From Lepidostoma basale (taxonomy: Eukaryota; Arthropoda; Insecta; Trichoptera; Lepidostomatidae): 64,000 nucleotides of DNA. This document shows, piece by piece, positions 1 to 64,000 of the stretch (the first letter of the stretch is position 1; each line of letters starts with the position of its first letter). The translations under genes and the position numbers were made by a program. Location of the stretch: contig JAHDVF020000505.1 of assembly GCA_022606425.2 (NCBI GenBank), forward strand, positions 26,263 to 90,262, written 5' to 3'. Under the pieces are notes generated by a model. That model did no database searches. It saw nothing but the letters and a program-made list of their open reading frames with translations, and was not told where the DNA came from.

Positions 1-271
1 TATTAAAATGCTTACTTTCTCTTGAGTTTCAAAAAAAGTTCCACCGAATACCGCTCTAATTTGAATATATTATATATCATCATATTTTTGTCACGCTAAA
101 CTGGCCATCCATCATTACGAGCTCTGGCGGGAGCGAAACCGGTAGGTAACAAATATAGTGGTTTAGATACAAATAGTAAAAGTGTATTATTATTTCATTT
201 AAAATTGTATATCATTTATGATATCAATAGAGGACATTTAAAGATATGTTATTTCCAAATACGTATGAAAA

Positions 272-552
272 AAGATGGGTTGGATATATGGAAATAATGA
301 ATGAAGAAATAATGGTAAAGAAAGTATATGGAAACGACGTAGAACAAGGAATAGAAGAAGATTTAAGAAAACTGGTACGCACGCAAGATCAAATCAATCA
401 AATATTATCGGCCACCTGAGGAGTTGGAGAAATGGACATGCGTGCATGACACGATGACACGATGTTGAAGAAACGAAAGAAGCAGGAAAATACAGTGTTG
501 CGGTCTATCCTTTCTGTTTATCCATTCGGGGACACGATTTGATGGTTAGTAA
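272..552 (+). mobile_element. LINE-1 3' end, strongly degenerate
   Basis: The segment aligns by eye with the C-terminal coding region and tail of the (TTAG)n LINE: a degenerate 'WFGHMERMNEE' region, a purine-rich GRPRK-like stretch, the variant TATCCATTCGGGGACACG and a short gttagt tail. There are several frame breaks, so it is an old, dead fragment. Confidence 0.7.
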
Positions 553-589
553 ATAAGTTTTATGTAAGAAAGTATGCTACTTTTTCACG

Positions 590-1005
590 AGTATCTTCTT
601 CTTCTCCTTCATCCTTTTTGTAGACCTATGTGGTCTGTTCTCCAGAGGGTTGCTCCCCCTATGAGGTAAATTCCCAGCTATCCTTCCAATTCTTAGATGG
701 TCTCCCACAAGGACGAGTCCCGTGAGGCTGATTTTGAAGTGCAATATAGGGGAGTCTGGTGGTGTCCATTCTTGGACATGACTGTACCAATCCCTTCTTC
801 ACTGTCTACCCCATCTTATAATATATTCAACCTCACATATCTCTGTAATTCTGGTGTTTCTCACGCGTTCTCTCAGTGTCTTGCCTGTTATCGTTCTTAG
901 TGTCATCTCGGAAATCCTCAAAATTTGATTGGTCCTGACTGTATCTGCCCTTGCTTCAGCGACATATGTTTTTATTGGTCTTATGCATGCTTTATAGATT
1001 TTCGT
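590..1005 (-). mobile_element. LINE-2 3' fragment
   Basis: On the minus strand it reads as the C-terminal part of a non-LTR reverse transcriptase: a run like 'TGKTLRERVRNTRITEICEVE', then a 'WYSHV' knuckle-like stretch and a degenerate GAA-rich 3' end next to 590. The same motifs occur at 4250-4660, 16875-17205 and 33330-34850. Frames are broken. Confidence 0.7.
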
Positions 1006-1550
1006 CTAATTCTGAATGATCATGTGTTTGTTTTTCCCCATTGTGGATTTAAGAACGAGTATCTAATTTGTGAATAGATTTTGAGTTTTTAAGGCAACAA
1101 TAGATACCAGACTTAATTTGAAGTTACATTTTTATAAAATACAATATAAAAGGGACTTGCACGAGTACTAATTCAACGACATCTTAATATCTCACGAATA
1201 GTAAGTATTTAACACATAATGGCATCCATAAAAAGCTGACTGAGATTTTTTTCTGTCCTGTAGGGCAGAAATAAAGGTTAGTATTATCTACTGTCTAGGA
1301 ATTTGATAAAAACACAATAACGTAATACACGAAGCAAAATAGTGACTGCTCCTAAGTGATTTATTATGATTTATGATATTACGTAAACTAATGAAAGTGA
1401 CACGAAAAACGTTCACAAAAAATACAAGATCCTACTTGAGAAAACAAATAAATGGTGCGTATACCAAACTAACTAGTTTTGGAAATTATTGATTTAGAAA
1501 TATTTTTATTATTATTTATATTTAAAATAAAATAGAAATAAAAACACTGC
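1006..1550. other. unassigned AT-rich interval
   Basis: I see no coding potential, no recognisable repeat and no inverted termini. The end near 1500 is AT-rich and probably belongs to the flank of the HH8 repeat that follows. Confidence 0.3.
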
Positions 1551-1585
1551 ACTTTGTTTTTCACCACTATGCGGTTATTTCAATT

Positions 1586-1623
1586 GCCGACTAGTTTCGC
1601 TTGTACCCAAGCTTCCTCAGGGC
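1586..1623 (-). ncRNA. hammerhead ribozyme candidate, family HH8
   Basis: Read on the minus strand the 38 nt contain every element of a type I hammerhead: helix I GCC/GGC, the core CTGAGGA, one extra A, helix II GCTTG/CAAGC with loop GGTA, then GAAAC, a two-base loop TA, and the cleavage triplet GTC. Helix III has only two pairs and is palindromic (ACTAGT), as in small hammerheads of Penelope-like elements and newt satellite DNA that work better as dimers. Matching the motif to that family is established knowledge; activity is inferred. It is the cleanest candidate in the window. An eroded palindromic pair of the same family is at 37025-37145. Confidence 0.7.
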
Positions 1624-1789
1624 TTCGTAATAATAAATTTTTTGAAATGTCCTACCACAAAGTGATTGCTTCATACGATTTTTTTTTATATTTCACAAGA
1701 ATTGATATATCTTTTCCATTTTTTAGACTGTTTATTGTCAGGATCACTCTGTGTTATGAATTCACTTTCGAAAATTTTTTATAAACATC

Positions 1790-2510
1790 TTTATGGAGGG
1801 CTCCAGATCTTCCATGCGGTGCACGTGCCCTCGCCAGCGTAGTCTGTTAATCTTTATAAACTTGACCACGCTGACGTCCTGGTATAGATCGTAGAGCTCT
1901 GTGTTGTATCTCCTTCTCCACGTCTGACCATCCTTAATGGGTCCGAAGATTCTGCGGAGGATCTTCCTTTCGAAGCAGTTTATTTTGCTATACTGCTAAT
2001 TAAAAAAAACGGTCAATACGTGGAACATTAATTAAATAGACAATATGTGCACCATCTAAAAATAACATTTTGTGTTAAATTATTTTTATTTTGTTATTTT
2101 ATTTTATATCAATGTAATTTATATTATTTGTTCTAGATTTATTTTGTGGATGTTGGACGATCGAAGTGTGCGCGGGATATGCCTATTGGTGGGGATGAGG
2201 TTCGCAACCATCACACCGCGTCTCCCGCGGGGCGAAAATATAAGGATGGAGTCCCGCATCGGTTAAAGTGTGACAGTCCATTCATTCTGCCTACCCTTTC
2301 GGGGAAACGGCGTGATGGTTAGTTAGTGAGCGTCCAAGTCTCCGAGGCATATGTTAGGACTGGTCTAATCAGCGTTTTATATATTTTGGTCTTTGTCTTT
2401 CTAGGCAAAGAAAATAATTTTCTGAATTCGGGAAGGCTGAATCTCGATATATTTTTTGCCTGTATTTCAGTTGTGCACAATCGTAACGTTTGAAAACTTT
2501 TCATGTTCAT
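1790..2510 (-). mobile_element. LINE fragment interrupted by NA-1
   Basis: The minus strand at 2328-2510 reads 'KIYKTLIRPVLTYASETWTL' and continues, after the NA-1 insertion at 2001-2327, as 'NCFERKILRRIFGPIKDG' and 'RLRWRGHVHRMEDL' at 1790-1995. These are consecutive parts of the thumb/C-terminal region of a non-LTR reverse transcriptase, so one LINE copy was split by the insertion. No intact frame is left. Confidence 0.75.
2001..2327 (+). mobile_element. NA-1 non-autonomous retroelement, 5'-truncated
   Basis: It contains the aaaacggt...cgtggaacat segment, the GC-rich core (ggacgatcgaagtgtgcgcg and the hairpin-forming tctcccgcgggg) and the LINE-1-like tail ending ggcgtgatggttagttagt. It sits inside a LINE on the other strand. 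The TSD cannot be read because target and tail both resemble TTAG repeats. Confidence 0.8.
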
Positions 2511-2514
2511 ATTA

Positions 2515-3010
2515 AATACGAGTCGAAAAAGATTCGAGAGATTTATGCTGCTTAACTTTATTCAAGATATAACCTTTGTGGTGTTTTCGAGTGTAATCTC
2601 AATCCGCTGTAACCACCCTATTCGGGAGCCAGAAAAAGATTTATTATAAACATTTAAAAGATTTCAGGCATATAAATTAACCTTTTTCGCTGGATCCGTT
2701 TCCTTTCAAATAGAAAGGGCACACAAAAAAGGTGGATGCATTTGAGAACCTTTTGTGAGTGTGACAGCACAACCTTTAAGCGCTTCGTGGAATTCTACAT
2801 GTAAGGTAATACATTTTATTATATAATATATGTTTTATCACTATATAAAGTTTATTCAACATATGTCCGTATTAAGTATTGAATTTATATAAAATTTGGT
2901 TTTCAATTTATTTTTACTTAATTTTATTGGAATCATGTGTTTCGTCTTGCTAAGGAATTTTCAAACGATAATATTCGATAATGTTTTTACAATCGGGGTG
3001 GTGGTCTAGG
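2515..3010. other. unassigned interval
   Basis: Mixed AT-rich sequence without long frames or identifiable repeats. The last bases (gtggtggtctaggg) resemble the A-box half of a tRNA-like SINE whose B-box-like half (ggttcgagcc) appears at about 3363-3372, beyond the next element. Confidence 0.25.
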
Positions 3011-3012
3011 GC

Positions 3013-3330
3013 AGCGTTCCGCAAACGGTGTGCCGCGGCACACTGGTGTGCCGTGAGCCGGATCAGGTGTGCCGTGGCCAAATACATAAAGAAAAAATAT
3101 TTAGTCGGAACGTTGGTGATCTTTTTTTTATTGTTTTTTTAGGCTGTTCAGCTTTTTCCTGAAAAAGGTCCGCAGATTTCTACTGGCCGGAAGTTGCTGG
3201 CAAAAAAAAAGGTTACCAACATCTTCCGAGCTGATCGACGTCTACGTCCAGATGGAATTTTAGCTTTTGGTGTGCCGTGGAATTCTAGGAAGAACTTAGG
3301 TGTGCCGTAGGTGAGAAAACTTTGCGGGGA
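3013..3330. mobile_element. hAT-like MITE (candidate)
   Basis: It begins GCAGCGTTCCGCAAACGGTG and contains several 'ggtgtgccg' units, a composition typical of short hAT-type elements (CAGNGTTCC-like ends). The other end is near actttgcggggatag. The two ends match only over the inner GCAAA part and I cannot find a clean 8-bp TSD. It appears to split a tRNA-like SINE, whose A-box-like and B-box-like halves lie on either side. Confidence 0.45.
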
Positions 3331-3669
3331 TAGAACGCTTAGCTTCTGATCAAAGGGACTTGGGTTCGAGCCTGGACACGACCAGGTTCCTTCTTCATAA
3401 TAATGAGCTATTTTCTGCTCACATTGAAGATTGTAAAATAAATTCTAATATCATTGATTTAAATCTTTGGTGTTAGTCTTTTTTTAAAAAAAAAAATCGA
3501 AACACGTCATTCCCATAAAATAAAATAAAATATAATAAAGCTTCAGAGGTTTTCTTTCTTATTATTTATTAAAAAATGGAAAATGGCTGGAAGAAATAAT
3601 ATAATAATAGTTTTAATGGCTAGGTAAAAAATAATGTGAAATAATTAGGGTTTTTATTTATTATACTAC

Positions 3670-3770
3670 TTGATGATGTCAACATAGGTTGACGAAACAG
3701 CTGTCGCGAAAAATAAAAATAAAAATTGTGATACATAAAAACTAAGTTTTATAATTTAACACTTAATGAT
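3670..3770 (+). ncRNA. hammerhead-like motif, family HH1, plus its tail
   Basis: 3670-3705 reads TTGATGA, T, GTCAAC/GTTGAC hairpin with loop ATAG, GAAAC, AGCT, GTC. Core position 3 is T instead of C, giving a U-G wobble with G8. The tail (gcgaaaaataaaaata...ttgtgatac) matches the tails of the HH1 copies at 33240-33310 and 43787-43860. Confidence 0.6.
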
Positions 3771-3797
3771 TTTTATTTAATGAAAACACTGATTTAT

Positions 3798-3880
3798 CCA
3801 CATTGAGTTTATTTTTTCGACATGTTTCGAAGGTTTTATACCTTCATCATCGGGAAATCGATATAAACTTAAGTGAAAAA
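3798..3880 (-). ncRNA. hammerhead-like motif, family HH2
   Basis: 3819-3853 on the minus strand: CCGATGA, T, GAAGG/CCTTC hairpin, GAAAC, AT, GTC. Position 4 of the core is C instead of the invariant U, so activity is doubtful, but the hairpin is perfect. A second copy, split by a hAT, is at 52100-52720. Confidence 0.5.
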
Positions 3881-4119
3881 GAGTTTATGTCGATCTCCTT
3901 ATCAGGTGTAAGGTAGGTTGAATATATGAAATCTTTGAAACAATTCGAGAAAAATAATCTCAAAAGAGGAAAAAAGAATACTAATTAATAAAATATTCGT
4001 AATTATGAAATTCCACTTTCAATTTCTTAAGACGATAAAAATATTTATTATATAACAGTTTATCAAAACTATTCTTGTTTTTATACAGAGAATGTTTTAA
4101 TTTAAATCTTCTTTGTATA

Positions 4120-4250
4120 TAAATAATAGAGAAAATGGAAAGATCTGGAGAATGGAGAGAGATGGCCAGGGACATAAGCCAGTGGAGTACTGTTGTTGAG
4201 GAGGCCAAGTCTCACACCAGGATGTAGCACCGAGAAGAAGAATATTTCTT
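4120..4250 (+). mobile_element. LINE 3' terminal fragment
   Basis: The plus strand reads 'GEWREMARDISQW' followed by a stop and a GAAGAAGAA tail, the usual last residues of many insect LINEs (D/E-x-W-R-x-x-x). It ends exactly where the (TTC)n of the next, oppositely oriented LINE begins, making a tail-to-tail junction. Confidence 0.6.
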
Positions 4251-4660
4251 CTTCTCCCTTCTTATTCTTAGTGTAGGCCTAGTGGCATGTTTCTTAAAAG
4301 GAATTGGCCTCCTGCAAAGTCGACTCCCAGATTTCGATCCATCTCTTTGGTGGTCTGCCCGGGGGTCGTCTGCCTTGGGGTTGGCCGTGCAACACAATGA
4401 AGGGGAGTCTGGATGGATCCATTCTCCTCACGTGTGCATACCGGTATCTTCTCCTTTGCCTTCCCCGCCTCACGACATCCTCGACCTCGCATATCTCCCT
4501 TATCCGTGTATTCTTTATCCTCTCTTGCCAGATCTGAGCGTCTTCATTTCTCACACTCTGAGCGCGTTTTTTGTGATTGTAGTGTCCACCCCGCACTCGA
4601 TCCCATATGTCATGATAGGTCGCACACAAGTCTTATAGATTCTCATTTTGCTGCTGGTCT
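4250..4660 (-). mobile_element. LINE-2 3' fragment
   Basis: The minus-strand frame includes 'NTRIREICEVEDVVRRGRQ' and 'HVRRMDPSRLP', then 'GRRPPGRPPKRW', ending in a GAA-rich tail at 4250. This is the LINE-2 C-terminus. The open part (111 codons) is only a piece of the original protein and has no start of its own. Confidence 0.75.
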
Positions 4661-4679
4661 TCATGTCAGGATTTTTTCA

Positions 4680-5304
4680 AATTGCTAATTGATAATGACT
4701 CTAAGAAGAATATGAATATGTTTGTAGGTAATAATAAATAGAATTATGGATGAAGATGTATATATCGCTGATTGAGAAAATTCCATTGATATTTTCGTCA
4801 CACTGTTTTTTGTGTTATTTCATTAGGGGTAGAAAACAAGAGGGAAAATATTCCAAACAACATCAAAATTTATACAGTGTTACGAGTTCAAAATATAATA
4901 TTTTCCAGACAATTCGGCGGGGAATGAACTCTCTCGAAAAGAAGAATTTATTTACTAACAAATGATCGGAACAAAATTGGATTATTGTAATTTCAGTCCG
5001 ACACAGAGACATCAAACCGAATTTAGCATTCAGAAAAGTCTAATGTTCTGATTTAACTGTGAAAAGCCCTTATTTATTCTCTGTTGTTTGATAGTTCGTG
5101 TTTCAGTTGGAAGTATTCTGAGAAGCAAACCCTGCAATAAATCTCTGGTAGAAAGGGAGGACGGATTAAGTCAAACGACAGACTCTTATAAAGAATCGTT
5201 ATTCAAATGATATTAGAATTGACTTCAAATATACGCGCTATTATTTGTTTCTAAAATTTCTTGAGAGCAGTTTTATCTCAGAAGAAAATGTAAATACATA
5301 TATA
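4680..5304. other. unassigned interval
   Basis: No recognised repeat and only short open frames. Its right end supplies the target sequence that was duplicated by the next LINE-1 insertion. Confidence 0.3.
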
Positions 5305-5317
5305 ATAAACAATAGAT

Positions 5318-6261
5318 ATAAATCTATATATGGACAAGTGTATAAAAGAGCTGAAAGGGTTGGATGTAGATGCCAAAATGAGCGGAGTGTCAGTAAGCTG
5401 TCTCTTGTATGCGGATGACGCTTTCCTACTTGCAGACAACGAGCATGAACTACAAGTCCTGGTGAATTGTATGTATGAGGTATGCATGTGAAATGATCAG
5501 ATGATGAATGTTAATAAGTCCAAGGTAATGATTTTTGAAAAAGAATAAATCATGACAGTCTGCAACATTAGCGTGAATGGTGAAAATTTGGAGCAAGTAG
5601 TTGAGTTCGTGTATTTAGGTAGTATGTTTACAAGAGATGGGCGAGTGGAAAGGGATATTGAAAGAAAGGGTTGGGGTAGGCAACAAAGTGAATGGTGCAC
5701 TTAAAGTTGTAATCGCAAACAAAAACCTACCCAAAAAAGCTAAAATGGCAATGCACAATAATAATAATAATAACACAATATTGTTCTTCTACCGACCCTT
5801 ATGTATGGAAGCGAAGCATGGAACAGGCAAAAGAAGGATGAAAGTAGAATAAATACAGTAGAAATGAGATCTCTTAGACGAATGTGTGGATACTCTGTGT
5901 ATGATAGAGTGAATGCGGTGCGAATGATGGTGTTATGAACAAAATAATGAAAGGATCATTAAGATGGTTTGGACATATGGAAAGAATGAATGAAGAAAGA
6001 ATGGTAAAAAATTATATGTTAACGATGTAAATGGAACCAGAAATTGAGGAAGACCGAGGAAAACGTGGCATGATCAAATAAATCGAATATTGAATGTCGG
6101 CCATGTGAAGAGTCAGAGAAATCGACGCGCGTGCATGACACGATGTATGTATGTTGAGAAACCGAGAGAAATATGTCAGGAAAGAAAAGTGTGGCAGTCC
6201 ATCCTTTTTGCCTATCCCTCCGGGGAGACGGCGCGGTGGTTAGTTAGTTAGTGAGTTAGTT
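5318..6261 (+). mobile_element. LINE-1 copy, 5'-truncated, with 13-bp TSD
   Basis: The insertion is bounded by ATAAACAATAGAT at 5305-5317 and 6262-6274. It starts in the reverse-transcriptase domain (a degenerate YADD-type box about 5410-5420, 'YADDA' in sister copies but with Y replaced here), runs through 'GSMFTRDGRVERDIER' and the 'LRWFGHMERMNEERM' region, and ends ggcgcggtggttagttag. Frameshifts include an (AAT)n expansion near 5757-5775 and a deletion after 'YSVYDRV'. It is a dead copy. Confidence 0.88.
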
Positions 6262-6363
6262 ATAAACAATAGATTAAAATCATGTCATACACGAGTACTA
6301 CAGGTGGTTACACATAAACGTAAATTGTGTTATTTGTATAATGTTGAGCCAAACATAGAATAA

Positions 6364-6470
6364 TTAATACAAATAAAACGTCTGTTTCCTAGAAATTTTA
6401 TTTTGATTTAAGAAAATGAGATGTTTCGCCTGTGTAAGGCATCATCAAATGACATTTGATGATGCCTTAG
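6364..6470 (-). repeat. HH5 palindrome with hammerhead-like motif
   Basis: Minus-strand 6418-6448 reads TTGATGA, T, GCCT/AGGC hairpin, GAAAC, AT, CTC (the GTC triplet is mutated). The second arm (catttgatgatgccttag, 6453-6470) is cut off after half of the hairpin. The outer tail agaaattttatt... matches other HH5 copies. Confidence 0.55.
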
Positions 6471-6481
6471 AATGCAAATAG

Positions 6482-6766
6482 AGAGAAGTAAACGCAGTGC
6501 GGATAAAAATGTTATGAACAAAATAATGAAAGGGTAATTAAGATGGTTTGGACACACAAAAATAATGAATGAAGACATAATGGTTAGGAGAGTATACGGA
6601 AATGACGAAAACGAAACTCAAAATAGAGGAAGCCCGAGGAAAACGCGACACGATCAAATTAATCAAATTTTAAATATCGCCCACGCAAAGAGTAGGAGAA
6701 ATTGATGTAGATGACACGACGCACGATTGTAGAGGAAGCAAGATAAGTATGTCGTGACGGAACAAT
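6482..6766 (+). mobile_element. LINE-1 fragment, degenerate
   Basis: It matches the C-terminal LINE-1 region from 'SECGAN' through 'WFGH' to the 'MNVEEA...ICQ' codons, then stops without the 3' tail where the SINE begins. Confidence 0.65.
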
Positions 6767-6789
6767 GTATTGTATTATTTTGTTGAATA

Positions 6790-6960
6790 GCTCTTTATAT
6801 CATTATAGCGCGAGCCGAATCGATGTAAAGGGTATAGCTATCATATTGATTCTTGTGACATGTGATAGGTTGCTAATCTATCGCCAGACTAAAGGTAAAG
6901 TGACAATCACATTGCCATCGACGGGAATCAAACCCGAGACCTTCTGTGTGGCAGTCAAAG
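6790..6960 (-). mobile_element. tRNA-derived SINE, 5'-truncated
   Basis: On the minus strand it has the B-box GGGTTTGATTCCC (consensus GGTTCGANTCC) followed by the SINE body shared with 8999-9240 and 48561-48795 (tgtgattgtcac, ctatcacatgtcac, gagaatcaatat). The A-box end is missing. It separates two LINE-1 fragments that overlap in content, so they are two insertions, not one split copy. Confidence 0.7.
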
Positions 6961-7062
6961 AACGATGTATGAATGAAGAGTAGTATGTCAGGAGGGAACA
7001 ATGTGGGGATCCATTGTTTATGCTTACCCCTACGGAAAGACGGCCTGATAGTTAGTAGATTA
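6961..7062 (+). mobile_element. LINE-1 3' end
   Basis: It covers the last coding part (GATGTATGAATG...) and the tail, with the degenerate end cggcctgatagttagtag. Confidence 0.65.
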
Positions 7063-7204
7063 GAAAATGTATTATATTTATTGTTTATTCGGATATTTAT
7101 AAGTAACAGTGGTCACCGAAATTTTTTTATTCACAAAGTCAATATAGCTATGATACATAATTAATGGGGTATGAATTATTAACGTTTGAAGATGAATGAT
7201 TCTA

Positions 7205-7647
7205 ACTAACTAACTAACTAGCCATCACGCCGTCTCCCCGAAGGGGTAGGCAGAAAGAATGGACTGTCACACTTTTACTGATGCAGCACTCCATCCTTCT
7301 CTTTTCACTCCGCGGGAGACGCGGTGTGATGGGTTGCGAATCTCATCGCCACCAATAGGCATCTCCCGCGCACATCTATCGTCCAACACCCACAAAATAA
7401 ATCTAAAACAAATAATATAAAATACAATGATATAAAATAAAAAAAACAAAATAAAAATAATTTAACACAAAATGTTCTTTTTAGATGGTGTACGTATTGT
7501 CTATTTAATTTATGTTCTACGACCACCGTTTTTTTAATTTAGCACAATGTATAATAATAACACATAATAATATGTTGCACATGTTGACATGGACGATCCG
7601 GACTTTTGTGTTTATTTAATTTATGTTACACGTATCCACCGTTTTTA
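7205..7647 (-). mobile_element. NA-1 copy, 443 bp, with 10-bp TSD
   Basis: The target duplication AATGATTCTA lies at 7195-7204 and 7648-7657. The minus strand starts at aaaaacggtggatacgtgta, has the internal duplication of the acggtgga unit, the GC-rich hairpin core, and ends in the LINE-1-like tail (ggcgtgatggctagttagtt). Relative to the 508-bp copy at 21952-22459 it lacks about the first 90 bp. It encodes no protein. Confidence 0.88.
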
Positions 7648-7659
7648 AATGATTCTACT

Positions 7660-8035
7660 ATCATATAATACCTATGAGAATTTTGTGTTTGTATCTAAGA
7701 TGACATCTATGACTTTAGAAAACTTGGGGTTAAAAAGGGCAAATTCCGGAGACGTGGACCATTTTATTATCACACATTCTCATCGTATTTCTGCAAATAT
7801 TTCAAAAGCCGAAAGTAAATTGGCACTTGCCTGAAACGCCTGAAATAATACAACTGACTATATATTGGTTCTTTGTTACATTTTTTTTATTCATTATAAG
7901 TCGGTTCGATTTAGACGTATTTTAAAGGCATGCAATTCGTTTTATGAGCGTGTAAATCTTAGAGGTGAAGAAGTGAATAAATGTCCTTTGAGTTCGCTTG
8001 GAAAAATAAATATAATAATTGAATAGTCAAATAAA
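7660..8035. other. unassigned interval with a 61-codon ORF
   Basis: A 61-codon frame at 7649-7834 overlaps the TSD of the NA-1 insertion and has no recognisable motif. I regard it as chance. The rest is AT-rich. Confidence 0.2.
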
Positions 8036-8039
8036 TGTT

Positions 8040-8175
8040 TTCATTCTTAAATAAACTGATTTTTACACATTGAAAATAGAAAAATAACGTTGTTTATTAT
8101 CCACTTATATTTGTATATTAAATATCACGACATGTTTCGAAGGAGACTTCCGTCTTCAGGTATATACGACAATAT
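8040..8175 (-). ncRNA. hammerhead-like motif, family HH3
   Basis: Minus-strand 8129-8159 carries a full core CTGAAGA, a GAAG/CTTC hairpin with loop TCTC after two extra bases CG, GAAAC, AT and GTC. Helix I can form with the flanks (AC/GT plus an A-U rich extension). The downstream tail runs toward 8040 and contains an AT-rich segment like those of the other HH families. Confidence 0.55.
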
Positions 8176-8179
8176 AATG

Positions 8180-8755
8180 GAATGGAAGTCGGTAATAAAA
8201 ACGCATTTCATAATCGATGCGATACAAAGGCACAATACGTATGAATACAAATATTAACCTGGACTAATTGCTTTAAGTACTAATAATATTTTTTGTCAGT
8301 AAGAACTAATAAGTAATTTTTAGATAAACTTAAGTCTCTAACACTGTGGAATTACATAATGACGATTTTTTTAAGAATGAAAACACTGTTTTATCCGTTT
8401 TTGAGTGGAAGTACTCAAAAGTGGAAAAAAACGCTGTTTTAATTCATTAGTAATTTTTAAAAATTACATAATAATTCTACATAAAATAAAAACATTTGAA
8501 ATGACAAATTTTGCCTAGATATTAATAAATGATTAATTTACTTAATTTACGTTGAATATATTACAGGGAATGGGAGCTTGTAAGATTTAAAGTAGACAAA
8601 GTATTTAAGGAGAATGGAGTAAATGGAGGAATCTGATAAATGATGTATTACAACGGAATTCCACAGTGTTAATGTCTTTACCTTCAATAAATAAAAAAAA
8701 ATATATTTTTTCATAAATTTTAATTCTTTCGCTACTATTTATTGTGAAAATCAAA
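8180..8755. other. HH-associated AT-rich repeats, otherwise unassigned
   Basis: It contains aacactgtggaattacataa (8340) and the near-complement acggaattccacagtgttaa (8654), a pair also found near HH repeats at 15188 and 28622. That suggests decayed, oppositely oriented HH-element ends. No coding. Confidence 0.35.
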
Positions 8756-8758
8756 TAA

Positions 8759-8998
8759 ATAACCATCACGCCGTCTCTCTAAAGGGATAGAAAGTAATAA
8801 TAAGACGCCACCCTGTTATTTCCTGGCAAACTTTTCTCGCTTCGTCAACATTCATTCATCGTGTCATGCAAGTACGTGGACGACAATTAATATTTTTTTC
8901 CTTTGATCATTCCATGAAGTCATTTATTATAAAATTGATTTGATCATGACACGTTTTCTTTTCGCTTTCATTTGCACTGCATTCACTTCTTATATATG
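8759..8998 (-). mobile_element. LINE-1 3' fragment
   Basis: Minus-strand LINE-1 from the 'SECSA' region to the taaccatcacgccgtctct tail, with several small indels. It ends abruptly at the SINE at 8999. Confidence 0.7.
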
Positions 8999-9240
8999 AC
9001 GACCTTCGTGGCCGAGTGGCAAGTTCTATGACTATCACACCGAAGGTCTCGGGTTCGATTTCCGGCAATGGCAGTGTGATTGTTTCACTATCTTTGGTCT
9101 AGTGTAGAATTCACGTGACAATAAAATGGCGATAGATTAGTTACCTATCACATATCATGAGAATCAATATAATAGCAATACCCTTATATCAATTTAGCTC
9201 TCGCTGTAATAATGCAAAAAGCGATTCCACATAATTATAA
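8999..9240 (+). mobile_element. tRNA-derived SINE
   Basis: The head has A-box TGGCCGAGTGG and B-box GGTTCGATTTCC, both internal RNA polymerase III promoter elements. The body (tgtgattgtttcac, acaataaaatggcgatagat, tatcacatatcatgagaatc) is shared by the copies at 12785, 43344, 48561 and 54238. The 3' end is an (AAT)n-type run at about 9236-9275. Confidence 0.82.
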
Positions 9241-9279
9241 TAATAATAATATTAATAATAATAATAACACCAAAATAAA

Positions 9280-9850
9280 ACTTACTAACCTATACAGATT
9301 TATCACTCTTCCTTCATAGATATTTCATTTCTAATTAAATATATATTTTTTAATAAAGTGTAAATTTATAGTAAAAACTCTTCATTTTATAAAAAAGAGT
9401 TGTATCGCCGTTTAAATATGAAAGCAGCTATTCAATGGATCGCGTGTTCTCAAATTCACATTGATTCGTTGTAACTAGTTAAAAACTAAATTATTTGTTT
9501 AATACTCATGTTAATATCACAAAAGCTCTGATAACTAACTTCTATGCGACACCTGCTTTCAACTTGAAACCTTATTTCAATATAACATTGTTCGGTATTG
9601 GAGCTTATATCGAAATTGGTACTATAATATTTTTACGAATTATTTTATGAATAATGTGCTTTCATATGGTTAGTATATTTTTAAATAAATTATGGAGAAA
9701 TTGGATTGGTTTAGTTGGACAGGTGGTATTGATTTTGATTTAGATAAATCTGTTTTGAGCAGAGTGAGACCTTTCCCAAAACACACAATTCCCCCTAATC
9801 CATTGCCATTCTTATTCATCTACGTCTAGAAATCGTTTTAACATCATAGG
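9280..9850. other. unassigned AT-rich interval
   Basis: No long frames, termini or similarity to the other repeats of the window were seen. Confidence 0.25.
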
Positions 9851-10110
9851 TCCAGCGAGAATATGGCCAGCCACATCAGACACCTTTATAGCCAAATGTT
9901 GCGGTCAATCTGATGCCGTCAAAAATTATTGTCCTGGCTCGTCTTTATTTCTGACTCTTTCCCGCAAGCTCAACCCAACATGGCTTTCTCCATTGCTCTC
10001 TCTGCGACTTTCAGGTTGTTGGCACTTTTTTTGTGATATTGTGACTGTCACAATATCATACGTGACCACTGGCAGAATACACGTTGAATACTCTCCTTTT
10101 TAAGTTGATA
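9851..10110 (-). mobile_element. LINE-3 fragment
   Basis: The minus strand reads, across frameshifts, 'INLKRRVFNV', 'LKVAERAMEKAMLG', 'SLRERVRNK' and 'VAGHILA'. This is the pattern of LINE C-termini of the type 'QRAMER-MLG-SLRDR-RN-', also present at 11345-11790 and 58110-58745. It stops at 10110 where a LINE-1 tip begins. Confidence 0.6.
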
Positions 10111-10180
10111 GTATGGCGGTCCATTCTTTCTGCCTACCCTTCCGGAGAGACGGCGTGATGGTTAGTTAGTTGGTTAGTTA
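10111..10180 (+). mobile_element. LINE-1 or NA-1 3' tip
   Basis: Only the shared 70-bp tail is present (ggcggtccattctttctgcc ... ggcgtgatggttagttagtt). This part is common to LINE-1 and NA-1, so the source cannot be told. It is comparable to the 68-bp insertion at 50791-50858. Confidence 0.75.
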
Positions 10181-10184
10181 ATAA

Positions 10185-10680
10185 TTTATTGACAGCAATT
10201 TTTACAATTGTGTACGTAGTTCGTGTAACGCCACCTTTCGAATGAAAAACGACACTATTTTGTTAAATCGTGATGAGTTTCAAAGCTACATTAAATGTAT
10301 TGTTTACTGTTTAGGAGAAATATTTATGGGCGCGGAACGGCTTTCCCAGTCTTCACTTTATCATTCCGTGTGTAAGTCGGGAAATAAAATACTCCCCTTC
10401 GGCTCGACCAAGCTTGACCATCTGCTCAGTGTCGTATCTAACTCTAGTTAAATTTCATGGCGCCCCCTAAAACCTAGATTACTAGGTCTGTCTCTAATAT
10501 TTTCACTATAATATTTTAGCGATGAATATTTATTTAATACGAATGTAAACTAATGTTTTTTGAAGTTATAGGTTTTTTTAGTCAATATAGATATATCATG
10601 TAAACAATCTGTCAGATCACATAAACAATTTTATAATCATAGATTGAACTAAAAAATGTGAAGTGTTGTCCAACATAGTA
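10185..10680. other. unassigned interval with a 69-codon ORF
   Basis: The frame at 10242-10451 (plus) begins ATG and matches nothing I know. It has no visible splice or regulatory context. The remaining sequence is AT-rich. Confidence 0.2.
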
Positions 10681-10682
10681 GC

Positions 10683-10877
10683 ATATATACAACTTTCAAA
10701 AAATTGTCGAACATGGTGGTCGTAAGAAGGGCGGAATGGGGAATGTTGTAAACATAAAGCGATCGCTTAACCCAACCAATGACAGGTCATAAGTCCTGTA
10801 AACGCCTCGACTACCATATTCTGTTTCAAAAAAAAAAAACAATTTACACCTTCGTCTCTATTGAGATACAATCAATC
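10683..10877 (-). repeat. FB1 fold-back element, partial
   Basis: It carries the FB1 hallmarks in reverse: ggcggaatggggaatgttgt, ccaatgacaggtcataagtc and the terminal ctctattgagatacaat. Other copies are at 18008-19732, 24402-24680, 44709-45153, 47533-47795 and 54560-55490. Confidence 0.75.
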
Positions 10878-10909
10878 GTTAATTTTATAATATTTTAAAT
10901 ATGTATTTT

Positions 10910-10995
10910 TATAATATGTATCACTGAAGAAGGACTGGTTGTCCGAAACATGTCATGAAGTGTTGTTTATACAAAGTATATAAAAAAGAGTAATA
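10910..10995 (+). ncRNA. hammerhead ribozyme candidate, family HH4
   Basis: 10924-10954: CTGAAGA, one extra A, GGAC/GTCC helix II with loop TGGTT, GAAAC, AT, GTC. All catalytic-core positions fit a hammerhead. The palindromic helix III (ACATGT) predicts dimer-type folding. The tail (tgttgtttatacaaagtata) is shared with the palindromic HH4 pair at 43880-44360. Confidence 0.62.
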
Positions 10996-10999
10996 AAAT

Positions 11000-11130
11000 A
11001 TAGATATACCTACTCTAAATATTCCGGCTGAGTTTTTCGTGGTTTTCTTAGATGTAAGGCAAATGTTGGAACATTATATAGACAACCGATAGACCTAAGA
11101 GCTTGACTGAGTCAGCTTTGTAGCTGAAGG
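11000..11130 (+). repeat. possible old insect repeat fragment
   Basis: The piece gagtttttcgtggttttctt followed by ggcaaatgttgg resembles a repeat remnant ('GTGGTTTTCC ... GGCAAATGCCGGG') that I recall from several insect genomes. The match is from memory and short. Confidence 0.25.
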
Positions 11131-11344
11131 TCAACACAAATATATAAACGAATTAAAAAAATTCAAAACACTGTTTTTTTTTCACTTTTGTAATACGTTA
11201 ATTCGTATGATTCAATTAAAATGGAGTTTTGCATAATTTTTCGAGTAAAATAAATTCTTTGAGTAATATTGCTGAAAACATACAATGCATGAACAGTAAT
11301 ACTCATCCTTTTTGATATTAAATTACCTGGGACACAATATTTGA

Positions 11345-11790
11345 TTGGGCCGAGAAAACCAAACCGCAGAGTTCAAGAGAAGAATTAGACTAAGCTGGGC
11401 AGCTTTCGGAAAAATGAGTTACATCCTTAATAATCGGAAAATACCGATCAACTTGAAAAGAAAAGTTTATGAAGCGTGTGTTCAGTCAGTTGCTACTTAT
11501 GGCCTCAAAACTATAACAAACATGTTTATCTACCAGGTAGCGACTCAAAGATGGCTATGAGCAGGTCACGTAGCCAGAAACTCGGACAAAAAATGGACAA
11601 GAAGACTGCTGACTTGGGGTCCGTGGACGGCAAAGAGAAGTGCAGGATCAATGCAACTACGATTGAAAGATGACCTGAACAGACGTGTCGGAATAACCTG
11701 GACGCAGTCTACACAAAGTGACGTGGAAGCGAATGGAGGAGGCCTTTGTCCAGGAGTGAACGGGAATAGGCTGAAGAAGAAGAAGAAAAC
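11345..11790 (+). mobile_element. LINE-3 C-terminal fragment
   Basis: The frame starts 'AEFKRRIRLSWAAFGKMSYI', then 'IPINLKRKVYEACV', typical of the connection/thumb region of non-LTR reverse transcriptases. After a deletion near 11515 the 3' end continues and finishes in (GAA)n at about 11773-11790. The 71-codon ORF is a fragment without its own start signal. Confidence 0.7.
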
Positions 11791-12059
11791 AAAAGAAAAG
11801 TATTTGAATGCATAAAAGATCGATCAGAAGTTCGTAATATCAATGGCAAGCTCGTTTTATAGGCATGACCCTCAAGTGATCTTATATCTTTAATTCTTTC
11901 GACATTGTTATGGAAGATTTTGGTAACTTTGTATCATTTCCAGGGGCATGGGAATAAGTTAACGTAACACTACATATGGAGAAACCTTTCTTGCCTCTAC
12001 TAATAATTGTCGTAAGTTAAAATGATTTTTTCCAAGTAAGTAAGTATTTTTTCAAAGTA

Positions 12060-12150
12060 AGTAGGCATCAGGCATGCGATTGAGTCGGTAGGAGAAGGTT
12101 CCTTGAGGCGCTATGCACCACGGAGGTGTGACAGGACAAAAATAAGAAGG
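12060..12150 (+). mobile_element. LINE 3' terminal fragment
   Basis: A short piece with gaggcgctatgcaccacgga and a GAA-rich end (aagaaggagaagaag). It resembles LINE 3' ends; the preceding gtaggcatcaggcatgcgat matches 37623-37640 in LINE-7. Confidence 0.45.
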
Positions 12151-12159
12151 AGAAGAAGT

Positions 12160-12537
12160 AATAAAAATGTAAGAGAAAATAATAACTAATATTATAATAT
12201 TTTTACTCGATTATACACATCATCATAATTAATAATAATATTCTACCCTCGAAAAAGCAGCTCGTTTTTGAAACCATAAATGTTAACGTAACAAATGATT
12301 AGATATAAAAAAATCTAAATACATAAGCATTTTTCTGAATTACTAACATTTTGAATGAATTTTATTATAATAAAATGGAAATATTAAATTGGGCAACAGA
12401 ATTTGTAAAGCCTCTAAGGCGTAGTTTGAACTGGGCGCCACATTTTGTAAACCGGCCCTGAGTAGATGATGTATGGGCATGAACATTGAAGGAAGTCTGT
12501 TTCTATTTCGTTCAATTGCTTTCAGTATATCGCTCAT
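12160..12537. other. unassigned interval
   Basis: The minus strand has a 64-codon frame (12343-12537) with no recognisable motif. It is truncated at the Harbinger-like MITE. I call no gene. Confidence 0.2.
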
Positions 12538-12540
12538 TTA

Positions 12541-12708
12541 GGGTACGGCCACACCGAAGTGCCAGAGTCGGAGTCAAAATGAACACCCGGCAAACCAATG
12601 TATGGCGCATTATGGGTCCGGCCACAATATATGCTTCACGCCACAAGGCGTGATCACAAGCGAACTCTGTCTTGACTCATACCCAGGCACTCCGGTGTGG
12701 CCGTACCC
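12541..12708. mobile_element. PIF/Harbinger-like MITE, 168 bp
   Basis: Terminal inverted repeats GGGTACGGCCACACCGRAGT extend to about 22 bp with one mismatch. The element is flanked by TTA at 12538-12540 and 12709-12711. A 3-bp TWA duplication with GG-starting termini is the signature of PIF/Harbinger elements. It is non-coding, and the near-perfect termini suggest fairly recent insertion. Confidence 0.82.
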
Positions 12709-12784
12709 TTAGAATAGAGTTATTTACCATACAGAACATTGGTGAACTATTTTGGATTTATAAAAAAGATTATTAAATGGACGC

Positions 12785-12905
12785 CGACCTTCGTGGCTGA
12801 GTGGTAAGGCCCCGGGTTCGATTCCCGGCGATGGCAGTGTGATTGTCACACTGTCTTTAGTCTGGTATCAGTAATTGGCTTCAAACGACCTGTTTTATAA
12901 CAAAA
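12785..12905 (+). mobile_element. tRNA-derived SINE with internal deletions
   Basis: The A-box (TGGCTGAGTGG) is followed almost directly by the B-box (GGTTCGATTCC), so the spacer between them is deleted relative to other copies. The body is shortened too. A polymerase III promoter with this spacing would probably be weak (inference). Confidence 0.75.
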
Positions 12906-13042
12906 AAATTGCGTATTCATTTAATTTCCTGGCATTTAAAAGTACTACAATATATGGATCAATGTTATTGTCAACATAATACTGTATTGTCAATGTTATT
13001 GATCATGAAAGGGACGCTATAAATAAGAAGAATGAATTGTAC

Positions 13043-13538
13043 ACTAACTAACTAACTAACTAACTTACCATCACGCCGTCTCCCCGGAGGGGTAGGCAGA
13101 AAGAATGGAACGCCACAATGTTCTGTCCTGACATATGTCTCTCGCTTCCTCTACATTCATACATCTTGTCATGCACGCACGTCGATTTTTCCGACTCCTC
13201 ACGTGACCGACATTCAATATTTGATTGATTTGATCGTGCCACGTTTTCCTCGGCCTTCCTCTATTTCTAGCTCCGTTCACGCCGTTTACATATACCTTCT
13301 TTACCATTCTGTCTTCACTCATTCTTTCCATGTGTCCAAACCATCTTAATGACCCTTTCCTTATTCTGTTCATAACACTTTCATTCGCACCACATTCACT
13401 TCTTATACTTGCATTTGTCACTCTATCATAAACAGATTTGCCACACATTCGTCTTAGAGATCTCATTTCTACTGCATTTATTCTACTTTCATCCTTCTTT
13501 TGCCAGTTCCATGCTTCACTTCCATACATAAGGGTCGG
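13043..13538 (-). mobile_element. LINE-1 3' half, open reading frame largely intact
   Basis: The minus-strand frame encodes 'YGSEAWNWQKKDESRINAVE', 'RSLRRMCGKSVYDRV', 'RWFGHMERMSEDRM', 'NRGRPRKTWHDQINQILNVG' and ends 'SAYPSGETA'. The first ~30 residues of the 187-codon ORF come from the adjoining HH5 repeat, not from the LINE. The LINE part starts at the codons for 'PTLMYGS'. The subfamily differs from the neighbour at 13714-14205. Confidence 0.85.
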
Positions 13539-13551
13539 CACATGTACAAAT

Positions 13552-13640
13552 GTTTGATAATGCCTTAGAAGGGCGAAACATGTCATCACCCAAAAAATAT
13601 AATCAAACTTGTAGAAAAACATAAGTTTTTTCATTCGTAT
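13552..13640 (+). ncRNA. hammerhead-like motif, family HH5
   Basis: 13554-13584: TTGATAA, T, GCCT..GGGC hairpin, GAAAC, AT, GTC. The usual C3-G8 core pair is replaced by U3-A8. The tail (acttgtagaaaaacataagt ... cattcgtattaattatttta) is the HH5 consensus tail. It lies between two convergently truncated LINE-1 copies. Confidence 0.55.
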
Positions 13641-13713
13641 TAATTATTTTATATGGAGTTTTACATCATTATTTAAAAAACAATAAATTATAATAAATTG
13701 TGTTTTTAATACA

Positions 13714-14205
13714 CCGACCCTTATGTATGGAAGCGAAGCATGGAATTGGCAAAAGAAGGATGAAAGTAGAATAAATGCAGTAGAACTGAGATATCTTAGA
13801 CGAATGTGTGGATACTCTGTGTATGATAGAGTGTCGAATGAAAATATAAGAAGTGAATGCGGTGCGAATGATGGTGTCACGAACAAAATATAGAAAGGAT
13901 CATTAAGATGGTTTGGACATATGGAAAGAATGAATAAAAAAAGAATGGTAAAACAATTATATGTGAATGATGTAAATGGATCCAGAAATAGAGGAAGACC
14001 GAGGAAAACGTGGCACGATCAAATAAATCCAATATTGAATGTCGGCCATGTGAGGAGTCAGAGAAATCGACGCGTGTGCATGACACGATGTATGAATGTT
14101 GAGGAAGCGAGAGAAATATGTCAGGAAAGAAAAGTGTGGCAGTCCATTCTTTCTGCCTACCCTTTCGGGGAGACGGCGTGATGGTTAGTTAGTTAGTTAA
14201 GCTAG
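13714..14205 (+). mobile_element. LINE-1 3' half with 8-bp TSD
   Basis: TTAATACA flanks it at 13706-13713 and 14206-14213. The coding part begins at the same LINE-1 codon as the minus-strand neighbour but belongs to a different subfamily, with 'NKKRMVKQLYVNDVNGSRN', and ends 'SAYPFGETA'. One frameshift near 13890 breaks the frame. Confidence 0.85.
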
Positions 14206-14213
14206 TTAATACA

Positions 14214-14700
14214 TAAAAGTTGTATGTTTTTTTAAACCTTGAGAAAAAAATTGAAATTCGTTTTGTTAGTACGTCATTAGTGTGCAGCTGTCTTATACTG
14301 ATTAAGCACTCATTGCAATCTGGCGAGATGGAAGCGCCTTTATTTGTAAAGTATCTAATGTTGGTCTCGCACAAAGGTGCGCCATAGTGATTACGCGTCA
14401 TTAGAGAGGGAGTCGTTATGCTGCCACCTGCCGACAGAATGAAATATCTCTTAGTTTACCGCCCGACAGGTAAATACTTTCATTAATTTTACATGCAACT
14501 TTGCTGCAAGACAAATGAAGAAATTATTTGAATACTAATTGACGTAGTTTAAACGTTTAAATGTGGGTTCATTTGTGGTGTTTTACTAATAAGATAACAC
14601 TCGGCACCCCTGGAAATGTCTTAACAAATATGTATATTTAAGGCTTTGCCATGACATGATGAAAAAGAAAAAGAACTGTAGTTACAATGTGTGTAAATAG
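14214..14700. other. unassigned, less AT-rich interval
   Basis: 14330-14470 is GC-richer than its surroundings (caaaggtgcgccatagtgat, taccgcccgacagg) but holds no coding signal or known repeat. Confidence 0.25.
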
Positions 14701-14870
14701 TGGTTTACACCTATGGGAATGACATGTTTTGCCTGTCTAAGGCATTATCAAATGTTTAAAATATAATGACATTTGACAATGCCCTAGATATATCATTCCC
14801 ATTAATTATAATATAACTTCTGGAAAACAGACATTTTTATTCGTATTAATTATTTAGTATGAAGTTTTGC
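14700..14870. repeat. HH5 palindrome, eroded
   Basis: The left arm on the minus strand reads TTGATAATGCCTTAGACAGG then CAAAACATGTC (G12 lost). The right arm has TTGACAATGCCCTAG followed by a degenerate end. Both tails (ataacttctggaaaacagac on the right) face outward. Confidence 0.6.
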
Positions 14871-14879
14871 GAGTAGTAA

Positions 14880-15735
14880 ACAATCAATAAGTCTAAGCGT
14901 ACATAAATAAATGTATAAATATACTATTATATTAAAATTCTTAAAAAATTAAAAATAACTTTGTTAAAAAAATAATTATAAGTACTTATAACAAATAGCC
15001 CAGTTTAATTTTTATATTTGATTTATTGTGTCGAATTTAAATGTGTTTATACATTAGTCTTTCTTTGTTTAGTTTTTATTATATTTTTACACCTGAAAAT
15101 GGAGGTATCAACTGAAACATGTCGTGTTTTTTTAAATATTTTTTAAAATAATTTGTGGATTAAACAAAGTTTATAAGTAAGTATTTTACTACGGAATTCC
15201 ACAGTGGTAATGCCTTAGTGTTCAATTAGTTTATTATATTAAAATCTGCTCAAATGATGGGATTAAACGAAATCGAAGTATGACCGACTAGATATCAAAA
15301 TATACTTAACAACAATTAAAATGACGATCAATATTTGGAGTAAGACTTGAGAATCACCCTAGCTTTATTCCACCTTTATGACTCGATCTATTATCATATT
15401 GTTTGAATTGCTTGTTCGACTCGAATAATAGAAACTATTGAATAATCTTGTCAAAAAAGTAATAATTCAACATTCAAGTGTTTAGAAGATCTAGTCGTCA
15501 ATAAGAACTTTTTTCTATAAGAGTTATTATTGTTAACCTTTATTGGGCAATACGTTAGAAGATGACTATTTCAGAAAAGATGAAAGTAGCACACAGAGCA
15601 ACAAGTGCCCCTTATGTAAGTAAAGTAACTTTTTTCTTTCAATGTAAATATAATAAGTTCACATGTTCCCCGATTATCGGGAAAGATTTTTCGCGAAACA
15701 AGGAAAATATTTTAGGGAAACTTTTTTCATCTAGA
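14880..15735. other. AT-rich interval with HH-type debris
   Basis: 15097-15123 (acctgaaaatggaggtatca then actgaaacatgtcgtg) resembles an HH motif with the hairpin decayed. 15188 has acggaattccacagtggtaa as at 8654. No gene seen. A 100-codon frame at 15562-15864 runs into the hAT-like end and is taken as chance. Confidence 0.3.
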
Positions 15736-16015
15736 CCAGTGGTCACCAACAGATGGCCCGCCAATGATTTTCATCCGGCACTCCATATGTTCCAGATTTC
15801 TCCGTATAAATATTTCATACACGATATATTATTTTTTATTTATAATAATTTATTTATTTGGTAGTGAATTCAAGGTAAATATATTTGAATTAAACAATCG
15901 AAATTTGATTAGATAGTACGTAGTGGACTCAAATTATTATAAAAAAGTTGACTATTAGAGATAACCAGACTCATCGGTGTTTTTAATTTTATTTAACTAA
16001 ATTAATTTATTTAAA

Positions 16016-16095
16016 TATATCAAATCAAATCAGTTTATTTCATCAATAGACATTACAAAATATTTTTTTAAGGCATCTATTGAGAACAGTTAAAA
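16016..16095 (-). mobile_element. LINE-5 3' tip
   Basis: The minus strand (atagatgccttaaaaaaata ... aataaactgatttgatttga) matches the end of the plus-strand copy at 29200-29270, including the (GATTT)n-type tail. Confidence 0.6.
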
Positions 16096-16249
16096 TAATA
16101 TTATATATTGTGTATAGCACACTACCAGAAACGCATGAGAGATGGTTTGATTTGAGGAGACCGCTTTATACCAAAGCTTTACAGATTAATTTTCAAATAC
16201 ATAATACTTTAGACACAAGTTTGAGATACATAATAATAAATTATACACA

Positions 16250-16557
16250 ATAAAATAATGAAGGTGATGATTTGGACGCATGGAAAGAATTAATTAAGAA
16301 ATAATGGTAAAAAAGTATATGTTAACGATGTAAATTGAACTAGAAATAGAAGAAGACTGAAGAAAACGTGGCACGATCAAATAAATCAAATATTTAACGT
16401 CGGTGACGTGACGGGTCAGAGAAATCGTCGCGCGTACATGACACGATGTATGAATGTTAAGGAAGCGAGAGAAATATGTCAGGAAAGAAAAGTTTGGCAG
16501 TCAATTCTTTTTGCCTACTCCATCGGGGAGACGACGTGATCGTAAGTTAGTTAGTTA
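16250..16557 (+). mobile_element. LINE-1 3' fragment
   Basis: From 'IMKGDDLDAWKE...' (degenerate WFGHMER) to the tail cgacgtgatcgtaagttagt. The frame is broken by point changes and a stop. Confidence 0.7.
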
Positions 16558-16619
16558 GCTTAAATAGTAAGGAGGGCAAGGAAAAAATATGACTTACATG
16601 AAAAATGAATAAAACGACC

Positions 16620-16780
16620 TTTCTTCTTCTTCGAGTGCCATGTCAGGTCCCCCCGACGTCGGCTATCACCTTGGCGTAGGCCTCTCTGTCCTTTGCTAGA
16701 TGGAACAACTCCCCCATCCCCTGAACTCCGGTTCATTCCATAATATTCTTGAACCAGGACATCTTGGGTTTTGATAAAGT
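16620..16780 (-). mobile_element. possible LINE fragment
   Basis: Minus-strand reading includes 'QRREAYAKVIADVGG' after a TTC/GAA-rich start, similar in style to LINE C-terminal ends. It is short and weak. Confidence 0.3.
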
Positions 16781-16874
16781 TACGATATAACCATTATCAT
16801 TACTTTATTCCATTTTAATTAGCTGTTGATATAAATGAGATATTCCTACATAATAATAGATATTTTTCTATGAT

Positions 16875-17205
16875 GAAATAAGCCAAAACAAGTTTTGGGG
16901 ACTTCCAAAATGAAGACACCGAGGACGATAGCAGGCAAGACACTGAGAGATCGCGTGAGGAACACCAGAATAAGAGAGATTTGTGAGGTTGAGGATATTA
17001 TAAGATGGAGCAGATAGCGAAAAAGGGACTGGTTCGGTCATGTTCCAAGAATGGACACCACCAGACTCCCCGATATTGCATTGCATAATCAGTCTCATGG
17101 GACTCGTCCTCGTGGAAGACCTTCACAAATATGAAAGGACAGCTGGTAATCTACCTCACAGCAGGAGCAACACTCTGGAGAAGAAGGAAGAAGAAGAAGA
17201 ATAAA
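16875..17205 (+). mobile_element. LINE-2 3' end
   Basis: Plus strand reads 'TPRTIAGKTLRDRVRNTRI', 'REICEVEDIIRW', 'WFGHVPRMDTTRLP', 'RPRGRPSQ' and ends in (GAA)n. In-frame stops at the knuckle and near the end make it a pseudogene fragment. Confidence 0.78.
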
Positions 17206-17329
17206 TAAGCCCAAATAAATAAACATTCTAATTGGATCATGATCGGAATAAAACAATATTTTAAACCCGGCCCCCCGGTTTAAAAAAAAAAAATTCTAAT
17301 TTTTCTCAAAAAGTTGGTGATCACTGATC

Positions 17330-17590
17330 ACAAGAATGAACACAAGAGTTTACCTTGAAATAATAAATAAGAAAAATCTCGCTGAAACACAATATTTGTC
17401 TTATTTTATTCAAACATAGGGCGTTATACTGTGGGATTCAATTATTGAATTTAAAGGAAATTTTAACATAAGTAAATCCACTTTTTATATATTTTATTGT
17501 CTTAAAAATAAACTAATACTACTTAGGAAGTTCTTTGATGCGGCGTTAATGATTTGGTAGTTGCGAATATATATTTTTATTTATTATTTC
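17330..17590. other. unassigned AT-rich interval
   Basis: It contains atactgtgggattcaattat (about 17430), again similar to the HH-associated 'ctgtggaattc' motif. Nothing else was recognised. Confidence 0.25.
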
Positions 17591-17800
17591 TTAAACAATG
17601 AAGTGAAACACCACATTAAATAATTAATACGGACAAAAACGTCTGTTTTCGAAAAGTTTTATTATATTTAATATGAATGACATGTTATGCCTTTCTAAAA
17701 CATTTGATAAGGCTTTAGAAAGACGGAACATATCATTCTCATATAATATATTAAAACTTCTATAAAACAAACGTTTTCATTTGTATTGATTATAATATAT
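17591..17800. repeat. HH5 palindrome, eroded
   Basis: Two outward-facing HH5 arms. The left one (minus) has gacatgttatgcctttctaa, the right one (plus) has TTGATAAGGCTTTAGAAAGA then CGGAACATATC. Both cores are damaged, but the tails (cgaaaagttttattatattt and cttctataaaacaaacgttt) are clear. Confidence 0.55.
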
Positions 17801-19922
17801 AGAAGAAATACAGAAGTAATTATGACAGTTTGAAACATAAGCGTCACTTGCGAAAATCTGGAGCAAGTAGATGAGTTCGTGTATTTAGGTAGTATGTTAA
17901 CAAGAGATGGGCGAGTAGAGAGGGATATTGAAAGAAGGGTTGGGGCAGGCAACAGAGTGAATGGTGCACTTAAAGTTGTCACCGCAAACAAAAACCTATC
18001 CAAAAAATATTTGTGAGTGTATACTTATACGAGTACATGTCTACGAAATCCTGGATTTTCACCAAAGGGTGGTTAATTCAATTTTTTTTCTTTTTTTCTT
18101 AATTGTATCTCAATAGAGACGAAGACGCAAACTGGAAACTGAACATGGATGATCAAGGTGTTTACAGGACTTATGACCTGTCGTTGGTTGGGTTAAGCGC
18201 ACGCTTTATGTAATTACAACATTCCCCATTCCACCTTTGTTATTGTGATTATGCATGACAAATTTTTGGAAAATGTATATATACTTCAAATCCATATCTA
18301 TCTTCATGTGTCAGTTTCAATTAGCCATCTATGTAGATTTTGATTGCTCTTGTGAATTTTTCAAGATTAACTTATACAACCGACCCACTATCTATGGAGA
18401 ATGATTTTCGGCATTTAGCAAACTACCTTATTAACACAATGCGAAGGCTGTCGCCTAACGTATTGTTAGAAGCCGCCAGGAGTATTATTCCATTCTATAT
18501 ACCAAAGAATTGACCAGAATACTTACAAATATTTGTGAGTGTATACTTATACATGTATACGAAATCCTGGATTTTCACCAAAGGGTGGTTAATTCAAAAA
18601 ATTTTTTTTATTGTATCTCAATAGAGACGAAGACGCAAACTGGAAACTGAACATGGATGATCAAGGTGTTTACAGGACTTATGACCTGTCATTGGTTGGG
18701 TTAAGCGCACGCTTTATGTAATTACGACATTCCCCATTCCACCTTTGTTATTGTGATCATGCATGACAAATTCTGGTCAATTCTTTGGTACTCATATAAA
18801 GAATGGAATAATACTCCTGGCGGCTTCTAACAATACGTTAGGCGACAGCCTTCGCATTGTGTTACTAAGGTAGTTTGCTAAATGCCGAAAATCATTCTCC
18901 ATAGATGGCGTTAGTGGGTCGGTTGTATAGGTTAATTCTTGAAAAAATTCACAAGTGCAACCAAATCTACATAGATGGCTGACTGAAACTGACACGTGAA
19001 GATAAATATGGATTTTGAAGTATATATACATCTTCCAAAAAATTTGTCATGCATGATCACAATAACAAAGGTGGAATGGGGAATGTTGTAATTACATAAA
19101 GCGTGCGCTTAACCCAACCAATGACAGGTCATAAGTCCTGTAAACACCTTGATCATCCATGTTCAGTTTCCAGTTTACGTCTTCGTCTTTATTGAGATAC
19201 AATTAAAATTTGAATTAACCACCCTTTGGTGTAAATCCAGAATTTGTATACAGGTATAAGTATACATTCACAAATATTTGGTCTTCAAATATTCTGGTCA
19301 AAATTCTTTGGCATATAGAATGGAATAATACTCCTAGCGGCTTCTAACAATATGTTAGGCGACAGCCTTCGCATTGTGTTAATAAGGTAGTTTGCTAAAT
19401 GCCGAAAATCATTCTCCATAGATGGCGTTAGTGGGTCGGTTGTATAGGTTAATTCTTGAAAAAATTCACAAGTGCAACCAAATCTACATAGATGGCTGAC
19501 TGAAACTGACACGTGAAGATAAATATGGATTTTGAAGTATATATACATCTTCCAAAAATTTGTCATGCATGATCACAATAACAGAGGTGGAATGGGGAAT
19601 GTTGTAATTACATAAAGCGTGCGCTTAACCCAACCAATGACAGGTCATAAGTCCTGTAAACACCTTGATTATCCATGTTCAGTTTCCAGTTTGCGTCTTC
19701 GTCTCTATTGAGATACAATTTAAAAAAAAAAACTATCCAAAAAAGCTAGAATGGCAGTGCACAATGGTGTTCTTGTATCGACCCTTATGTATAGAAGCGA
19801 AGTATAGAACTGGCAGAAGAAGGATGAAAGTAGAATAAATGCAGTAGAAAAGAGATCTCTTAGACGAATGTGTGGATACTCTATGTATTATGACGGTCTG
19901 ACGGTTAGTTAGTTAGTTGGTT
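17801..19922 (+). mobile_element. LINE-1 copy split by the FB1 composite
   Basis: The 5' piece (17801-18007) encodes the 'GSMLTRDGRVERDIERRVGA' region up to 'KNLSKK'. The 3' piece resumes at 19733 with the same codons and ends at a (TTAG)n tail near 19922 after an internal deletion of roughly 330 bp that joins 'GYSMY' to the tail. The split is explained by a 12-bp duplication, CTATCCAAAAAA. Confidence 0.85.
18008..19732. mobile_element. FB1 composite fold-back insertion, 1725 bp
   Basis: Four FB1 units: two in plus orientation (18008-18535 complete, 18532-18785 partial) and two in minus (18786-19276, 19280-19722). The block is flanked by CTATCCAAAAAA at 17996-18007 and 19733-19744 and ends on the right in an A-rich run. 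A unit carries ttgtatctcaatagagacga, the hairpin acaggacttatgacctgt and gcgaaggctgtcgcctaacg. ORFs of 79 and 93 codons in the inverted units are the same non-conserved frame seen twice. The mechanism is unclear: A-tailed retroposition or a fold-back DNA element. Confidence 0.75.
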
Positions 19923-19924
19923 AA

Positions 19925-20471
19925 CAATATGATATTTTTTCCAATACATAAAAGCGACCAGGATATTATTTACATGTATTGAATTATAAATTCCTTTCAG
20001 TAAACGTGATTTTTTCTCTAAACAAATTCACAAACACGTGTTTTGTAAAAAAGGCTTTAAATCGAAATAAGTGCTTTTGAACTTTTATGAATACCCATTT
20101 GTTACGTAAAAATACTGTAGTTGGATTACGGTAGAGATTTGTAAGCAAGCATCCGGTAGTGGGACAAGAGGAAAAGAAAATTAAAATTCAATTTTTTTTT
20201 TGCTCATTGTAAGGGCCGTATGCCGACTCCGAGAAAGGGTCGAATCGTAACGAAATACGAACAACTGTAAATTTAAAATAAAAGTGTTTGATTAACCATA
20301 CATTTTGTGTCGTACATAATGTAAAGAGTTCGAGGGACCTGTTTACTTAGGGTTAAGAGAACATATTAATGAAATAATTGTAAATCTGAAGGTACCAGCA
20401 AGTATAAAGTTTATCTTGGACTTTTTTTTATATACTGAAAGCAGAATGTGATATAAAAACGAATTAAAATA
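19925..20471. other. unassigned interval
   Basis: No repeat from this window recurs here and no coding signal was found. It could be single-copy intergenic DNA. Confidence 0.3.
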
Positions 20472-20482
20472 ACTATACTTAA

Positions 20483-21681
20483 ACTAACTAACTAACTAAC
20501 CATCACGCCGTCTCCCCGAAGGGGTAGGCAGAAAGAATGGACTGCCACACATTTCTTTCCTGACATATTTCTCTAGCTTCCTCAACATTCATACATCGTG
20601 TCATGCACGCGCGTCGATTTCTCTGACTCCTCACATGGCCGACATTCAATATTTGATTTATTTGATCGTGCCACGTTTTCCTCGGTCTTCCTCTATTTCT
20701 GGTTCCATTTACATCATTAACATATGATTTTTTTACCATTCTTTCTTCATTCATTCTTTCCATATGTCCAAACCATCTTAATGATCCTTTCATTATTTTG
20801 TTCATGACACTATCATTCGCACCGCATTCACTTCTTATATTTTCATTCGGCACTCTATCATACACAGAGTATCCACACATTCGTCTAAGAGATCTCATTT
20901 CAACTGCATTTATTCTACTTTCATCCTTCTTTTGCCAGTTCCATGCTTCGCTTCCATACATAAGGGTCGGAAGAAGAACACCATTGTGCACTGCCATTCT
21001 AGCTTTTTTGATAGGTTTTTGTTTGCGATGACAACTTTAAGTGCACCATTCACTTTGTTGCCTGCCCCAACCCTTCTTTCAATATCCCTCTCCACTCGCC
21101 CATCTCTTGTAAACATACTACCTAAATACACAAACTCAACTACTTGCTCCAAATTTTCACCATTCACGCTAATGTTGCAGACTGTCGTGGTTTCTTCCTT
21201 TTCAAAAATCATTACCTTGGACTTATTAACATTCATCATCAGATCATTTCGCATGCATACCTCATACATACAATTCACCAGGACTTGTAGTTCATGCTCG
21301 TTGTCTGCAAGAAGGACAGCGTCATCCGCATACGAGAGACAGCTTACTGACACTCCGCTCATTTTGGCACCTACATCCAACCCTTTCAGCTCTTTCATAC
21401 ATTTGTTCATACGCAACCCTGTTTGACACCTTTATTGATATCGAACCAGGCTGTAAGATCTCCATTTACTCTGACACTAGCAGTGCTTTCTGTGTATAGC
21501 GACTTAATTGCCGTGATCAGTTTTGTACTTATTCCATATTCAGACAATATTTCCCACAACTTTTCTCTATTAACGTAATCATATGCTTTTTGCAAGTCGA
21601 CAAATGCACAGAAAAGTTTGCAGTTTTTGGCCAGAAACTTTTCTGTCAATGTACGAAGTCCAAAAATTTGATCCATACTAT
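20483..21681 (-). mobile_element. LINE-1, longest copy, with 11-bp TSD
   Basis: Flanked by ACTATACTTAA at 20472-20482 and 21682-21692. The minus-strand product covers the reverse-transcriptase palm and C-terminus: motif A 'FVDLQKAYDYVNREK', motif B start 'NKGVKQGCV', motif C 'SYADDAVLLADN', then 'YLGSMFTRDGRVERDIE', 'PTLMYGSEAWNWQKKDES', 'SLRWFGHMERMNEERM', 'GRPRKTWHDQINQI' and the end 'SAYPFGETA', then the tail and (GTTA)n. The upstream endonuclease and RT fingers are missing through 5' truncation. Three overlapping frames (21407-21676, 20910-21416, 20503-20997) indicate two frameshifts, one just after 'KQGCV' and one after 'KNLSK'. Confidence 0.92.
20503..21676 (-). pseudogene. LINE-1 reverse transcriptase, C-terminal ~390 residues, frameshifted
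   Basis: This is the coding content of the LINE-1 copy. The catalytic aspartates of motif A (FVD) and motif C (YADD) are still encoded. The protein would polymerise cDNA from a nicked target during target-primed reverse transcription. It lacks a start codon in frame with the palm, an endonuclease domain and an unbroken frame, so it is not functional. Sister copies at 27153-27821 and 39761-40390 have the same order of motifs. Confidence 0.85.
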
Positions 21682-21951
21682 ACTATACTTAATACATCAC
21701 TTAATTTCTATTACCACAGACATATTTAAAGTTGTGTACATTTATAAAGGTGATGTTATAACTGAAACATGTCTGTGTTAAGTGAAATAAATTAATGTAA
21801 TACTAAGTGTACTTATATTAATTCAAATATGAATCAACAACACAAAGTGAAGAGGAGTATAGAAGGAATAAAAATCAAACTAAAGTGATGATTGTACGCT
21901 GTAATAAGCTGCAATTGAATGTAGTGATAAATAATAATTAAATAAAACTAT

Positions 21952-22459
21952 AATTTTTCATTTGTTCCAATGACAATTTGAATAATTTCTTCAATATTAT
22001 TTTTAAGTTCTTGCTGGTTAAGTGCCTAATTACAGCATATTTTAAAAACGGTGGATACGTGTAACATAAATTAAATAAACACAAAAGTCCGGATCGTCCA
22101 TGTCAACATGTGCAACATCGAAAAAAAACATTATGTGTTATTATGTGCTAAATTAAAAAACGGTGGATTCGTGGAACATAAATTAAATAGACAATATGTG
22201 CACCATCTAAAAAGAACATTTTGTATTAAATTATTTTTATTTTGTTATTTTATTTTATTTCATTGTATTTTATAGTATTTTTTTTAGATTTATTTTGTGG
22301 GTGTTGGACGATCGAAGTGTGCGCGGGGGATGCCTATTGGTGGCGATGAGGTTCGCAACCCAAAAGAAAAGGATGGAGTGCCGCATCAGTAAAAGTGTGA
22401 CAGTCCATTCTTTCTGCCTACCCTTTCGGGGAGACGGCGTGATGGTTAGTTAGTTAGTT
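21952..22459 (+). mobile_element. NA-1 reference copy, 508 bp, with 11-bp TSD
   Basis: AATAAAACTAT lies at 21941-21951 and 22460-22470. The body begins aatttttcatttgttccaat, includes two diverged copies of a unit starting aaaacggtgga (about 110 bp apart), then the GC-rich core with gcgcggggg and gaggttcgcaaccc, the latter a weak B-box-like match. It ends with the ~70-bp LINE-1 tail. It is non-coding. The shared tail plus TSDs of LINE-1 length imply mobilisation by LINE-1. Confidence 0.88.
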
Positions 22460-22479
22460 AATAAAACTATGTCTTTTTA

Positions 22480-22740
22480 ATAATTCCACTTTTGTTTATT
22501 ATTTCGACAGCGACCGGTTTCGCCAGGCTCGCTGGTATCGACAGACTGATGACACTATTGTTAACCTAGTCCTTTATAAGCATGCAGATCAGGGGTAGTA
22601 AACATAAATAGTCTTGAAATAATCATGTAAAATTTACTGAATATAAATATTGGTATTATAGGTATATTGACTGTATTTACTGAATTTAAATATTGGTATC
22701 AGGTCGGGACAGGAGTGAATGGATGAATCTGATTATTTAA
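22480..22740 (-). repeat. HH6 repeat
   Basis: Minus strand: GTCGATACCAGCGAGCCTGG then CGAAACCGGTCGCTGTCGAA, with the 5' extension (cctgatctgcatgcttataa) shared with 27860-28030 and 41330-41560. The GCCAG-type hairpin and GAAAC-CG-GTC are kept. The core reads CTGTCGA in other copies, with U at position 6, so a true hammerhead is doubtful. Confidence 0.6.
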
Positions 22741-22792
22741 AATAAATAATATAATGAATATAACTCCTTTTTGGGTTGTGATCATGCCCGTT

Positions 22793-23715
22793 GGGCTGTT
22801 ATCATGCCTCTATATAAGGAAAAGGGGTCCCGCATGGACTGTGTAAATCACCGGCCAATAAGACTGCTAAGCGCCGTTGGTGAACTCTACGGTCGAATTT
22901 TAATAGAAAGAGTTAACCCTTAACGTACCGTGTTCAAAACAAAACGCTCGCTCCCATGTGGTCAATTCAGTTTACCGCTAACTTTATCTAAATATCAAGC
23001 ATATGACTCGATGAATCAAAATTTAATTTATGTCATCTTGTAGGGAATTTCATTAGGAATAGATCGATATCTATAACATACATGGATTATTTGAAAAACA
23101 TATCATTATTAATTTTTTTCTGGAACCATGCGATTTCTGATATGTAATGCGTCACAGCATACGAGCGACTGGACATCAGGTATAAACTTGTCTGCGCGCC
23201 GCGGCCGGCGGGGCGAGGATAAAGGCACCTAGGCAAAATGTATAGTACGTTCAAGACAACGAGTACGTATTAATATTTGTCCCTTTTGGTAAAGTGTTAA
23301 TATTTTCACAGTTCTGATATTATTAAGTTGCGTGCTGCGTTTCCGTCCACAGTCGGTATTATTACGTACCTATTGAAAAGGCCAAAGATATAATTTATAA
23401 TACGTTCAAAACAGCGAGTAAGTATTTGTCACTTTTGATAAAGTTGTAAATATTAGCAAAACAAATTCTACCTTAACACGAATGAAGGTGAGGGCAGTCT
23501 TAGAAAATATTTATTTTTGGGATGAAGGAAGTAATGTTTTGCTTTTTTTTTATTACGAAATATTGAGAACACTTCAATGGAAGATTACAATTTTTTTTAT
23601 AATATAAGGGTCCATAGGTTTTAAGAAAATCAACTTTAAATTGGCAGTGGAAACTCAATTGACCACATGGCAACGCGACGGTTAACAAGACAACGACTGA
23701 AAGAGTGTGGGATAT
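22793..23715 (+). mobile_element. LINE reverse-transcriptase fragment split by a piggyBac-like element
   Basis: Before the insertion the plus strand reads 'VIMPLYKEKGSRMDCVNHRPIRLLSAVGELYGRILIERV'-like codons (22793-22916); after it, 'NKTTTERVWDI' (23682-23715). Removing the insertion and one TTAA gives a continuous RT motif 1-2 reading. It is an isolated fragment of unknown LINE family. Confidence 0.72.
22917..23681. mobile_element. piggyBac-like non-autonomous element, 765 bp
   Basis: TTAA flanks both sides (22913-22916 and 23682-23685), and the left end starts CCCTTAACGTACCG. The subterminal inverted repeat CCATGTGGTCAATT occurs in both arms (about 22957 and inverted at about 23662). Two diverged direct repeats inside (near 23241-23310 and 23390-23455) start with a tacgttcaa-type motif. 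There is no transposase frame. The TTAA preference and CCC-type end are piggyBac traits. Confidence 0.75.
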
Positions 23716-23719
23716 ATAG

Positions 23720-23960
23720 GGCGTTTTTTTGGGTGTTTTTTTTATTGGTTTGGTTTTTAAATTACCAATATTGTTTTTACAGACTGTCAATTTGACAGTT
23801 GTTAGTTGATTTGTTGTTAATACGTTTTGCCATTATACCCAGTTGGCTCGATAAAGTATTGTTATTTTAATTTTAGTTTAATAAAATTTCTTAAAACATT
23901 TTTTTAGAGATGTATCAAATCATCAAAAGAGTTAAGTTAGAGACTACCTAATTAAAATAA
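23720..23960. repeat. unnamed repeat shared with 39600-39760/40391-40440
   Basis: The segment aaaccaaaccaataaaa / tttacagactgtcaatttga recurs in reverse orientation around the LINE-1 insertion at 39761-40390, including the small palindrome actgtcaatttgacagt. It is of unknown class. Confidence 0.45.
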
Positions 23961-23961
23961 T

Positions 23962-24101
23962 GGACTGTCACATTTAAACCGATGCGGCACTCCATCCTTC
24001 GCTTTCCGCTCCCGCGGGAGACGCGGTGTGATGGGTTGTGAACCTCATCGACACCAATGGGCATCTGCCGCGCACACTTCGATCGTCCAACGTAGACAAA
24101 A
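23962..24101 (-). mobile_element. NA-1 fragment without tail
   Basis: The minus strand contains the GC-rich NA-1 core (gtctcccgcgggagcg) through ggactgtcac-type sequence but lacks the last ~50 bp and the TTAG repeats. It abuts an HH5 tail on the right. Confidence 0.7.
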
Positions 24102-24180
24102 TAACGTTTTCATTCGTATTATTTAATATGGAGTTTTACATCATTGTTTGAGAAACAATAATTATACTTGGATAATTTTA
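24102..24180 (+). repeat. HH5 tail fragment
   Basis: acgttttcattcgtattatt then atggagttttacatcattgt matches the outer end of HH5 copies at 13610-13680 and 28384-28445. The ribozyme-like part is absent. Confidence 0.5.
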
Positions 24181-24401
24181 AAGTGTTTCTTAGAAAAACA
24201 TACTAAGCAAGCATTTCATATAGTTAATTATTTAAAATACGAGTATATATAGAGTACATGTATTTAATTTTTTATAAATATGTTTCTTTTGATTTTTTAT
24301 GGATTATTTCTCGTCTGCGTCTGTGAAGTAAAATGCAACTCCCATTAAAAAATAATAAATTTCTAGAAAACTGACATTTTCATCATATTATATTACATTT
24401 T

Positions 24402-24680
24402 GAATGTATACAAATACTTGTAGACAAATACTGGATTTTACCCATTGCGGGTTAATAATTTTTAAGAATTAATTGTATCTCAATAGAGACGAAGATGCAA
24501 ATTGTTTTCTGGAAGCAGAATATGGTGGTCGAGGCCCGTACAGGACCTATGACCTGTCATTGGATGGGTTAAGCAATCGCTGTATGTTGACAACATTCCC
24601 CATTCTGCCCTTCTTCTGCCACCACCATATTCTGCTTCCAGAAAATAATTTACATCTTCGTCTCTATTGAGATACAAATT
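24402..24680. repeat. FB1 short palindromic derivative
   Basis: Arms of about 57 bp (24472-24527 and 24618-24677), starting ttgtatctcaatagagacga, are inverted around a spacer of about 90 bp. The 65-codon frames on both strands are mirror images of the same arm, not genes. The element lacks the middle part seen in the cluster at 18008-19732. Confidence 0.75.
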
Positions 24681-24753
24681 ATATATTATATTATTTATTT
24701 ATTCTACTAACACATGGGCCAAAATGAAGTGCATAAAAATATGAATGTCTAGA

Positions 24754-24818
24754 ACAGCGGTTCTCAAAGTGTGCTCTGCGGAGCCCTCGAGACAGTTTTT
24801 AATGAGATTAACGTTATA
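24754..24818 (+). mobile_element. hAT-like left end
   Basis: CAGCGGTTCTCAAAGTGTGC has the CAGNGGTTCTCAA form of hAT termini. It is cut at 24818 by the mariner insertion, and I could not find the opposite end to the right of the mariner. Confidence 0.5.
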
Positions 24819-24880
24819 TTAGGTCCTTACATATGAAATTGGCGTTTTGTATGGGAGGAACATAAAGTTGTTTTTTTTTA

Positions 24881-25145
24881 ACTAACTAACTAACCATCAC
24901 GTCGTTTCCCCGAAAGGGTAGACAGAAAGAATGGGCTGCAACACTTTAATCGATGCTGCACTCCATCCTTCTCTTTTCGCCAACGCGAGAGACACGGTGT
25001 GATGGGTTGCGAACCTCATCGCCACCAATAGGCATCTCCCGCGCACACTTCGATCATTCAACGTCTACATAATAAATCTAAAACAAATTATATAAAATAC
25101 AATGATATAAAATAAAATAACACATAAAAATAATTTAACACATAA
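24881..25145 (-). mobile_element. NA-1 copy nested in mariner
   Basis: It starts at the taac repeats (aactaactaaccatcacgtc), includes the core hairpin region with variants (caacgcgagagacacggtgt), and is truncated 5' within the AT-rich part near acacataatg. No clear TSD. Confidence 0.8.
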
Positions 25146-25230
25146 TGCGGATTCATACTTGAATAAATCTTAACAATAGTTTTGACAGGTATTAAAATTA
25201 TTATTTTATCTTATTGACAAACATTTATTT

Positions 25231-25440
25231 TGTACAGTAGAACCTGGACAATTGGAACCTAGTTCATTGGCAAAACTCTATAATTGCCAGAAAAGTTCCA
25301 GTCCTACCCTCTTGGAGCACTAAAACCTCTTTAATTGGAAAAAATTAACCTGTTTAATTGAACTCTACATTCTGGCCCCAAACCTCTGTAATTAGAAAGA
25401 GAGAGAATTGCCTTCCCTTTCGCCTAGCGAATTGTGGATT
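25231..25440 (+). mobile_element. pogo/Tigger-like terminus (candidate)
   Basis: TACAGTAGAACCTGGACAAT is close to pogo-type termini (CAGTAGAACCTC...). The following text repeats 'aacctctntaattg' motifs. The second terminus is not present. Confidence 0.4.
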
Positions 25441-25504
25441 TCCTTGTATTTAGGCTGTCCGTTTATTTTTCCGTTACATTTCCGGTACTTTCATAGAAGC
25501 CCAG

Positions 25505-25665
25505 AAGCCTAAAACCTCTTCTGGCTTACAGAGGTTCAGCTCTTGTGGCTATTCCTCTTACGTCTGATGGGAACATTGTTGGAAGGTGATTTGGTGGGTT
25601 GTTGGTTTATGCAGGGGCATGATTATTTGGATTTGGGGGTTTTGATTCAAAATTTCTTACGCAAG
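25505..25665 (-). mobile_element. Jockey-type LINE (LINE-4) 3' fragment
   Basis: The reverse complement of cttacagaggttcagctctt and cctcttacgtctgatgggaa matches the 3' UTR of the plus-strand copy at 31345-31430. Only the 3' end is present. Confidence 0.72.
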
Positions 25666-25702
25666 CCGGGCTTCTGATTTTTTTTAAATATAATATATTT
25701 AT

Positions 25703-26624
25703 TTAATCAAAGTATGTACCATTGCTATCTATGCACTTTTGCCATCTCATAGGTAGTTCATCGATCCCTTTACTAAAAAAACCATTCGTACGGGAATCAA
25801 TAAAATCTTTGAAGTCGGTTTGGACTGCCCCATCGGAGTTGAATTTTTACCCTTGCAAGAAGTTATCCAAATTTCGAAAAAATAGTAATCTGTTGGGGCA
25901 AGATCCGGAGAGTACGGTGGATGTCTTAGACATTCAAATTGAAGCTCTTCTAATTTGGTAGCCGTCTGTTGTGCAGTGTGTGGTCTAGCGTTATCATGAA
26001 GCAGCAGTGGCCTAGAGCGATTAACCAGCCTCGGTTGTTAAGCAGCTACCTTTTCAATAATGGTTTGCAGATGCTGACAAAAGACATCTGCCGTAATCGT
26101 CTGGCCAGATTTAAGAAAACTGTAGTGAACGACACCAGCACTAGTCGACCAAATGCTCACAAGTAACTTTTTTGGAGTCAATTTTCGCTTGGGGCATGGT
26201 TTGGCTGGTTTGGCAGGGTTCAGCCATTGCGATGAGCGCTTCCGATTATCATACAGGATTCACTTTTCATCACAGGTAATGATTCGATTCAAAATCCTTT
26301 CATTATTGTGCCGGTTGAGTGATGCAACGCAGCAGTCAACGCGCGTTTGTTGATTTGCTTCACTCAATTCGTGAGGTACCCACCTTTCAAGCCTTATCAC
26401 CTTCCCAATTTGCTTCAAGTGGATTATAACAGTTTTATCACAAAAAAATTTCCAGAACGAAAATGTTGGAACCAAAAACGCACTGTGTTTTCTTTTGCGG
26501 CACCGTCGCCATACACATTATTAATCCTTCGAGCCGTTTCTGCAGCACTGGTGCCACGGTGGAACTCGTACTCGTAAATAACGCGATATTTCAAGTTTTC
26601 CATTTTGTAAACTGAGTGACGCAA
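25703..26624 (-). pseudogene. mariner transposase, degenerate
   Basis: The N-terminal helix-turn-helix region reads 'MENLKYRVIYEYEFHRGTSA' and 'WFQHFRSGNF'. After a frameshift near 26450 come 'NRIITCDEK' (first catalytic D), 'LLHDNARPHTA' (second D) and 'YSPDLAPTDYYFF' (third D), so all three acidic residues of the DD34D triad are still encoded. The W after 'CDEK' is now a stop, and further stops and shifts follow. I cannot assign a subfamily by eye. The start at 26603 (MENL) fits the family better than 26624. Confidence 0.85.
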
Positions 26625-26792
26625 AGAAAAAAAAACAATTCAGGAAAAAACAAATGAATTATAATTTTCGAAACACAAATACTTGAGTAAATAGCTGTAT
26701 AAATTTGAATTTGGAATTCCTAACCAAAGAAGATATTTGGGATCAATGTTGCCAGTACGGCAAAACGCCAATTTCATATGTAAGGACCAATA

Positions 26793-27150
26793 TTTGATAC
26801 TATATATTATTAATATTCATACATACATATTATGAGAAACCTTTTCGGTTCATACAAGTAATATGTGGTCCATTTATAATTATGTTATATTTCTGCCAGT
26901 TTCACGAATCGCTTCCTATTTGAATTTTACAATAAGTCATCCCTTGGCAAACACCTTCGTACGTTAGCTTATTATTAATACATTAATTCAGTTTATGAAG
27001 CTCAAATAATCCCAGCGTATGAGTTATGCGGGTATAAATTATATACAATTACGAACTCTTAGTTCGACAGAGGAGACCTTCAAAGAGGAGGGGTAAGATA
27101 AATCTCTGGGTAAATATAAAACGGTGATTATGGATTTTAATGCTCTCATT
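26793..27150. other. unassigned interval
   Basis: It contains possible continuation of the hAT-like host of the mariner, but no terminus is recognisable. No frames. Confidence 0.25.
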
Positions 27151-27152
27151 TA

Positions 27153-27821
27153 AACTAACTAACCATCACGCCGTCTCCCCGAAGGGGTAGGCAGAAGGAA
27201 TGGACTGCCACACTTTTCTTTCCTGACATATTTCTCTCGCTTCCTCAACATTCATACAACGTGTCATGCACGCGCGTCGATTTATTTGACTCCTCACATG
27301 GCAGACATTCAATATTTGATTTATTTGATCGTGCCACGTTTTCCTTGGTCTTCTTCTATTTCTGGTTCCATTTTCATCATTAACATATGTTTTATTTATC
27401 ATTTTTTCTTCAATCATTCTTTTCATACGTCTAAACCATCTTAATGATCCTTTCATTATTTTGTTCATGACACCATCATTCGGACCACATTCACTACTTA
27501 TATTTTCATTCGACACTCTATCATACACAGAGAATATTCACACATTCGTGCATTTATTCTACTTTCATCCTTCTTTTGCCAGTTCCATACTTCGCTTCCA
27601 TACATAAGGGTCGGTAGAAGAACACCATTGTGCACTGCCATTCTAGCTTTTTTGGATAGCTTTTTGATTGAGATGACAACTTTAAGTGGACCATTCACTT
27701 TGTTGCCTGCCCCAACCCTTCTTTCAATATCCCTCTCCACTCGCCCATCTCTTGTAAACATACTACCTAAATACAGGAACTCAACTACTTGCTCCAAATT
27801 TTCACCATTCACGCTAATGTT
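27153..27821 (-). mobile_element. LINE-1 copy, 5'-truncated
   Basis: Frames at 27498-27812 ('GENLEQVVEFLYLGSMFTRD', 'YGSEVWNWQKKDESRIN') and 27166-27528 ('SLRWFRRMKRMIEEKM', 'NRRRPRKTWHDQ') are separated by a small deletion that removed the 'RSLRRMCG' codons. It ends in the taac tail on the left. No convincing TSD. Confidence 0.85.
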
Positions 27822-27859
27822 AATTTAATATAATATAAATAAGATAAAAATACTTTATT

Positions 27860-28140
27860 TAAAAAAAAAGTGACCGAAGTTTATTTGAATACGAACCTCC
27901 TTGAATACCTGTAATATCAATATTTAAATTCAATAAATTTTACATAAATATTTGAAGATTATTTTTGTGTAGAATCATGTTTGCCACCCCTGATCTGTAT
28001 GTATATAAAGGACTAAGTTTACAATAGTGTCACCAGTCTTTCGATGCCAGCGAGCCCGGCGAAACCGGTCGCTGTCGAAATAAAGACAAAAGTGGAAGTA
28101 GTTAAAAAACATCGTTTTATTTAATTATTATTTAAAATGA
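27860..28140 (+). repeat. HH6 repeat, long form
   Basis: The 5' extension (about 27900-28030) is shared with HH6 copies at 22550 and 41330. The motif is CTTTCGATGCCAGCGAGCCC then GGCGAAACCGGTCGCTGTCG, followed by aaataaagacaaaagtggaa. The bases gtcttt before and aaagac after the motif can pair as helix I. Confidence 0.6.
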
Positions 28141-28204
28141 ACTTCCACCAAGAGATTTCAGTAAAATCATTTGATTATCCAAAAAAAGTGATTTTAAAAA
28201 CAAA

Positions 28205-28445
28205 TTTTTCTTAATTAATACGAATGAAAACGTCCGTTTTCTAGAAGTTTTATTATATTTTATGGGAATGGCATGTTTCGCCCTTCTAAGGCATTATCAA
28301 ATATACACAATAATTTTATCATAATCAAATGTGCAAATATATTAAATAAAATAAAATACATAAAATAAAATAAAACTTCTAGAAAGACGTTTTCATTCGT
28401 ATTAATTATTTAATATGGAGTTTTACATCATTGTTCAAGAAACAA
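28205..28445. repeat. HH5 palindrome
   Basis: The left arm (minus 28267-28299) reads TTGATAATGCCTTAGAAGGG, CGAAACATGCC (GTC to GCC). The right arm retains only the tail from acttctagaaagacgttttc. The middle is AT-rich with aaataaaata repeats. Confidence 0.6.
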
Positions 28446-28449
28446 TAAA

Positions 28450-28900
28450 AATTTTTTACTCATTAATTTTTTTTATAACAAGGGTGTTTTGATTATTAAA
28501 TTAAAAAAGTATTGATCGGAATGTCCGTTTTCTGGAGTTTTAATTATACGAGAATTTTATGTTAGTGACACGTTTCGTCTTCATAGGACAAAGTTTCACG
28601 TCATTTTGATTAAATGTAAATTTTTTTGGCGTTAACACTGTGGAAATCCATAATAACAATTTTTCCACTTTCGAGTTTCTTTTTCTCGGCAAGTTAATTC
28701 TATTAAACTTCTAGAAAAATTACGCGTTGATGAATAATTAACATTTAATATAAATGGTTTTACTTACATCACCTGATGAACGTTTATTATAAACGATAAT
28801 TAAACAAAACGATATTTTATAATATCTACAAATGGATACACCTTGTTTTGCTTTGCTAATGAATTTAATAATGCAAACCGTCATTAAACAGGATAAAACT
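28450..28900. other. AT-rich interval with HH debris
   Basis: 28500-28620 resembles an HH-type tail (cgttttctggagttttaatt, gtgacacgtttcgtcttcat), and 28622 has ttaacactgtggaaatccat. No gene. Confidence 0.3.
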
Positions 28901-28903
28901 TCT

Positions 28904-28955
28904 CTGTCGCTGTCGGAAATATCTATCCCTGATAGATTTTTTCCGACAGCGACAG
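28904..28955. repeat. compact perfect-stem palindrome
   Basis: Arms of 24-25 bp (28904-28927, 28931-28955) start CTGTCGCTGTCGGAAA and are separated by three bases. It matches no other palindrome of the window. Both overlapping ORFs (28738-29022 minus, 28832-29026 plus) run through it and are unlikely to be genes. Confidence 0.6.
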
Positions 28956-28959
28956 CACA

Positions 28960-29275
28960 GATTGTTATACCTACCGGGCACCAGAACCAATCTGCCTCTG
29001 GTGACACCGGTGGGAAGAGCAATTAGTCTGCTGATCGCGGTCTCCTCGGAGATCGACGCCTTTCATATTAGTGAAGGTACGTTCAGGGGATAAATAATCT
29101 TGATTCTAGAAAGTATCTTGTCTTCCTAATGCCGAACCATCTCTAATGCAATCCTGGTATTATGTTGTATTTTTATAATATTTTTCCTGTACTTAATAGA
29201 TGCCTTAAACATTTTCCTGTTTGTAATGTCTTTTGTGTTAATAAACTGATTCGATTTGATTGATATCATTGTTAA
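28960..29275 (+). mobile_element. LINE-5 3' end
   Basis: cagaaccaatctgcc and gtgggaagagcaatta align with the minus-strand copy at 31690-31880, and the 3' end (aataaactgattcgatttga) with 16016-16095. It represents the last coding part and 3' UTR of a LINE with a GATTT-type tail. Confidence 0.6.
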
Positions 29276-29304
29276 AGATAATAAATAGACTACTGGGAAA
29301 TGGA

Positions 29305-29640
29305 TTGTGATTACTGGGAAAATATTGCAAAAGACAGACCTAGGTGTAGAATAACAGTAAATAAAGACACGTAGGACTTTGAACCACGGCGCATAGACGA
29401 CGTTGCAAAGAGGAAGATAAATGAGAGACCGTCAGGAGATGGTGATGGCTCCACTACCAGCGCCTTCCCATGCCCCAGATGCCAGAGAGAGTATGAGTCC
29501 AGGATTGGAATCTTCAGTCACATCCGGACCCACAACCATGAAGGACAGTCTTCCTCGGACACGAGGGACAGCCGATGATAATGACATAAATAGAGGCCAG
29601 AAAATTCAATCGGCCTGAGATAAACTTTTTATAAATTGGA
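29305..29640 (+). mobile_element. LINE C-terminal zinc-finger fragment
   Basis: A frame ending at the stop at 29575-29577 reads 'FPCPRCQREYESRIGIFSHI' followed by 'RTHNH'. This is the C2H2-like finger (CPxC...SRIG..SH.RTH) found at the end of many insect LINE reverse transcriptases. Upstream codons 'RPRCRITVNKDT' and 'RRIDDVAKRK' also fit such C-termini. The upstream RT is missing. Confidence 0.68.
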
Positions 29641-29644
29641 GCAA

Positions 29645-30134
29645 TACGTAAATAGACATTTATAAAACAACGTATGTTGAAATATCGTCAAATTTCCCTT
29701 GAGATTTCAGAAGTAATTTATTTTGTTTCCCACTTTGTATCAAGGGCAATAACTCATTTTAATTTAACGAAATGGTAGCGAGCAAGATATACCCCAAAAC
29801 CAAACCATTAAGATTGCGAGCAAAAACGTGTGTATTTGTAATTAAAGTCCCAGGAAGATATATTTAATAACGGGAACGTAACAGCTGGGCGAGTTATCGG
29901 TAAACAAGAAGCACGGCTTGACATCCGCTTGCCGGTACTTTGTCTTTCCCCGGAGAGCAGAAAAGAGAGGACATATTGATCTCACCGATTCCATTGTAAA
30001 TGGCAATTCTTTACGCTGCCAACCAGCTCAAGACTTTGATATATTTCGATTGATTTTACTTTGTCTTTAACTGTAAAGTATTAAGGAAAACGTTTGAGAC
30101 ATCAAGGACACAAATATACGAATGTACTATCAAA
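29645..30134. other. unassigned interval
   Basis: A moderately GC-rich patch at 29880-29960 has no frame or repeat I recognise. It might be single-copy DNA. Confidence 0.25.
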
Positions 30135-30144
30135 TGTATTATGT

Positions 30145-30561
30145 TACTAACTAACTAACTAACCATCACGCCGTCTCTCCGAAGGGGTAGGCAGAAATAC
30201 TGGACTGGGACACTTTCCTTTCCTGACATATTTCTCTCGCTTCCTCAACATTCATACATCGTGTCATGCACGCGCGTTGATTTTTTTTTGACTCTCCACA
30301 CGGTCGACATTCAATATTTGATTTATTTGATCGTGCCATTTTCCTCGGTCTTCCTCTATTTCTGGTTCCATTTAAATCGTTAACATATAATTTTTTCACC
30401 ATTATTTCTTTATTAATTCTTTTCAAATGTCCAAACCATCCTAATGATCCTTTCATTATTTTGTTCATAACACCACCATTCGCACCGCATTCACTTCTTA
30501 TATTTTCATTCGACGCTCTATTATACACAGAGTTTCTACACATTCGTCTAAGAGATCTCAT
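30145..30561 (-). mobile_element. LINE-1 3' fragment with 10-bp TSD
   Basis: TGTATTATGT is present at 30135-30144 and 30562-30571. The frame from 'RSLRRMCRNSVYNRASNENI' to 'SAYPFGETA' is open for 131 codons, but a local frameshift changes 'KTWHDQIN' to an unrelated run before the frame is regained. Confidence 0.88.
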
Positions 30562-30685
30562 TGTATTATGTAATCGATATTAAAACGTAGAAATTCTGAT
30601 TCATGTTATACTCGTACACCACTAATGCTATGCTTTGATAAAGAATTCGAAACGTTAATTAATATCTGTACTTGGTAACAAATCT

Positions 30686-31340
30686 ACAGGCCGATGTGCT
30701 AGAGGTGTGGTGCAGAAACTGGCGCATTACCATCAATCCGAGTAAAAGCGCAGCGACCCTTTTCATTAAAAGACACATTCCTCCAAACATTCCCAACATA
30801 AAAATGTTCGGCCAAGACGTTCCTTGGACCAAAACAATCAAATACCTTGGGGTTACCTTGGATTCTAAGCTGACATGGAGGCCACACATTACAAATAAAG
30901 TCAAAGCCGCGTCAAAAGCAATCTCAGCCCTCTACCCAATGTTAGCTAGAAACAGTAAACTAAGCATCGACAATAAACTCCTGATATACAAAACGGTTAT
31001 AAGGCCGATCTTCACTTATGCAGCCCCAATCTGGGGCTATGCAGCTTCGAGTCACATACAAAAACTCCAAATCCTGCAAAATAAGGCTATCCGTTTATCG
31101 CTTGGTGCGCCTTCATGGACCAGGATTACACAACTGCACCTAGAATCGGGAATCCCGATGATAGATGAATTCATTCTGAAACTTGCCGAACGTTTTTACA
31201 AAGGACTCCCTTCACATCCCAACCCCACAATAAAAGACCTCTCTAATTACGACCCAAACACTTCCAGCCGCCACAAGCGCCCAAAATCGATTCTCCTTCA
31301 GAGGAACACTCCGGGCCACACAAATCATGCCCCCGAATAA
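30686..31340 (+). pseudogene. Jockey-type reverse transcriptase, C-terminal ~217 residues
   Basis: The frame is open from the 5' truncation to the stop. It has the segments 'WRITINPSKSAATLF', 'IKYLGVTLDSKLTWRPHI', 'LLIYKTVIRPIFTYAAPIWG', 'IQKLQILQNKAIRLSLGAP' and 'LHLESGIPMIDEF', the order seen after the YADD box in Jockey-clade proteins. Palm catalytic residues and the endonuclease are missing through truncation. The ATG at 30672 lies in flanking DNA, so no native start exists. Confidence 0.85.
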
Positions 31341-31447
31341 ACTAACAACCCACAAAATCACCTTCCAACATTGTTCCCATCAGACGTAAGAGGAATAGCC
31401 ACATGAGCTGAACCTCTGTAAGCCAGAAGATCCAAGTCCAAGTCCAA
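30686..31447 (+). mobile_element. LINE-4, Jockey-type non-LTR element, 5'-truncated, 12-bp TSD
   Basis: GGTAACAAATCT flanks it at 30674-30685 and 31448-31459. The element contains the open C-terminal coding part, about 105 bp of 3' UTR and a short (CCAAGT)n tail. The uninterrupted frame and exact TSD suggest it is one of the younger insertions here. Confidence 0.9.
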
Positions 31448-31499
31448 GGTAACAAATCTGTATCTGAGAGCTATAAAGTCTTAAATGATTTTTTAGCCG

Positions 31500-31880
31500 A
31501 AATAAGATGGTCTTGTCAGATTTTCATTTTCATTTTTCTTTTCATTTCATTTATTTTAATAAAAATTACAAATATTACAGACGTATAATTCTAGAGTGTT
31601 TGCAATAACATTATGATAATTTAAAAGAGAAGCATAAAAAAATAAGCTAAAGAATAAGAAAGAATCATAGTATTGATATTGCATCCATGAGGCAACTCAC
31701 ACTATCACGAAATATGTCGACCTTCGAGGCGACCCGATTAAGCAATAGGATTGCCCTACCCACAGGCATAACTATTGGCAGATTGGTTCTGCAGCGCGGC
31801 AAATAAATCAGGGACAAATAGACCTACATCACTACAGGACATCCGAGTTTTGTATACGGCCGCCAATCAGCGTTTTTCAT
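31500..31880 (-). mobile_element. LINE-5 3' end
   Basis: The minus strand has 'RCRTNLPIVMPVGRAILLLN' and 'VASKVDIFRDS' followed by a stop and an AT-rich 3' UTR with a GAAAAT-type end. It is homologous to 28960-29275 in opposite orientation. Confidence 0.62.
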
Positions 31881-32159
31881 AATGTTTTGATGTATTATAC
31901 AAAACTAACTTTGGACAAAAAAATCACTTTGGACTTTAAAGACCTTGGGTAAATATACGGTATCAAGAAGTAGGAAAAAAATAACGGAATATCCAAACAT
32001 CCGAAAAATACCATAGGGATATACTATTTAATACGAGTATGTAACAGTTTCTGTGATTTTGGGTATATTCGTGAAACAGAAAAACATTTAACGCGATGGA
32101 TTTTTTTTAACTAGGAGAATAATAATGTAAACGCAAATAAGATTTACATTTTGTGTAAT

Positions 32160-32425
32160 GAATGAATGAAAATTTTTACGTTAACAATGTAAATGGAACT
32201 AGAAATAGAGGAAATCTGAAGAAAACGTAGCACAATCAAATAAATCAAATATTGAATGTCGGTTAAGATGAAGTGAGGAGTCAGAGAAATCGACGTACGC
32301 GTAGGACACGTTGTATAAATGTAGAGGAAGCTAGAAAAGAATGCCAGTCTTTGAGGAAGCTAGAAATGTATTATAATAGTGTGGCAGTCCAATCTTTCTA
32401 CCCATTCTTTCGAAGGAACATGGCG
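32160..32425 (+). mobile_element. LINE-1 3' fragment
   Basis: It matches from the 'YVNDVNGTRNRG' codons to the start of the tail (gtggcagtccaatctttcta), with a short duplication of gaggaagctagaaa near 32330-32365. The tail is degenerate and lacks TTAG repeats. Confidence 0.7.
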
Positions 32426-32439
32426 AAAATGTGATGTTC

Positions 32440-33060
32440 GCTTTAATTTCATATCGTAAATAAAATAAATGTTTCATACAACCCGTTAAACGTTTAAGGT
32501 ACAATATTTTCAGGTTCTAAGGGGCGCTATTACTTAAACGGATATTTTGTATACATTTGGTCCTTTAAAAAGAGTTCACGGTTTCGTTGCAAAATTTACG
32601 GTCACGTTCTTCTAACCAGATATTCCGCCACTGAAGCGTCCGCCAACTATACACTTTCCTAAAAAGCTTCAACCCTTTTGGATGTAAACGAATTTATTAT
32701 TAATTTTTACAAGTGCCTACAAAAAGTCTACCGGAGGCGGAGTGTTAACCAAACAATTTTATTTACTTTCGCACCATTCAAGTTTCAATAGGACATAAGT
32801 TTCCCATTTTGCTTCTGTTAGTACTCCAATAGCAGTTAACATTTCAAAAGGAATTCTAAAACGAAGGTACGACATATTTTATATCTGCTACAAATAGTAA
32901 CTTTATTTAAACAGATCAATGTATTTCTATTTTGTTCGTAAAAGTAAACATATGTATATATAATACATACTAGCTGTACCGGCAAACTTCGTACCGCCTC
33001 AGAATCAATAAATGTTTTAATTAAATAGTCCATTGTTTTGGCCGAAACACTATGATACTT
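32440..33060. other. unassigned interval
   Basis: 32968-32998 (actagctgtaccggcaaact, tcgtaccgcc) resembles a phrase I recall from insect repeats, but I cannot assign a class. No coding signal. Confidence 0.25.
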
Positions 33061-33121
33061 TAACATTTTATAACTGTTGATGCAAAAACTTTGTTTTATA
33101 TCACAATTGTATTCATTTTAC

Positions 33122-33157
33122 GACAGCTGTTTCATCAACCAATGTTGACATCATCAG
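33122..33157 (-). ncRNA. hammerhead ribozyme candidate, HH1 left arm
   Basis: CTGATGA, extra T, GTCAAC/GTTGAT hairpin (outer G-U pair), GAAAC, AGCT, GTC. The full catalytic core is present. Helix III can be ACAG/CTGT in a dimer or AC/GT with an AGCT loop. Confidence 0.65.
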
Positions 33158-33216
33158 GTGTTACAAAAATATGTCAAATGTTTGATATAAATACATTGGA
33201 TATATTTTTGTAACAC

Positions 33217-33252
33217 CTGATGATTTCAACATTGGTTGATGAAACAGCTGTC
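33217..33252 (+). ncRNA. hammerhead ribozyme candidate, HH1 right arm
   Basis: CTGATGA then TTTCAACATTGGTTGAT, GAAAC, AGCT, GTC. One base change in helix II relative to the left arm (G to T at the outer pair) weakens the stem. Helix I can form as AC/GT followed by a U-rich/A-rich pairing of the flanks. Confidence 0.62.
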
Positions 33253-33329
33253 GTAAAATAAATATAATTGTGATATAAAACAAAGTTTTTGCATTAACAG
33301 TTATAAAATAAATGTTTGTTAACTTATTA

Positions 33330-34700
33330 GCAGATCGAACAGATCGAACTTTGCCTCGAAGACATAAATAAAAGTATAAAAAGTCTTAAAAACCGGAAAA
33401 CACCTGGCATTGATAAGATCTCCAATGAGCTCATCAAGTATGGAGGAGATAAACTATCGGAGGAATGTCGCCTACTCTTCAACAATATACTGTATTCATC
33501 ACGAATCCCAGAAGAATGGAAAACTAGTATCACTATACCGATATTCAAGAAGGGTGAAAAGTCCAAACCGGAAAACAATAGGGGAATATCGCTTCTATGC
33601 TCAACCCTAAAACTCTTCACGAATATCTTAAAAAACAAAATGGAGAACGTTATCATAAACATAGAAGAGCAACAGGGATTTCGAAAAACAGGTCTTCAAC
33701 TGATGCCATCTTCGTTGTAAGACAGCTAAAAGAGAAGGCGATCGAGTACAATAAGCCAGCTTTCGTATGTTTCGTCGACCTGACTAAGGCATTCGACCGA
33801 GTGAGACTTAATGATGTACTGGATGTCCTGTTGAGAAGAAATGTAACTCACAACGTCATAAATATCACACGAGAACTCAATACAAATACCAACACGAAGA
33901 ACTGTCCAAACCCGGTAGACGGAGAACTGTCCAAACCCATAAAAACTTCAACAGGGATGAGACAAGGAGACAGTTTGAGCCCATTTCTTTTCAACCTCAT
34001 TATGGATGAAATAATAGGAGATATCACATCACTCGGTTTGGGATACTGCATAGGGAAGGATGTAGTGAGCGTCATATGCTACGCGGACGATGCTGTACTG
34101 ATAGCAGAGTCGGAAGACGAACTGCAAAGACTTTTAAATAGATTTCAGACAACGGCCGCCAACTACAATATGATGATCTCAGTTGAAAAAACAAAAACCA
34201 TGACATTCTCAAAAGAACCCTTAGGATGCAGGTTATCCTTATGATGATGAAATGACAGAATGCTGGAACAGGTTGCAAAGATTAGATATCTGGGAGTAGA
34301 TCTGTTCAGTCAAAATGATCTTGTCAGTGAAACAATAGGACAAGTCAACAAGGCTTCGGCGGTATCAGGTTGTCTCAAGGATATAATATGGAAAAACAAG
34401 TATATGAGAACTGACAGTAATGTCAGAATATATAAAACCTGCGTAAGGCCTATACTGACATATAGCATTGAGACCAGAGCGGATACCACAAGAACGAAGG
34501 CTATAGTACGGGTGGCAGAGATGAGGACGCTGAGGATGATAGCAGGAAAGACTATTCGCGATAGGGTGAGGAATACGGCCATCCGCGAGATCTGCAAGGT
34601 GGAGGATGTCGTGAGATGGGGCTGACAACGCAGAAGATGCTGGAATGCGCACGTGCAGAGGATGGATCCCACCAGAACCCCACACGCTGTGGCGCATCAG
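33330..34700 (+). pseudogene. LINE-2 reverse transcriptase, frameshifted
   Basis: In order: 'SLKNRKTPGIDKISNELIKY' (RT start, K-x-P-G-x-D), 'RIPEEWKTSITIPIFKKGEK', 'NNRGISLLCSTLKLF', frameshift near 33690, 'AFVCFVDLTKAFDRV' (motif A), 'GMRQGDSLSPFLFNLIMDE' (motif B), 'VICYADDAVLIAES' (motif C, catalytic YADD), 'MISVEKTKTMTFS', frameshift and stop near 34244, then 'IRYLGVDLFSQNDLVSE' and 'TIRDRVRNTAIREICKVED'. Two shifts and several stops make it non-functional, although the catalytic aspartates are kept. Confidence 0.88.
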
Positions 34701-34850
34701 ATTCCTGCCGGCTGCCGTCCCCCCGGAAGACCGCCGAAGAGATGGAGAGATAGCTGGGAGTCAACCTCCCAAGAGAGGCCAGCCTGATTTCAGGAACAGA
34801 CCAAAGGTCTATAAGGAGAACAAGAAGAAGAAGAAGAAATTCAGTTATTT
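33330..34850 (+). mobile_element. LINE-2, longest copy
   Basis: A 1.5-kb stretch holding most of a reverse-transcriptase domain, C-terminal region and (GAA)n tail (aagaagaagaagaaatt at about 34825). It is 5'-truncated right after the HH1 palindrome. No TSD was found. Other copies are at 590, 4250, 16875, 45250 and 53686. Confidence 0.88.
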
Positions 34851-34859
34851 ATTAAGTTA

Positions 34860-36160
34860 AAATGAATACTATAAATGAATAAAGTTCAATAAATTTGCAA
34901 ATATAATAATAAAAATTACATTGAAATGAATGTAATTCTTGTGGCAGCAGCCAGAGATTTGCTTTATTGAAGCGAATCGAAATGATTCGCAAAGCATTGT
35001 TGCACTTCTTTCTGTTCAATATTATATTTGCTGGATGGGTAGCACTCGGTTTGATTACCTTCACTAAAGCACCTTGTGAAATACGACATTTTTCGTTTTG
35101 TTGTCAGGTGCGAGAACGAAGTAAGCGGATGGTTTGCGAACACGTACAATGGACCGTGAGAGAAACATTCATTTTCTAGATTCAGGCCACTAACACCTAA
35201 ACCATAATCGGTAGGTTTACTATTAAGCGTGTGACATATTATAATAAAAACGTTTACCATAAAAAATAATGATCTACATACATAAATTTTAAGGGTACGA
35301 TTTAGTTATATATTTACTTAATTGTACTCTTAATTTGTTCATATTCTTTCCACTTCTAACTATATAGTAAATAAATATATTTCCGTTGTTTACCTGCTTT
35401 AAAATGGTTACTTTCTTCGTTTAAAAAGATTTCGTTCAGAAATTTCCCTTTCAAAATATATATATTTTAATATCGAGCCAAAACAAATACCGGACGTAAA
35501 AGGTGATCATGATATCCATAAAAAGAAAATTTATTCATACCTTCCAACTTCCCGTTTCAAGGAGATGGCTGTTTGTTTTCAATTATATTATAGATGCGAA
35601 ATTTATAGGTCTATTAGAGCTAGGAAAAATCTCAAGAAGTTGGTACTCATATAAAAATAATGAAATAGATTTTTTTATTATTTACTTTGGCGCCTTTTTT
35701 TACGGGTTGACCCGTTTATAAGGTAGTAAAAATAAATTGTTTTCCTTTATTACTATGGATTTAATGAAAAACGTTTTACTGGAAGAGAATTTTCGAAAGT
35801 CGATTATTTGAAAGTGGTATGTAAGTATAGCTATGATGAAATATGAAATAACAATTATTTATCTATTGAGATACAATTAATCCTTGAAATAACATTGTTT
35901 ACAGCCTATTTCTATCTCATACAATATTTTCATAAGCTATAATTTAAGATTTTTGATTTGATTTAAAGTTTTGTATAAGGCGTGGGTAGACATTTTTCAT
36001 AAAGGAAAAAATCAACGAGCCAGTTAATAAACAGGATTCAATATGTTTTTTTTTCAAGGGGGGATCAGATGTTTCGATCAGAAAAAGATGTTTGTTTTCC
36101 GTGTTTAAAATATACGTAATTATTCTTTTTGTGTTAACCTATTTCCATTTAAAATGATGT
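34860..36160. other. long unassigned interval
   Basis: A 98-codon minus frame at 34964-35260 (contains 'DYGLGVSGLNLENECFSHGP') does not match a family I know and has no clear start or splice context. 35862-35880 resembles a bare FB1 terminus (attgagatacaatta). 35950 has a LINE-5-like gatttgattta. The rest is AT-rich. Confidence 0.25.
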
Positions 36161-36164
36161 TAAA

Positions 36165-36315
36165 CTCCACATTTAAAATTTTTATTATAATTTATGGGAA
36201 TGACATGTTTCGATTTCTTATGCGTAATCAAATGTTTTAAACACGTTTCGAACACATGAGAGGCAAAATGTATCATTCTCATAAAAATAATAAAACTTCT
36301 AGAAAAACAGATGTT
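36165..36315. repeat. HH5 palindrome, eroded
   Basis: Both arms keep the tail and gacatgtttcgatttc / aaaatgtatcattctc motifs, but the hairpin and core are decayed (TTGATTA, ACGCATAAG). Confidence 0.5.
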
Positions 36316-36439
36316 TATTATTTTTATTAATATTGAGGGTAAATATCTTCTTCAACTTCAATAAGATCTGTTGTACTGTTGTTTCTAAATTTGCCTCCTA
36401 TTGTGTTGTGGAAAACCAACTGTCTAGCCACTTGCCTGC

Positions 36440-36560
36440 CAAGTGGATGTTGGCCTAAGGTTATCCCATTTGCAGTCTTCTTCTTCTCTGGTTTCAATCC
36501 TGGGATTGGTTTGCAGCAATTTCCTCCATTATTCTCTTCCATTTTTCCCTCCATTATTCT
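36440..36560 (-). mobile_element. LINE-6 3' end
   Basis: The minus strand matches the plus-strand copy at 44010-44165: 'EKWKRIMEENNGG' nucleotides, gcaaaccaatcccaggattg and a GAAGAAGAAG-type end. It is the terminal D-x-E-x-W-R region of a LINE. Confidence 0.65.
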
Positions 36561-36689
36561 CTGCAGTAGTATATGCGATTCTGTAAGTGTCCATACTGTT
36601 CTGTTCCAACTCGCGATGCTCGCAGTATTGCAAGTTTTCTTTATTCGTGTAAAAATATATGAATAGATTAAATAATGTTTATTCTATTA

Positions 36690-36910
36690 TTAATTTCTGT
36701 TTGCCTTTTTCACATTTTTAAATGTATAATAAATAATGAAAAAAAAAATTGATACAAAATTTCTTTATTATTATGTATTTAGTGTGCTTCCACTTGCGTT
36801 AATGTTCGACCAGTTTCGGCAGCTTGCTGCCATCTTCTGGTCTAGGCAGCAAGCTGCCGAAACCGGTCGAACACAAACACAAGCGGAAGCACACTAAATA
36901 CATAACAATA
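36690..36910. repeat. HH7 palindrome
   Basis: Arms share cgaccagtttcggcagcttg / caagctgccgaaaccggtcg and outer tails ggaagcacactaaatacata. The motif on the minus strand is CAGAAGA, T, GGCAG/CTGCC hairpin, GAAAC, TG, GTC. Position 4 is A rather than U, so it is hammerhead-like only. A single plus copy is at 59085-59185. Confidence 0.65.
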
Positions 36911-37024
36911 AAGAAATTTTGTATAATTTTTTTTTGTTTTCATTATTTAAAATTTATTTCACAATATTAAATATTCAAATATATAATATAAAAAATCACT
37001 TTTGTATTTTGACCATGGAATCGT

Positions 37025-37145
37025 TATTATATTATATATAAAGTCATCTGGTTTAGCTTACCCAAGCTTCATCAGGGCAATATAAACCGTTTTTATATGG
37101 CCCTAAAAAAGCTTGGGTACAAGCAAAACTTATTGGCTTTAAATA
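37025..37145. repeat. HH8 palindrome, eroded
   Basis: The left arm (minus) has CCCTGATGAAGCTTGGGTAA then GCTAAACC, and the right arm (plus) has CCTAAAAAAGCTTGGGTACA then AGCAAAAC. Both lost bases of the GAAAC element that is intact at 1586-1623. Confidence 0.55.
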
Positions 37146-37374
37146 TAATTACAGTTCCGTGTTTTACATACAAAGTGTATTTCTTTCTTTCATATATTTA
37201 TTAATAATAAAAGGATAACAAAGAGTAAAATGGTAATTTTACTTTCAAAAGTGATTATTTTATCAAAACATCAATAAAGCTTCAATGATAATTGTAAGAA
37301 AGATATATACTAATTAATATATCTTTTATATAATATAATAAAACATAGGGGCCTTTGCTCAATATTCAAGATCA

Positions 37375-37685
37375 TTTTAGCCCTAACAGTGTCAAATGCC
37401 GTTCTCTGGGCCTCAGGCTAAAAGCCAATCAGAGAACAAGTCGCTAGACGCAAATGGCTATGGATCGGTCACACCCTGAGACGAAAACCCAGCCTGCATC
37501 GCTCAGGGGACACTAGACTGGTCCCCTATGGGTGGAAAGAGGAAGCGAGGTAGACCTAGAGCCGCTTGGAGAAGAGCCCTGCAGGACGATATTAAAGCAG
37601 CAGGGCTCACTTGGCATGATGTTAGGCATCAGGCGTGCGATAGACAAGAAGATAGAAGAAGAACATACGAGTATATAATAATACG
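37375..37685 (+). mobile_element. LINE-7 C-terminal fragment
   Basis: Reads 'RKWLWIGHTLRRKPSLHRS', then 'GKRKRGRPRAAWRRALQDDI' and 'GLTWHDVRHQACDRQEDRRR', a typical LINE C-terminal pattern (W-x-GH-LR ... GRPR--WRR). One frameshift lies near 37520. It ends in a GAAGAAGAA run. Confidence 0.7.
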
Positions 37686-37689
37686 TAAT

Positions 37690-38175
37690 AGATTTAATTC
37701 AAGGTTCAAGTTATATGCCACTACTAAAATAAACAAAAACATAGCACATAGAATAATTATCTCAATTGAACTCCTAAGAACTAAATTGCTCGAAAAACGT
37801 TCGTGGTCTCTAATTGCTTTGTAAGATGCAGAGATCAGCAACATTACCAGATTTATGAAAATATATTGATATTTCAAAGGTTGACTAAGAAGGAACATCG
37901 AACGTCGAAGGCGGAACATCGAAAAAAGGGTAAGTTTGATAATAATATAAAAATAACAGTTTGTTAAGGTACTCTGTACAAATCAAAATATTAGACGATA
38001 TTTTATGTTTTCTCATTTGTGTTGTAGTAAATATTTATATATAGACAATGAACACTTTTAATATATTGATCATTTCTTAAACAATGAAGGAAAAATCTGT
38101 GTTTTGTTTTTAATGTGAATGAAAACGTATGTTTTCAAGAAGTTTTATTATATTTTGTGGAAAGGACACGTTTTT
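37690..38175. other. unassigned, with an HH5 tail at the right end
   Basis: 38085-38175 holds the outer tail of an HH5 arm (gaatgaaaacgtatgttttc, agttttattatattttgtgg, then aaggacacgttt). The remainder lacks recognisable features. A 96-codon minus frame (37629-37919) is compositionally random. Confidence 0.3.
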
Positions 38176-38179
38176 AAAA

Positions 38180-38740
38180 CTAGAGAGTTGATTGGAACAC
38201 CTAATAACCCCAAAATCTCTTGTGATATTTTAATAATGTAACAAATTAATTTGTTGGTTATTTTATGATGATAACCTTTAAAATTTACAGTTTTGAAGGG
38301 TAATATGTGAACATTTAATTTAATTATGTGTAAGTAAATATTTAATTATGTGGGGTTCAAAAGGGTAGTAGGGCTACGACTGGGTATGTTTTGCTGGAAA
38401 GCATGCCTCTACAAAATGTCGTGAGGCGCCATATTGCATTTACAACAGCAACACTACTATGAAGTCTAACTCTCTAGCGTCCACGAGGGGTCATTTAAAA
38501 ACCCCGCGAACCCCGGGCAATGTGGCACATATTACTTAGTGCCATAGCAGATAGAGAGAGGACGAATGGCGAGCCTCCTGCACCATAAAACTGGATACAC
38601 CCAGCTAAGGGAAGGTAACCCCGACATAAAATCCTCCAGAGAAGGCAAGGGGATATTACTCTGGATATTTTTCTCCAGGTCATCACTAGGGTGATAGTCA
38701 ACGTTGGGGAGACCTGACAGGACTCAGAAAGAAGAATATG
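38180..38740. other. GC-richer unidentified segment with short inverted ends
   Basis: ctagagagtt at about 38183 and aactctctag at 38468-38477 are inverted and may bound a short element. The following 38480-38740 (ccccgcgaaccccgggcaat, gaggcaaggggatattactc-like text) is clearly GC-richer than its surroundings and could be part of a LINE 5' region, but no frame supports this. Confidence 0.3.
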
Positions 38741-38744
38741 TGTA

Positions 38745-39115
38745 AGTCATAAAAAAAACTTGTTTTCGTTTAATTCATACGATTTTCTTTCATATAAAAA
38801 TAAACGATAATAGCAATCAAAAGTTTGTTTTCTCCTGACAAGTAAAAAGCTTAAGTCAACCTCCACAGTAGAACACAAGTCATGCTTTAAAGTTTAAAAG
38901 CTGTCGCGAGAGCCAAAACTAATTTGCGAGAGATGAATAATGTGTTTGCTTTATGGTTTCATTTCGAGTTCGATTCCCATTTCAGACATTTTGGGTCTAG
39001 ACTTGATAATAACGTACTTATTCCTGCTAGGTACATTGGCGGCGGGTAATTTTTATACATTAAAAAAACCTCAATGATTAAAATATGTGTATGCTGTTTC
39101 TTTTATAAACATATT
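38745..39115. other. unassigned, with a B-box-like site
   Basis: cgagttcgattcccatttca at about 38967 matches a polymerase III B-box (GTTCGATTCC), but no A-box is evident upstream. It may be a remnant of a tRNA-like SINE. Confidence 0.3.
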
Positions 39116-39310
39116 GTAAAACTCTTTATTTAGACGTTTTCATTTGTATTAATAGTTAATACAAATGTCTGTTCTCTAGAAGTTTTATTATATTTTACGG
39201 GAATGACGTGTTTCACCTTTCTAAAGCAGTATCAAATGCCACTAATCATACATTTGATAATGCCTTAGACATACTATAATACGACTTCTAAAAAAACAGA
39301 TTTTTCATTC
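39116..39310. repeat. HH5 palindrome
   Basis: The left arm (minus) is TTGATACTGCTTTAGAAAGG then TGAAACACGTC; the right arm (plus) is TTGATAATGCCTTAGACATA then degenerate. Tails tctagaagttttattatatt and cgacttctaaaaaaacagat face outward. Confidence 0.6.
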
Positions 39311-39483
39311 GATTTAATGATTAATAAATGTTATCATTGTATTTAAAATCTTTAATTGATATTCTATAAATGTGAACAAAAAGTATTCACCACCACGTCG
39401 ATATGATGAGAGAAAATTAAATTGTGTTATGTAACATTTTTTTGTGCTTTTTTTTCATTGTAAATTTGTGTTCCTCTAAAAAA

Positions 39484-39530
39484 ACACCCTTATACACATT
39501 GTTATATAAAGGGTGTTATACAAATCCACA
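39484..39530. repeat. small palindrome
   Basis: aacacccttata and tataaagggtgtta are inverted around about ten bases. It could be the end of a small DNA element, or simply a hairpin. Confidence 0.35.
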
Positions 39531-39760
39531 AAAAAAAACACATTAAAATAATGGTATTGTCCATGATATTGGCTTTATTTAATAGATAATTTTATGCCAA
39601 TATTGTTTAAATATAATTTCTGGCATATGAGCGCTACGGCTAGCTCGAATGAAGCGCAATCGTGAAGTACAATTTTCGACACCTTCATTGAGCAACTGGC
39701 GGAAATGGCAAAACGTACTGACTCCAAATCAACTGTCAAGTTGACAGTCTGTAGAAACAA

Positions 39761-40390
39761 AAACTAACTAACTAACCATCACGCCGTCTCCCCGAAGGGG
39801 TAGGCAGAAAGAATGGACTGCCACACCTTTCTTTCCTGACATATTTCTATCGCTTCCTCAACATTCATACATCGTGTCATGCACGCGCGTCGATTTCTCT
39901 GACTCCTCACATGGCCGACATTCAATATTTGATTTATTTGATCGTGCCACGTTTTCCTCGGTCTTCCTCTATTTCTGGTACCTATTTTATATTCTTTCTT
40001 CATTCATTCTTTCCATATGTCCAAACCATCTTAATGATCCTTTCATTATTTTGTTCATGACACCATCATTCGCACCGCATTCACTTCTTATATTTTCATT
40101 CGACACTCTATCATACACAGAGTATCCACACATTCGTCTAAGAGATCTCATTTCTACTGCATTTATTCTACTTTCATCCTCCTTTTGCCAGTTCCATGCT
40201 TCGCTTCCATACATAAGGGTCGGTAGAAGAACACCATTGTGCACTGCCATTCTAGCTTTTTTGGATAGGTTTTTGTTTGCGATGACAACTTTAAGTGCAC
40301 CATTCACTTTGTTGCCTGCCCCAACCCTTCTTTCAATATCCCTCTCCACCCTCCCGTCTCTTGTAAACATACTACCTAAATACAAATAAA
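39761..40390 (-). mobile_element. LINE-1 copy with 11-bp TSD
   Basis: TGTAGAAACAA lies at 39750-39760 and 40391-40401. Frames at 39987-40385 ('YLGSMFTRDGRVERDIERRV' to 'RWFGHMERMNEERI') and 39779-40003 ('NRGRPRKTWHDQINQILNVG' to 'SAYPFGETA') are joined by one frameshift that removed about ten residues. It interrupts a repeat also present at 23720-23960. Confidence 0.9.
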
Positions 40391-40401
40391 TGTAGAAACA
40401 A

Positions 40402-40980
40402 TGTTGTCAGTTTAAAAACCAAACCTCTAAAAAAAAAAAAATTCTATATATTATTATTATATCTTTGCTACTTATTTTCCGTTTAAAATAATTTGGTTAA
40501 TATCATTTTCATCATGTTAAAATGTATAAAATATTTGAAATCGATATAACATACTTTTTTTAATTAATAAATATTCATAATTAAAAAAAAAAACAAATAG
40601 TGAATATAGTGTAAAATGACGTTGTGTAATTTTCCATAAAAAATATTTTCTTTACAATATTGATGAGAAAGTTACTTAAATTACTTGAATTAATTAATAA
40701 AAAAAGTACTTACATCAAATGGCTGTACTTTTGTTAATAGTTTTAGATTTATAGTAATATTTCCTTCCTTCCAATTGTCTCCTTGGTGGTGTTTTTTCAA
40801 GAACCTTCATCTGACGCAACTTTTTATCGGTAGTCCCTTTTATTAACCAGAATATTATATCCATTATCTGAAAAATAAGTGTTTTAAAATACATTTTTGC
40901 TTTATTTTTGCTATTCATATTTTTCTAAGGGAAAAACAACCAAATTCATTTAAACCCAATTAAATAAAATTAAATAAAAC
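40402..40980. other. AT-rich interval without recognised repeats
   Basis: One of the few stretches free of the window's repeat families. It holds the exon candidate at 40714-40867 on the minus strand. Confidence 0.3.
40714..40867 (-). other. candidate protein-coding exon (weak)
   Basis: The minus strand has CTTATTTTTCAG immediately before and GTAAGT immediately after a 154-bp segment. Only one frame is open, and it ends in a stop two bases before the donor site. The predicted product ends 'GTTDKKLRQMKVLEKTPPRR' ... 'KSKTINKSTAI' and matches no family I know. It could be a terminal coding exon followed by a UTR intron, or chance. Confidence 0.25.
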
Positions 40981-40984
40981 GATG

Positions 40985-41215
40985 TTTATTTTTATGTTAT
41001 TAAAATAAACAAAAGTTGTTTAAAAATATAATAGAAGAACCTAAAATTCTATAAATGATATGAAATATTCACGACACGTGTTTCGTCTTATGAGGACATC
41101 TTCGAGTGTCCTCATAAGACGAAACTCGTGTCGTGAATATTTCATATCATTTATAGAATTTTTGGTTCTTCTATTTTCAAATAACTTTTGTTTATTTTAA
41201 TAACATCATTATGGA
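40985..41215. repeat. HH10 palindrome, long arms
   Basis: Arms of about 105 bp (40990-41094 and 41107-41212) are nearly identical: tgatatgaaatattcacgac and its inverse, extending to gttattaaaataaacaaaag. The centre holds the motif TCGAAGA, T, GTC..GAC, GAAAC, ACGT, GTC (minus). Position 4 is C rather than U, as in HH2. Confidence 0.7.
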
Positions 41216-41254
41216 ATTCTATACACTTAATCATACATCGATTAATGTTTATTT

Positions 41255-41560
41255 TTATATATTTCCACTTTTGTCATTGTTTCGACAGCGACTGGTTTCG
41301 CCAGGCTCGCTGGCATCGACAGAATGGTAACACAATTGCAAACTGAGTCTTTTATAAACAGACACAGGTGGTAAACATTGTTTTTTACAAAAAGAATCTT
41401 AAAATAAAAAAAAATGTAAAGTTTACTTAATTTAAATATTGGTATAAAAGTTATTTAAGAGGATTCGTATTCAATAGAATGAATTAAAACATTTATTATA
41501 GCTGACATATTTATATATAACGTTTGAAAAATTGGTACGTATGTTTTTAATATTACTGAA
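41255..41560 (-). repeat. HH6 repeat, long form
   Basis: cgacagcgactggtttcgcc and aggctcgctggcatcgacag, with the 5' extension (cagacacaggtggtaaacat, tttaaatattggta) seen also at 22570-22700. Confidence 0.6.
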
Positions 41561-41564
41561 TTTA

Positions 41565-42450
41565 AATATAATGTTATATATCTTGGTTCATTAGGTTGGC
41601 GTCGCCTTATTGGTTTTTCCATCCATTAGAGCTGCAAAGCTCTAATCATAACAAACCAGTTTTTTTCTGCAGTAATCGTTTCCAGATTTTTTTATTTATT
41701 TGTTTATATTGGGTATAACAAAGGTGAGAAAGCAAACAGCAATTGGTCATTAAGAACTACTTGGTCAGGAGTGTTGTATTTGAGCCTATTGATTTCTATA
41801 ATTTTTAATTTATCTAGTTTTTTGATTTTGTAATATTTTTATAATACAATTATTTATATTATAAAAAAGATTGAAGTCCAATACCCTTTCATGTATAGGC
41901 ATCTATAAACTGAACTATTGCTTTTGAGACAACGTGTCAAATTTGGAATATGTCGTTTATCGTAGCGTGAATAAAATGTAATATTATTATTTGGCAATAC
42001 ATTGACGTAACATAAGTTTTGCTTTACTACAATATTTCAGTCGTGTATATTTTATTGCAAGAACTGTACAAAATACGACCACAAAAATACATACAAACAA
42101 AAGCAGGACAAAGCTTATGTGGCAATAAACAACGTGGTTCAGTTCTCATAACCTTATAAGTTTGATTGTCTCATTTGCAAGTCCTAATAATAACTGTTTT
42201 GAATCAGAATTACTTTATAGAGCATGAAGTTTGCGGTCATGTACTGAAGTTAAATTGCATATTTGTTTATATTATACCTTGTTTCAACGGCATATGGCAA
42301 ACGTAGCGGATAATTTTCATACAACCTGTCAGTTTCAAAGTAATTGCTTTGATATTTGCCTATAAATAGTCTATTTATCCCTTTCTAGGAAGGTGACAAA
42401 TATTATATTTATGCCACCACAAATAATGGTAGTTTTCTTTGTTAATTTAT
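41565..42450. other. unassigned interval
   Basis: attaggttggcgtcgcctta (41592) recurs as ttaggttggcgtcccctatt at 59764, so a further unnamed repeat is present. Nothing coding was seen. Confidence 0.25.
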
Positions 42451-42454
42451 ATTT

Positions 42455-42745
42455 AACTAACCATAACGCCGTTTAGCCGAAGGGGTAGACATGGTGGTAG
42501 AGAGGATAGACCGCCACATTGCTCTGTCCTGACATACCAATCGAGCTTCATCTACATCTATACATCGAAAAATGCACGCTCGTCGATTTTTCCGACTTCG
42601 AATGTGGTCGCCTTTTAGTAATTGATAATAAGGTCATGCCATGCTGTCCTTGGTCTTTCACGGCTTCTATTTCCACTCACACATCATTCTTCTCTAGGCC
42701 ATTCGTTCCAAATATCCAAACCATTTCAGGGATCATTAAAAATTA
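42455..42745 (-). mobile_element. LINE-1b (subfamily) 3' fragment
   Basis: The tail is taaccataacgccgtttagc, and the coding part (gaccgccacattgctctgtc, gttcgtccat-type region) is closer to the copies at 42772, 48116 and 59277 than to LINE-1 proper. Confidence 0.75.
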
Positions 42746-42771
42746 TATTTATGTACGTAAATCATAAAGTT

Positions 42772-43217
42772 GGAACTAGCAGAAGAAGCACGAGAGCAGA
42801 ATAAATGCGGTAGAGATGAGGTCCCTAAGACGTATGTGCGGTAGAACGATATACGATAGAATCTTAAATGGTGATATAAGAAAGGAATGTAAAGCGGAAG
42901 AAGGTATTATGAACAAAATTATGAAAGGATCGCTGCGTTGGTTCGGACATATGGAGCGAATGAATGGAGAAAGAGTGGTTAAGAAAGTATACGTTAATGA
43001 TGTCAATGGTGTACAGGGAAAGTGGAGGCAGACCGAGGAAAACATGGCCAAATTAATCAAATTTCTTCAAAAGTTGGTCTTTTTGGAAGTCGGAAGAATC
43101 GACGTGCGTGTATGACTCGCTGTATGAATGTAGAGGAAGCTAGAGAGGTGTGGCAGGATAGAGAAGTGTGGCGGTCCATTCTCTCTGATTTGGAATGGCG
43201 TGATGGTTTGTTTGTAT
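42772..43217 (+). mobile_element. LINE-1b copy with 11-bp TSD and (GTTT)n tail
   Basis: ATCATAAAGTT flanks it (42761-42771 and 43218-43228). The frame 'MRSLRRMCGRTIYDRILNGD', 'SLRWFGHMERMNGERVVKKV' is open until a shift at about 43015, then 'GSRKNRRACMTRCMNVEEAR' continues in another frame. The tail is gatggtttgtttgta instead of gttagttagtt. Confidence 0.88.
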
Positions 43218-43282
43218 ATCATAAAGTTTGTAGACTGAGTTAAATATGTGCAACTCTTTTATTTAAGTGCTCCTATGTCCTT

Positions 43283-43496
43283 GACGACCTTCGTGACAGA
43301 GTGGCAAGAGCAAGAGCTGATGCCGAAGATATCTTCGGTGTTGCAGTTTCACGTACATCGCCATTTTTATTGCCACGTGAATTGTACACCGCACCATAGA
43401 AAGTGTGACAATCATACTGCCATCGCCGGGAATCGAACTCGGGACCTTCGGTATTGCAGTCAGACCTCTCCACTTTGTCACGAAGGTACCGTATGA
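43283..43496. mobile_element. tRNA-derived SINE, inverted pair
   Basis: A plus head (A-box region cgtgacagagtggcaagagc, 43283-43343) is joined to a complete minus head with B-box and body (43344-43496). The structure is a fold-back SINE. No TSD was recognised. Confidence 0.75.
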
Positions 43497-43750
43497 TGCT
43501 CATTCTATAACATATACAGTTCTCAACCATAGTTGTTGAACACTTTTTTATTTAATGTTATTTCCTTCCTCGTTTATTTCTCCTAATTTTGTTTGACTCA
43601 TCAATATTGGATTTCTGTTACTGAACATAATTACTGTTTTTTCCCATCTATATTAAAATTGCTTACAATATTGTGTGTAGTTTTTCCTCTACTAATAATT
43701 TTTTACATAAACCAAGTCGTTCTGTTGTATTTTTCTGTTGATTTTAAGAC

Positions 43751-43870
43751 CTGACGATGCTAACATTGGTTAGCGAAACGACTGTCGCGACAAAATATAA
43801 TCAATTGTGATATTTATAAAAAAGTTTTTTTATTTAAACAGTTAATAAATGTATTCTGTATACGCCATAC
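43751..43870 (+). ncRNA. hammerhead ribozyme candidate, HH1
   Basis: 43751-43786: CTGACGA, extra T, GCTAAC/GTTAGC hairpin with loop ATTG, GAAAC, GACT, GTC. Full core with position 7 = C, which is a variable site. Helix II differs from 33122-33157 by compensatory changes (GTCAAC to GCTAAC with GTTGAC to GTTAGC). Tail as in other HH1 copies. Confidence 0.68.
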
Positions 43871-43879
43871 TTTGTGTTG

Positions 43880-44360
43880 TTATGATGCTTTTATATATTT
43901 CTCTTTTTAAATTTTATATACTTTGTATAAACAACACTTATATTGAAAAAATAAAATTACATAGATATGTTTCGGACAACCAGTCCTTCTTCAGTGATAC
44001 ATATTATACGCCCACGCCGAGAGTACCTGGAGGACCTGTTGGTGGACGTACGCTGCTCATCATATGCAGATCTCAAAAGAGTCGCACAAGACAGGGAAAA
44101 ATGGAAGAGAATAATGGAGGAAATTGCTGCAAACCAATCCCAGGATTGAAACCAGAGAAGAAGACATATTATAAAGATACATTAAACAAATATTATATTT
44201 TTTTTTACATGATCTGAAAGATATCTGTCAGATCATGTAAATAATTTTAAAATGCATCTTTATAATATGTATCACTGAAGAAGGACTGGTTGTCCAAAAC
44301 ACGTCAACGTAATTTTTTTTAAAAATATAAGTGTTGTGTATACAAAGTATATAAAAATAA
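43880..44360. repeat. HH4 palindrome interrupted by a LINE end
   Basis: The left arm is minus (core CTGAAGA, GGAC/GTCC, GAAAC at 43964-43994, GTC mutated to ATC). The right arm is plus at 44275-44305 (G12 mutated, giving AAAAC). Both tails have tttatatactttgtataaac. A LINE-6 3' end lies between the arms. Confidence 0.7.
44010..44165 (+). mobile_element. LINE-6 3' end
   Basis: Reads 'RVAQDREKWKRIMEEIAANQ' then 'SQD' and stop, with a short GAAGAAGA end. This is the common final segment of a LINE protein. The 122-codon frame at 43849-44217 mixes HH4 and LINE sequence and is not a gene. Confidence 0.7.
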
Positions 44361-44364
44361 AAAT

Positions 44365-44700
44365 AGAGAAAATGTTAATAAATGATTTACAAAATATTAC
44401 ATTTCACCATTGTCTTCTTAACATAGTTTATGAAGTGCTTGTTGAGAAATATCAAATAAAATTATACAGAATAGTTGGCAGAGGTGTTTTAGTTAAAGAT
44501 AAAGGGCAAAGCGAGGGATGTTTATGTATATGGCCGCTGTAAATTTCGAGAAAGACAAGAAGGGAATTTGTCCCGCCCGCGCCCACTTCGACACAAACAC
44601 TCACCTTGGCCCCATATACGCTAGCAGTGGCGCAACGTTATCAGAATAATCTTGATTTCTATCAACTCAAATAACTATCATACTAGTATTTTGTTAAAAG
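44365..44700. other. unassigned interval
   Basis: GC-richer at 44565-44640 (tcccgcccgcgcccacttcg). No motif or repeat recognised. A 68-codon plus frame precedes it without support. Confidence 0.25.
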
Positions 44701-44708
44701 ATTCATTT

Positions 44709-45153
44709 TATCTCAATAGAGACGAAGATGCAAATTGGAAACTGAATATGGTGATCGATGTGTTGTTGATTGGTTGGGTTAAGCGCACGCTTTATGTAAT
44801 TAAAACATTCCCCATTCCACCTTTCTTATGACCACCATGTCTGACAATTTTTTAGGAAGTTGTATATATGTTAATATCCAAAGCCACAATTCACATGTCA
44901 GTTTCAATTTACAGACCAGCGCCATCTATGAAGATTAGATTTAAGCATTAAGCAGAAGATCTTTATAACACAATGTGAAAGGCTACCGCCATTAACGCAC
45001 TGCTAGATAACGCCTCGAAATGTCACTCCAATTTATATGCTAACTTGGACCAGTTTTTGTTTTATACAACATTTTGAATGTATACAGATACTTGTAGACG
45101 AATACTGGATTTTATTTACCCATTAGGGGTTATCAATTCAAGGATTAATTAAA
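44709..45153 (+). repeat. FB1 unit followed by the start of another
   Basis: From ctcaatagagacgaagatgc to the end of a unit near 45060, then the 5' part of a next unit (gaatgtatacagatacttgt ... ggattttatttacccattag). This indicates head-to-tail arrangement. Confidence 0.7.
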
Positions 45154-45249
45154 AAAAAAATTATTTTGTTGTTTTTAAGTGGCTTACATATAGAAAAATA
45201 ATGATGAAAGTAGGATAAATGCCGTAGAAACTAGATCGCTGAGTATATT

Positions 45250-46036
45250 GTGGCCGAAAACAATATATTTTTTTATTTATATATTGTAGACAAATTAGCA
45301 GACACTGTCAGAACTAAACATCTCTCTCTACAAAGAATGCTTCATAAGTTCTATCTTGCGTCTGAGAGGTATAATATGATGATATCCGTCGCAAAAACAA
45401 AATGTCTAACAATATCCAGACAGCCTCTCAGATGCAAATTGGTTGTAGACGATAAACCCATAGAACAGGACATGAAGTTCAGATATCTGGGTGTGGAGAT
45501 ATCTAGTTACAGCGATCTATATAATGAAGATAAAAAACAGACTTATAAAGCTGCAGTTATCTCCGAATATCTAAGGGTAACTGTCTGGGACAATACGTAT
45601 ATTATGCTAGTAGAAAGCAAAGTTAGAATTTATAAAAACATGCATCAGACCCATAATGAAATACGGAATCGAAGCAAGAGCAGACACTGTCAGAGCCAAA
45701 CATCTCTTAAGAGTAGTAGAAATGAAAACATTGCGACCTATTGTGGGGAGAAACCTTAGAGATAAGATACCCAATGAAGTAATTCGCAAATCCTGCAAAA
45801 TTTAAGACATAGTGAGATGGAGTAGGCAGAGAAGACAATTCTCTAGGGACTACATCGAGAGAATGAATCCAGCAAGCATTACTAAGATCGCGATACACGA
45901 GACTCCAAAGGGTCGTCGACCACCAGGATGACCACCAAATAGATGGAGAGAAGGCTGGTCGTTTTCATCACAGGAAGAAAGTTAATATCCTGCATAAACA
46001 TATCACAAGTTCTAGAACCAGAAGAAGAAGAAGAAA
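45250..46036 (+). mobile_element. LINE-2 3' half
   Basis: The frame 45250-45759 contains 'RYNMMISVAKTKCLTISRQP', 'KFRYLGVEISSYSDLY' and 'VESKVRIYKNM', then shifts; 'GRNLRDKIPNEVIRKSCKI'-like codons and a (GAA)n end at about 46022-46036 follow. The RT catalytic part is missing. A short LINE-1 piece (about 45203-45241) precedes it. Confidence 0.8.
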
Positions 46037-46189
46037 GACTAAATTCTAATACATTTTTTTTTACACTGTTAACATAAATCTTAGAACATTTTAAGAGTTT
46101 TGATTTGATTTGATTTGAACAGAACAACATAGGTCCAGGAAGGGGCGCTCGACTGAAACTAATCTCATGGTGATGGTCACCAAGTTGAC

Positions 46190-46930
46190 TGTTCATACAA
46201 TGATTTCTCAAAGGTCTTTGATTCTGTGAACCACGTCATTCTGATGGCAAAGCTATCTCAAATTGTATTCTCTTCTCAATTGATTATTTTTTTCATTAGT
46301 TATCTCGAGGGGAGAAAACAATTCGTCTCATACGGAATTTTTCAATCGGAACATTTTTTTATACATTAAGGGGTACCACAAGGCTCAAACCTAGGCCCAC
46401 TCCTCTTCACCATCTTCATAAATGATATTGCGAAGGTGATAAACTTCTCGCGATTTCTTTTATTTGCCAATGATCTGAAATTATTCCTAGAAATTAACAA
46501 TCTTTACTACTGTCTACACCTCCAATCGGACATTAATAATATTGTTAACTGGAGTCACAGTAATCAAATGCAATTCAATGTCTCTAAGTGCGTTATGCTA
46601 TCTTTAACTAGAGCATTGAAAATTGTGTATTATAGATACACAATGAACAACCAGCAACATGTATCTACAATGAAAGATCTCGGGATCATCTATAGAATAG
46701 AGAATAGGCTGACTTTTCGTGCACATATTGAGAGGATTTGTGGCACTGCACTGAGGATGTTGGGCTTCATTGTCCGGACCGGCAGAGTTTTCAGGGATCC
46801 TCATGTGCTCAGAGTCCTATACAACGAATTGATTCGGAGCAGACTCGAAAGTGGTTCTGTGATATGGAGTCCTCACGAGGCGAGATATTCCGTTATGCTG
46901 GACAGGGTTCAGAAAAAAATTCTGAAGTAA
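46190..46930 (+). pseudogene. LINE reverse transcriptase fragment, CR1/Jockey-like
   Basis: 'SKVFDSVNHVILMAKLS' (motif A region), a stop, 'GVPQGSNLGPLLFTIFINDI' (motif B), then 'FLLFANDLKLFLEI', where the catalytic YADD-type box has become FAND (first D lost), then 'WSHSNQMQFNVSKCVMLSLT' and 'LYNELIRSRLESGSVIWSPH', ending 'LDRVQKKILK'. The last 164 codons are open. The lost aspartate and the stop make it inactive. Confidence 0.85.
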
Positions 46931-46934
46931 TTTA

Positions 46935-47530
46935 TTTCGTGGTTCAACTATTTTTGTATTCTTTTAAAAATGTATTTTCTTATGAAAATTACTTTTCTTG
47001 AGAAAATGGCTTTTCTTTTGAAAAGCCATCCACTATCTTCTTTCCTTTCAGTGGTTTTACGACAATTCTATTAATTATTATTTATCAATTAATACCTTTA
47101 AATACATGTTATCGCAGAGAACATCCATTACTCTTATATATTTTCCAACATTAACGTTATCTTGAAGAATTCTTATCCTTTTTCAATATCATTGTGGTAC
47201 ATTGTATATATTTTTTCATGTTTTGTAGGTATATGATTCACTTTTCTTCTGGTTGTAACTGGTGTTTTAAAACCGGACGTAGCACAAACATATACGAGTA
47301 TTAATGCAATTATTAGTGACGAGCACCTTTTATTCACACATGTTTAACTTGTATAATCAGCGATTGATCGACGTCTAAATTAACTTGCGATGCCTTTAGA
47401 AATGTAATTGATTGCTGTATCAAACTCCTAGCCTCATAATAAAATGTGATGTATGGTGAATCAACGTTTCATAACAGGCCAAGCCCAGCTGGCTGGCTTA
47501 AAATGCGCACTCTTAGAATGAAATTATATT
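46935..47530. other. unassigned AT-rich interval
   Basis: No recognisable repeat. 46985-47030 has a small palindrome around gagaaaatggcttttctttt. Confidence 0.25.
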
Positions 47531-47532
47531 GA

Positions 47533-47795
47533 TTAATTGTATAATATCACAATAGAGACGAAGATGTAAATTGTTTTCTGGGAACAGAATATAGTGGTCG
47601 AGGCGCTTACAGGACTTATGACCTGTCATTGCTTGGGTTAAGCGATCGCTTTATGTTTAACAACATTCCCCATTCCGCACTTCTTACGACCACCACGTCT
47701 GACAATTTTTTGGGAATATGTATATATACTACAATGTTGCAGAACACTTTACATTTTTTTAGTTCAATCTACACTTACGCTATTAAAAGTAAAGA
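47533..47795 (+). repeat. FB1 partial unit
   Basis: caatagagacgaagatgtaa, gacctgtcattgcttgggtt, aacattccccattccgcact and the distal part to ttcaatctacacttacgc. The 74-codon frame within it is not conserved among copies. Confidence 0.7.
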
Positions 47796-47799
47796 TTTT

Positions 47800-48110
47800 C
47801 CAATCTATAAAACCTTGGTTCACTGTACAATCGTAATCAGTAGTAAGTTTTAACTGTTAATGTACATATATTTTTTCACACACGTTAAAAAACTCACATT
47901 TAACAACTACAAATTGTTCTCAATTTATTTTTTATACTACTGTCGTACAACAAAAATCTGTACAAATTTCCAAATAATCCAGAAACGTTCTCGGCCATGG
48001 GAATACTGTAAATTTCGAATTATTTTCGGAGATAATCTAGGCATTCCTCTGTCCCTCTCTTGTATTAAAACTATTCACGTACTTTTTTCTTGACGGCATC
48101 CATTGGTTTT
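47800..48110. other. unassigned AT-rich interval
   Basis: A 77-codon frame (47860-48093) has low-complexity composition and no motif. No repeat recognised. Confidence 0.2.
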
Positions 48111-48115
48111 TGCAG

Positions 48116-48540
48116 AATAAATGCGGGGTAGAGATGGGGTCCCTAAGACGAATGTAAGGTAGAACGATATACGACGGAACCTCAAATCAAAAACGAAAGG
48201 AATGTAGAGCGAAAGAAGGAATTTTGAACAAAATTATGAAAGTCTCGCTGCGTTGGTTCGGACATATAGAGCACATGGATGGAGAAAGAATGGTTAAGAA
48301 AGTATACGTTAATGATGTAAATGGAGTACGGAGTCGAGGCAGACCAAGGATAACATGGTTTTACCAAATTAATTAAATTTTACAGATTGGTCATGTTAGA
48401 AGTCAGAAAAATCGATGTGCGTGTATTTCTCGGTGTATGAATGTGGAGGAATCTAGAGAGATGTTTCAGAATAGAGTAGTGTGGCGGTCCATTCTCTCTC
48501 TATCTCTATCTGCCTACAGCGTGATGGTTTGTTTGTTTGA
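48116..48540 (+). mobile_element. LINE-1b copy, (GTTT)n tail
   Basis: From gcagaataaatgcggggtag through 'LRWFGHIEHMDGERMVKKVY'-type codons and 'RSRGRPRITW' to cagcgtgatggtttgtttgt. It has several stops. The tail repeats differ from LINE-1 proper. Confidence 0.8.
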
Positions 48541-48560
48541 TATAATATAATTCTGTATAA

Positions 48561-48795
48561 GTCGACCTTCGTGGCAGGGTGGTAAGAGCTCTGACTTCCA
48601 TACCGAAGGTCCTGGGTTCAATTCCCGGCGATGGCAGTGTGATTGTCACACTGTCTTTGGTCTGGTGTGGAATTCACGTGACAATAAAATGGGGATAGAT
48701 TGGCTACCTATCACATGTCACGAGAATCAATATAATAGCTAAAAAAAATGTATACCGTAATTGGGTTCAAGCAACCTGTTATATGCATAAAAAAA
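48561..48795 (+). mobile_element. tRNA-derived SINE, best copy
   Basis: A-box TGGCAGGGTGG and B-box GGTTCAATTCC at normal spacing; the head folds like a tRNA (tccataccgaaggtcctggg). The body includes ttggtctggtgtggaattca, gtgacaataaaatggggata and cctatcacatgtcacgagaa; the 3' end is A-rich. Confidence 0.85.
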
Positions 48796-48799
48796 TTAA

Positions 48800-49357
48800 A
48801 TATATATTTTTTTTAAAGTCGAAGCTCTTTGGAAAAGGTAGGAAAGTGACAATCAATTGATAATAAGGTAAAATCTTATTGAACGATTTTACTCTAATAC
48901 AAGATTTGATCTTTGTCAAGTCGTGAAATATACCATTTTAATTGATCGATATTTCATTTACCGGATAGAGTTTCTTTTGTATATTATTTCTTGATCAATG
49001 CGTGTTCTTTCTTACATGAAGAAATATTAAAAATAAACTAAAGCATACCAAGATAAAAATTAATCTAGAAAACATATGAAAAACTTATTCAAGGTAACAC
49101 CCTTCTTCCAGAGTTCCCCATCTCATATAAAGTAATAAAAAATTTGATCCACTGATAAAAAAGAGCACATGAGTTTTTATTTTCATTGCTATGCCAAGCT
49201 TCCTAATTGCCTATAAAATGGTCCCAATCTGGTCAACATCGCGCCCTAAAAACGGGAGTTTGGCATAACTCACAACTAAGATTTTCTTTTCAACTCGAGA
49301 TATCATACCAAATCCAAAAATAATTTTTAGAGCCCGCATCCTGCAAGGACTATATAG
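48800..49357. other. unassigned interval
   Basis: No recurrent sequence or frame. The right end supplies the hAT target site. Confidence 0.25.
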
Positions 49358-49365
49358 GATACATG

Positions 49366-50380
49366 CAGTGGCGTGCCTAGGGTCAACCAGTAAGGCAAGC
49401 CCATCCGACTTTTTTGTGTTATAATATTAGTAGAGGATCACGATAATGTATTTTTTCGGATTAAAACAGTTTTATCTTTCTAAATTAATTCCCATTTTAG
49501 GCGCATTTTAAATCTATACAAAAAATAAATTTCTGCGTCAACAAACTCGTGTTCTTGTATAATATAATAATGTATTAACAAATACATCAAGAACTGTAAA
49601 TAGACAAAAATAATTATTTTGTTAACACCGAAACTTGAATTATAAATAAACGTTCGTAAAGAAATGACGTAATCTTTCTTTTCATAACATTTCTGCACAT
49701 AACGTAAATGACAGATAACATTCTGACAACAGAAATGAAGTTCGTGACACAATATCAAGGATATTGAACAATGGACTACCAAAAGACACAAGGAATCTCA
49801 CTACAACTCAATATAAAAAATATCTGAAACAATACATAATTAATAGTAAGATCTAAAAATTTAACCATATAACCCAATTGTTGTTTTTTTTTAAATAAAT
49901 TAAATAAAATAATAAAAAAAAACATACTTCAGAGTGATAAAGCCCGGTTTCAAATCCATACAATTTTTTTTAGATATCTTCTGGTTTATATGCACCTAGC
50001 TATATGATTAGAAGCCAAAAAAACATAAGTCCGACAAAGACCCTTTTACAATTTGCAAGCCCAATATGAAGCCCATCGAAAACATGAAACAAAACATGTG
50101 GACGTAGGCGATTTCGCGGGCATCTCACCGCTACGGTATGTACGAGTATGAGTGAAATAAAATACGGCGCGTATGAGTGGAACAAAACATACACGTAGGT
50201 CATTTCTGCGCATGTCAGCGGAGTCTTTTGCAACGCAACGGATTAAATCGCTTTGATTCACGCGGCAATTCAAAATATTATTTTATTCGTAGACGGCTCA
50301 AACGCGCAAAGAACATCGTTTTATCACAGATTTTTTAAGGCAAGCCCGGCTTTTCGGCTTATATGGAAGTACCGTCACTG
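49366..50380. mobile_element. hAT-type element, 1015 bp, perfect 8-bp TSD
   Basis: Termini CAGTGGCGTGCC and (inverted) CAGTGACGGTAC. GATACATG is duplicated at 49358-49365 and 50381-50388. Subterminal aaggcaagccc occurs in direct form near both ends (49391 and 50337). ORFs are under 105 codons and show no transposase motif, so it is probably non-autonomous. Confidence 0.85.
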
Positions 50381-50389
50381 GATACATGA

Positions 50390-50710
50390 ATGTATGTGTT
50401 CTGTTTAGGTACTATTAAAGGTACTGATTTTGAAGGCCGCTTAACGGAGAAAAACTTATCTAGTCAATATAGACTATAAATTCTGCTCTATGGGAGTTTT
50501 ATGTCAGTTTTAAGATATATTACAATTTAAATATAGATGTCAGAGGTATTAAGATGGCCGATTTAATTTAGTGTTTCTAATCGTATGGATACTCCATATG
50601 TAAAGGAAACTCAACCTGACTTATTCATTCAATGAAGCCAGTCACGGACAAGAGTCACCATTCGACCATAAAGATTCCAGAAAAAATATTCCAATGAAGA
50701 AAACTCACCA
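50390..50710. other. unassigned interval
   Basis: Nothing recognised beyond AT-rich DNA. Confidence 0.2.
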
Positions 50711-50712
50711 AG

Positions 50713-50790
50713 TACAGTAAAACCTCGATATAACGGTCTAATTGGGGGAGGGGGTGTCCGTTACAACCGAAAGTCCGTTATATAAAAATA
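50713..50790 (+). mobile_element. pogo/Tigger-like terminus (candidate)
   Basis: TACAGTAAAACCTCGATATA has the pogo-type terminal form with a TA target. The inner part (gtccgttacaaccgaaagtc) is GC-richer. A LINE-1 tip is inserted into it at 50791; the other terminus is not found. Confidence 0.45.
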
Positions 50791-50858
50791 ACTAACTAAC
50801 TAACTTACCATCACGCCGTCTCCCCGGAGGGGTAGGCAGAAAGAATGGAACGCCACAA
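50791..50858 (-). mobile_element. 68-bp LINE-1/NA-1 tip with 11-bp TSD
   Basis: Only the shared 3' tail is inserted (actaactaacttaccatcac ... agaatggaacgccacaa), and ATATAAAAATA is duplicated at 50780-50790 and 50859-50869. It is one of the shortest possible LINE insertions and shows where the recognised 3' end must lie. Confidence 0.88.
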
Positions 50859-50984
50859 ATATAAAAATAGGTTTAAAATAAATCAAAAACCTTGTTTTTG
50901 AAAACATGTACAATGTATTTAGATATAAATAAACATTGCAAAACACAAACAAATTTATATTTAAATAATAATTAAATAAAACGA

Positions 50985-51190
50985 TGTTTTTTTAACTACT
51001 TCCACTTTTGACTTTATTTCGACAGCGACCGGTTTCGCCAGGCTCGCTGGCATCGACAGACTGGTGTTAAATGGTGTTAAATCTGCCAGCGAGCCTGGCG
51101 AAACCGGTCGCTGTCGAAATAAAGACAAAAGTGGAAGTAGTTAAAAAACATCGTTTTATTTCATTATTATTTAAAATGAACATCCATTAA
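50985..51190. repeat. HH6 palindrome
   Basis: Arms aaacgatgttttttt...cgacagcgaccggtttcgcc and gcgaaaccggtcgctgtcga...aaacatcgttttatt are inverted around ctggtgttaaatggtgttaa. Identity of the arms is high. Confidence 0.75.
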
Positions 51191-51218
51191 GAGATTTCAG
51201 TAAAATCCTTTGATTATC

Positions 51219-51461
51219 TTAGAAATTATATTTATTGTCTTTAGACACTCGTCGTAAAGTGACGTTTCTGTTTGATATTGACGCGCTTGATTTCGGTAAT
51301 CCTGCCTTGAAAAAGGAATCAAGTTTTGTTTGCACTTTTGAGGTTTGCCGCTTTTTAATTATCAACTCTCTAAAATTACGAAAATGCGTATAATATATTT
51401 GAACTTCGTTATCTGACGAATAGTCAGTAAATGTTATTAGATCGTCGAGATGTGATCTCAC
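51219..51461 (-). other. 80-codon ORF, unidentified
   Basis: It contains 'SDNEVQIYYTHFRNFRELII' and 'KVQTKLDSFFK', which faintly resembles a tigger/CENP-B-type transposase C-terminus ('QTKLDSFFK'). This could be the coding remnant of a pogo-like element such as the one with a terminus at 50713, but the match is short. Confidence 0.3.
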
Positions 51462-51473
51462 AACTGATAACTT

Positions 51474-51988
51474 AACTAACTAACTAATGAACTAACCATC
51501 ACGCCGTCTCGCCGAAGGGGTAGGCAGAAAGAATGGGCTGCCACACTTTTCTTTCCTGACGTATTTCTCTCGCTTCCTCAACATTTATACATCGTGTCAT
51601 GCACGCGCGTCGATTTCTTTGACTCCTCACATGGCCGAAATTCAATATTTGATTTATTTGATCGTGCTACGTTTTCCTCGGTCTCCTATATTTCTGGTTC
51701 CATTTACATCATTAACATTTAAGTTTTTTACCATTCTTTCTTCATTCATTCTTTCCATATGTCCAAACCATCTTAATGATCCTTTCATTATTTTGTTCAA
51801 GACACCATCATTCGTACCGCATTCACTTCTTATATTTTCATTCGACACTCTATCATACACAGAGTGTCCACACATTCGTCTAAGAGATCTTATTTCTACT
51901 GCATTTATTCTACTTTCATCCTTCTTTTGCCAGTTCCATGCTTCGCTTCCATACACAAGTGTCGGTATAAGAACACCATTGTGCACTT
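51474..51988 (-). mobile_element. LINE-1 copy joined to an HH5 motif
   Basis: Frame 51654-52046 holds 'VHNGVLIPTLVYGSEAWNWQ', 'SLRRMCGHSVYDRVSNENI' and 'SLRWFGHMERMNEERMVKNL', then loses frame near 51680. The first ~20 residues of that ORF are HH5 sequence. The left tail is taactaactaatgaactaac. Confidence 0.85.
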
Positions 51989-52004
51989 CATTTTTGATAA
52001 TGCG

Positions 52005-52075
52005 ACATTTGATAATACCTAAGACAGGCGAACATGTCTTTTGCACAAACTATAATACAACTTCTGGGAAGTTTG
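52005..52075 (+). repeat. HH5 repeat
   Basis: TTGATAATACCTAAGACAGG then CGAACATGTC (one A of GAAAC lost), tail caacttctgggaagtttgga. A short partial copy (tttgataatgcgac) precedes it. Confidence 0.5.
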
Positions 52076-52099
52076 GATTCATTTATGCGTTTTCAATTG

Positions 52100-52720
52100 T
52101 ATCAATTAATCCAAACACTGTTTATTCCACTTTTGAATTTATTTTTCTCGACGTTTCGAATGTTTTACACCTTTATCATCGAGAGAAAGATATAAACTGT
52201 TTATATCGTTCTCCCGATGATGAATGTCTAATGCAGAGGTTCCCAAACTTTTTTGTCCCGTAGACCCCTTGGGGATTTCTTTTATTTTGTGTAGACCCCC
52301 TGCTTTGCTAAAATTGTTTATTTTTTCAGGGGAAATAAAATCCGAAACAAAAAAGCCGGAATTCGTTGTCGACCATTTTTTAGCTCATTGAGGATAATTT
52401 GCCGGTCGCCGAAGATTTCAATTGTCCGTTTCCCCAAATACGTAAGCTTAAAAAAAAGGTCGCCAACAATTTCGATATTCGTTTTGCGTTTCAATATTTG
52501 GCTTCAATTTAATAGAACCATCTCGTGGACCCCCATTTACATCTCATGGACCCCCAATTTTTTTTTACAATTATCGTAGACCCCTTGCAAGTTGTCGTAG
52601 ACTCCTGGGGGTCTATATAGACCACTTTGGGAATCACCGGTCTAATGCATTCGAAACATGTTGAGTAAAATAAACTCAAACGTAGAAAAACAGAGTTTTC
52701 ATTTATAAAAACTTTGTCAT
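52100..52720. repeat. HH2 palindrome interrupted by a hAT
   Basis: The left arm (minus) has TCGATGATAAAGGTGTAAAA, CATTCGAAACGTCGAG. The right arm (plus) is cut inside its hairpin: CCCGATGATGAATGTCTAAT before and GCATTCGAAACATGTTGAGT after the hAT at 52234-52639. Tails aaataaactcaaacgtagaa face outward. Confidence 0.75.
52234..52639. mobile_element. hAT MITE, 406 bp, perfect 8-bp TSD
   Basis: Ends CAGAGGTTCCCAAACTTTTT and (inverted) CGGTGATTCCCAAAGTGGTC. GTCTAATG is duplicated at 52226-52233 and 52640-52647. Repeated 'tagacccc'/'gtagac' motifs lie subterminally at both ends. Removing it restores the HH2 hairpin GAATG...CATTC. Confidence 0.88.
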
Positions 52721-52724
52721 TGTG

Positions 52725-53170
52725 GAAATCGATAATGTTCATGTTGTCAAAAATCAAATTCAAATTTATTATTTATCTGACTGCTTTACTTGGCCTCGCT
52801 GGTTACGTAATGGTTTTATATAATAATAAAGCAATATAATACATATATATTTTCTCAGTTTATAAAATTATTTACAAATTATTCTAATTGGACACTTGGC
52901 ACACACAACCATCCGCTTTTTCATACAAATTTTATTTATGTACTTTCAGCTTGAAAATGATCCCAGCCAAAGAAAACCTTATTACTTTTGCTTTGTAAAC
53001 CGGAATGGGAGTTTTCCATTAAGGCTTTGCTTTAGGGGTGTCCCCGAAATACAAGACGGTCCATAAAATTCCCACCATCAATTTAACATTAAATTCATCT
53101 ACATTTTTATTTCTTATATGAATATTTCGCTTTTAGACTTGAATATATTATATATCTGAAATATTGTTGC
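52725..53170. other. unassigned interval
   Basis: Contains gtggaaatcgataatgttca, an HH-associated motif, at its left edge. No coding. Confidence 0.25.
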
Positions 53171-53175
53171 ATTGG

Positions 53176-53455
53176 AACATTGAGATGGTTTGGACACAAG
53201 AATGAATGGTAAAAAAGTAAATGTTAACGATGTAAATAGAGCAAAAAATAGAGGAAGACTGTGGAAAACGTGGCACGATCAAATAAATCAAATATTGAAT
53301 GTCGGCCACGGGAGGTGTCGGAGAAATCGACGTGCGAGCATGACACGATGTATGAATTTTGAGGAATCGAGAGAAGTATGTCAGGAAACAAAATTGTAGC
53401 AGTTCATTCTTTTTACGTACACCTTCGAGGAGACTGCATGGTTAGTTAGTTAGTT
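53176..53455 (+). mobile_element. LINE-1 3' fragment
   Basis: From 'LRWFGH' (tgagatggtttggacac) through 'NRGRLWKTWHDQINQILNVG' and 'RNRRASMTRCMNFEESRE' to a shortened tail (agactgcatggttagttag). The 69-codon frame is a remnant. Confidence 0.78.
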
Positions 53456-53685
53456 TTTTGTTGCATAACAAATCTAAGAGATTTAAGGCTTCACAAGTAA
53501 ACGGATCAATTATGTTAATTCCGGAAATAAACTTTTTGTTATATATTGTAATAAAGAGTTAAAGAAAAAATGCTTATTAATAATTTTTATTTGAGTGTAC
53601 TGTACATAAAATTGAGGCAATTACTAATTTCTTTGGAGAGTAAAAACGAAAAAAAAACAAAGTAATCAAAAAATATATATTGATT

Positions 53686-54229
53686 TAAACACCAGAATAA
53701 GAGAGATATCGTCACCTGAGAGTAAGAGGGTTCCAACTAACAAAATTTCACATTTGGCTTTTTTTCGTGAAAAGGGTTCTTACTAACCTTATCTATACGT
53801 ACAATTAAAAAAAACATGTAAAAGTATCGTCATGATGTTACGAAAAGAATCAAGTTCCATTTGATCATTCAAAACACACGATTCACTGAAGAAGGGTTCA
53901 TTTTCACTTAGAACTTTATTATTCCAACTGTCGCCAGAAAAAAATTACACGCTTCTCGGTAAAAGAGTTTCATGTACTTCAGATGGAACCCTTTAATTCC
54001 AAGATAGATACCCAAAACTAACAAAACCTTGACATTATTTTTCTCAGTTTTTACTTTTGACAGTTGGAACTTTCTTACTCTCAGGTGACGATATGTGAAG
54101 CTGGGAATATTTTACATAATTAGTGAAAAACGGGACTCGTCCTCGTGGAAGACCTCATTAAATATTGAAGGACAACTAGGAATCCATCTCAGATGAGGAG
54201 CCACCGTCTGGAGAACAAACCGCATATGT
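53686..54229 (+). mobile_element. LINE-2 3' end split by a MITE
   Basis: caccagaataagagaga before and tgtgaagctgggaat after the MITE rebuild the 'NTRIREICE' codons; further on gggactcgtcctcgtggaag and gagccaccgtctggagaac match the 16875-17205 copy. The part between is deleted. Confidence 0.72.
53709..54091. mobile_element. 383-bp MITE with 30-bp inverted termini
   Basis: Termini start TCGTCACCTGAGAGTAAGA and continue RGTTCCAACT, with about two mismatches over 30 bp. The target is TA (53707-53708 and 54092-54093). Internally 'ttccaac' and 'gaacc' motifs recur on both strands. TA duplication suggests the Tc1/mariner superfamily, but the termini are not of a family I recognise. Confidence 0.8.
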
Positions 54230-54237
54230 CCGTTCAA

Positions 54238-54425
54238 AGGCGAGCTCGTGGCAGAGTGGCAAGAGTCATGACTGCCACACCGAAGGTCCCGTGTTCGATT
54301 CCCGGCGACAAAATTCTCACACTGTCTTTGGTCTGATAGAATTCACGAGACAGTAATAAAGCGATAGATAAGCTACCTATCACATGTCATGAGAATCAAT
54401 AGCTAAAATAGGTGTACAATAATTG
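54238..54425 (+). mobile_element. tRNA-derived SINE
   Basis: A-box TGGCAGAGTGG, B-box GTTCGATTCCC, body with several small deletions. It runs directly into an HH5 tail at 54427. Confidence 0.8.
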
Positions 54426-54426
54426 G

Positions 54427-54550
54427 TTTATTGTTTCTTGAACAATGATGTGAAACTCCATATTAAATAATATTTGATAATGCCTTAGGCAGGCGAAACA
54501 TGTCATTTACTTAAATTATAATAAAACTTCTAGAAATCAGACGTATTTAT
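54427..54550 (+). repeat. HH5 repeat
   Basis: 54474-54504: TTGATAA, T, GCCT/AGGC hairpin, GAAAC, AT, GTC. All positions fit a hammerhead apart from the U3-A8 pair, so it is the best-preserved HH5 copy. An inverted tail fragment (ttgtttcttgaacaatgatg) precedes it. Confidence 0.6.
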
Positions 54551-54559
54551 TCTTAATTT

Positions 54560-55490
54560 TGAATGTATACAAATGTACTTGTAGACAAATACTGGATTTT
54601 ACCCATTTTTTTTTTTTTTTTCTTTTTATGGAGTCTACGTTACTTTTAATTATTATTTGCGTTTCCGCTTATCTTTGTCAAGGTTAGGCATTTCAGAGAC
54701 TAAAAAATTCTATATTGCCTTTTCGAATATGAGAGTTTTTGTTTTACGTTACTTATAATCTATTACATTATTTGATTTCGAATGGGGAAAAATTTCAAGC
54801 AAAAAACCCCGCTAAACATTCTACTGATGAACTATTTCATTTATATTATCTATTTTCTTATCTCTTCGTGGTCATCGCTCGTGATGACCACGGTAATACC
54901 GAGTGGAACTGGCTCAGGAACCTGAAAACATAAAATGGTGTCTGGGGAGTTTGTGTTTGTATTTGTGGGGGAGTTGTGTTATATCGTGGCTGTAGGAGCC
55001 GAGTTCTCTTATGAGTGGATTTATCTGTTCGGGCGCAGTATTTTGGATGTGTGCCTTCTCCCATTACTATTTATTTACAGTATTTTACCCATTGCAGGTA
55101 AATCATTTTTATGGATTAATTGATTGCACCATTTATTTTTACAACAACATTTTGAATGTATACAAATTCTTGGATTTCACCCATTGCGGATAAATTATTT
55201 TTATTTTATAAGGATTAATTGTATCTCAATAGAGACGAAGATGTAAATTGTTTTCTGGGAACAGAATATGATGGTCGAGACGCTTACAGGACTTATGACC
55301 TGTCATTGGTTGGGTTAAGCGATCGCTTTATGTTAACAACGTTCCCCATTCCGCCCTTCTTACGACCACCACCTCTGACAAATTTTTGGAAGATGTATGT
55401 ATGCTACAATGTTGAGAAACACTTCACATTTTTTAGTTCAATCTACACTAGCGCCATCTATTAGTACTTATTCTTATCGATTACAGTAAG
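54560..55490 (+). repeat. FB1 units, interrupted by a retrocopy
   Basis: 5' part (gaatgtatacaaatgtactt ... actggattttacccatt), the retrocopy at 54608-55081, then gcaggtaaatc, a second 5' part (gaatgtatacaaattcttgg) and a unit body from ttgtatctcaatagagacga at 55221 to about 55490. Confidence 0.75.
54608..55081 (-). mobile_element. poly(A)-tailed retrocopy of unknown RNA, 12-bp TSD
   Basis: ATTTTACCCATT is duplicated at 54596-54607 and 55082-55093. The insert is in minus orientation with a ~17-nt A tail next to 54608. It is unlike any repeat in the window and holds a perfect 10-bp hairpin, CGTGGTCATC/GATGACCACG (54868-54893), and a 68-codon minus frame (54858-55064). It may be a processed copy of a cellular mRNA or ncRNA, or a rare SINE. 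The parent is unknown. Confidence 0.78.
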
Positions 55491-55589
55491 TTCTGTACAA
55501 ATATTTGGAAAGCAACGGGAAACTACCACTTCAAACCAATCCCTAGGATTGAAATTAAAATAATCAAATGATTTTACTGAAATCTCTTG

Positions 55590-55810
55590 ATGGAAGTTCA
55601 TTTTAAATAATAATTAAATAAAACGATGTTTTTTAACTACTTCCACTTTTGTCTTTATTTAGACAGCGACCGGTTTCGCCAGGCTCGCTGGCTCGCAGGC
55701 TCGCTGGCAGACCAGTCTGTCGATGCCAGCGAGCCTGGCGAAACCGGTCGCTGTCTAAATAAAGACAAAAGTGGAAGTAGTTAAAAAACATCGTTTTATT
55801 TAATTATTAT
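55590..55810. repeat. HH6 palindrome
   Basis: Arms aaacgatgttttttaactac ... gacagcgaccggtttcgcca and the inverse meet at cgctggctcgcaggctcgct, a duplicated stretch of the hairpin loop. Both arms carry tttagacagc instead of tttcgacagc, so one arm was probably copied from the other. Confidence 0.78.
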
Positions 55811-56190
55811 TGAAATTAAAATATAGGTCTACAGCAATGAAGAAGAAGAAGAAGATTTAAAGACCAAAAGTTTAATATTTCTGTATATTGTGAGGAATTC
55901 TTAAAAAGTACTAGCCGGTTTAAAATCACTAGAACCGGCACAATATGCAGAGGGCCGCCTATGATCTCTGAGTTCGTCAATACTTGGATGTTTTTACGAA
56001 CTAAATAATAATAATAAGTCTGACTAGCTCTTATTTTATCTGTCACGAATCAAATTTTGTTACTTTCAAGCTCCTAGGAACGAGGATATGATACGTATAT
56101 GTACATATATTTGCATTACACTGTAACAGAGATTTGAACGGAAATGAACGGAGTTTTTTTTTACAAATTTCAGTCCAAAACAAAAAAACA
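55811..56190. other. unassigned interval
   Basis: A GAAGAAGAAG run at 55838 may be an isolated LINE end. Nothing else recognised. Confidence 0.25.
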
Positions 56191-56199
56191 ACTGATATA

Positions 56200-57126
56200 C
56201 GAGGTATGTTCATAAAGTATCGCGAATTTTGAATTTCCGCCGGTTACGTATATTCGATTTTTGATTTTTTTGTGGCGTTATGTTGGTACTCATGTCTCTC
56301 ACTTATGCCGATAAGTTCGGCCAGTTTGAATGTTCAGTTAATTTTTGAGAGCCACTTTGCTTGCACGTGTTTTGGCTCGTCTTCGATTTTTGCACACTCC
56401 AAAAAAAATGGATCAATGAATCTGTATCAAATTTTGAGTGAAAAACAAAATTAAGTCCCCGGACGCATTCCGAATGTTGACTGTGGCATATGGTGAAGCT
56501 ATCTTGGACCAAAGCAGCGTTTATCGGTGGTACAAAATGTTCTCAGAGGACCGAGAAGATGTGAACGAAAAAGAGCCTGCCGGACGCCCGAGCACGTCAA
56601 CAACAGACGAAAACATTGATGAAGTGAATAACATAGTATTGGCCAATCGTCGAATCACCGCTAGAGAAGTTGTTGAGGACTTAAACATATCGCTTGGCTC
56701 GTGCCATTCGATTTTTACCAATGATTTGGGCATGAGATCGGTCGCCGCGAAATTCGTACCAAAATTGCTCAATTTCGCATCTGCTTGTGCGCGAATTTTT
56801 GGCCAAAACAACACACCAATAATGCCGCAGCCACCGTATTCCCCAGATCTGACCCCTGTGACTTTTTCTTGTTCCCGAAACTGAAGAGGCCCATGAAAGG
56901 ACGACGCTAGGCTACGATTGAGGAGATAAAGACGGCATCGAAGGAGGAGCTGAACAAGATCACAAAAAATGATTTTTTGGGGTGCTTCGAGGATTGAAAA
57001 AAACGTTGGCACAAGTGTATAATATCTGGTTGGGATTACTTTGAAGGGGACAAAATAGAAATTCATGAATATATAAATAATTTTTGAAAAAACACAAAAT
57101 TCGCGATACTTTTTGAACGGACCTCG
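56200..57126 (+). mobile_element. mariner element, internally deleted, 927 bp
   Basis: Termini CGAGGTATGTTCATAAAGTA and (inverted) CGAGGTCCGTTCAAAAAGTA extend over about 30 bp (to cgcgaattttg). TA flanks at 56198-56199 and 57127-57128. A complete member should be near 1.3 kb; about 0.4 kb of transposase is missing. Confidence 0.88.
56407..57065 (+). pseudogene. mariner transposase, central catalytic part deleted
   Basis: The N-terminal DNA-binding region is clear: 'SPDAFRMLTVAYGEAILDQS', 'VYRWYKMFSEDREDV', 'AGRPSTSTTDENIDEV', 'GMRSVAAKFVPKLLNF'. It then jumps to 'NNTPIMPQPPYSPDLTPV' and, after shifts, the C-terminal 'LKRPMKGRR', 'EEIKTASKEELNKITKNDF' and 'YFEGDKIE' segments. The regions with the first and second catalytic D are deleted and the third (the D after 'AP') is changed to 'TPVT', so none of the DD34D triad remains. 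The start is taken from the frame at 56407; a stop follows at 56452 (AAATTAAG), and an ATG at 56438 is out of frame with the upstream part. Confidence 0.85.
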
Positions 57127-57129
57127 TAT

Positions 57130-57590
57130 TCGAGAGTTTATAAAATATAATGTATTGATTTGCTCGTCATTTTATACAGGAAAAACCACAACTTTGAAAT
57201 AAGTAGAAAAGAGCGTGTAAAATGTATCCCCAGTAACAACTTTTCAGAATTTTCTAACAACCTAATCAAAACAGTCCATTTATTTAACAAAAGAATAGTA
57301 TTGAATAAATAAAATTAGGTCATTGCACTACGAAGGAATATGTTTAAATTTATATTTATATATTATAATAAGTGATTGGTAGTGATTTTGAAAATTTGGT
57401 TTGGTTCATATGGTGCTCCCGTAAATTTGGAGATATTTCGTGTATAAGTGAATTGTTTTGGTCAATTTGATTATTGCCGTACTTTGTGACAGTTTTTTGT
57501 GACTCAAAATACGTTTTCACTGTTTTGATGTTAAAATTAAATAAGTTTTTTCGTTTATAAAAAGAATTTTGACAGGTGTAAAAATAAATT
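57130..57590. other. unassigned AT-rich interval
   Basis: tttgacaggtgtaaaaataa near 57570 resembles ttttgacaggtattaaaatt at 25183, both next to NA-1 copies. The NA-1 unit may have a longer form, or both inserted into the same repeat. Confidence 0.25.
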
Positions 57591-57591
57591 T

Positions 57592-58027
57592 TTCATTTTT
57601 TCCTATGACAATTTGAATAAATTCTTCAATCATATTTTACATTTTTTGCTGGTGTTGGATTATTTTAAGTGCCTAATTTTCAGTTAATTAAATAAAAATA
57701 GTGGAAAAATTATATAAACACAAATGTCCCGATCGTCCAGCTGACGACAAGTGCAACATCTAAAAGAACATTATGTATTAAATTATTTTTCTTTGTTATT
57801 TTATTTATTGTATTTTATATAATTTGTTTTAGATTTATTACGTAGACGTTGAACGATCGGAGTGTGCGCGGGAGATGCCTATTGGTGGCGATGAGGTTCG
57901 CAACTCATCACACCGCGTCTCTCGCGATGGCGAAAAGAGAATGATGGAGTGCCGCATCAATTAAAGTGTGGCGGTCCATTATTTCTGCCTATCCTTTCGG
58001 GGAGACGGCGTGATGGTTAATTAGTTA
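57592..58027 (+). mobile_element. NA-1 copy, near full length
   Basis: Starts ttttcattttttcctatgac as in the 508-bp copy, has one of the two acggtgga-type units deleted, then the core (gatcggagtgtgcgcgggag, hairpin with tctcgcgatgg) and the tail ggcgtgatggttaattagtt. TSD not clear. Confidence 0.82.
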
Positions 58028-58109
58028 GTAAGTTTTAGAATATGTAAAACATTATTTTCTGATTTTAATAGAATTTTTTTTTCGTAAATTAATGTCTTCA
58101 CACATCATC

Positions 58110-58745
58110 ATCATCAGCCTGTAGTCTTCCAGTGGTGAACATAGGCCTTCCTTCCCGGTTTTCACAATTCTTAATCTCTCGCCGCTCTGTGCCATTCACC
58201 TCCTGCCACTCTCTTGATGTCATTAGATCATCTGGCTTGTACTCTGCCAGGATTTCTATGGCCGATTCTCGATCGCCACTCCAGGGTGCGTCTTGTCCAC
58301 CGATCGTCCGTTGTTCTCGCTATATAGGCTGCCCAATTGCACTTCAACGAGGCTATTTTGCACGCTACGTCCGCAACATTGGTCCTTTCTCTGATCCATT
58401 CATTTCGCTTCCTGTCTCGCAGACTGATGTTTAACATCCTCCTCTCCATTGCCCGCTGGGTCACTTGGAGTTTTTGGATTGTTCTATTTGTGCACGTATC
58501 TGTTTCCAGCCCATATGTCAGTACTGGGAGGATGCACATGTCAAATATTTTTTTCTACAGGTGGTTCGCGAATCTTTTGGATAATATAAAGGATATAGGA
58601 CAGATTGCAAGACATGCAAGAGCCCGCACATGTTCGATCTCAGCTTCTTGGTTGTCACGGCCAAGCTTGACAATGTCCCAGATATACGAGTATATCCGCA
58701 TCAACTCTTTCAATGATTCTTCCCTCCACCGTCACTGGTTGTGGG
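58110..58745 (-). mobile_element. LINE-3 C-terminal fragment
   Basis: The minus frame 58228-58539 encodes 'CILPVLTYGLETDTCTNRTI', 'VTQRAMERRMLNISLRDRKR', 'NVADVACKIASLKCNWAAYI', 'RRTLEWRSRIG'. Upstream (58550-58745) an RT connection stretch in other frames precedes it. The 3' end reaches catcatcatcatcagcctgt at 58104-58123. It is dead through several shifts. Confidence 0.8.
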
Positions 58746-58749
58746 CGCT

Positions 58750-59080
58750 CTGAAGTACACATAATTTTAATTGCTTAGATATTTTATGTAATACTAAGAA
58801 ATCTAAATTTGTTAACTCTTTTGATTGATTAGCGTTGTATGACGTCACGAAGTACGTCATTTCATTTCAAAATGATAACGTTCAACGGGTCACACAAACC
58901 GTTTAAATTTCATCTATATTACGGTGAAAAATCGTATTTTCTGTATTTATGTTATAATAAATTTACATTATATAGAATCATTTCAACTTAATGACAGTAA
59001 TACATTATTTAAAATCAGAAAAAAATGTTTAACCCCCACCACTATCATTTATTATATTATATAAACCAAATAAATGTTGA
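58750..59080. other. unassigned interval
   Basis: Includes the inverted pair acgtcacgaagtacgtcat (58841-58860). No other feature. Confidence 0.25.
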
Positions 59081-59084
59081 TGTA

Positions 59085-59185
59085 GGTAACAGAAGATGGC
59101 AACAAGCTGCCGAAACCGGTCGAACATAAACACAAGTGGAAGCACACTAAATAAATAATAATAAAGAAAATTTGTATCAAAATTG
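59085..59185 (+). repeat. HH7 repeat, single copy
   Basis: acagaagatggcaacaagct then gccgaaaccggtcgaacata, tail acaagtggaagcacactaaa. Compared with 36776-36905 one base in the hairpin differs (GGCAA/CTGCC). It has position 4 = A. Confidence 0.6.
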
Positions 59186-59276
59186 TTCTGTTTTCATTAT
59201 TTTAAATGAACTTCTACAAAAAAATTTCAATTAAAAACATTATTAATTTTTAATATTATTGAATTTAAATAAACTA

Positions 59277-59735
59277 CCTAACTAACCATCACGTCATTTC
59301 CCCGGAGGGGTAGGCAGAGAGGATCGATTGCCACAATGCTCTGTCCTGGCATACCTCTCGGGCTTCCTCTACATTCATACATTGTACCATGCACGCACGT
59401 CGATTATTCAGACTTCGAATTGGGCCGCCTTTTAGTAATTGATTAATTTGGTCATGCCATGTTTTCCTCGGTCGTCCTCAGCTTCTTTTTCCACTCACGC
59501 TGCTTGTGTATAACTTTTTAACCATTCTTCTCTTATCCATTCGTTCCATATGTCCAAACCATCTCAGGGCTAACTAACTAACCATCACGCCGTCTCCCCG
59601 AAAGGGTAGGCAGAAAGAATGGACTGTCACACTTTAACCGATGCAGCACTCCATCCTTCTCTTTTCGCCCCGCCGGAGACGCGGTGTGATGGGTTGCGAA
59701 CCTCATCGCCACAATCAACCATCTCAGGGAATTTA
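59277..59735 (-). mobile_element. LINE-1b copy split by NA-1
   Basis: The left tail taactaaccatcacgtcatt begins the copy; the coding part reaches tgtccaaaccatctcaggg, then NA-1 is inserted. The duplicated target is the LINE's own sequence. Confidence 0.82.
59570..59716 (-). mobile_element. NA-1, 147 bp, 5'-truncated, 13-bp TSD
   Basis: AACCATCTCAGGG flanks it (59557-59569 and 59717-59729). It contains the taac tail, the LINE-1-like end and the GC-rich core, truncated near aggttcgcaacc. This is direct proof that NA-1 inserts with target duplications and 5' truncation, as LINE-dependent elements do. Confidence 0.9.
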
Positions 59736-59824
59736 CATAAAATATGTTATATATGCAGGTCCTTTAGGTTGGCGTCCCCTATTTTGGTTTTAGTTGATAG
59801 AAACATCAAAATATAAATCTATAA

Positions 59825-60105
59825 TTATATAATCTTAAACGACACACAGCTGAAGGTAGGCCACTTCCAAAGCACGCCACTGCTCCCTGTCCATCGCCAC
59901 TCTCACTGATACTTTCTCGTTCAATATCCACGCTTACCCGACTACGAACAGCTTGACCATAAAAACATGATGTAGTATTTCTGGAAGGGAAACCACGCAC
60001 ACCTCTCCAGGTTCGTTGATCCCGTTTGAATCGTGAGAAATAAAATGGCGACAGCAACCCAGAAGTTGTTACTTGAAGTGCCTGTTCCGTTAACCCCTTA
60101 ATACT
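59825..60105 (-). mobile_element. probable LINE 3' fragment
   Basis: In one minus frame the end reads 'MDREQWRALEVAYLQLCVV' and stop, the D-x-E-x-W-R pattern of LINE C-termini. The longer 100-codon frame (59806-60108) is in a different phase and probably a shadow. Confidence 0.4.
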
Positions 60106-60109
60106 CACT

Positions 60110-60655
60110 TATCCGATATGAACTGCTGAGAATTCCCCAAAATTCATTTTATATCATTGTCATGTATAGATTGATCGACTGTTTCATATTTTGCCAGGGA
60201 TTCAATTTTCCCACTACATAGATTCTTTACGATGTATATAAATAAAGATTTGAAGAGATTTCTCACAGTTCAGCGGAGAGTAGTAGTCTAACCAATGGCG
60301 TGCCCGACTAATATATTGTTTTAAATAATGCCATTTATGTACATAAACACTGTTTTTTTATTCGATAAATTAAGTTATAAACAACAACAAAAACATTTTT
60401 CTTACAACTATCATAGTATTTTTTTTTTTAATTTTTCTTGATTTTTTATCATTTTAATATTAAATACAATGCAAAGATGATAAAATTATCTAAATGCTTA
60501 AAAATCTTTAGGTTTCAAGATGAACCTGCGCTAGATTTCGTTAAAACATTTGACTGATATGTTAGATATATTATATATTATTGAAGAATAATTCTTCTTG
60601 AAGTTTACTTTGTGTTGACATTTTAAATAATGTTTTTAATAAAAAAAACTTCTTT
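60110..60655. other. unassigned AT-rich interval
   Basis: ttaaccccttaatactcact at 60090 resembles a piggyBac-type end but has no partner. The remainder is AT-rich. Confidence 0.25.
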
Positions 60656-60660
60656 TTATT

Positions 60661-60935
60661 TTGTATAACAACACTTTTATTATGAGACACCACTACTACT
60701 AGTTTTGAACACGAAGTGTTCTTATAACCCTATACTAATTATATTCCCACTAAACTGGCCTTTCCCAATTAAGGAGAAGACATCTACCTGTTAACTTTCT
60801 CTTTCCCCCTCCCCATTACCTTTCTTGTTCCTTAACTTTAATCTGTGTTTATAACTTTAGTACATAAACTACCCTGAAGAAGAACACTTCGTGTTCGAAA
60901 CTAGTAGTAGTGGTGTCTCATAATAAAAGTGTTGT
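60661..60935. repeat. HH9 palindrome with one intact arm
   Basis: Outer tails caacacttttattatgagac and its inverse; inner hairpins gaacacgaagtgttc / gaacacttcgtgttc. The spacer is about 130 bp. The left arm has lost its core (gggttataa). The right arm is intact. Confidence 0.72.
60874..60906 (+). ncRNA. hammerhead ribozyme candidate, HH9
   Basis: CTGAAGA, extra A, GAACAC/GTGTTC helix II (6 pairs, loop TTC), GAAAC, TA, then GTA as the cleavage triplet (the NUH rule allows A). Flanking ACTAC and GTAGT can pair as helix I with one bulged C. Full catalytic core. Confidence 0.62.
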
Positions 60936-61396
60936 TATCTATCTATCTATCTATATAAATAAAAGGCGATCTTCCGGGTGTGTGTGGACTATTTCTGAGG
61001 TTATTCCTGAGCTGATCCTTTTGGAATTTGGAGAATGGACTAATTGGAATTCAGCGGTCGTCATAGGCATATTTTTGTTATTAATCGAGCTCTAATTAAC
61101 TTTATAAATTAATCAATTAATTGAAAATTTTCGTAGTGCAAACGAATATAGACCTTAATGTTCGTATCACCGAGTATCAATCTTTTGAGTCTATATTCGT
61201 TTGACATGGTCTGGAGAGAATTCAGTCTCCATGTAATTTTGTGTAGTGGCAACAATGTGTTTTTCTTTCTGACAGTCCAATATATTGCGTTTTACTTTGG
61301 GATGTATAATACTTAATACGTTTTACTTATTACGTACTAAAATAATTGGTTATGTACATTAATGCAGACAGGTGCTTCTAAATTATAGCGAGTATA
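60936..61396 (+). other. (TATC)n and Helitron-like 5' end (candidate)
   Basis: A short tctatctatctatctatata run leads into aataaaaggcgatcttccgg. Ends of the form TCTATATATAAAA are common at Helitron 5' termini. The following non-coding 450 bp precede the tandem repeats. The Helitron-like proteins to the right lie on the other strand, so it may belong to a different element. Confidence 0.35.
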
Positions 61397-61733
61397 ATTT
61401 TTACGTGAGTGTCATTTTGAGGTTATGAACGACTTTAATTATATTTCTTTAATATATATTGGGTGTATTTACGCCATCGTTCAAATTGATCGCAGTTCAA
61501 ATTATTTGTTAATTTTTACGTGAGTGTCATTTTGAGGTTATGAACGACTTTAATTGGATTCCTTTAATATATATTGGGTGTATTTACGGCATCGTTCAAA
61601 TTGATCGCAGTTCAAATTATTTGTTAATTTTTACGTGAGTGTCATTTTGAGGTTATGAACGACTTTAATTGGATTCCTTTAATATATATTGGGTGTATTT
61701 ACGGCATCGTTCAAATTGATCGCAGTTCAAATT
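61397..61733. repeat. tandem repeat, three copies of 115 bp
   Basis: Unit starts near tttttacgtgagtgtcattt; copies begin at about 61397, 61512 and 61627. The second and third are nearly identical, the first differs at several bases (ttatatttc versus ttggattcc; cgcc versus cggc). No frame runs through all three. Confidence 0.85.
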
Positions 61734-61734
61734 A

Positions 61735-62236
61735 TAAACGAAACTTTGTTTTCGTTATTAATTACTTCTAGCCGTTCGATTGATCACGTGGTCTCTGAGC
61801 TGTCATCTGATATGTTTCGAATCGAAACTTTCGATTGCGTCGCAATATTTTGTAAGTTAATATTTATATTTCAAATTCATATATATATCTTCAGGTTATT
61901 CTATTTTGCCGTTGAAATGAATGCAGATTATATTTCCGCATTACATATTTCAAAGCTGTAGTTATAAATTATAGAGAAGAAATTAAATATCGTTTTACTT
62001 ACGTATTATTTTAGGTTATGTTTGACTACATGAAAAAACGACCCGGCCATTGTTGCGTCATGATTTTAATTAGTTTTTAAAATACAAGTTGTATTATACT
62101 GGAGGGTTAATTAGTTTTTAAAATACAAGTTGTATTATACCATGTAGCCAATAAAATTAAAAATCAAATTTTATTTCTAAATTTATATCACTGAATTATG
62201 TTAAAATAATATTACATAAATTTGTTAAATTTTGGT
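61735..62236. other. unassigned, with a 41-bp tandem duplication
   Basis: taattagtttttaaaataca and its continuation to gtattatac occur at 62066-62099 and 62107-62140. A 90-codon plus frame (61689-61961) starts in the tandem repeat and has no known domain. Confidence 0.35.
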
Positions 62237-62237
62237 T

Positions 62238-64000
62238 TTAGGTTGACAAAATGCCATACAAGCGGAAACTCATTGGAAGTCGTACCGCTTCGTTTGATGT
62301 CGCTAAATTGCAGATGTTACGAGGCAATGAAATTTGTCCTGAAGTTAGATCAACTGGCACCTTTCGGTTTCCAATTTCCGGTAATTGATGTAAGAAAATT
62401 TCAACCGATTGATTATTTGGCAGCTGAACACGCATATTTGTAGTTATTTTCAATGTTTTTACGTGTCTTCACAAATAAGGCTATTTCAGGCAAGCATTAT
62501 TTCATTCTCTGACGTCGATTAAGGATTTACAGGTAATGTTTCCTTAAAATCTCCTGCAAGTAATATTAATGCGTTTCCAAATGGTCTAATGTTTCCACGC
62601 AAATCTTACAATGATTGATTAAGAGCCTTGAGTGTTTTTTATGTGTGCAATTGTGCATTGATTCTTAAAAATATGTTTGGATTTCTGCAATACTTTCCCA
62701 ATTCCAGATGCTTTTAAAATGTTGCATGCAAGAGTTTCAATCAATTGCGTTTTCAATGGCAATTTCAAAGCGAAATGAACAGTTCTTCCACTTGGTAACA
62801 ATGTCGCGTCTATTCCGGATAACGCAAGGGCTAAGGCTATATGATTTTAGGATCTAATTGCTCTCAGAATCAATCAAATTAGGAACGTTTTATCTGTTCC
62901 TCTTGGCTTATCTATCATGAAATACCACCAGATCAGTTCGGTGGTGGCATTCCCAATTTATCGAGAGATTTGTGAGTGATTCCCAAGCACAAATCTTCAA
63001 TCATTATAAATGCTTCGTTTTAGATTTCTGCTGTGAAATCCATGTTCATATTTGAATTTCCCATACATATTCGACCAAGAATATCTTCGGCCATGTGCAA
63101 TTTATATTTCTCCCATAACTCTGATCGAGATGAAGGAAAGCAGGCGGTCAGTATTATTGCAAACTATAGGTTAATTTGATTTGGGTGTGACGTGTAGCAC
63201 GCGTCATCAATGCATACATCGCAGTGTCAGTCATTCTCCAATAACTTTAGAGCTTTACATGCACCGTGGGTAGCATGTGAAACACCATTGACAATTCTCA
63301 ATTGTTGGAAAGGCGTCGGACCGGATACATTTACCAACAACATGCGTAAAAAAGAATATTCATCTTGATTGGGATGCACGGTGTGGTCCGCTTATCATAG
63401 TTTCTTTGAAAATGCCAGGTCGAATCGCCCTCCGCGCTTGCATTGTTCAAATGATTTTCTGTTCGCATTTAATGTATAATACGTAGACACTTCCAATACA
63501 GCAATATTTTTGCAAACGCGTCATTTTGACATAACAGGAAGAAAGCAGTTGTGTAGCCATTGAATTCAGGTACATTTGCAGCTGTGAAATAAACGCATTC
63601 ACTTTCTAGATGTACCGCTAAGTGAACAACAACCAGAAATCGTTAATGAATGGGAAATGAAAGCTTGCCATACAGCTTCATTGCTGCTTAGTTATCTTCC
63701 AACCTGATGCTGTGTGATTTCCTCACTCATTTTCACTTCTTTCTGGATGCACAACAAAAATTGCATTTTTTAACGTACTTACAATTTTTTTTGATACATT
63801 TAAAGGAATTACAGTTTTCTACATTAATGTGCGCTTTATATGTTTTTGATAGCAATGGCGAATATGGAACAACCCACCGATTGTCTACTTCGATGTCACC
63901 GTTTCTCTTTTGTTTAGTTGCTAATTTACCACCATTTTCTGCTGATCTTCTATATAAAGGATATACATCGTATCCTGTAATTGTGTTGGATACTAATACT
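62238..64000 (-). pseudogene. Helitron Rep/helicase, decayed, continues beyond the window
   Basis: The minus strand, from the window edge leftward, reads: 'TGYDVYPLYRRSAENGGKLA' and 'DNRWVVPYSPLLSKTYKAHI' (63733-63999, open), 'VYFTAANVPEFNGYTTAFFL' (about 63540-63600), 'FLRMLLVNVSGPTPFQQLRI' and 'HATHGACKALKLLEND' (about 63220-63350), 'MLPSGRTVHFALKLPLKTQL' (62619-62801), 'RPFGNALILLAGDFKETLPV' (helicase motif, about 62525-62590) and 'GNRKVPVDLTSGQISLPRNI' (62238-62453). These follow the order of Helitron RepHel proteins (Rep part, then PIF1-type helicase with the AGDF-x-Q/E-TLPV motif). Numerous shifts and stops, and a weak Walker A region ('PRGTDKTFLI' in place of PGGTGKTF), show it is dead. 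The Rep HUH motifs would lie outside the window. Confidence 0.88.

Follow-up and report, generated by a model that had tools for sequence, protein, structure and literature searches.

Hammerhead-like repeats with conserved pairing and non-canonical cores in a 64-kb insect-like region, probably related to Penelope-like elements

What are the repeats that carry, in fixed order, a CTGANGA box, a short hairpin, GAAAC, a small loop and GTH in this 64-kb stretch of DNA (the window), and can they act as hammerhead ribozymes? All seven cores listed in the initial annotation were found where it had placed them (1586-1623, 8129-8159, 10924-10954, 33122-33157, 33217-33252, 43751-43786 and 60874-60906). 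The exact descriptor consisted of CTGANGA, a hairpin of at least 4 bp, GAAAC, 2-5 nt and GTH, with 0-3 unpaired bases tolerated between CTGANGA and the hairpin. It finds 7 sites in the window against a mean and a maximum of 0 in 40 order-2 Markov shuffles. Allowing up to one box mismatch gives 18 sites (shuffles 0.65, maximum 3) and up to two gives 30 (shuffles 4.4, maximum 11); some sites enter these counts twice, in two registers. As an outside control, used for background only, the pattern CTGANGAN{10,18}GAAACNNGTC gave at least 240 matches (at least 121 in viral and at least 119 in prokaryote contigs). Among the matches listed, a stem of at least 4 bp flush with GAAAC occurs in 3 of 240 at a 1-nt spacer and in 15 of 240 at any spacer of 0-3 nt. 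The window has three matches to the same pattern, all with the stem (spacer 1 nt twice and 2 nt once), and a stricter pattern with the stem fixed had no match in viral contigs. The motif is genuine, with conserved pairing. The hairpin had been described as perfect and listed next after the box. It is present, but it adjoins CTGANGA at none of the seven sites (1 unpaired base intervenes, 2 at 8129 and 33217), and its outer pair is broken at 33217. The spacer was recognised because the descriptor with 0-3 unpaired bases recovered the sites, whereas a scan of the window demanding stem II flush with CTGANGA recovered none.

The copies were aligned (alignment A1, 18 copies, excluding the box-less arms of inverted pairs) and covariation statistics were computed on 17 distinct copies. 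The proposal of a hammerhead architecture in which pairing is kept while the sequence changes holds up: covariation is seen at C3-G8 and in both stem I and stem II. Paired cells amount to 84.3%, compared with 64.0 ± 2.1% in shuffled and at most 52.9% in slid alignments, and the covariation score is 0.561 (shuffled 0.198 ± 0.029, slid at most 0.169). Positions 3 and 8 are paired in 17/17 copies (CG in 14, UA in two, UG in one), both UA forms belonging to family C. The closing pair of stem I is kept in 15/17, and that stem is paired overall in only 63.2% of cells. Two compensatory double changes lie within family D (GTCAAC/GTTGAC versus GCTAAC/GTTAGC). GAAAC and GT are invariant, partly by construction because sites were selected on GAAAC and GTH; position 17 is C in 17 of 18 copies and A at 60906. 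In 8/8 intact-stem families with a 2-nt helix III loop, that loop is self-complementary in the most frequent copy or the sole strong one, although in family B this holds for just one of two boxed copies; the loop of family D is AGCT in three of four. Self-complementary loops are found at 17 of the 22 window GAAACNNGTC sites, compared with 46 of the 240 control matches listed and a window-wide ACNNGTC background of 28% of 114. The exceptions are 41290 (CA), 36808 (TG), 43751 (GACT), 44271 (AC) and the degenerate sites 39205 and 3499 (AC). Self-complementarity of the helix III loop is what dimeric hammerheads need.

By our own grouping the window holds 11 families (A to K), tallied by one representative each. 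The earlier list was incomplete in this respect, lacking family A (CTGTCGA box), family B (CAGAAGA), family C (TTGATAA) and others. The CTGANGA box is exact in families E, G, H and I and in three of four copies of family D. Family E (1589-1620, minus strand, 35.5 bits) has CTGAGGA, a 1-nt spacer, a 5-bp stem II, helix III ACTAGT and stem I GCC/GGC, and is predicted to be the best catalytic candidate. Family G (8129-8159, minus strand, 37.5 bits) has CTGAAGA and a 2-nt spacer. Family H has CTGAAGA with a mismatched closing pair of stem I at 10924-10954 (plus strand, 35.3 bits), and forms a head-to-head pair at 43898-44371 in which both arms, 43898-44008 (-) and 44261-44371 (+), carry the box. 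The boxed core of family I, 60874-60906 (+), lies in a pair at 60665-60938 whose inverted arm, 60665-60723, begins at about stem II. Family D is represented by a core at 3670-3705 (plus strand, TTGATGA, helix III ACAGCTGT, 42.7 bits), by one at 43751-43786 (plus strand, CTGACGA, the two compensatory stem II changes, 41.3 bits) and by a pair at 33065-33309 (arms 33065-33181 and 33193-33309, cores 33122-33157 on the minus and 33217-33252 on the plus strand).

The other families deviate in the box. Family A carries A6U in all five boxed copies, one of which additionally has G5U. Its CTGTCGA cores lie at 22512-22544 (minus strand, 41.1 bits, with TATA and TCAGT upstream) and at 41290-41322 (minus strand, 44.9 bits, TATA upstream). 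The longest unit (27885-28179, plus strand, 38.8 bits, core 28038-28070, CTTTCGA) has about 155 nt upstream of the core with TATATAAA and CCAGT, and AATAAA, AAGTGG and AAACATCGTTT after it. Two family A pairs, 50960-51175 (boxed core 51027-51059, minus) and 55602-55815 (boxed core 55717-55749, plus), each have an opposite arm that begins at stem II. Family B carries U4A in both boxed copies, namely 59090-59121 (plus strand, CAGAAGA, with TATA preceding the box by 30-37 nt, 34.7 bits) and the minus-strand core 36808-36839 of a pair at 36687-36994, whose plus arm begins at stem II (36845). Family C has U3 and A8, with TTGATAA cores at 13554-13584 (35.2 bits) and 54474-54504 (34.0 bits), both on the plus strand. 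Family F has U4C (CCGATGA, 3819-3853, minus strand, 36.1 bits).

Covariance model R1 found seven further boxed copies outside its training set (22.1-29.7 bits); the best viral score among 40 loci preselected for the pattern was 21.0 bits. Three minus-strand copies of family C stood outside model building: 6414-6452 (TTGATGA, 22.1 bits), 14717-14755 (TTGATAA, 27.0 bits) and 28266-28304 (TTGATAA, 24.4 bits). Two of the seven represent families J and K, both absent from the model. Family J (15089-15127, plus strand, 23.0 bits) is a degenerate core, CTGAAAA, in which stem II is not intact, with GTGG and a AAACAAAGTTT block downstream. Family K is a pair at 40994-41206 with a boxed core at 41069-41109 (minus strand, box TCGAAGA) and a plus arm that begins at the spacer and stem II. 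The repeat at 41073/41121 had been considered a plain palindrome; this was rejected, as R1 shows the degenerate boxed core in the left arm.

The motifs are non-canonical. Stem II does not start directly after A9 (the 10.1-11.1 pair), one unpaired base intervening in the intact-stem families. Rfam RF00163 has no match in the window at the gathering threshold, and the sole sub-threshold hammerhead match is 41067-41138 in family K (26.4 versus 34 bits). For 1560-1650 and 60845-60940, which hold the two best earlier candidates, Rfam gave no hammerhead match even when E was relaxed to 10; background covariance scores had been named in the initial annotation among the results that would refute it. 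The core mutations in two multi-copy families are expected to cripple cleavage, and for several families, apparently too mutated for RNA cutting, predicted catalysis is doubtful.

The families had been called unrelated-looking, which their flanks contradict: a downstream block of GTGG or TGTGAT with a AAACAAAGTTTT-like element is present in 7 of 10 family representatives, against a background of 1.3%. The block takes the form of GTGG plus AAAC-GTTT, and the joint block is missing in families B, C and H. In family A, TATA precedes CCAGT, an initiator-like sequence, by about 30 nt; TATA near -30 is clear only in families A and B. The family A unit measures about 300 nt, and common units often just 60-110 nt or so. 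Seven head-to-head pairs were found in the window. In five of these one arm lacks the box and begins at stem II, and the inverted arms continue through the would-be cleavage site. Arm identity is 98% for 60665-60723/60880-60938 and 93% for 33065-33309. Families A and D also occur as single units with no inverted partner. The window contains only singles and head-to-head pairs, no adjacent direct tandem of one family; the nearest copies of one family on one strand are about 2.4 kb apart (52005, weak, and 54474, both plus).

We consider it likely that these repeats are fragments or short non-autonomous relatives of the pseudo-LTRs of Penelope-like elements (PLEs), as known from published descriptions. 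Most would contain a type I hammerhead of the minimal kind, often degenerate; that of family A adjoins a predicted transcription start. The minimal hammerheads of PLEs and Terminons (Cervera and de la Pena 2014; Lunse et al. 2017), as described in passages of PMC7761336, PMC7229834 and PMC6466107, share with ours the CUGANGA/GAAA core, a very short helix III, a self-complementary loop, many dispersed families and an expected action as dimers. Set against those descriptions, the window lacks adjacent tandem copies and has two core-mutated families; the 1-2 unpaired bases before stem II may be a further difference. The endonuclease-containing Penelope elements of Adineta vaga, in passages of PMC3846280, have pseudo-LTRs that measure about 180-220 bp; TATA and an Inr-like sequence are present in one of them. 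Their inverted pairs are most often head to head with a palindromic junction, one pseudo-LTR shorter and the tail optional. Judged against this account, the window has the same TATA/initiator arrangement and head-to-head copies, with palindromic junctions and one shorter unit. Unlike in Adineta, where target duplications of 8-10 bp are often seen, none was recognised by eye at six head-to-head pairs; the units here are often smaller, and a scan of 18 complete ORFs plus 2 ORF pieces, out of the 37 that reach 110 aa, showed no Penelope ORF between or beside them. That same set gave RVT_1 matches in four ORFs, one below the cut-off, and no GIY-YIG match.

Under the PLE relationship, RNA would start just upstream of the motif, and two hammerheads with intact cores could pair into an active dimer via the self-complementary ACNNGU. 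The RNA would be copied by a reverse transcriptase of PLE type that is encoded at another place, presumably beginning in the AT-rich tail, either around the AAAC-GTTT hairpin or below it. Head-to-head pairs might arise from copying that starts on both sides of a cut or from self-priming at the junction. PMC11167929 describes a PLE protein that cuts both strands, extends them and initiates reverse transcription within a stem loop located downstream of the hammerhead; hammerhead mutants remain insertion-competent. In the Anolis element PAc studied there, insertion does not depend on cleavage; the start of its ORF and the hammerhead overlap, with the stem loop 111-118 bp inside the reading frame. 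The order of hammerhead and downstream stem loop is alike here, but the hairpin is small, lies about 14-38 nt beyond GTC and is not followed by an ORF. Insertion is probably independent of cleavage in the window as well. Several observations count against the PLE relationship: the lack of an adjacent direct tandem, which dimer cleavage in eukaryotes is said to require (PMC6466107, in part); the non-flush box, Rfam negatives, core mutations of families A and B and incompletely paired stem I; and the lack of GIY-YIG matches in the ORFs scanned, of target duplications by eye at six pairs and, in three families, of the joint downstream block.

It is possible, though we hold it to be the less probable case, that the families retain the hammerhead fold as a structure acting in cis in retrotransposition and not for RNA cleavage. 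Together with the GTGG/AAAC-GTTT block, such a fold would be a landmark for the positioning of 5' ends and of reverse transcription. It would account for the continued spread of families with disabled cores and for inverted copies that end at the stem II base and cross the cleavage site. Unlikely in our judgement is a cis-acting signal of hairpin and tail, for RNA export, polyadenylation or reverse-transcriptase binding, that merely resembles a hammerhead. The multi-copy families A and B keep hairpin, GAAAC and tail despite mutated cores, and the arms that extend across the would-be cleavage site also fit this view, whereas a dimeric hammerhead would call for both the self-complementary helix III loops and the covariation at C3-G8 (the U-A form of that pair coming from one family only). 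Quite improbable are fold-back DNA transposons (MITEs), in which the motif would be a subterminal palindrome of terminal inverted repeats with an incidental hammerhead likeness. The 98% and 93% identical arms would suit them, but the arms are unequal, five of seven pairs have a box-less arm, single units occur, no fixed target duplication was seen by eye at six pairs, and covariation at C3-G8 and stem I is specific to the hammerhead fold. It is very improbable that the repeats are metazoan retrozymes, which are non-autonomous, arranged in tandem and give rise to circular RNAs through their hammerheads: the window repeats are likewise non-coding and AT-rich with type I-like motifs, and the family A unit is of similar scale, but retrozymes are described, in passages of PMC7229834, as tandem repeats of about 150-450 bp of which the tested ones cleave, whereas the window motifs are dispersed, non-canonical, Rfam-negative and often inverted, and the only long array found by Tandem Repeats Finder in the window (61395-61735, 115 bp x 3) has neither motif nor R1 match.

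The density of families had been thought unusual. This does not hold up against passages of PMC7761336 and PMC7229834: dispersed motifs of this kind are already known. In many metazoan genomes type I hammerheads of the minimal sort number in the thousands, most of them dispersed and some mapping to Penelope pseudo-LTRs (PMC7761336), and one coral has more than 6000 minimal or canonical motifs in 16 families, up to 1508 of them canonical (PMC7229834). The present analysis adds an insect-like region dense in PLE-type minimal hammerheads. The details it offers are an additional base ahead of stem II, a block downstream that most families have in common, the multiplication of families despite mutated cores, and inverted copies that begin at the stem II base.

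Relaxed-threshold Rfam matches in the window were mainly to microRNA and sRNA families, none of them reaching its cut-off; the matches at 33132-33242 and 55659-55806 correspond to the inverted pairs of family D and family A.

All seven hammerhead-like cores named in the initial annotation were located in the window. The exact descriptor (CTGANGA, then a hairpin with 4 bp or more, GAAAC, 2 to 5 nt and GTH) found seven sites versus none in 40 order-2 Markov shuffles, and with one mismatch allowed in the CTGANGA box there were 18 sites versus a shuffle mean of 0.65 (maximum 3). With any box, GAAAC-N2-4-GTH directly preceded by a hairpin of 4 bp or more occurs at 22 sites versus 3.5 in 40 shuffles (maximum 10); swapping GAAAC for seven other pentamers in this search gave one to four sites each. 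Among 240 listed viral and prokaryote matches to the box-GAAAC-GTC pattern, a stem of at least 4 bp is found at a 1-nt spacer in three and at any spacer of 0 to 3 in 15; such a stem is present in all three window matches. The repeats were grouped by our own judgement into 11 families (A to K). The earlier proposed order of box, hairpin, GAAAC and GTC/GTA stands at the seven sites, but the hairpin does not directly follow CTGANGA: the descriptor search found no flush stem II in the window. Where a family's stem II is intact, one unpaired base precedes it, or two at 8129 and 33217.

The claim that pairing is kept among differing hairpins is borne out by 17 distinct aligned copies. In the tested hammerhead structure, which comprises stems I to III and the C3-G8 pair, 84.3% of cells are paired versus 64.0 ± 2.1 in shuffles, and the covariation score is 0.561 versus 0.198 ± 0.029; this significance is overstated, because same-family copies are related and the sites were picked by motif. 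Sliding the structure by 1 to 3 columns, a control with the relatedness of the real alignment yet biased towards a structure derived from these same sequences, lowered pairing to at most 52.9% and the score to at most 0.169. C3-G8 is paired in 17 of 17 copies (14 C-G, two U-A, one U-G); both U-A copies are from family C and thus represent a single event within the set. Family C copies outside the set carry TTGATAA (three) or TTGATGA (one), and U3-A8 is reported from natural hammerheads (PMC3088659, excerpt). In family D, two stem II pairs are altered on both strands of the stem. The stem I closing pair is kept in 15 of the 17 copies, and only 63.2% of stem I cells are paired overall.

A covariance model built from 18 copies, run on the window with filters off, returned 39 matches up to E 1. 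The 28 below E 0.001 comprise the 18 model copies, three box-less arms of inverted pairs and seven others at 22.1 to 29.7 bits (three from family C, two from H and one each from J and K); J and K were found though not represented in the model. The best viral control, among 40 of 80 listed loci preselected for containing the pattern and searched with default filters, scored 21.0 bits.

In helix III the C and G flank a 2-nt loop. Judged by the most frequent copy of each family, or by its sole strong copy, this loop reads AT, TA or CG, each self-complementary, in all eight intact-stem families with such a loop; in family B this holds for one of two boxed copies. The 4-nt loop of family D is AGCT in three of four copies. 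Window-wide, 17 of all 22 GAAACNNGTC sites have a self-complementary loop, versus 46 of the 240 listed control matches and 28% of 114 ACNNGTC occurrences anywhere in the window. Exceptions are 41290 (CA), 36808 (TG), 43751 (GACT), 44271 (AC) and the degenerate 39205 and 3499 (AC). An excerpt of PMC6466107 describes a palindromic loop in helix III as a requirement of double hammerheads, joined in eukaryotes by a tandem arrangement. Such a loop is mostly present here, whereas the window holds singles and head-to-head pairs only, with no tandem arrangement.

Several results argue against catalysis. No Rfam hammerhead scored above threshold in the window, and the two best candidates (cores 1589-1620 and 60874-60906) failed to match one even at E 10; a hit at 41067-41138 reached 26.4 bits versus the 34 needed. 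Family A carries A6U in five of five boxed copies (one also G5U), family B U4A in two of two, and family F U4C. Families A and B are multi-copy despite these core mutations.

Further elements lie in the flanks. GTGG or TGTGAT and then a AAACAAAGTTTT-like block (up to three substitutions allowed, tested after the block had been spotted) lie 3' of GTC in 7 of 10 family representatives, versus 1.3% of random window positions; among these representatives the block is absent from B, C and H. A small AAAC-N3-4-GTTT hairpin (ATACAAAGTAT in family H) occurs in 5 of 10 versus a 5.4% background. In family A, TATATAAA lies about 30 nt 5' of CCAGT, which lies a short way 5' of the box, and AATAAA lies 8 nt 3' of GTC.

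Seven head-to-head pairs were found in the window (A twice, B, D, H, I and K). In five (51027/51100, 55668/55740, 36808/36859, 60665-60938 and 40994-41206), one arm has the box, and the other lacks it and starts close to the 5' base of stem II. The box-less arms therefore span the would-be cleavage site and, if RNA-derived, come from RNA uncut there. No target duplication was recognised by eye at six pairs. In the endonuclease-containing Penelope elements described from Adineta vaga, pseudo-LTRs are about 180-220 bp, and one of them has an Inr-like sequence as well as TATA; inverted pairs are mostly head to head with junction palindromes attributed to self-priming, one pseudo-LTR is shorter, the tail is optional, and pseudo-LTR sequences are inferred to suffice for moving a host gene (PMC3846280, excerpt). 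One Penelope protein has been shown to cleave and extend both strands, its reverse transcription begins in an AC-rich stem loop 3' of the hammerhead, and hammerhead mutants still insert (PMC11167929, excerpt). The repeat anatomy fits pseudo-LTR units of Penelope type, either decayed or non-autonomous, and the hammerhead-like repeats here are another instance of an already known kind. Of the 37 ORFs with 110 aa or more, 18 whole ones and two pieces were scanned, none with a GIY-YIG domain; what the pseudo-LTR reading still lacks is a Penelope protein.

Four RVT_1 ORFs (33582-34244, 46370-46930, 20910-21431 and, under its cut-off, 30663-31340), none with a GIY-YIG match, resemble LINEs. Of the 113 relatives listed for one RT ORF, 15 come with an organism name, and each of these is a wasp or a beetle; this ORF is the basis for placing the genome among insects. 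A LINE-like repeat lies within 13050-59567 (seven copies of one 300-nt stretch, e.g., 20482-20781). It carries a C-terminal ORF and ends in (TTAG)n or (CTAA)n tails, and at 13053-14199 two of its copies face each other as a long inverted repeat. ORF 56438-56884 has a weak HTH_32 match (23.1 bits, under cut-off) and resembles a broken mariner-type transposase. The tandem array at 61395-61735 consists of three 115-bp units with 98% matches, the unit being free of the hammerhead motif. A tRNA-Gly(TCC) call at 48565-48636 lies inside a dispersed repeat, possibly a tRNA-derived SINE, that is also found at about 9002-9169, 43357-43487 and 54237-54429.
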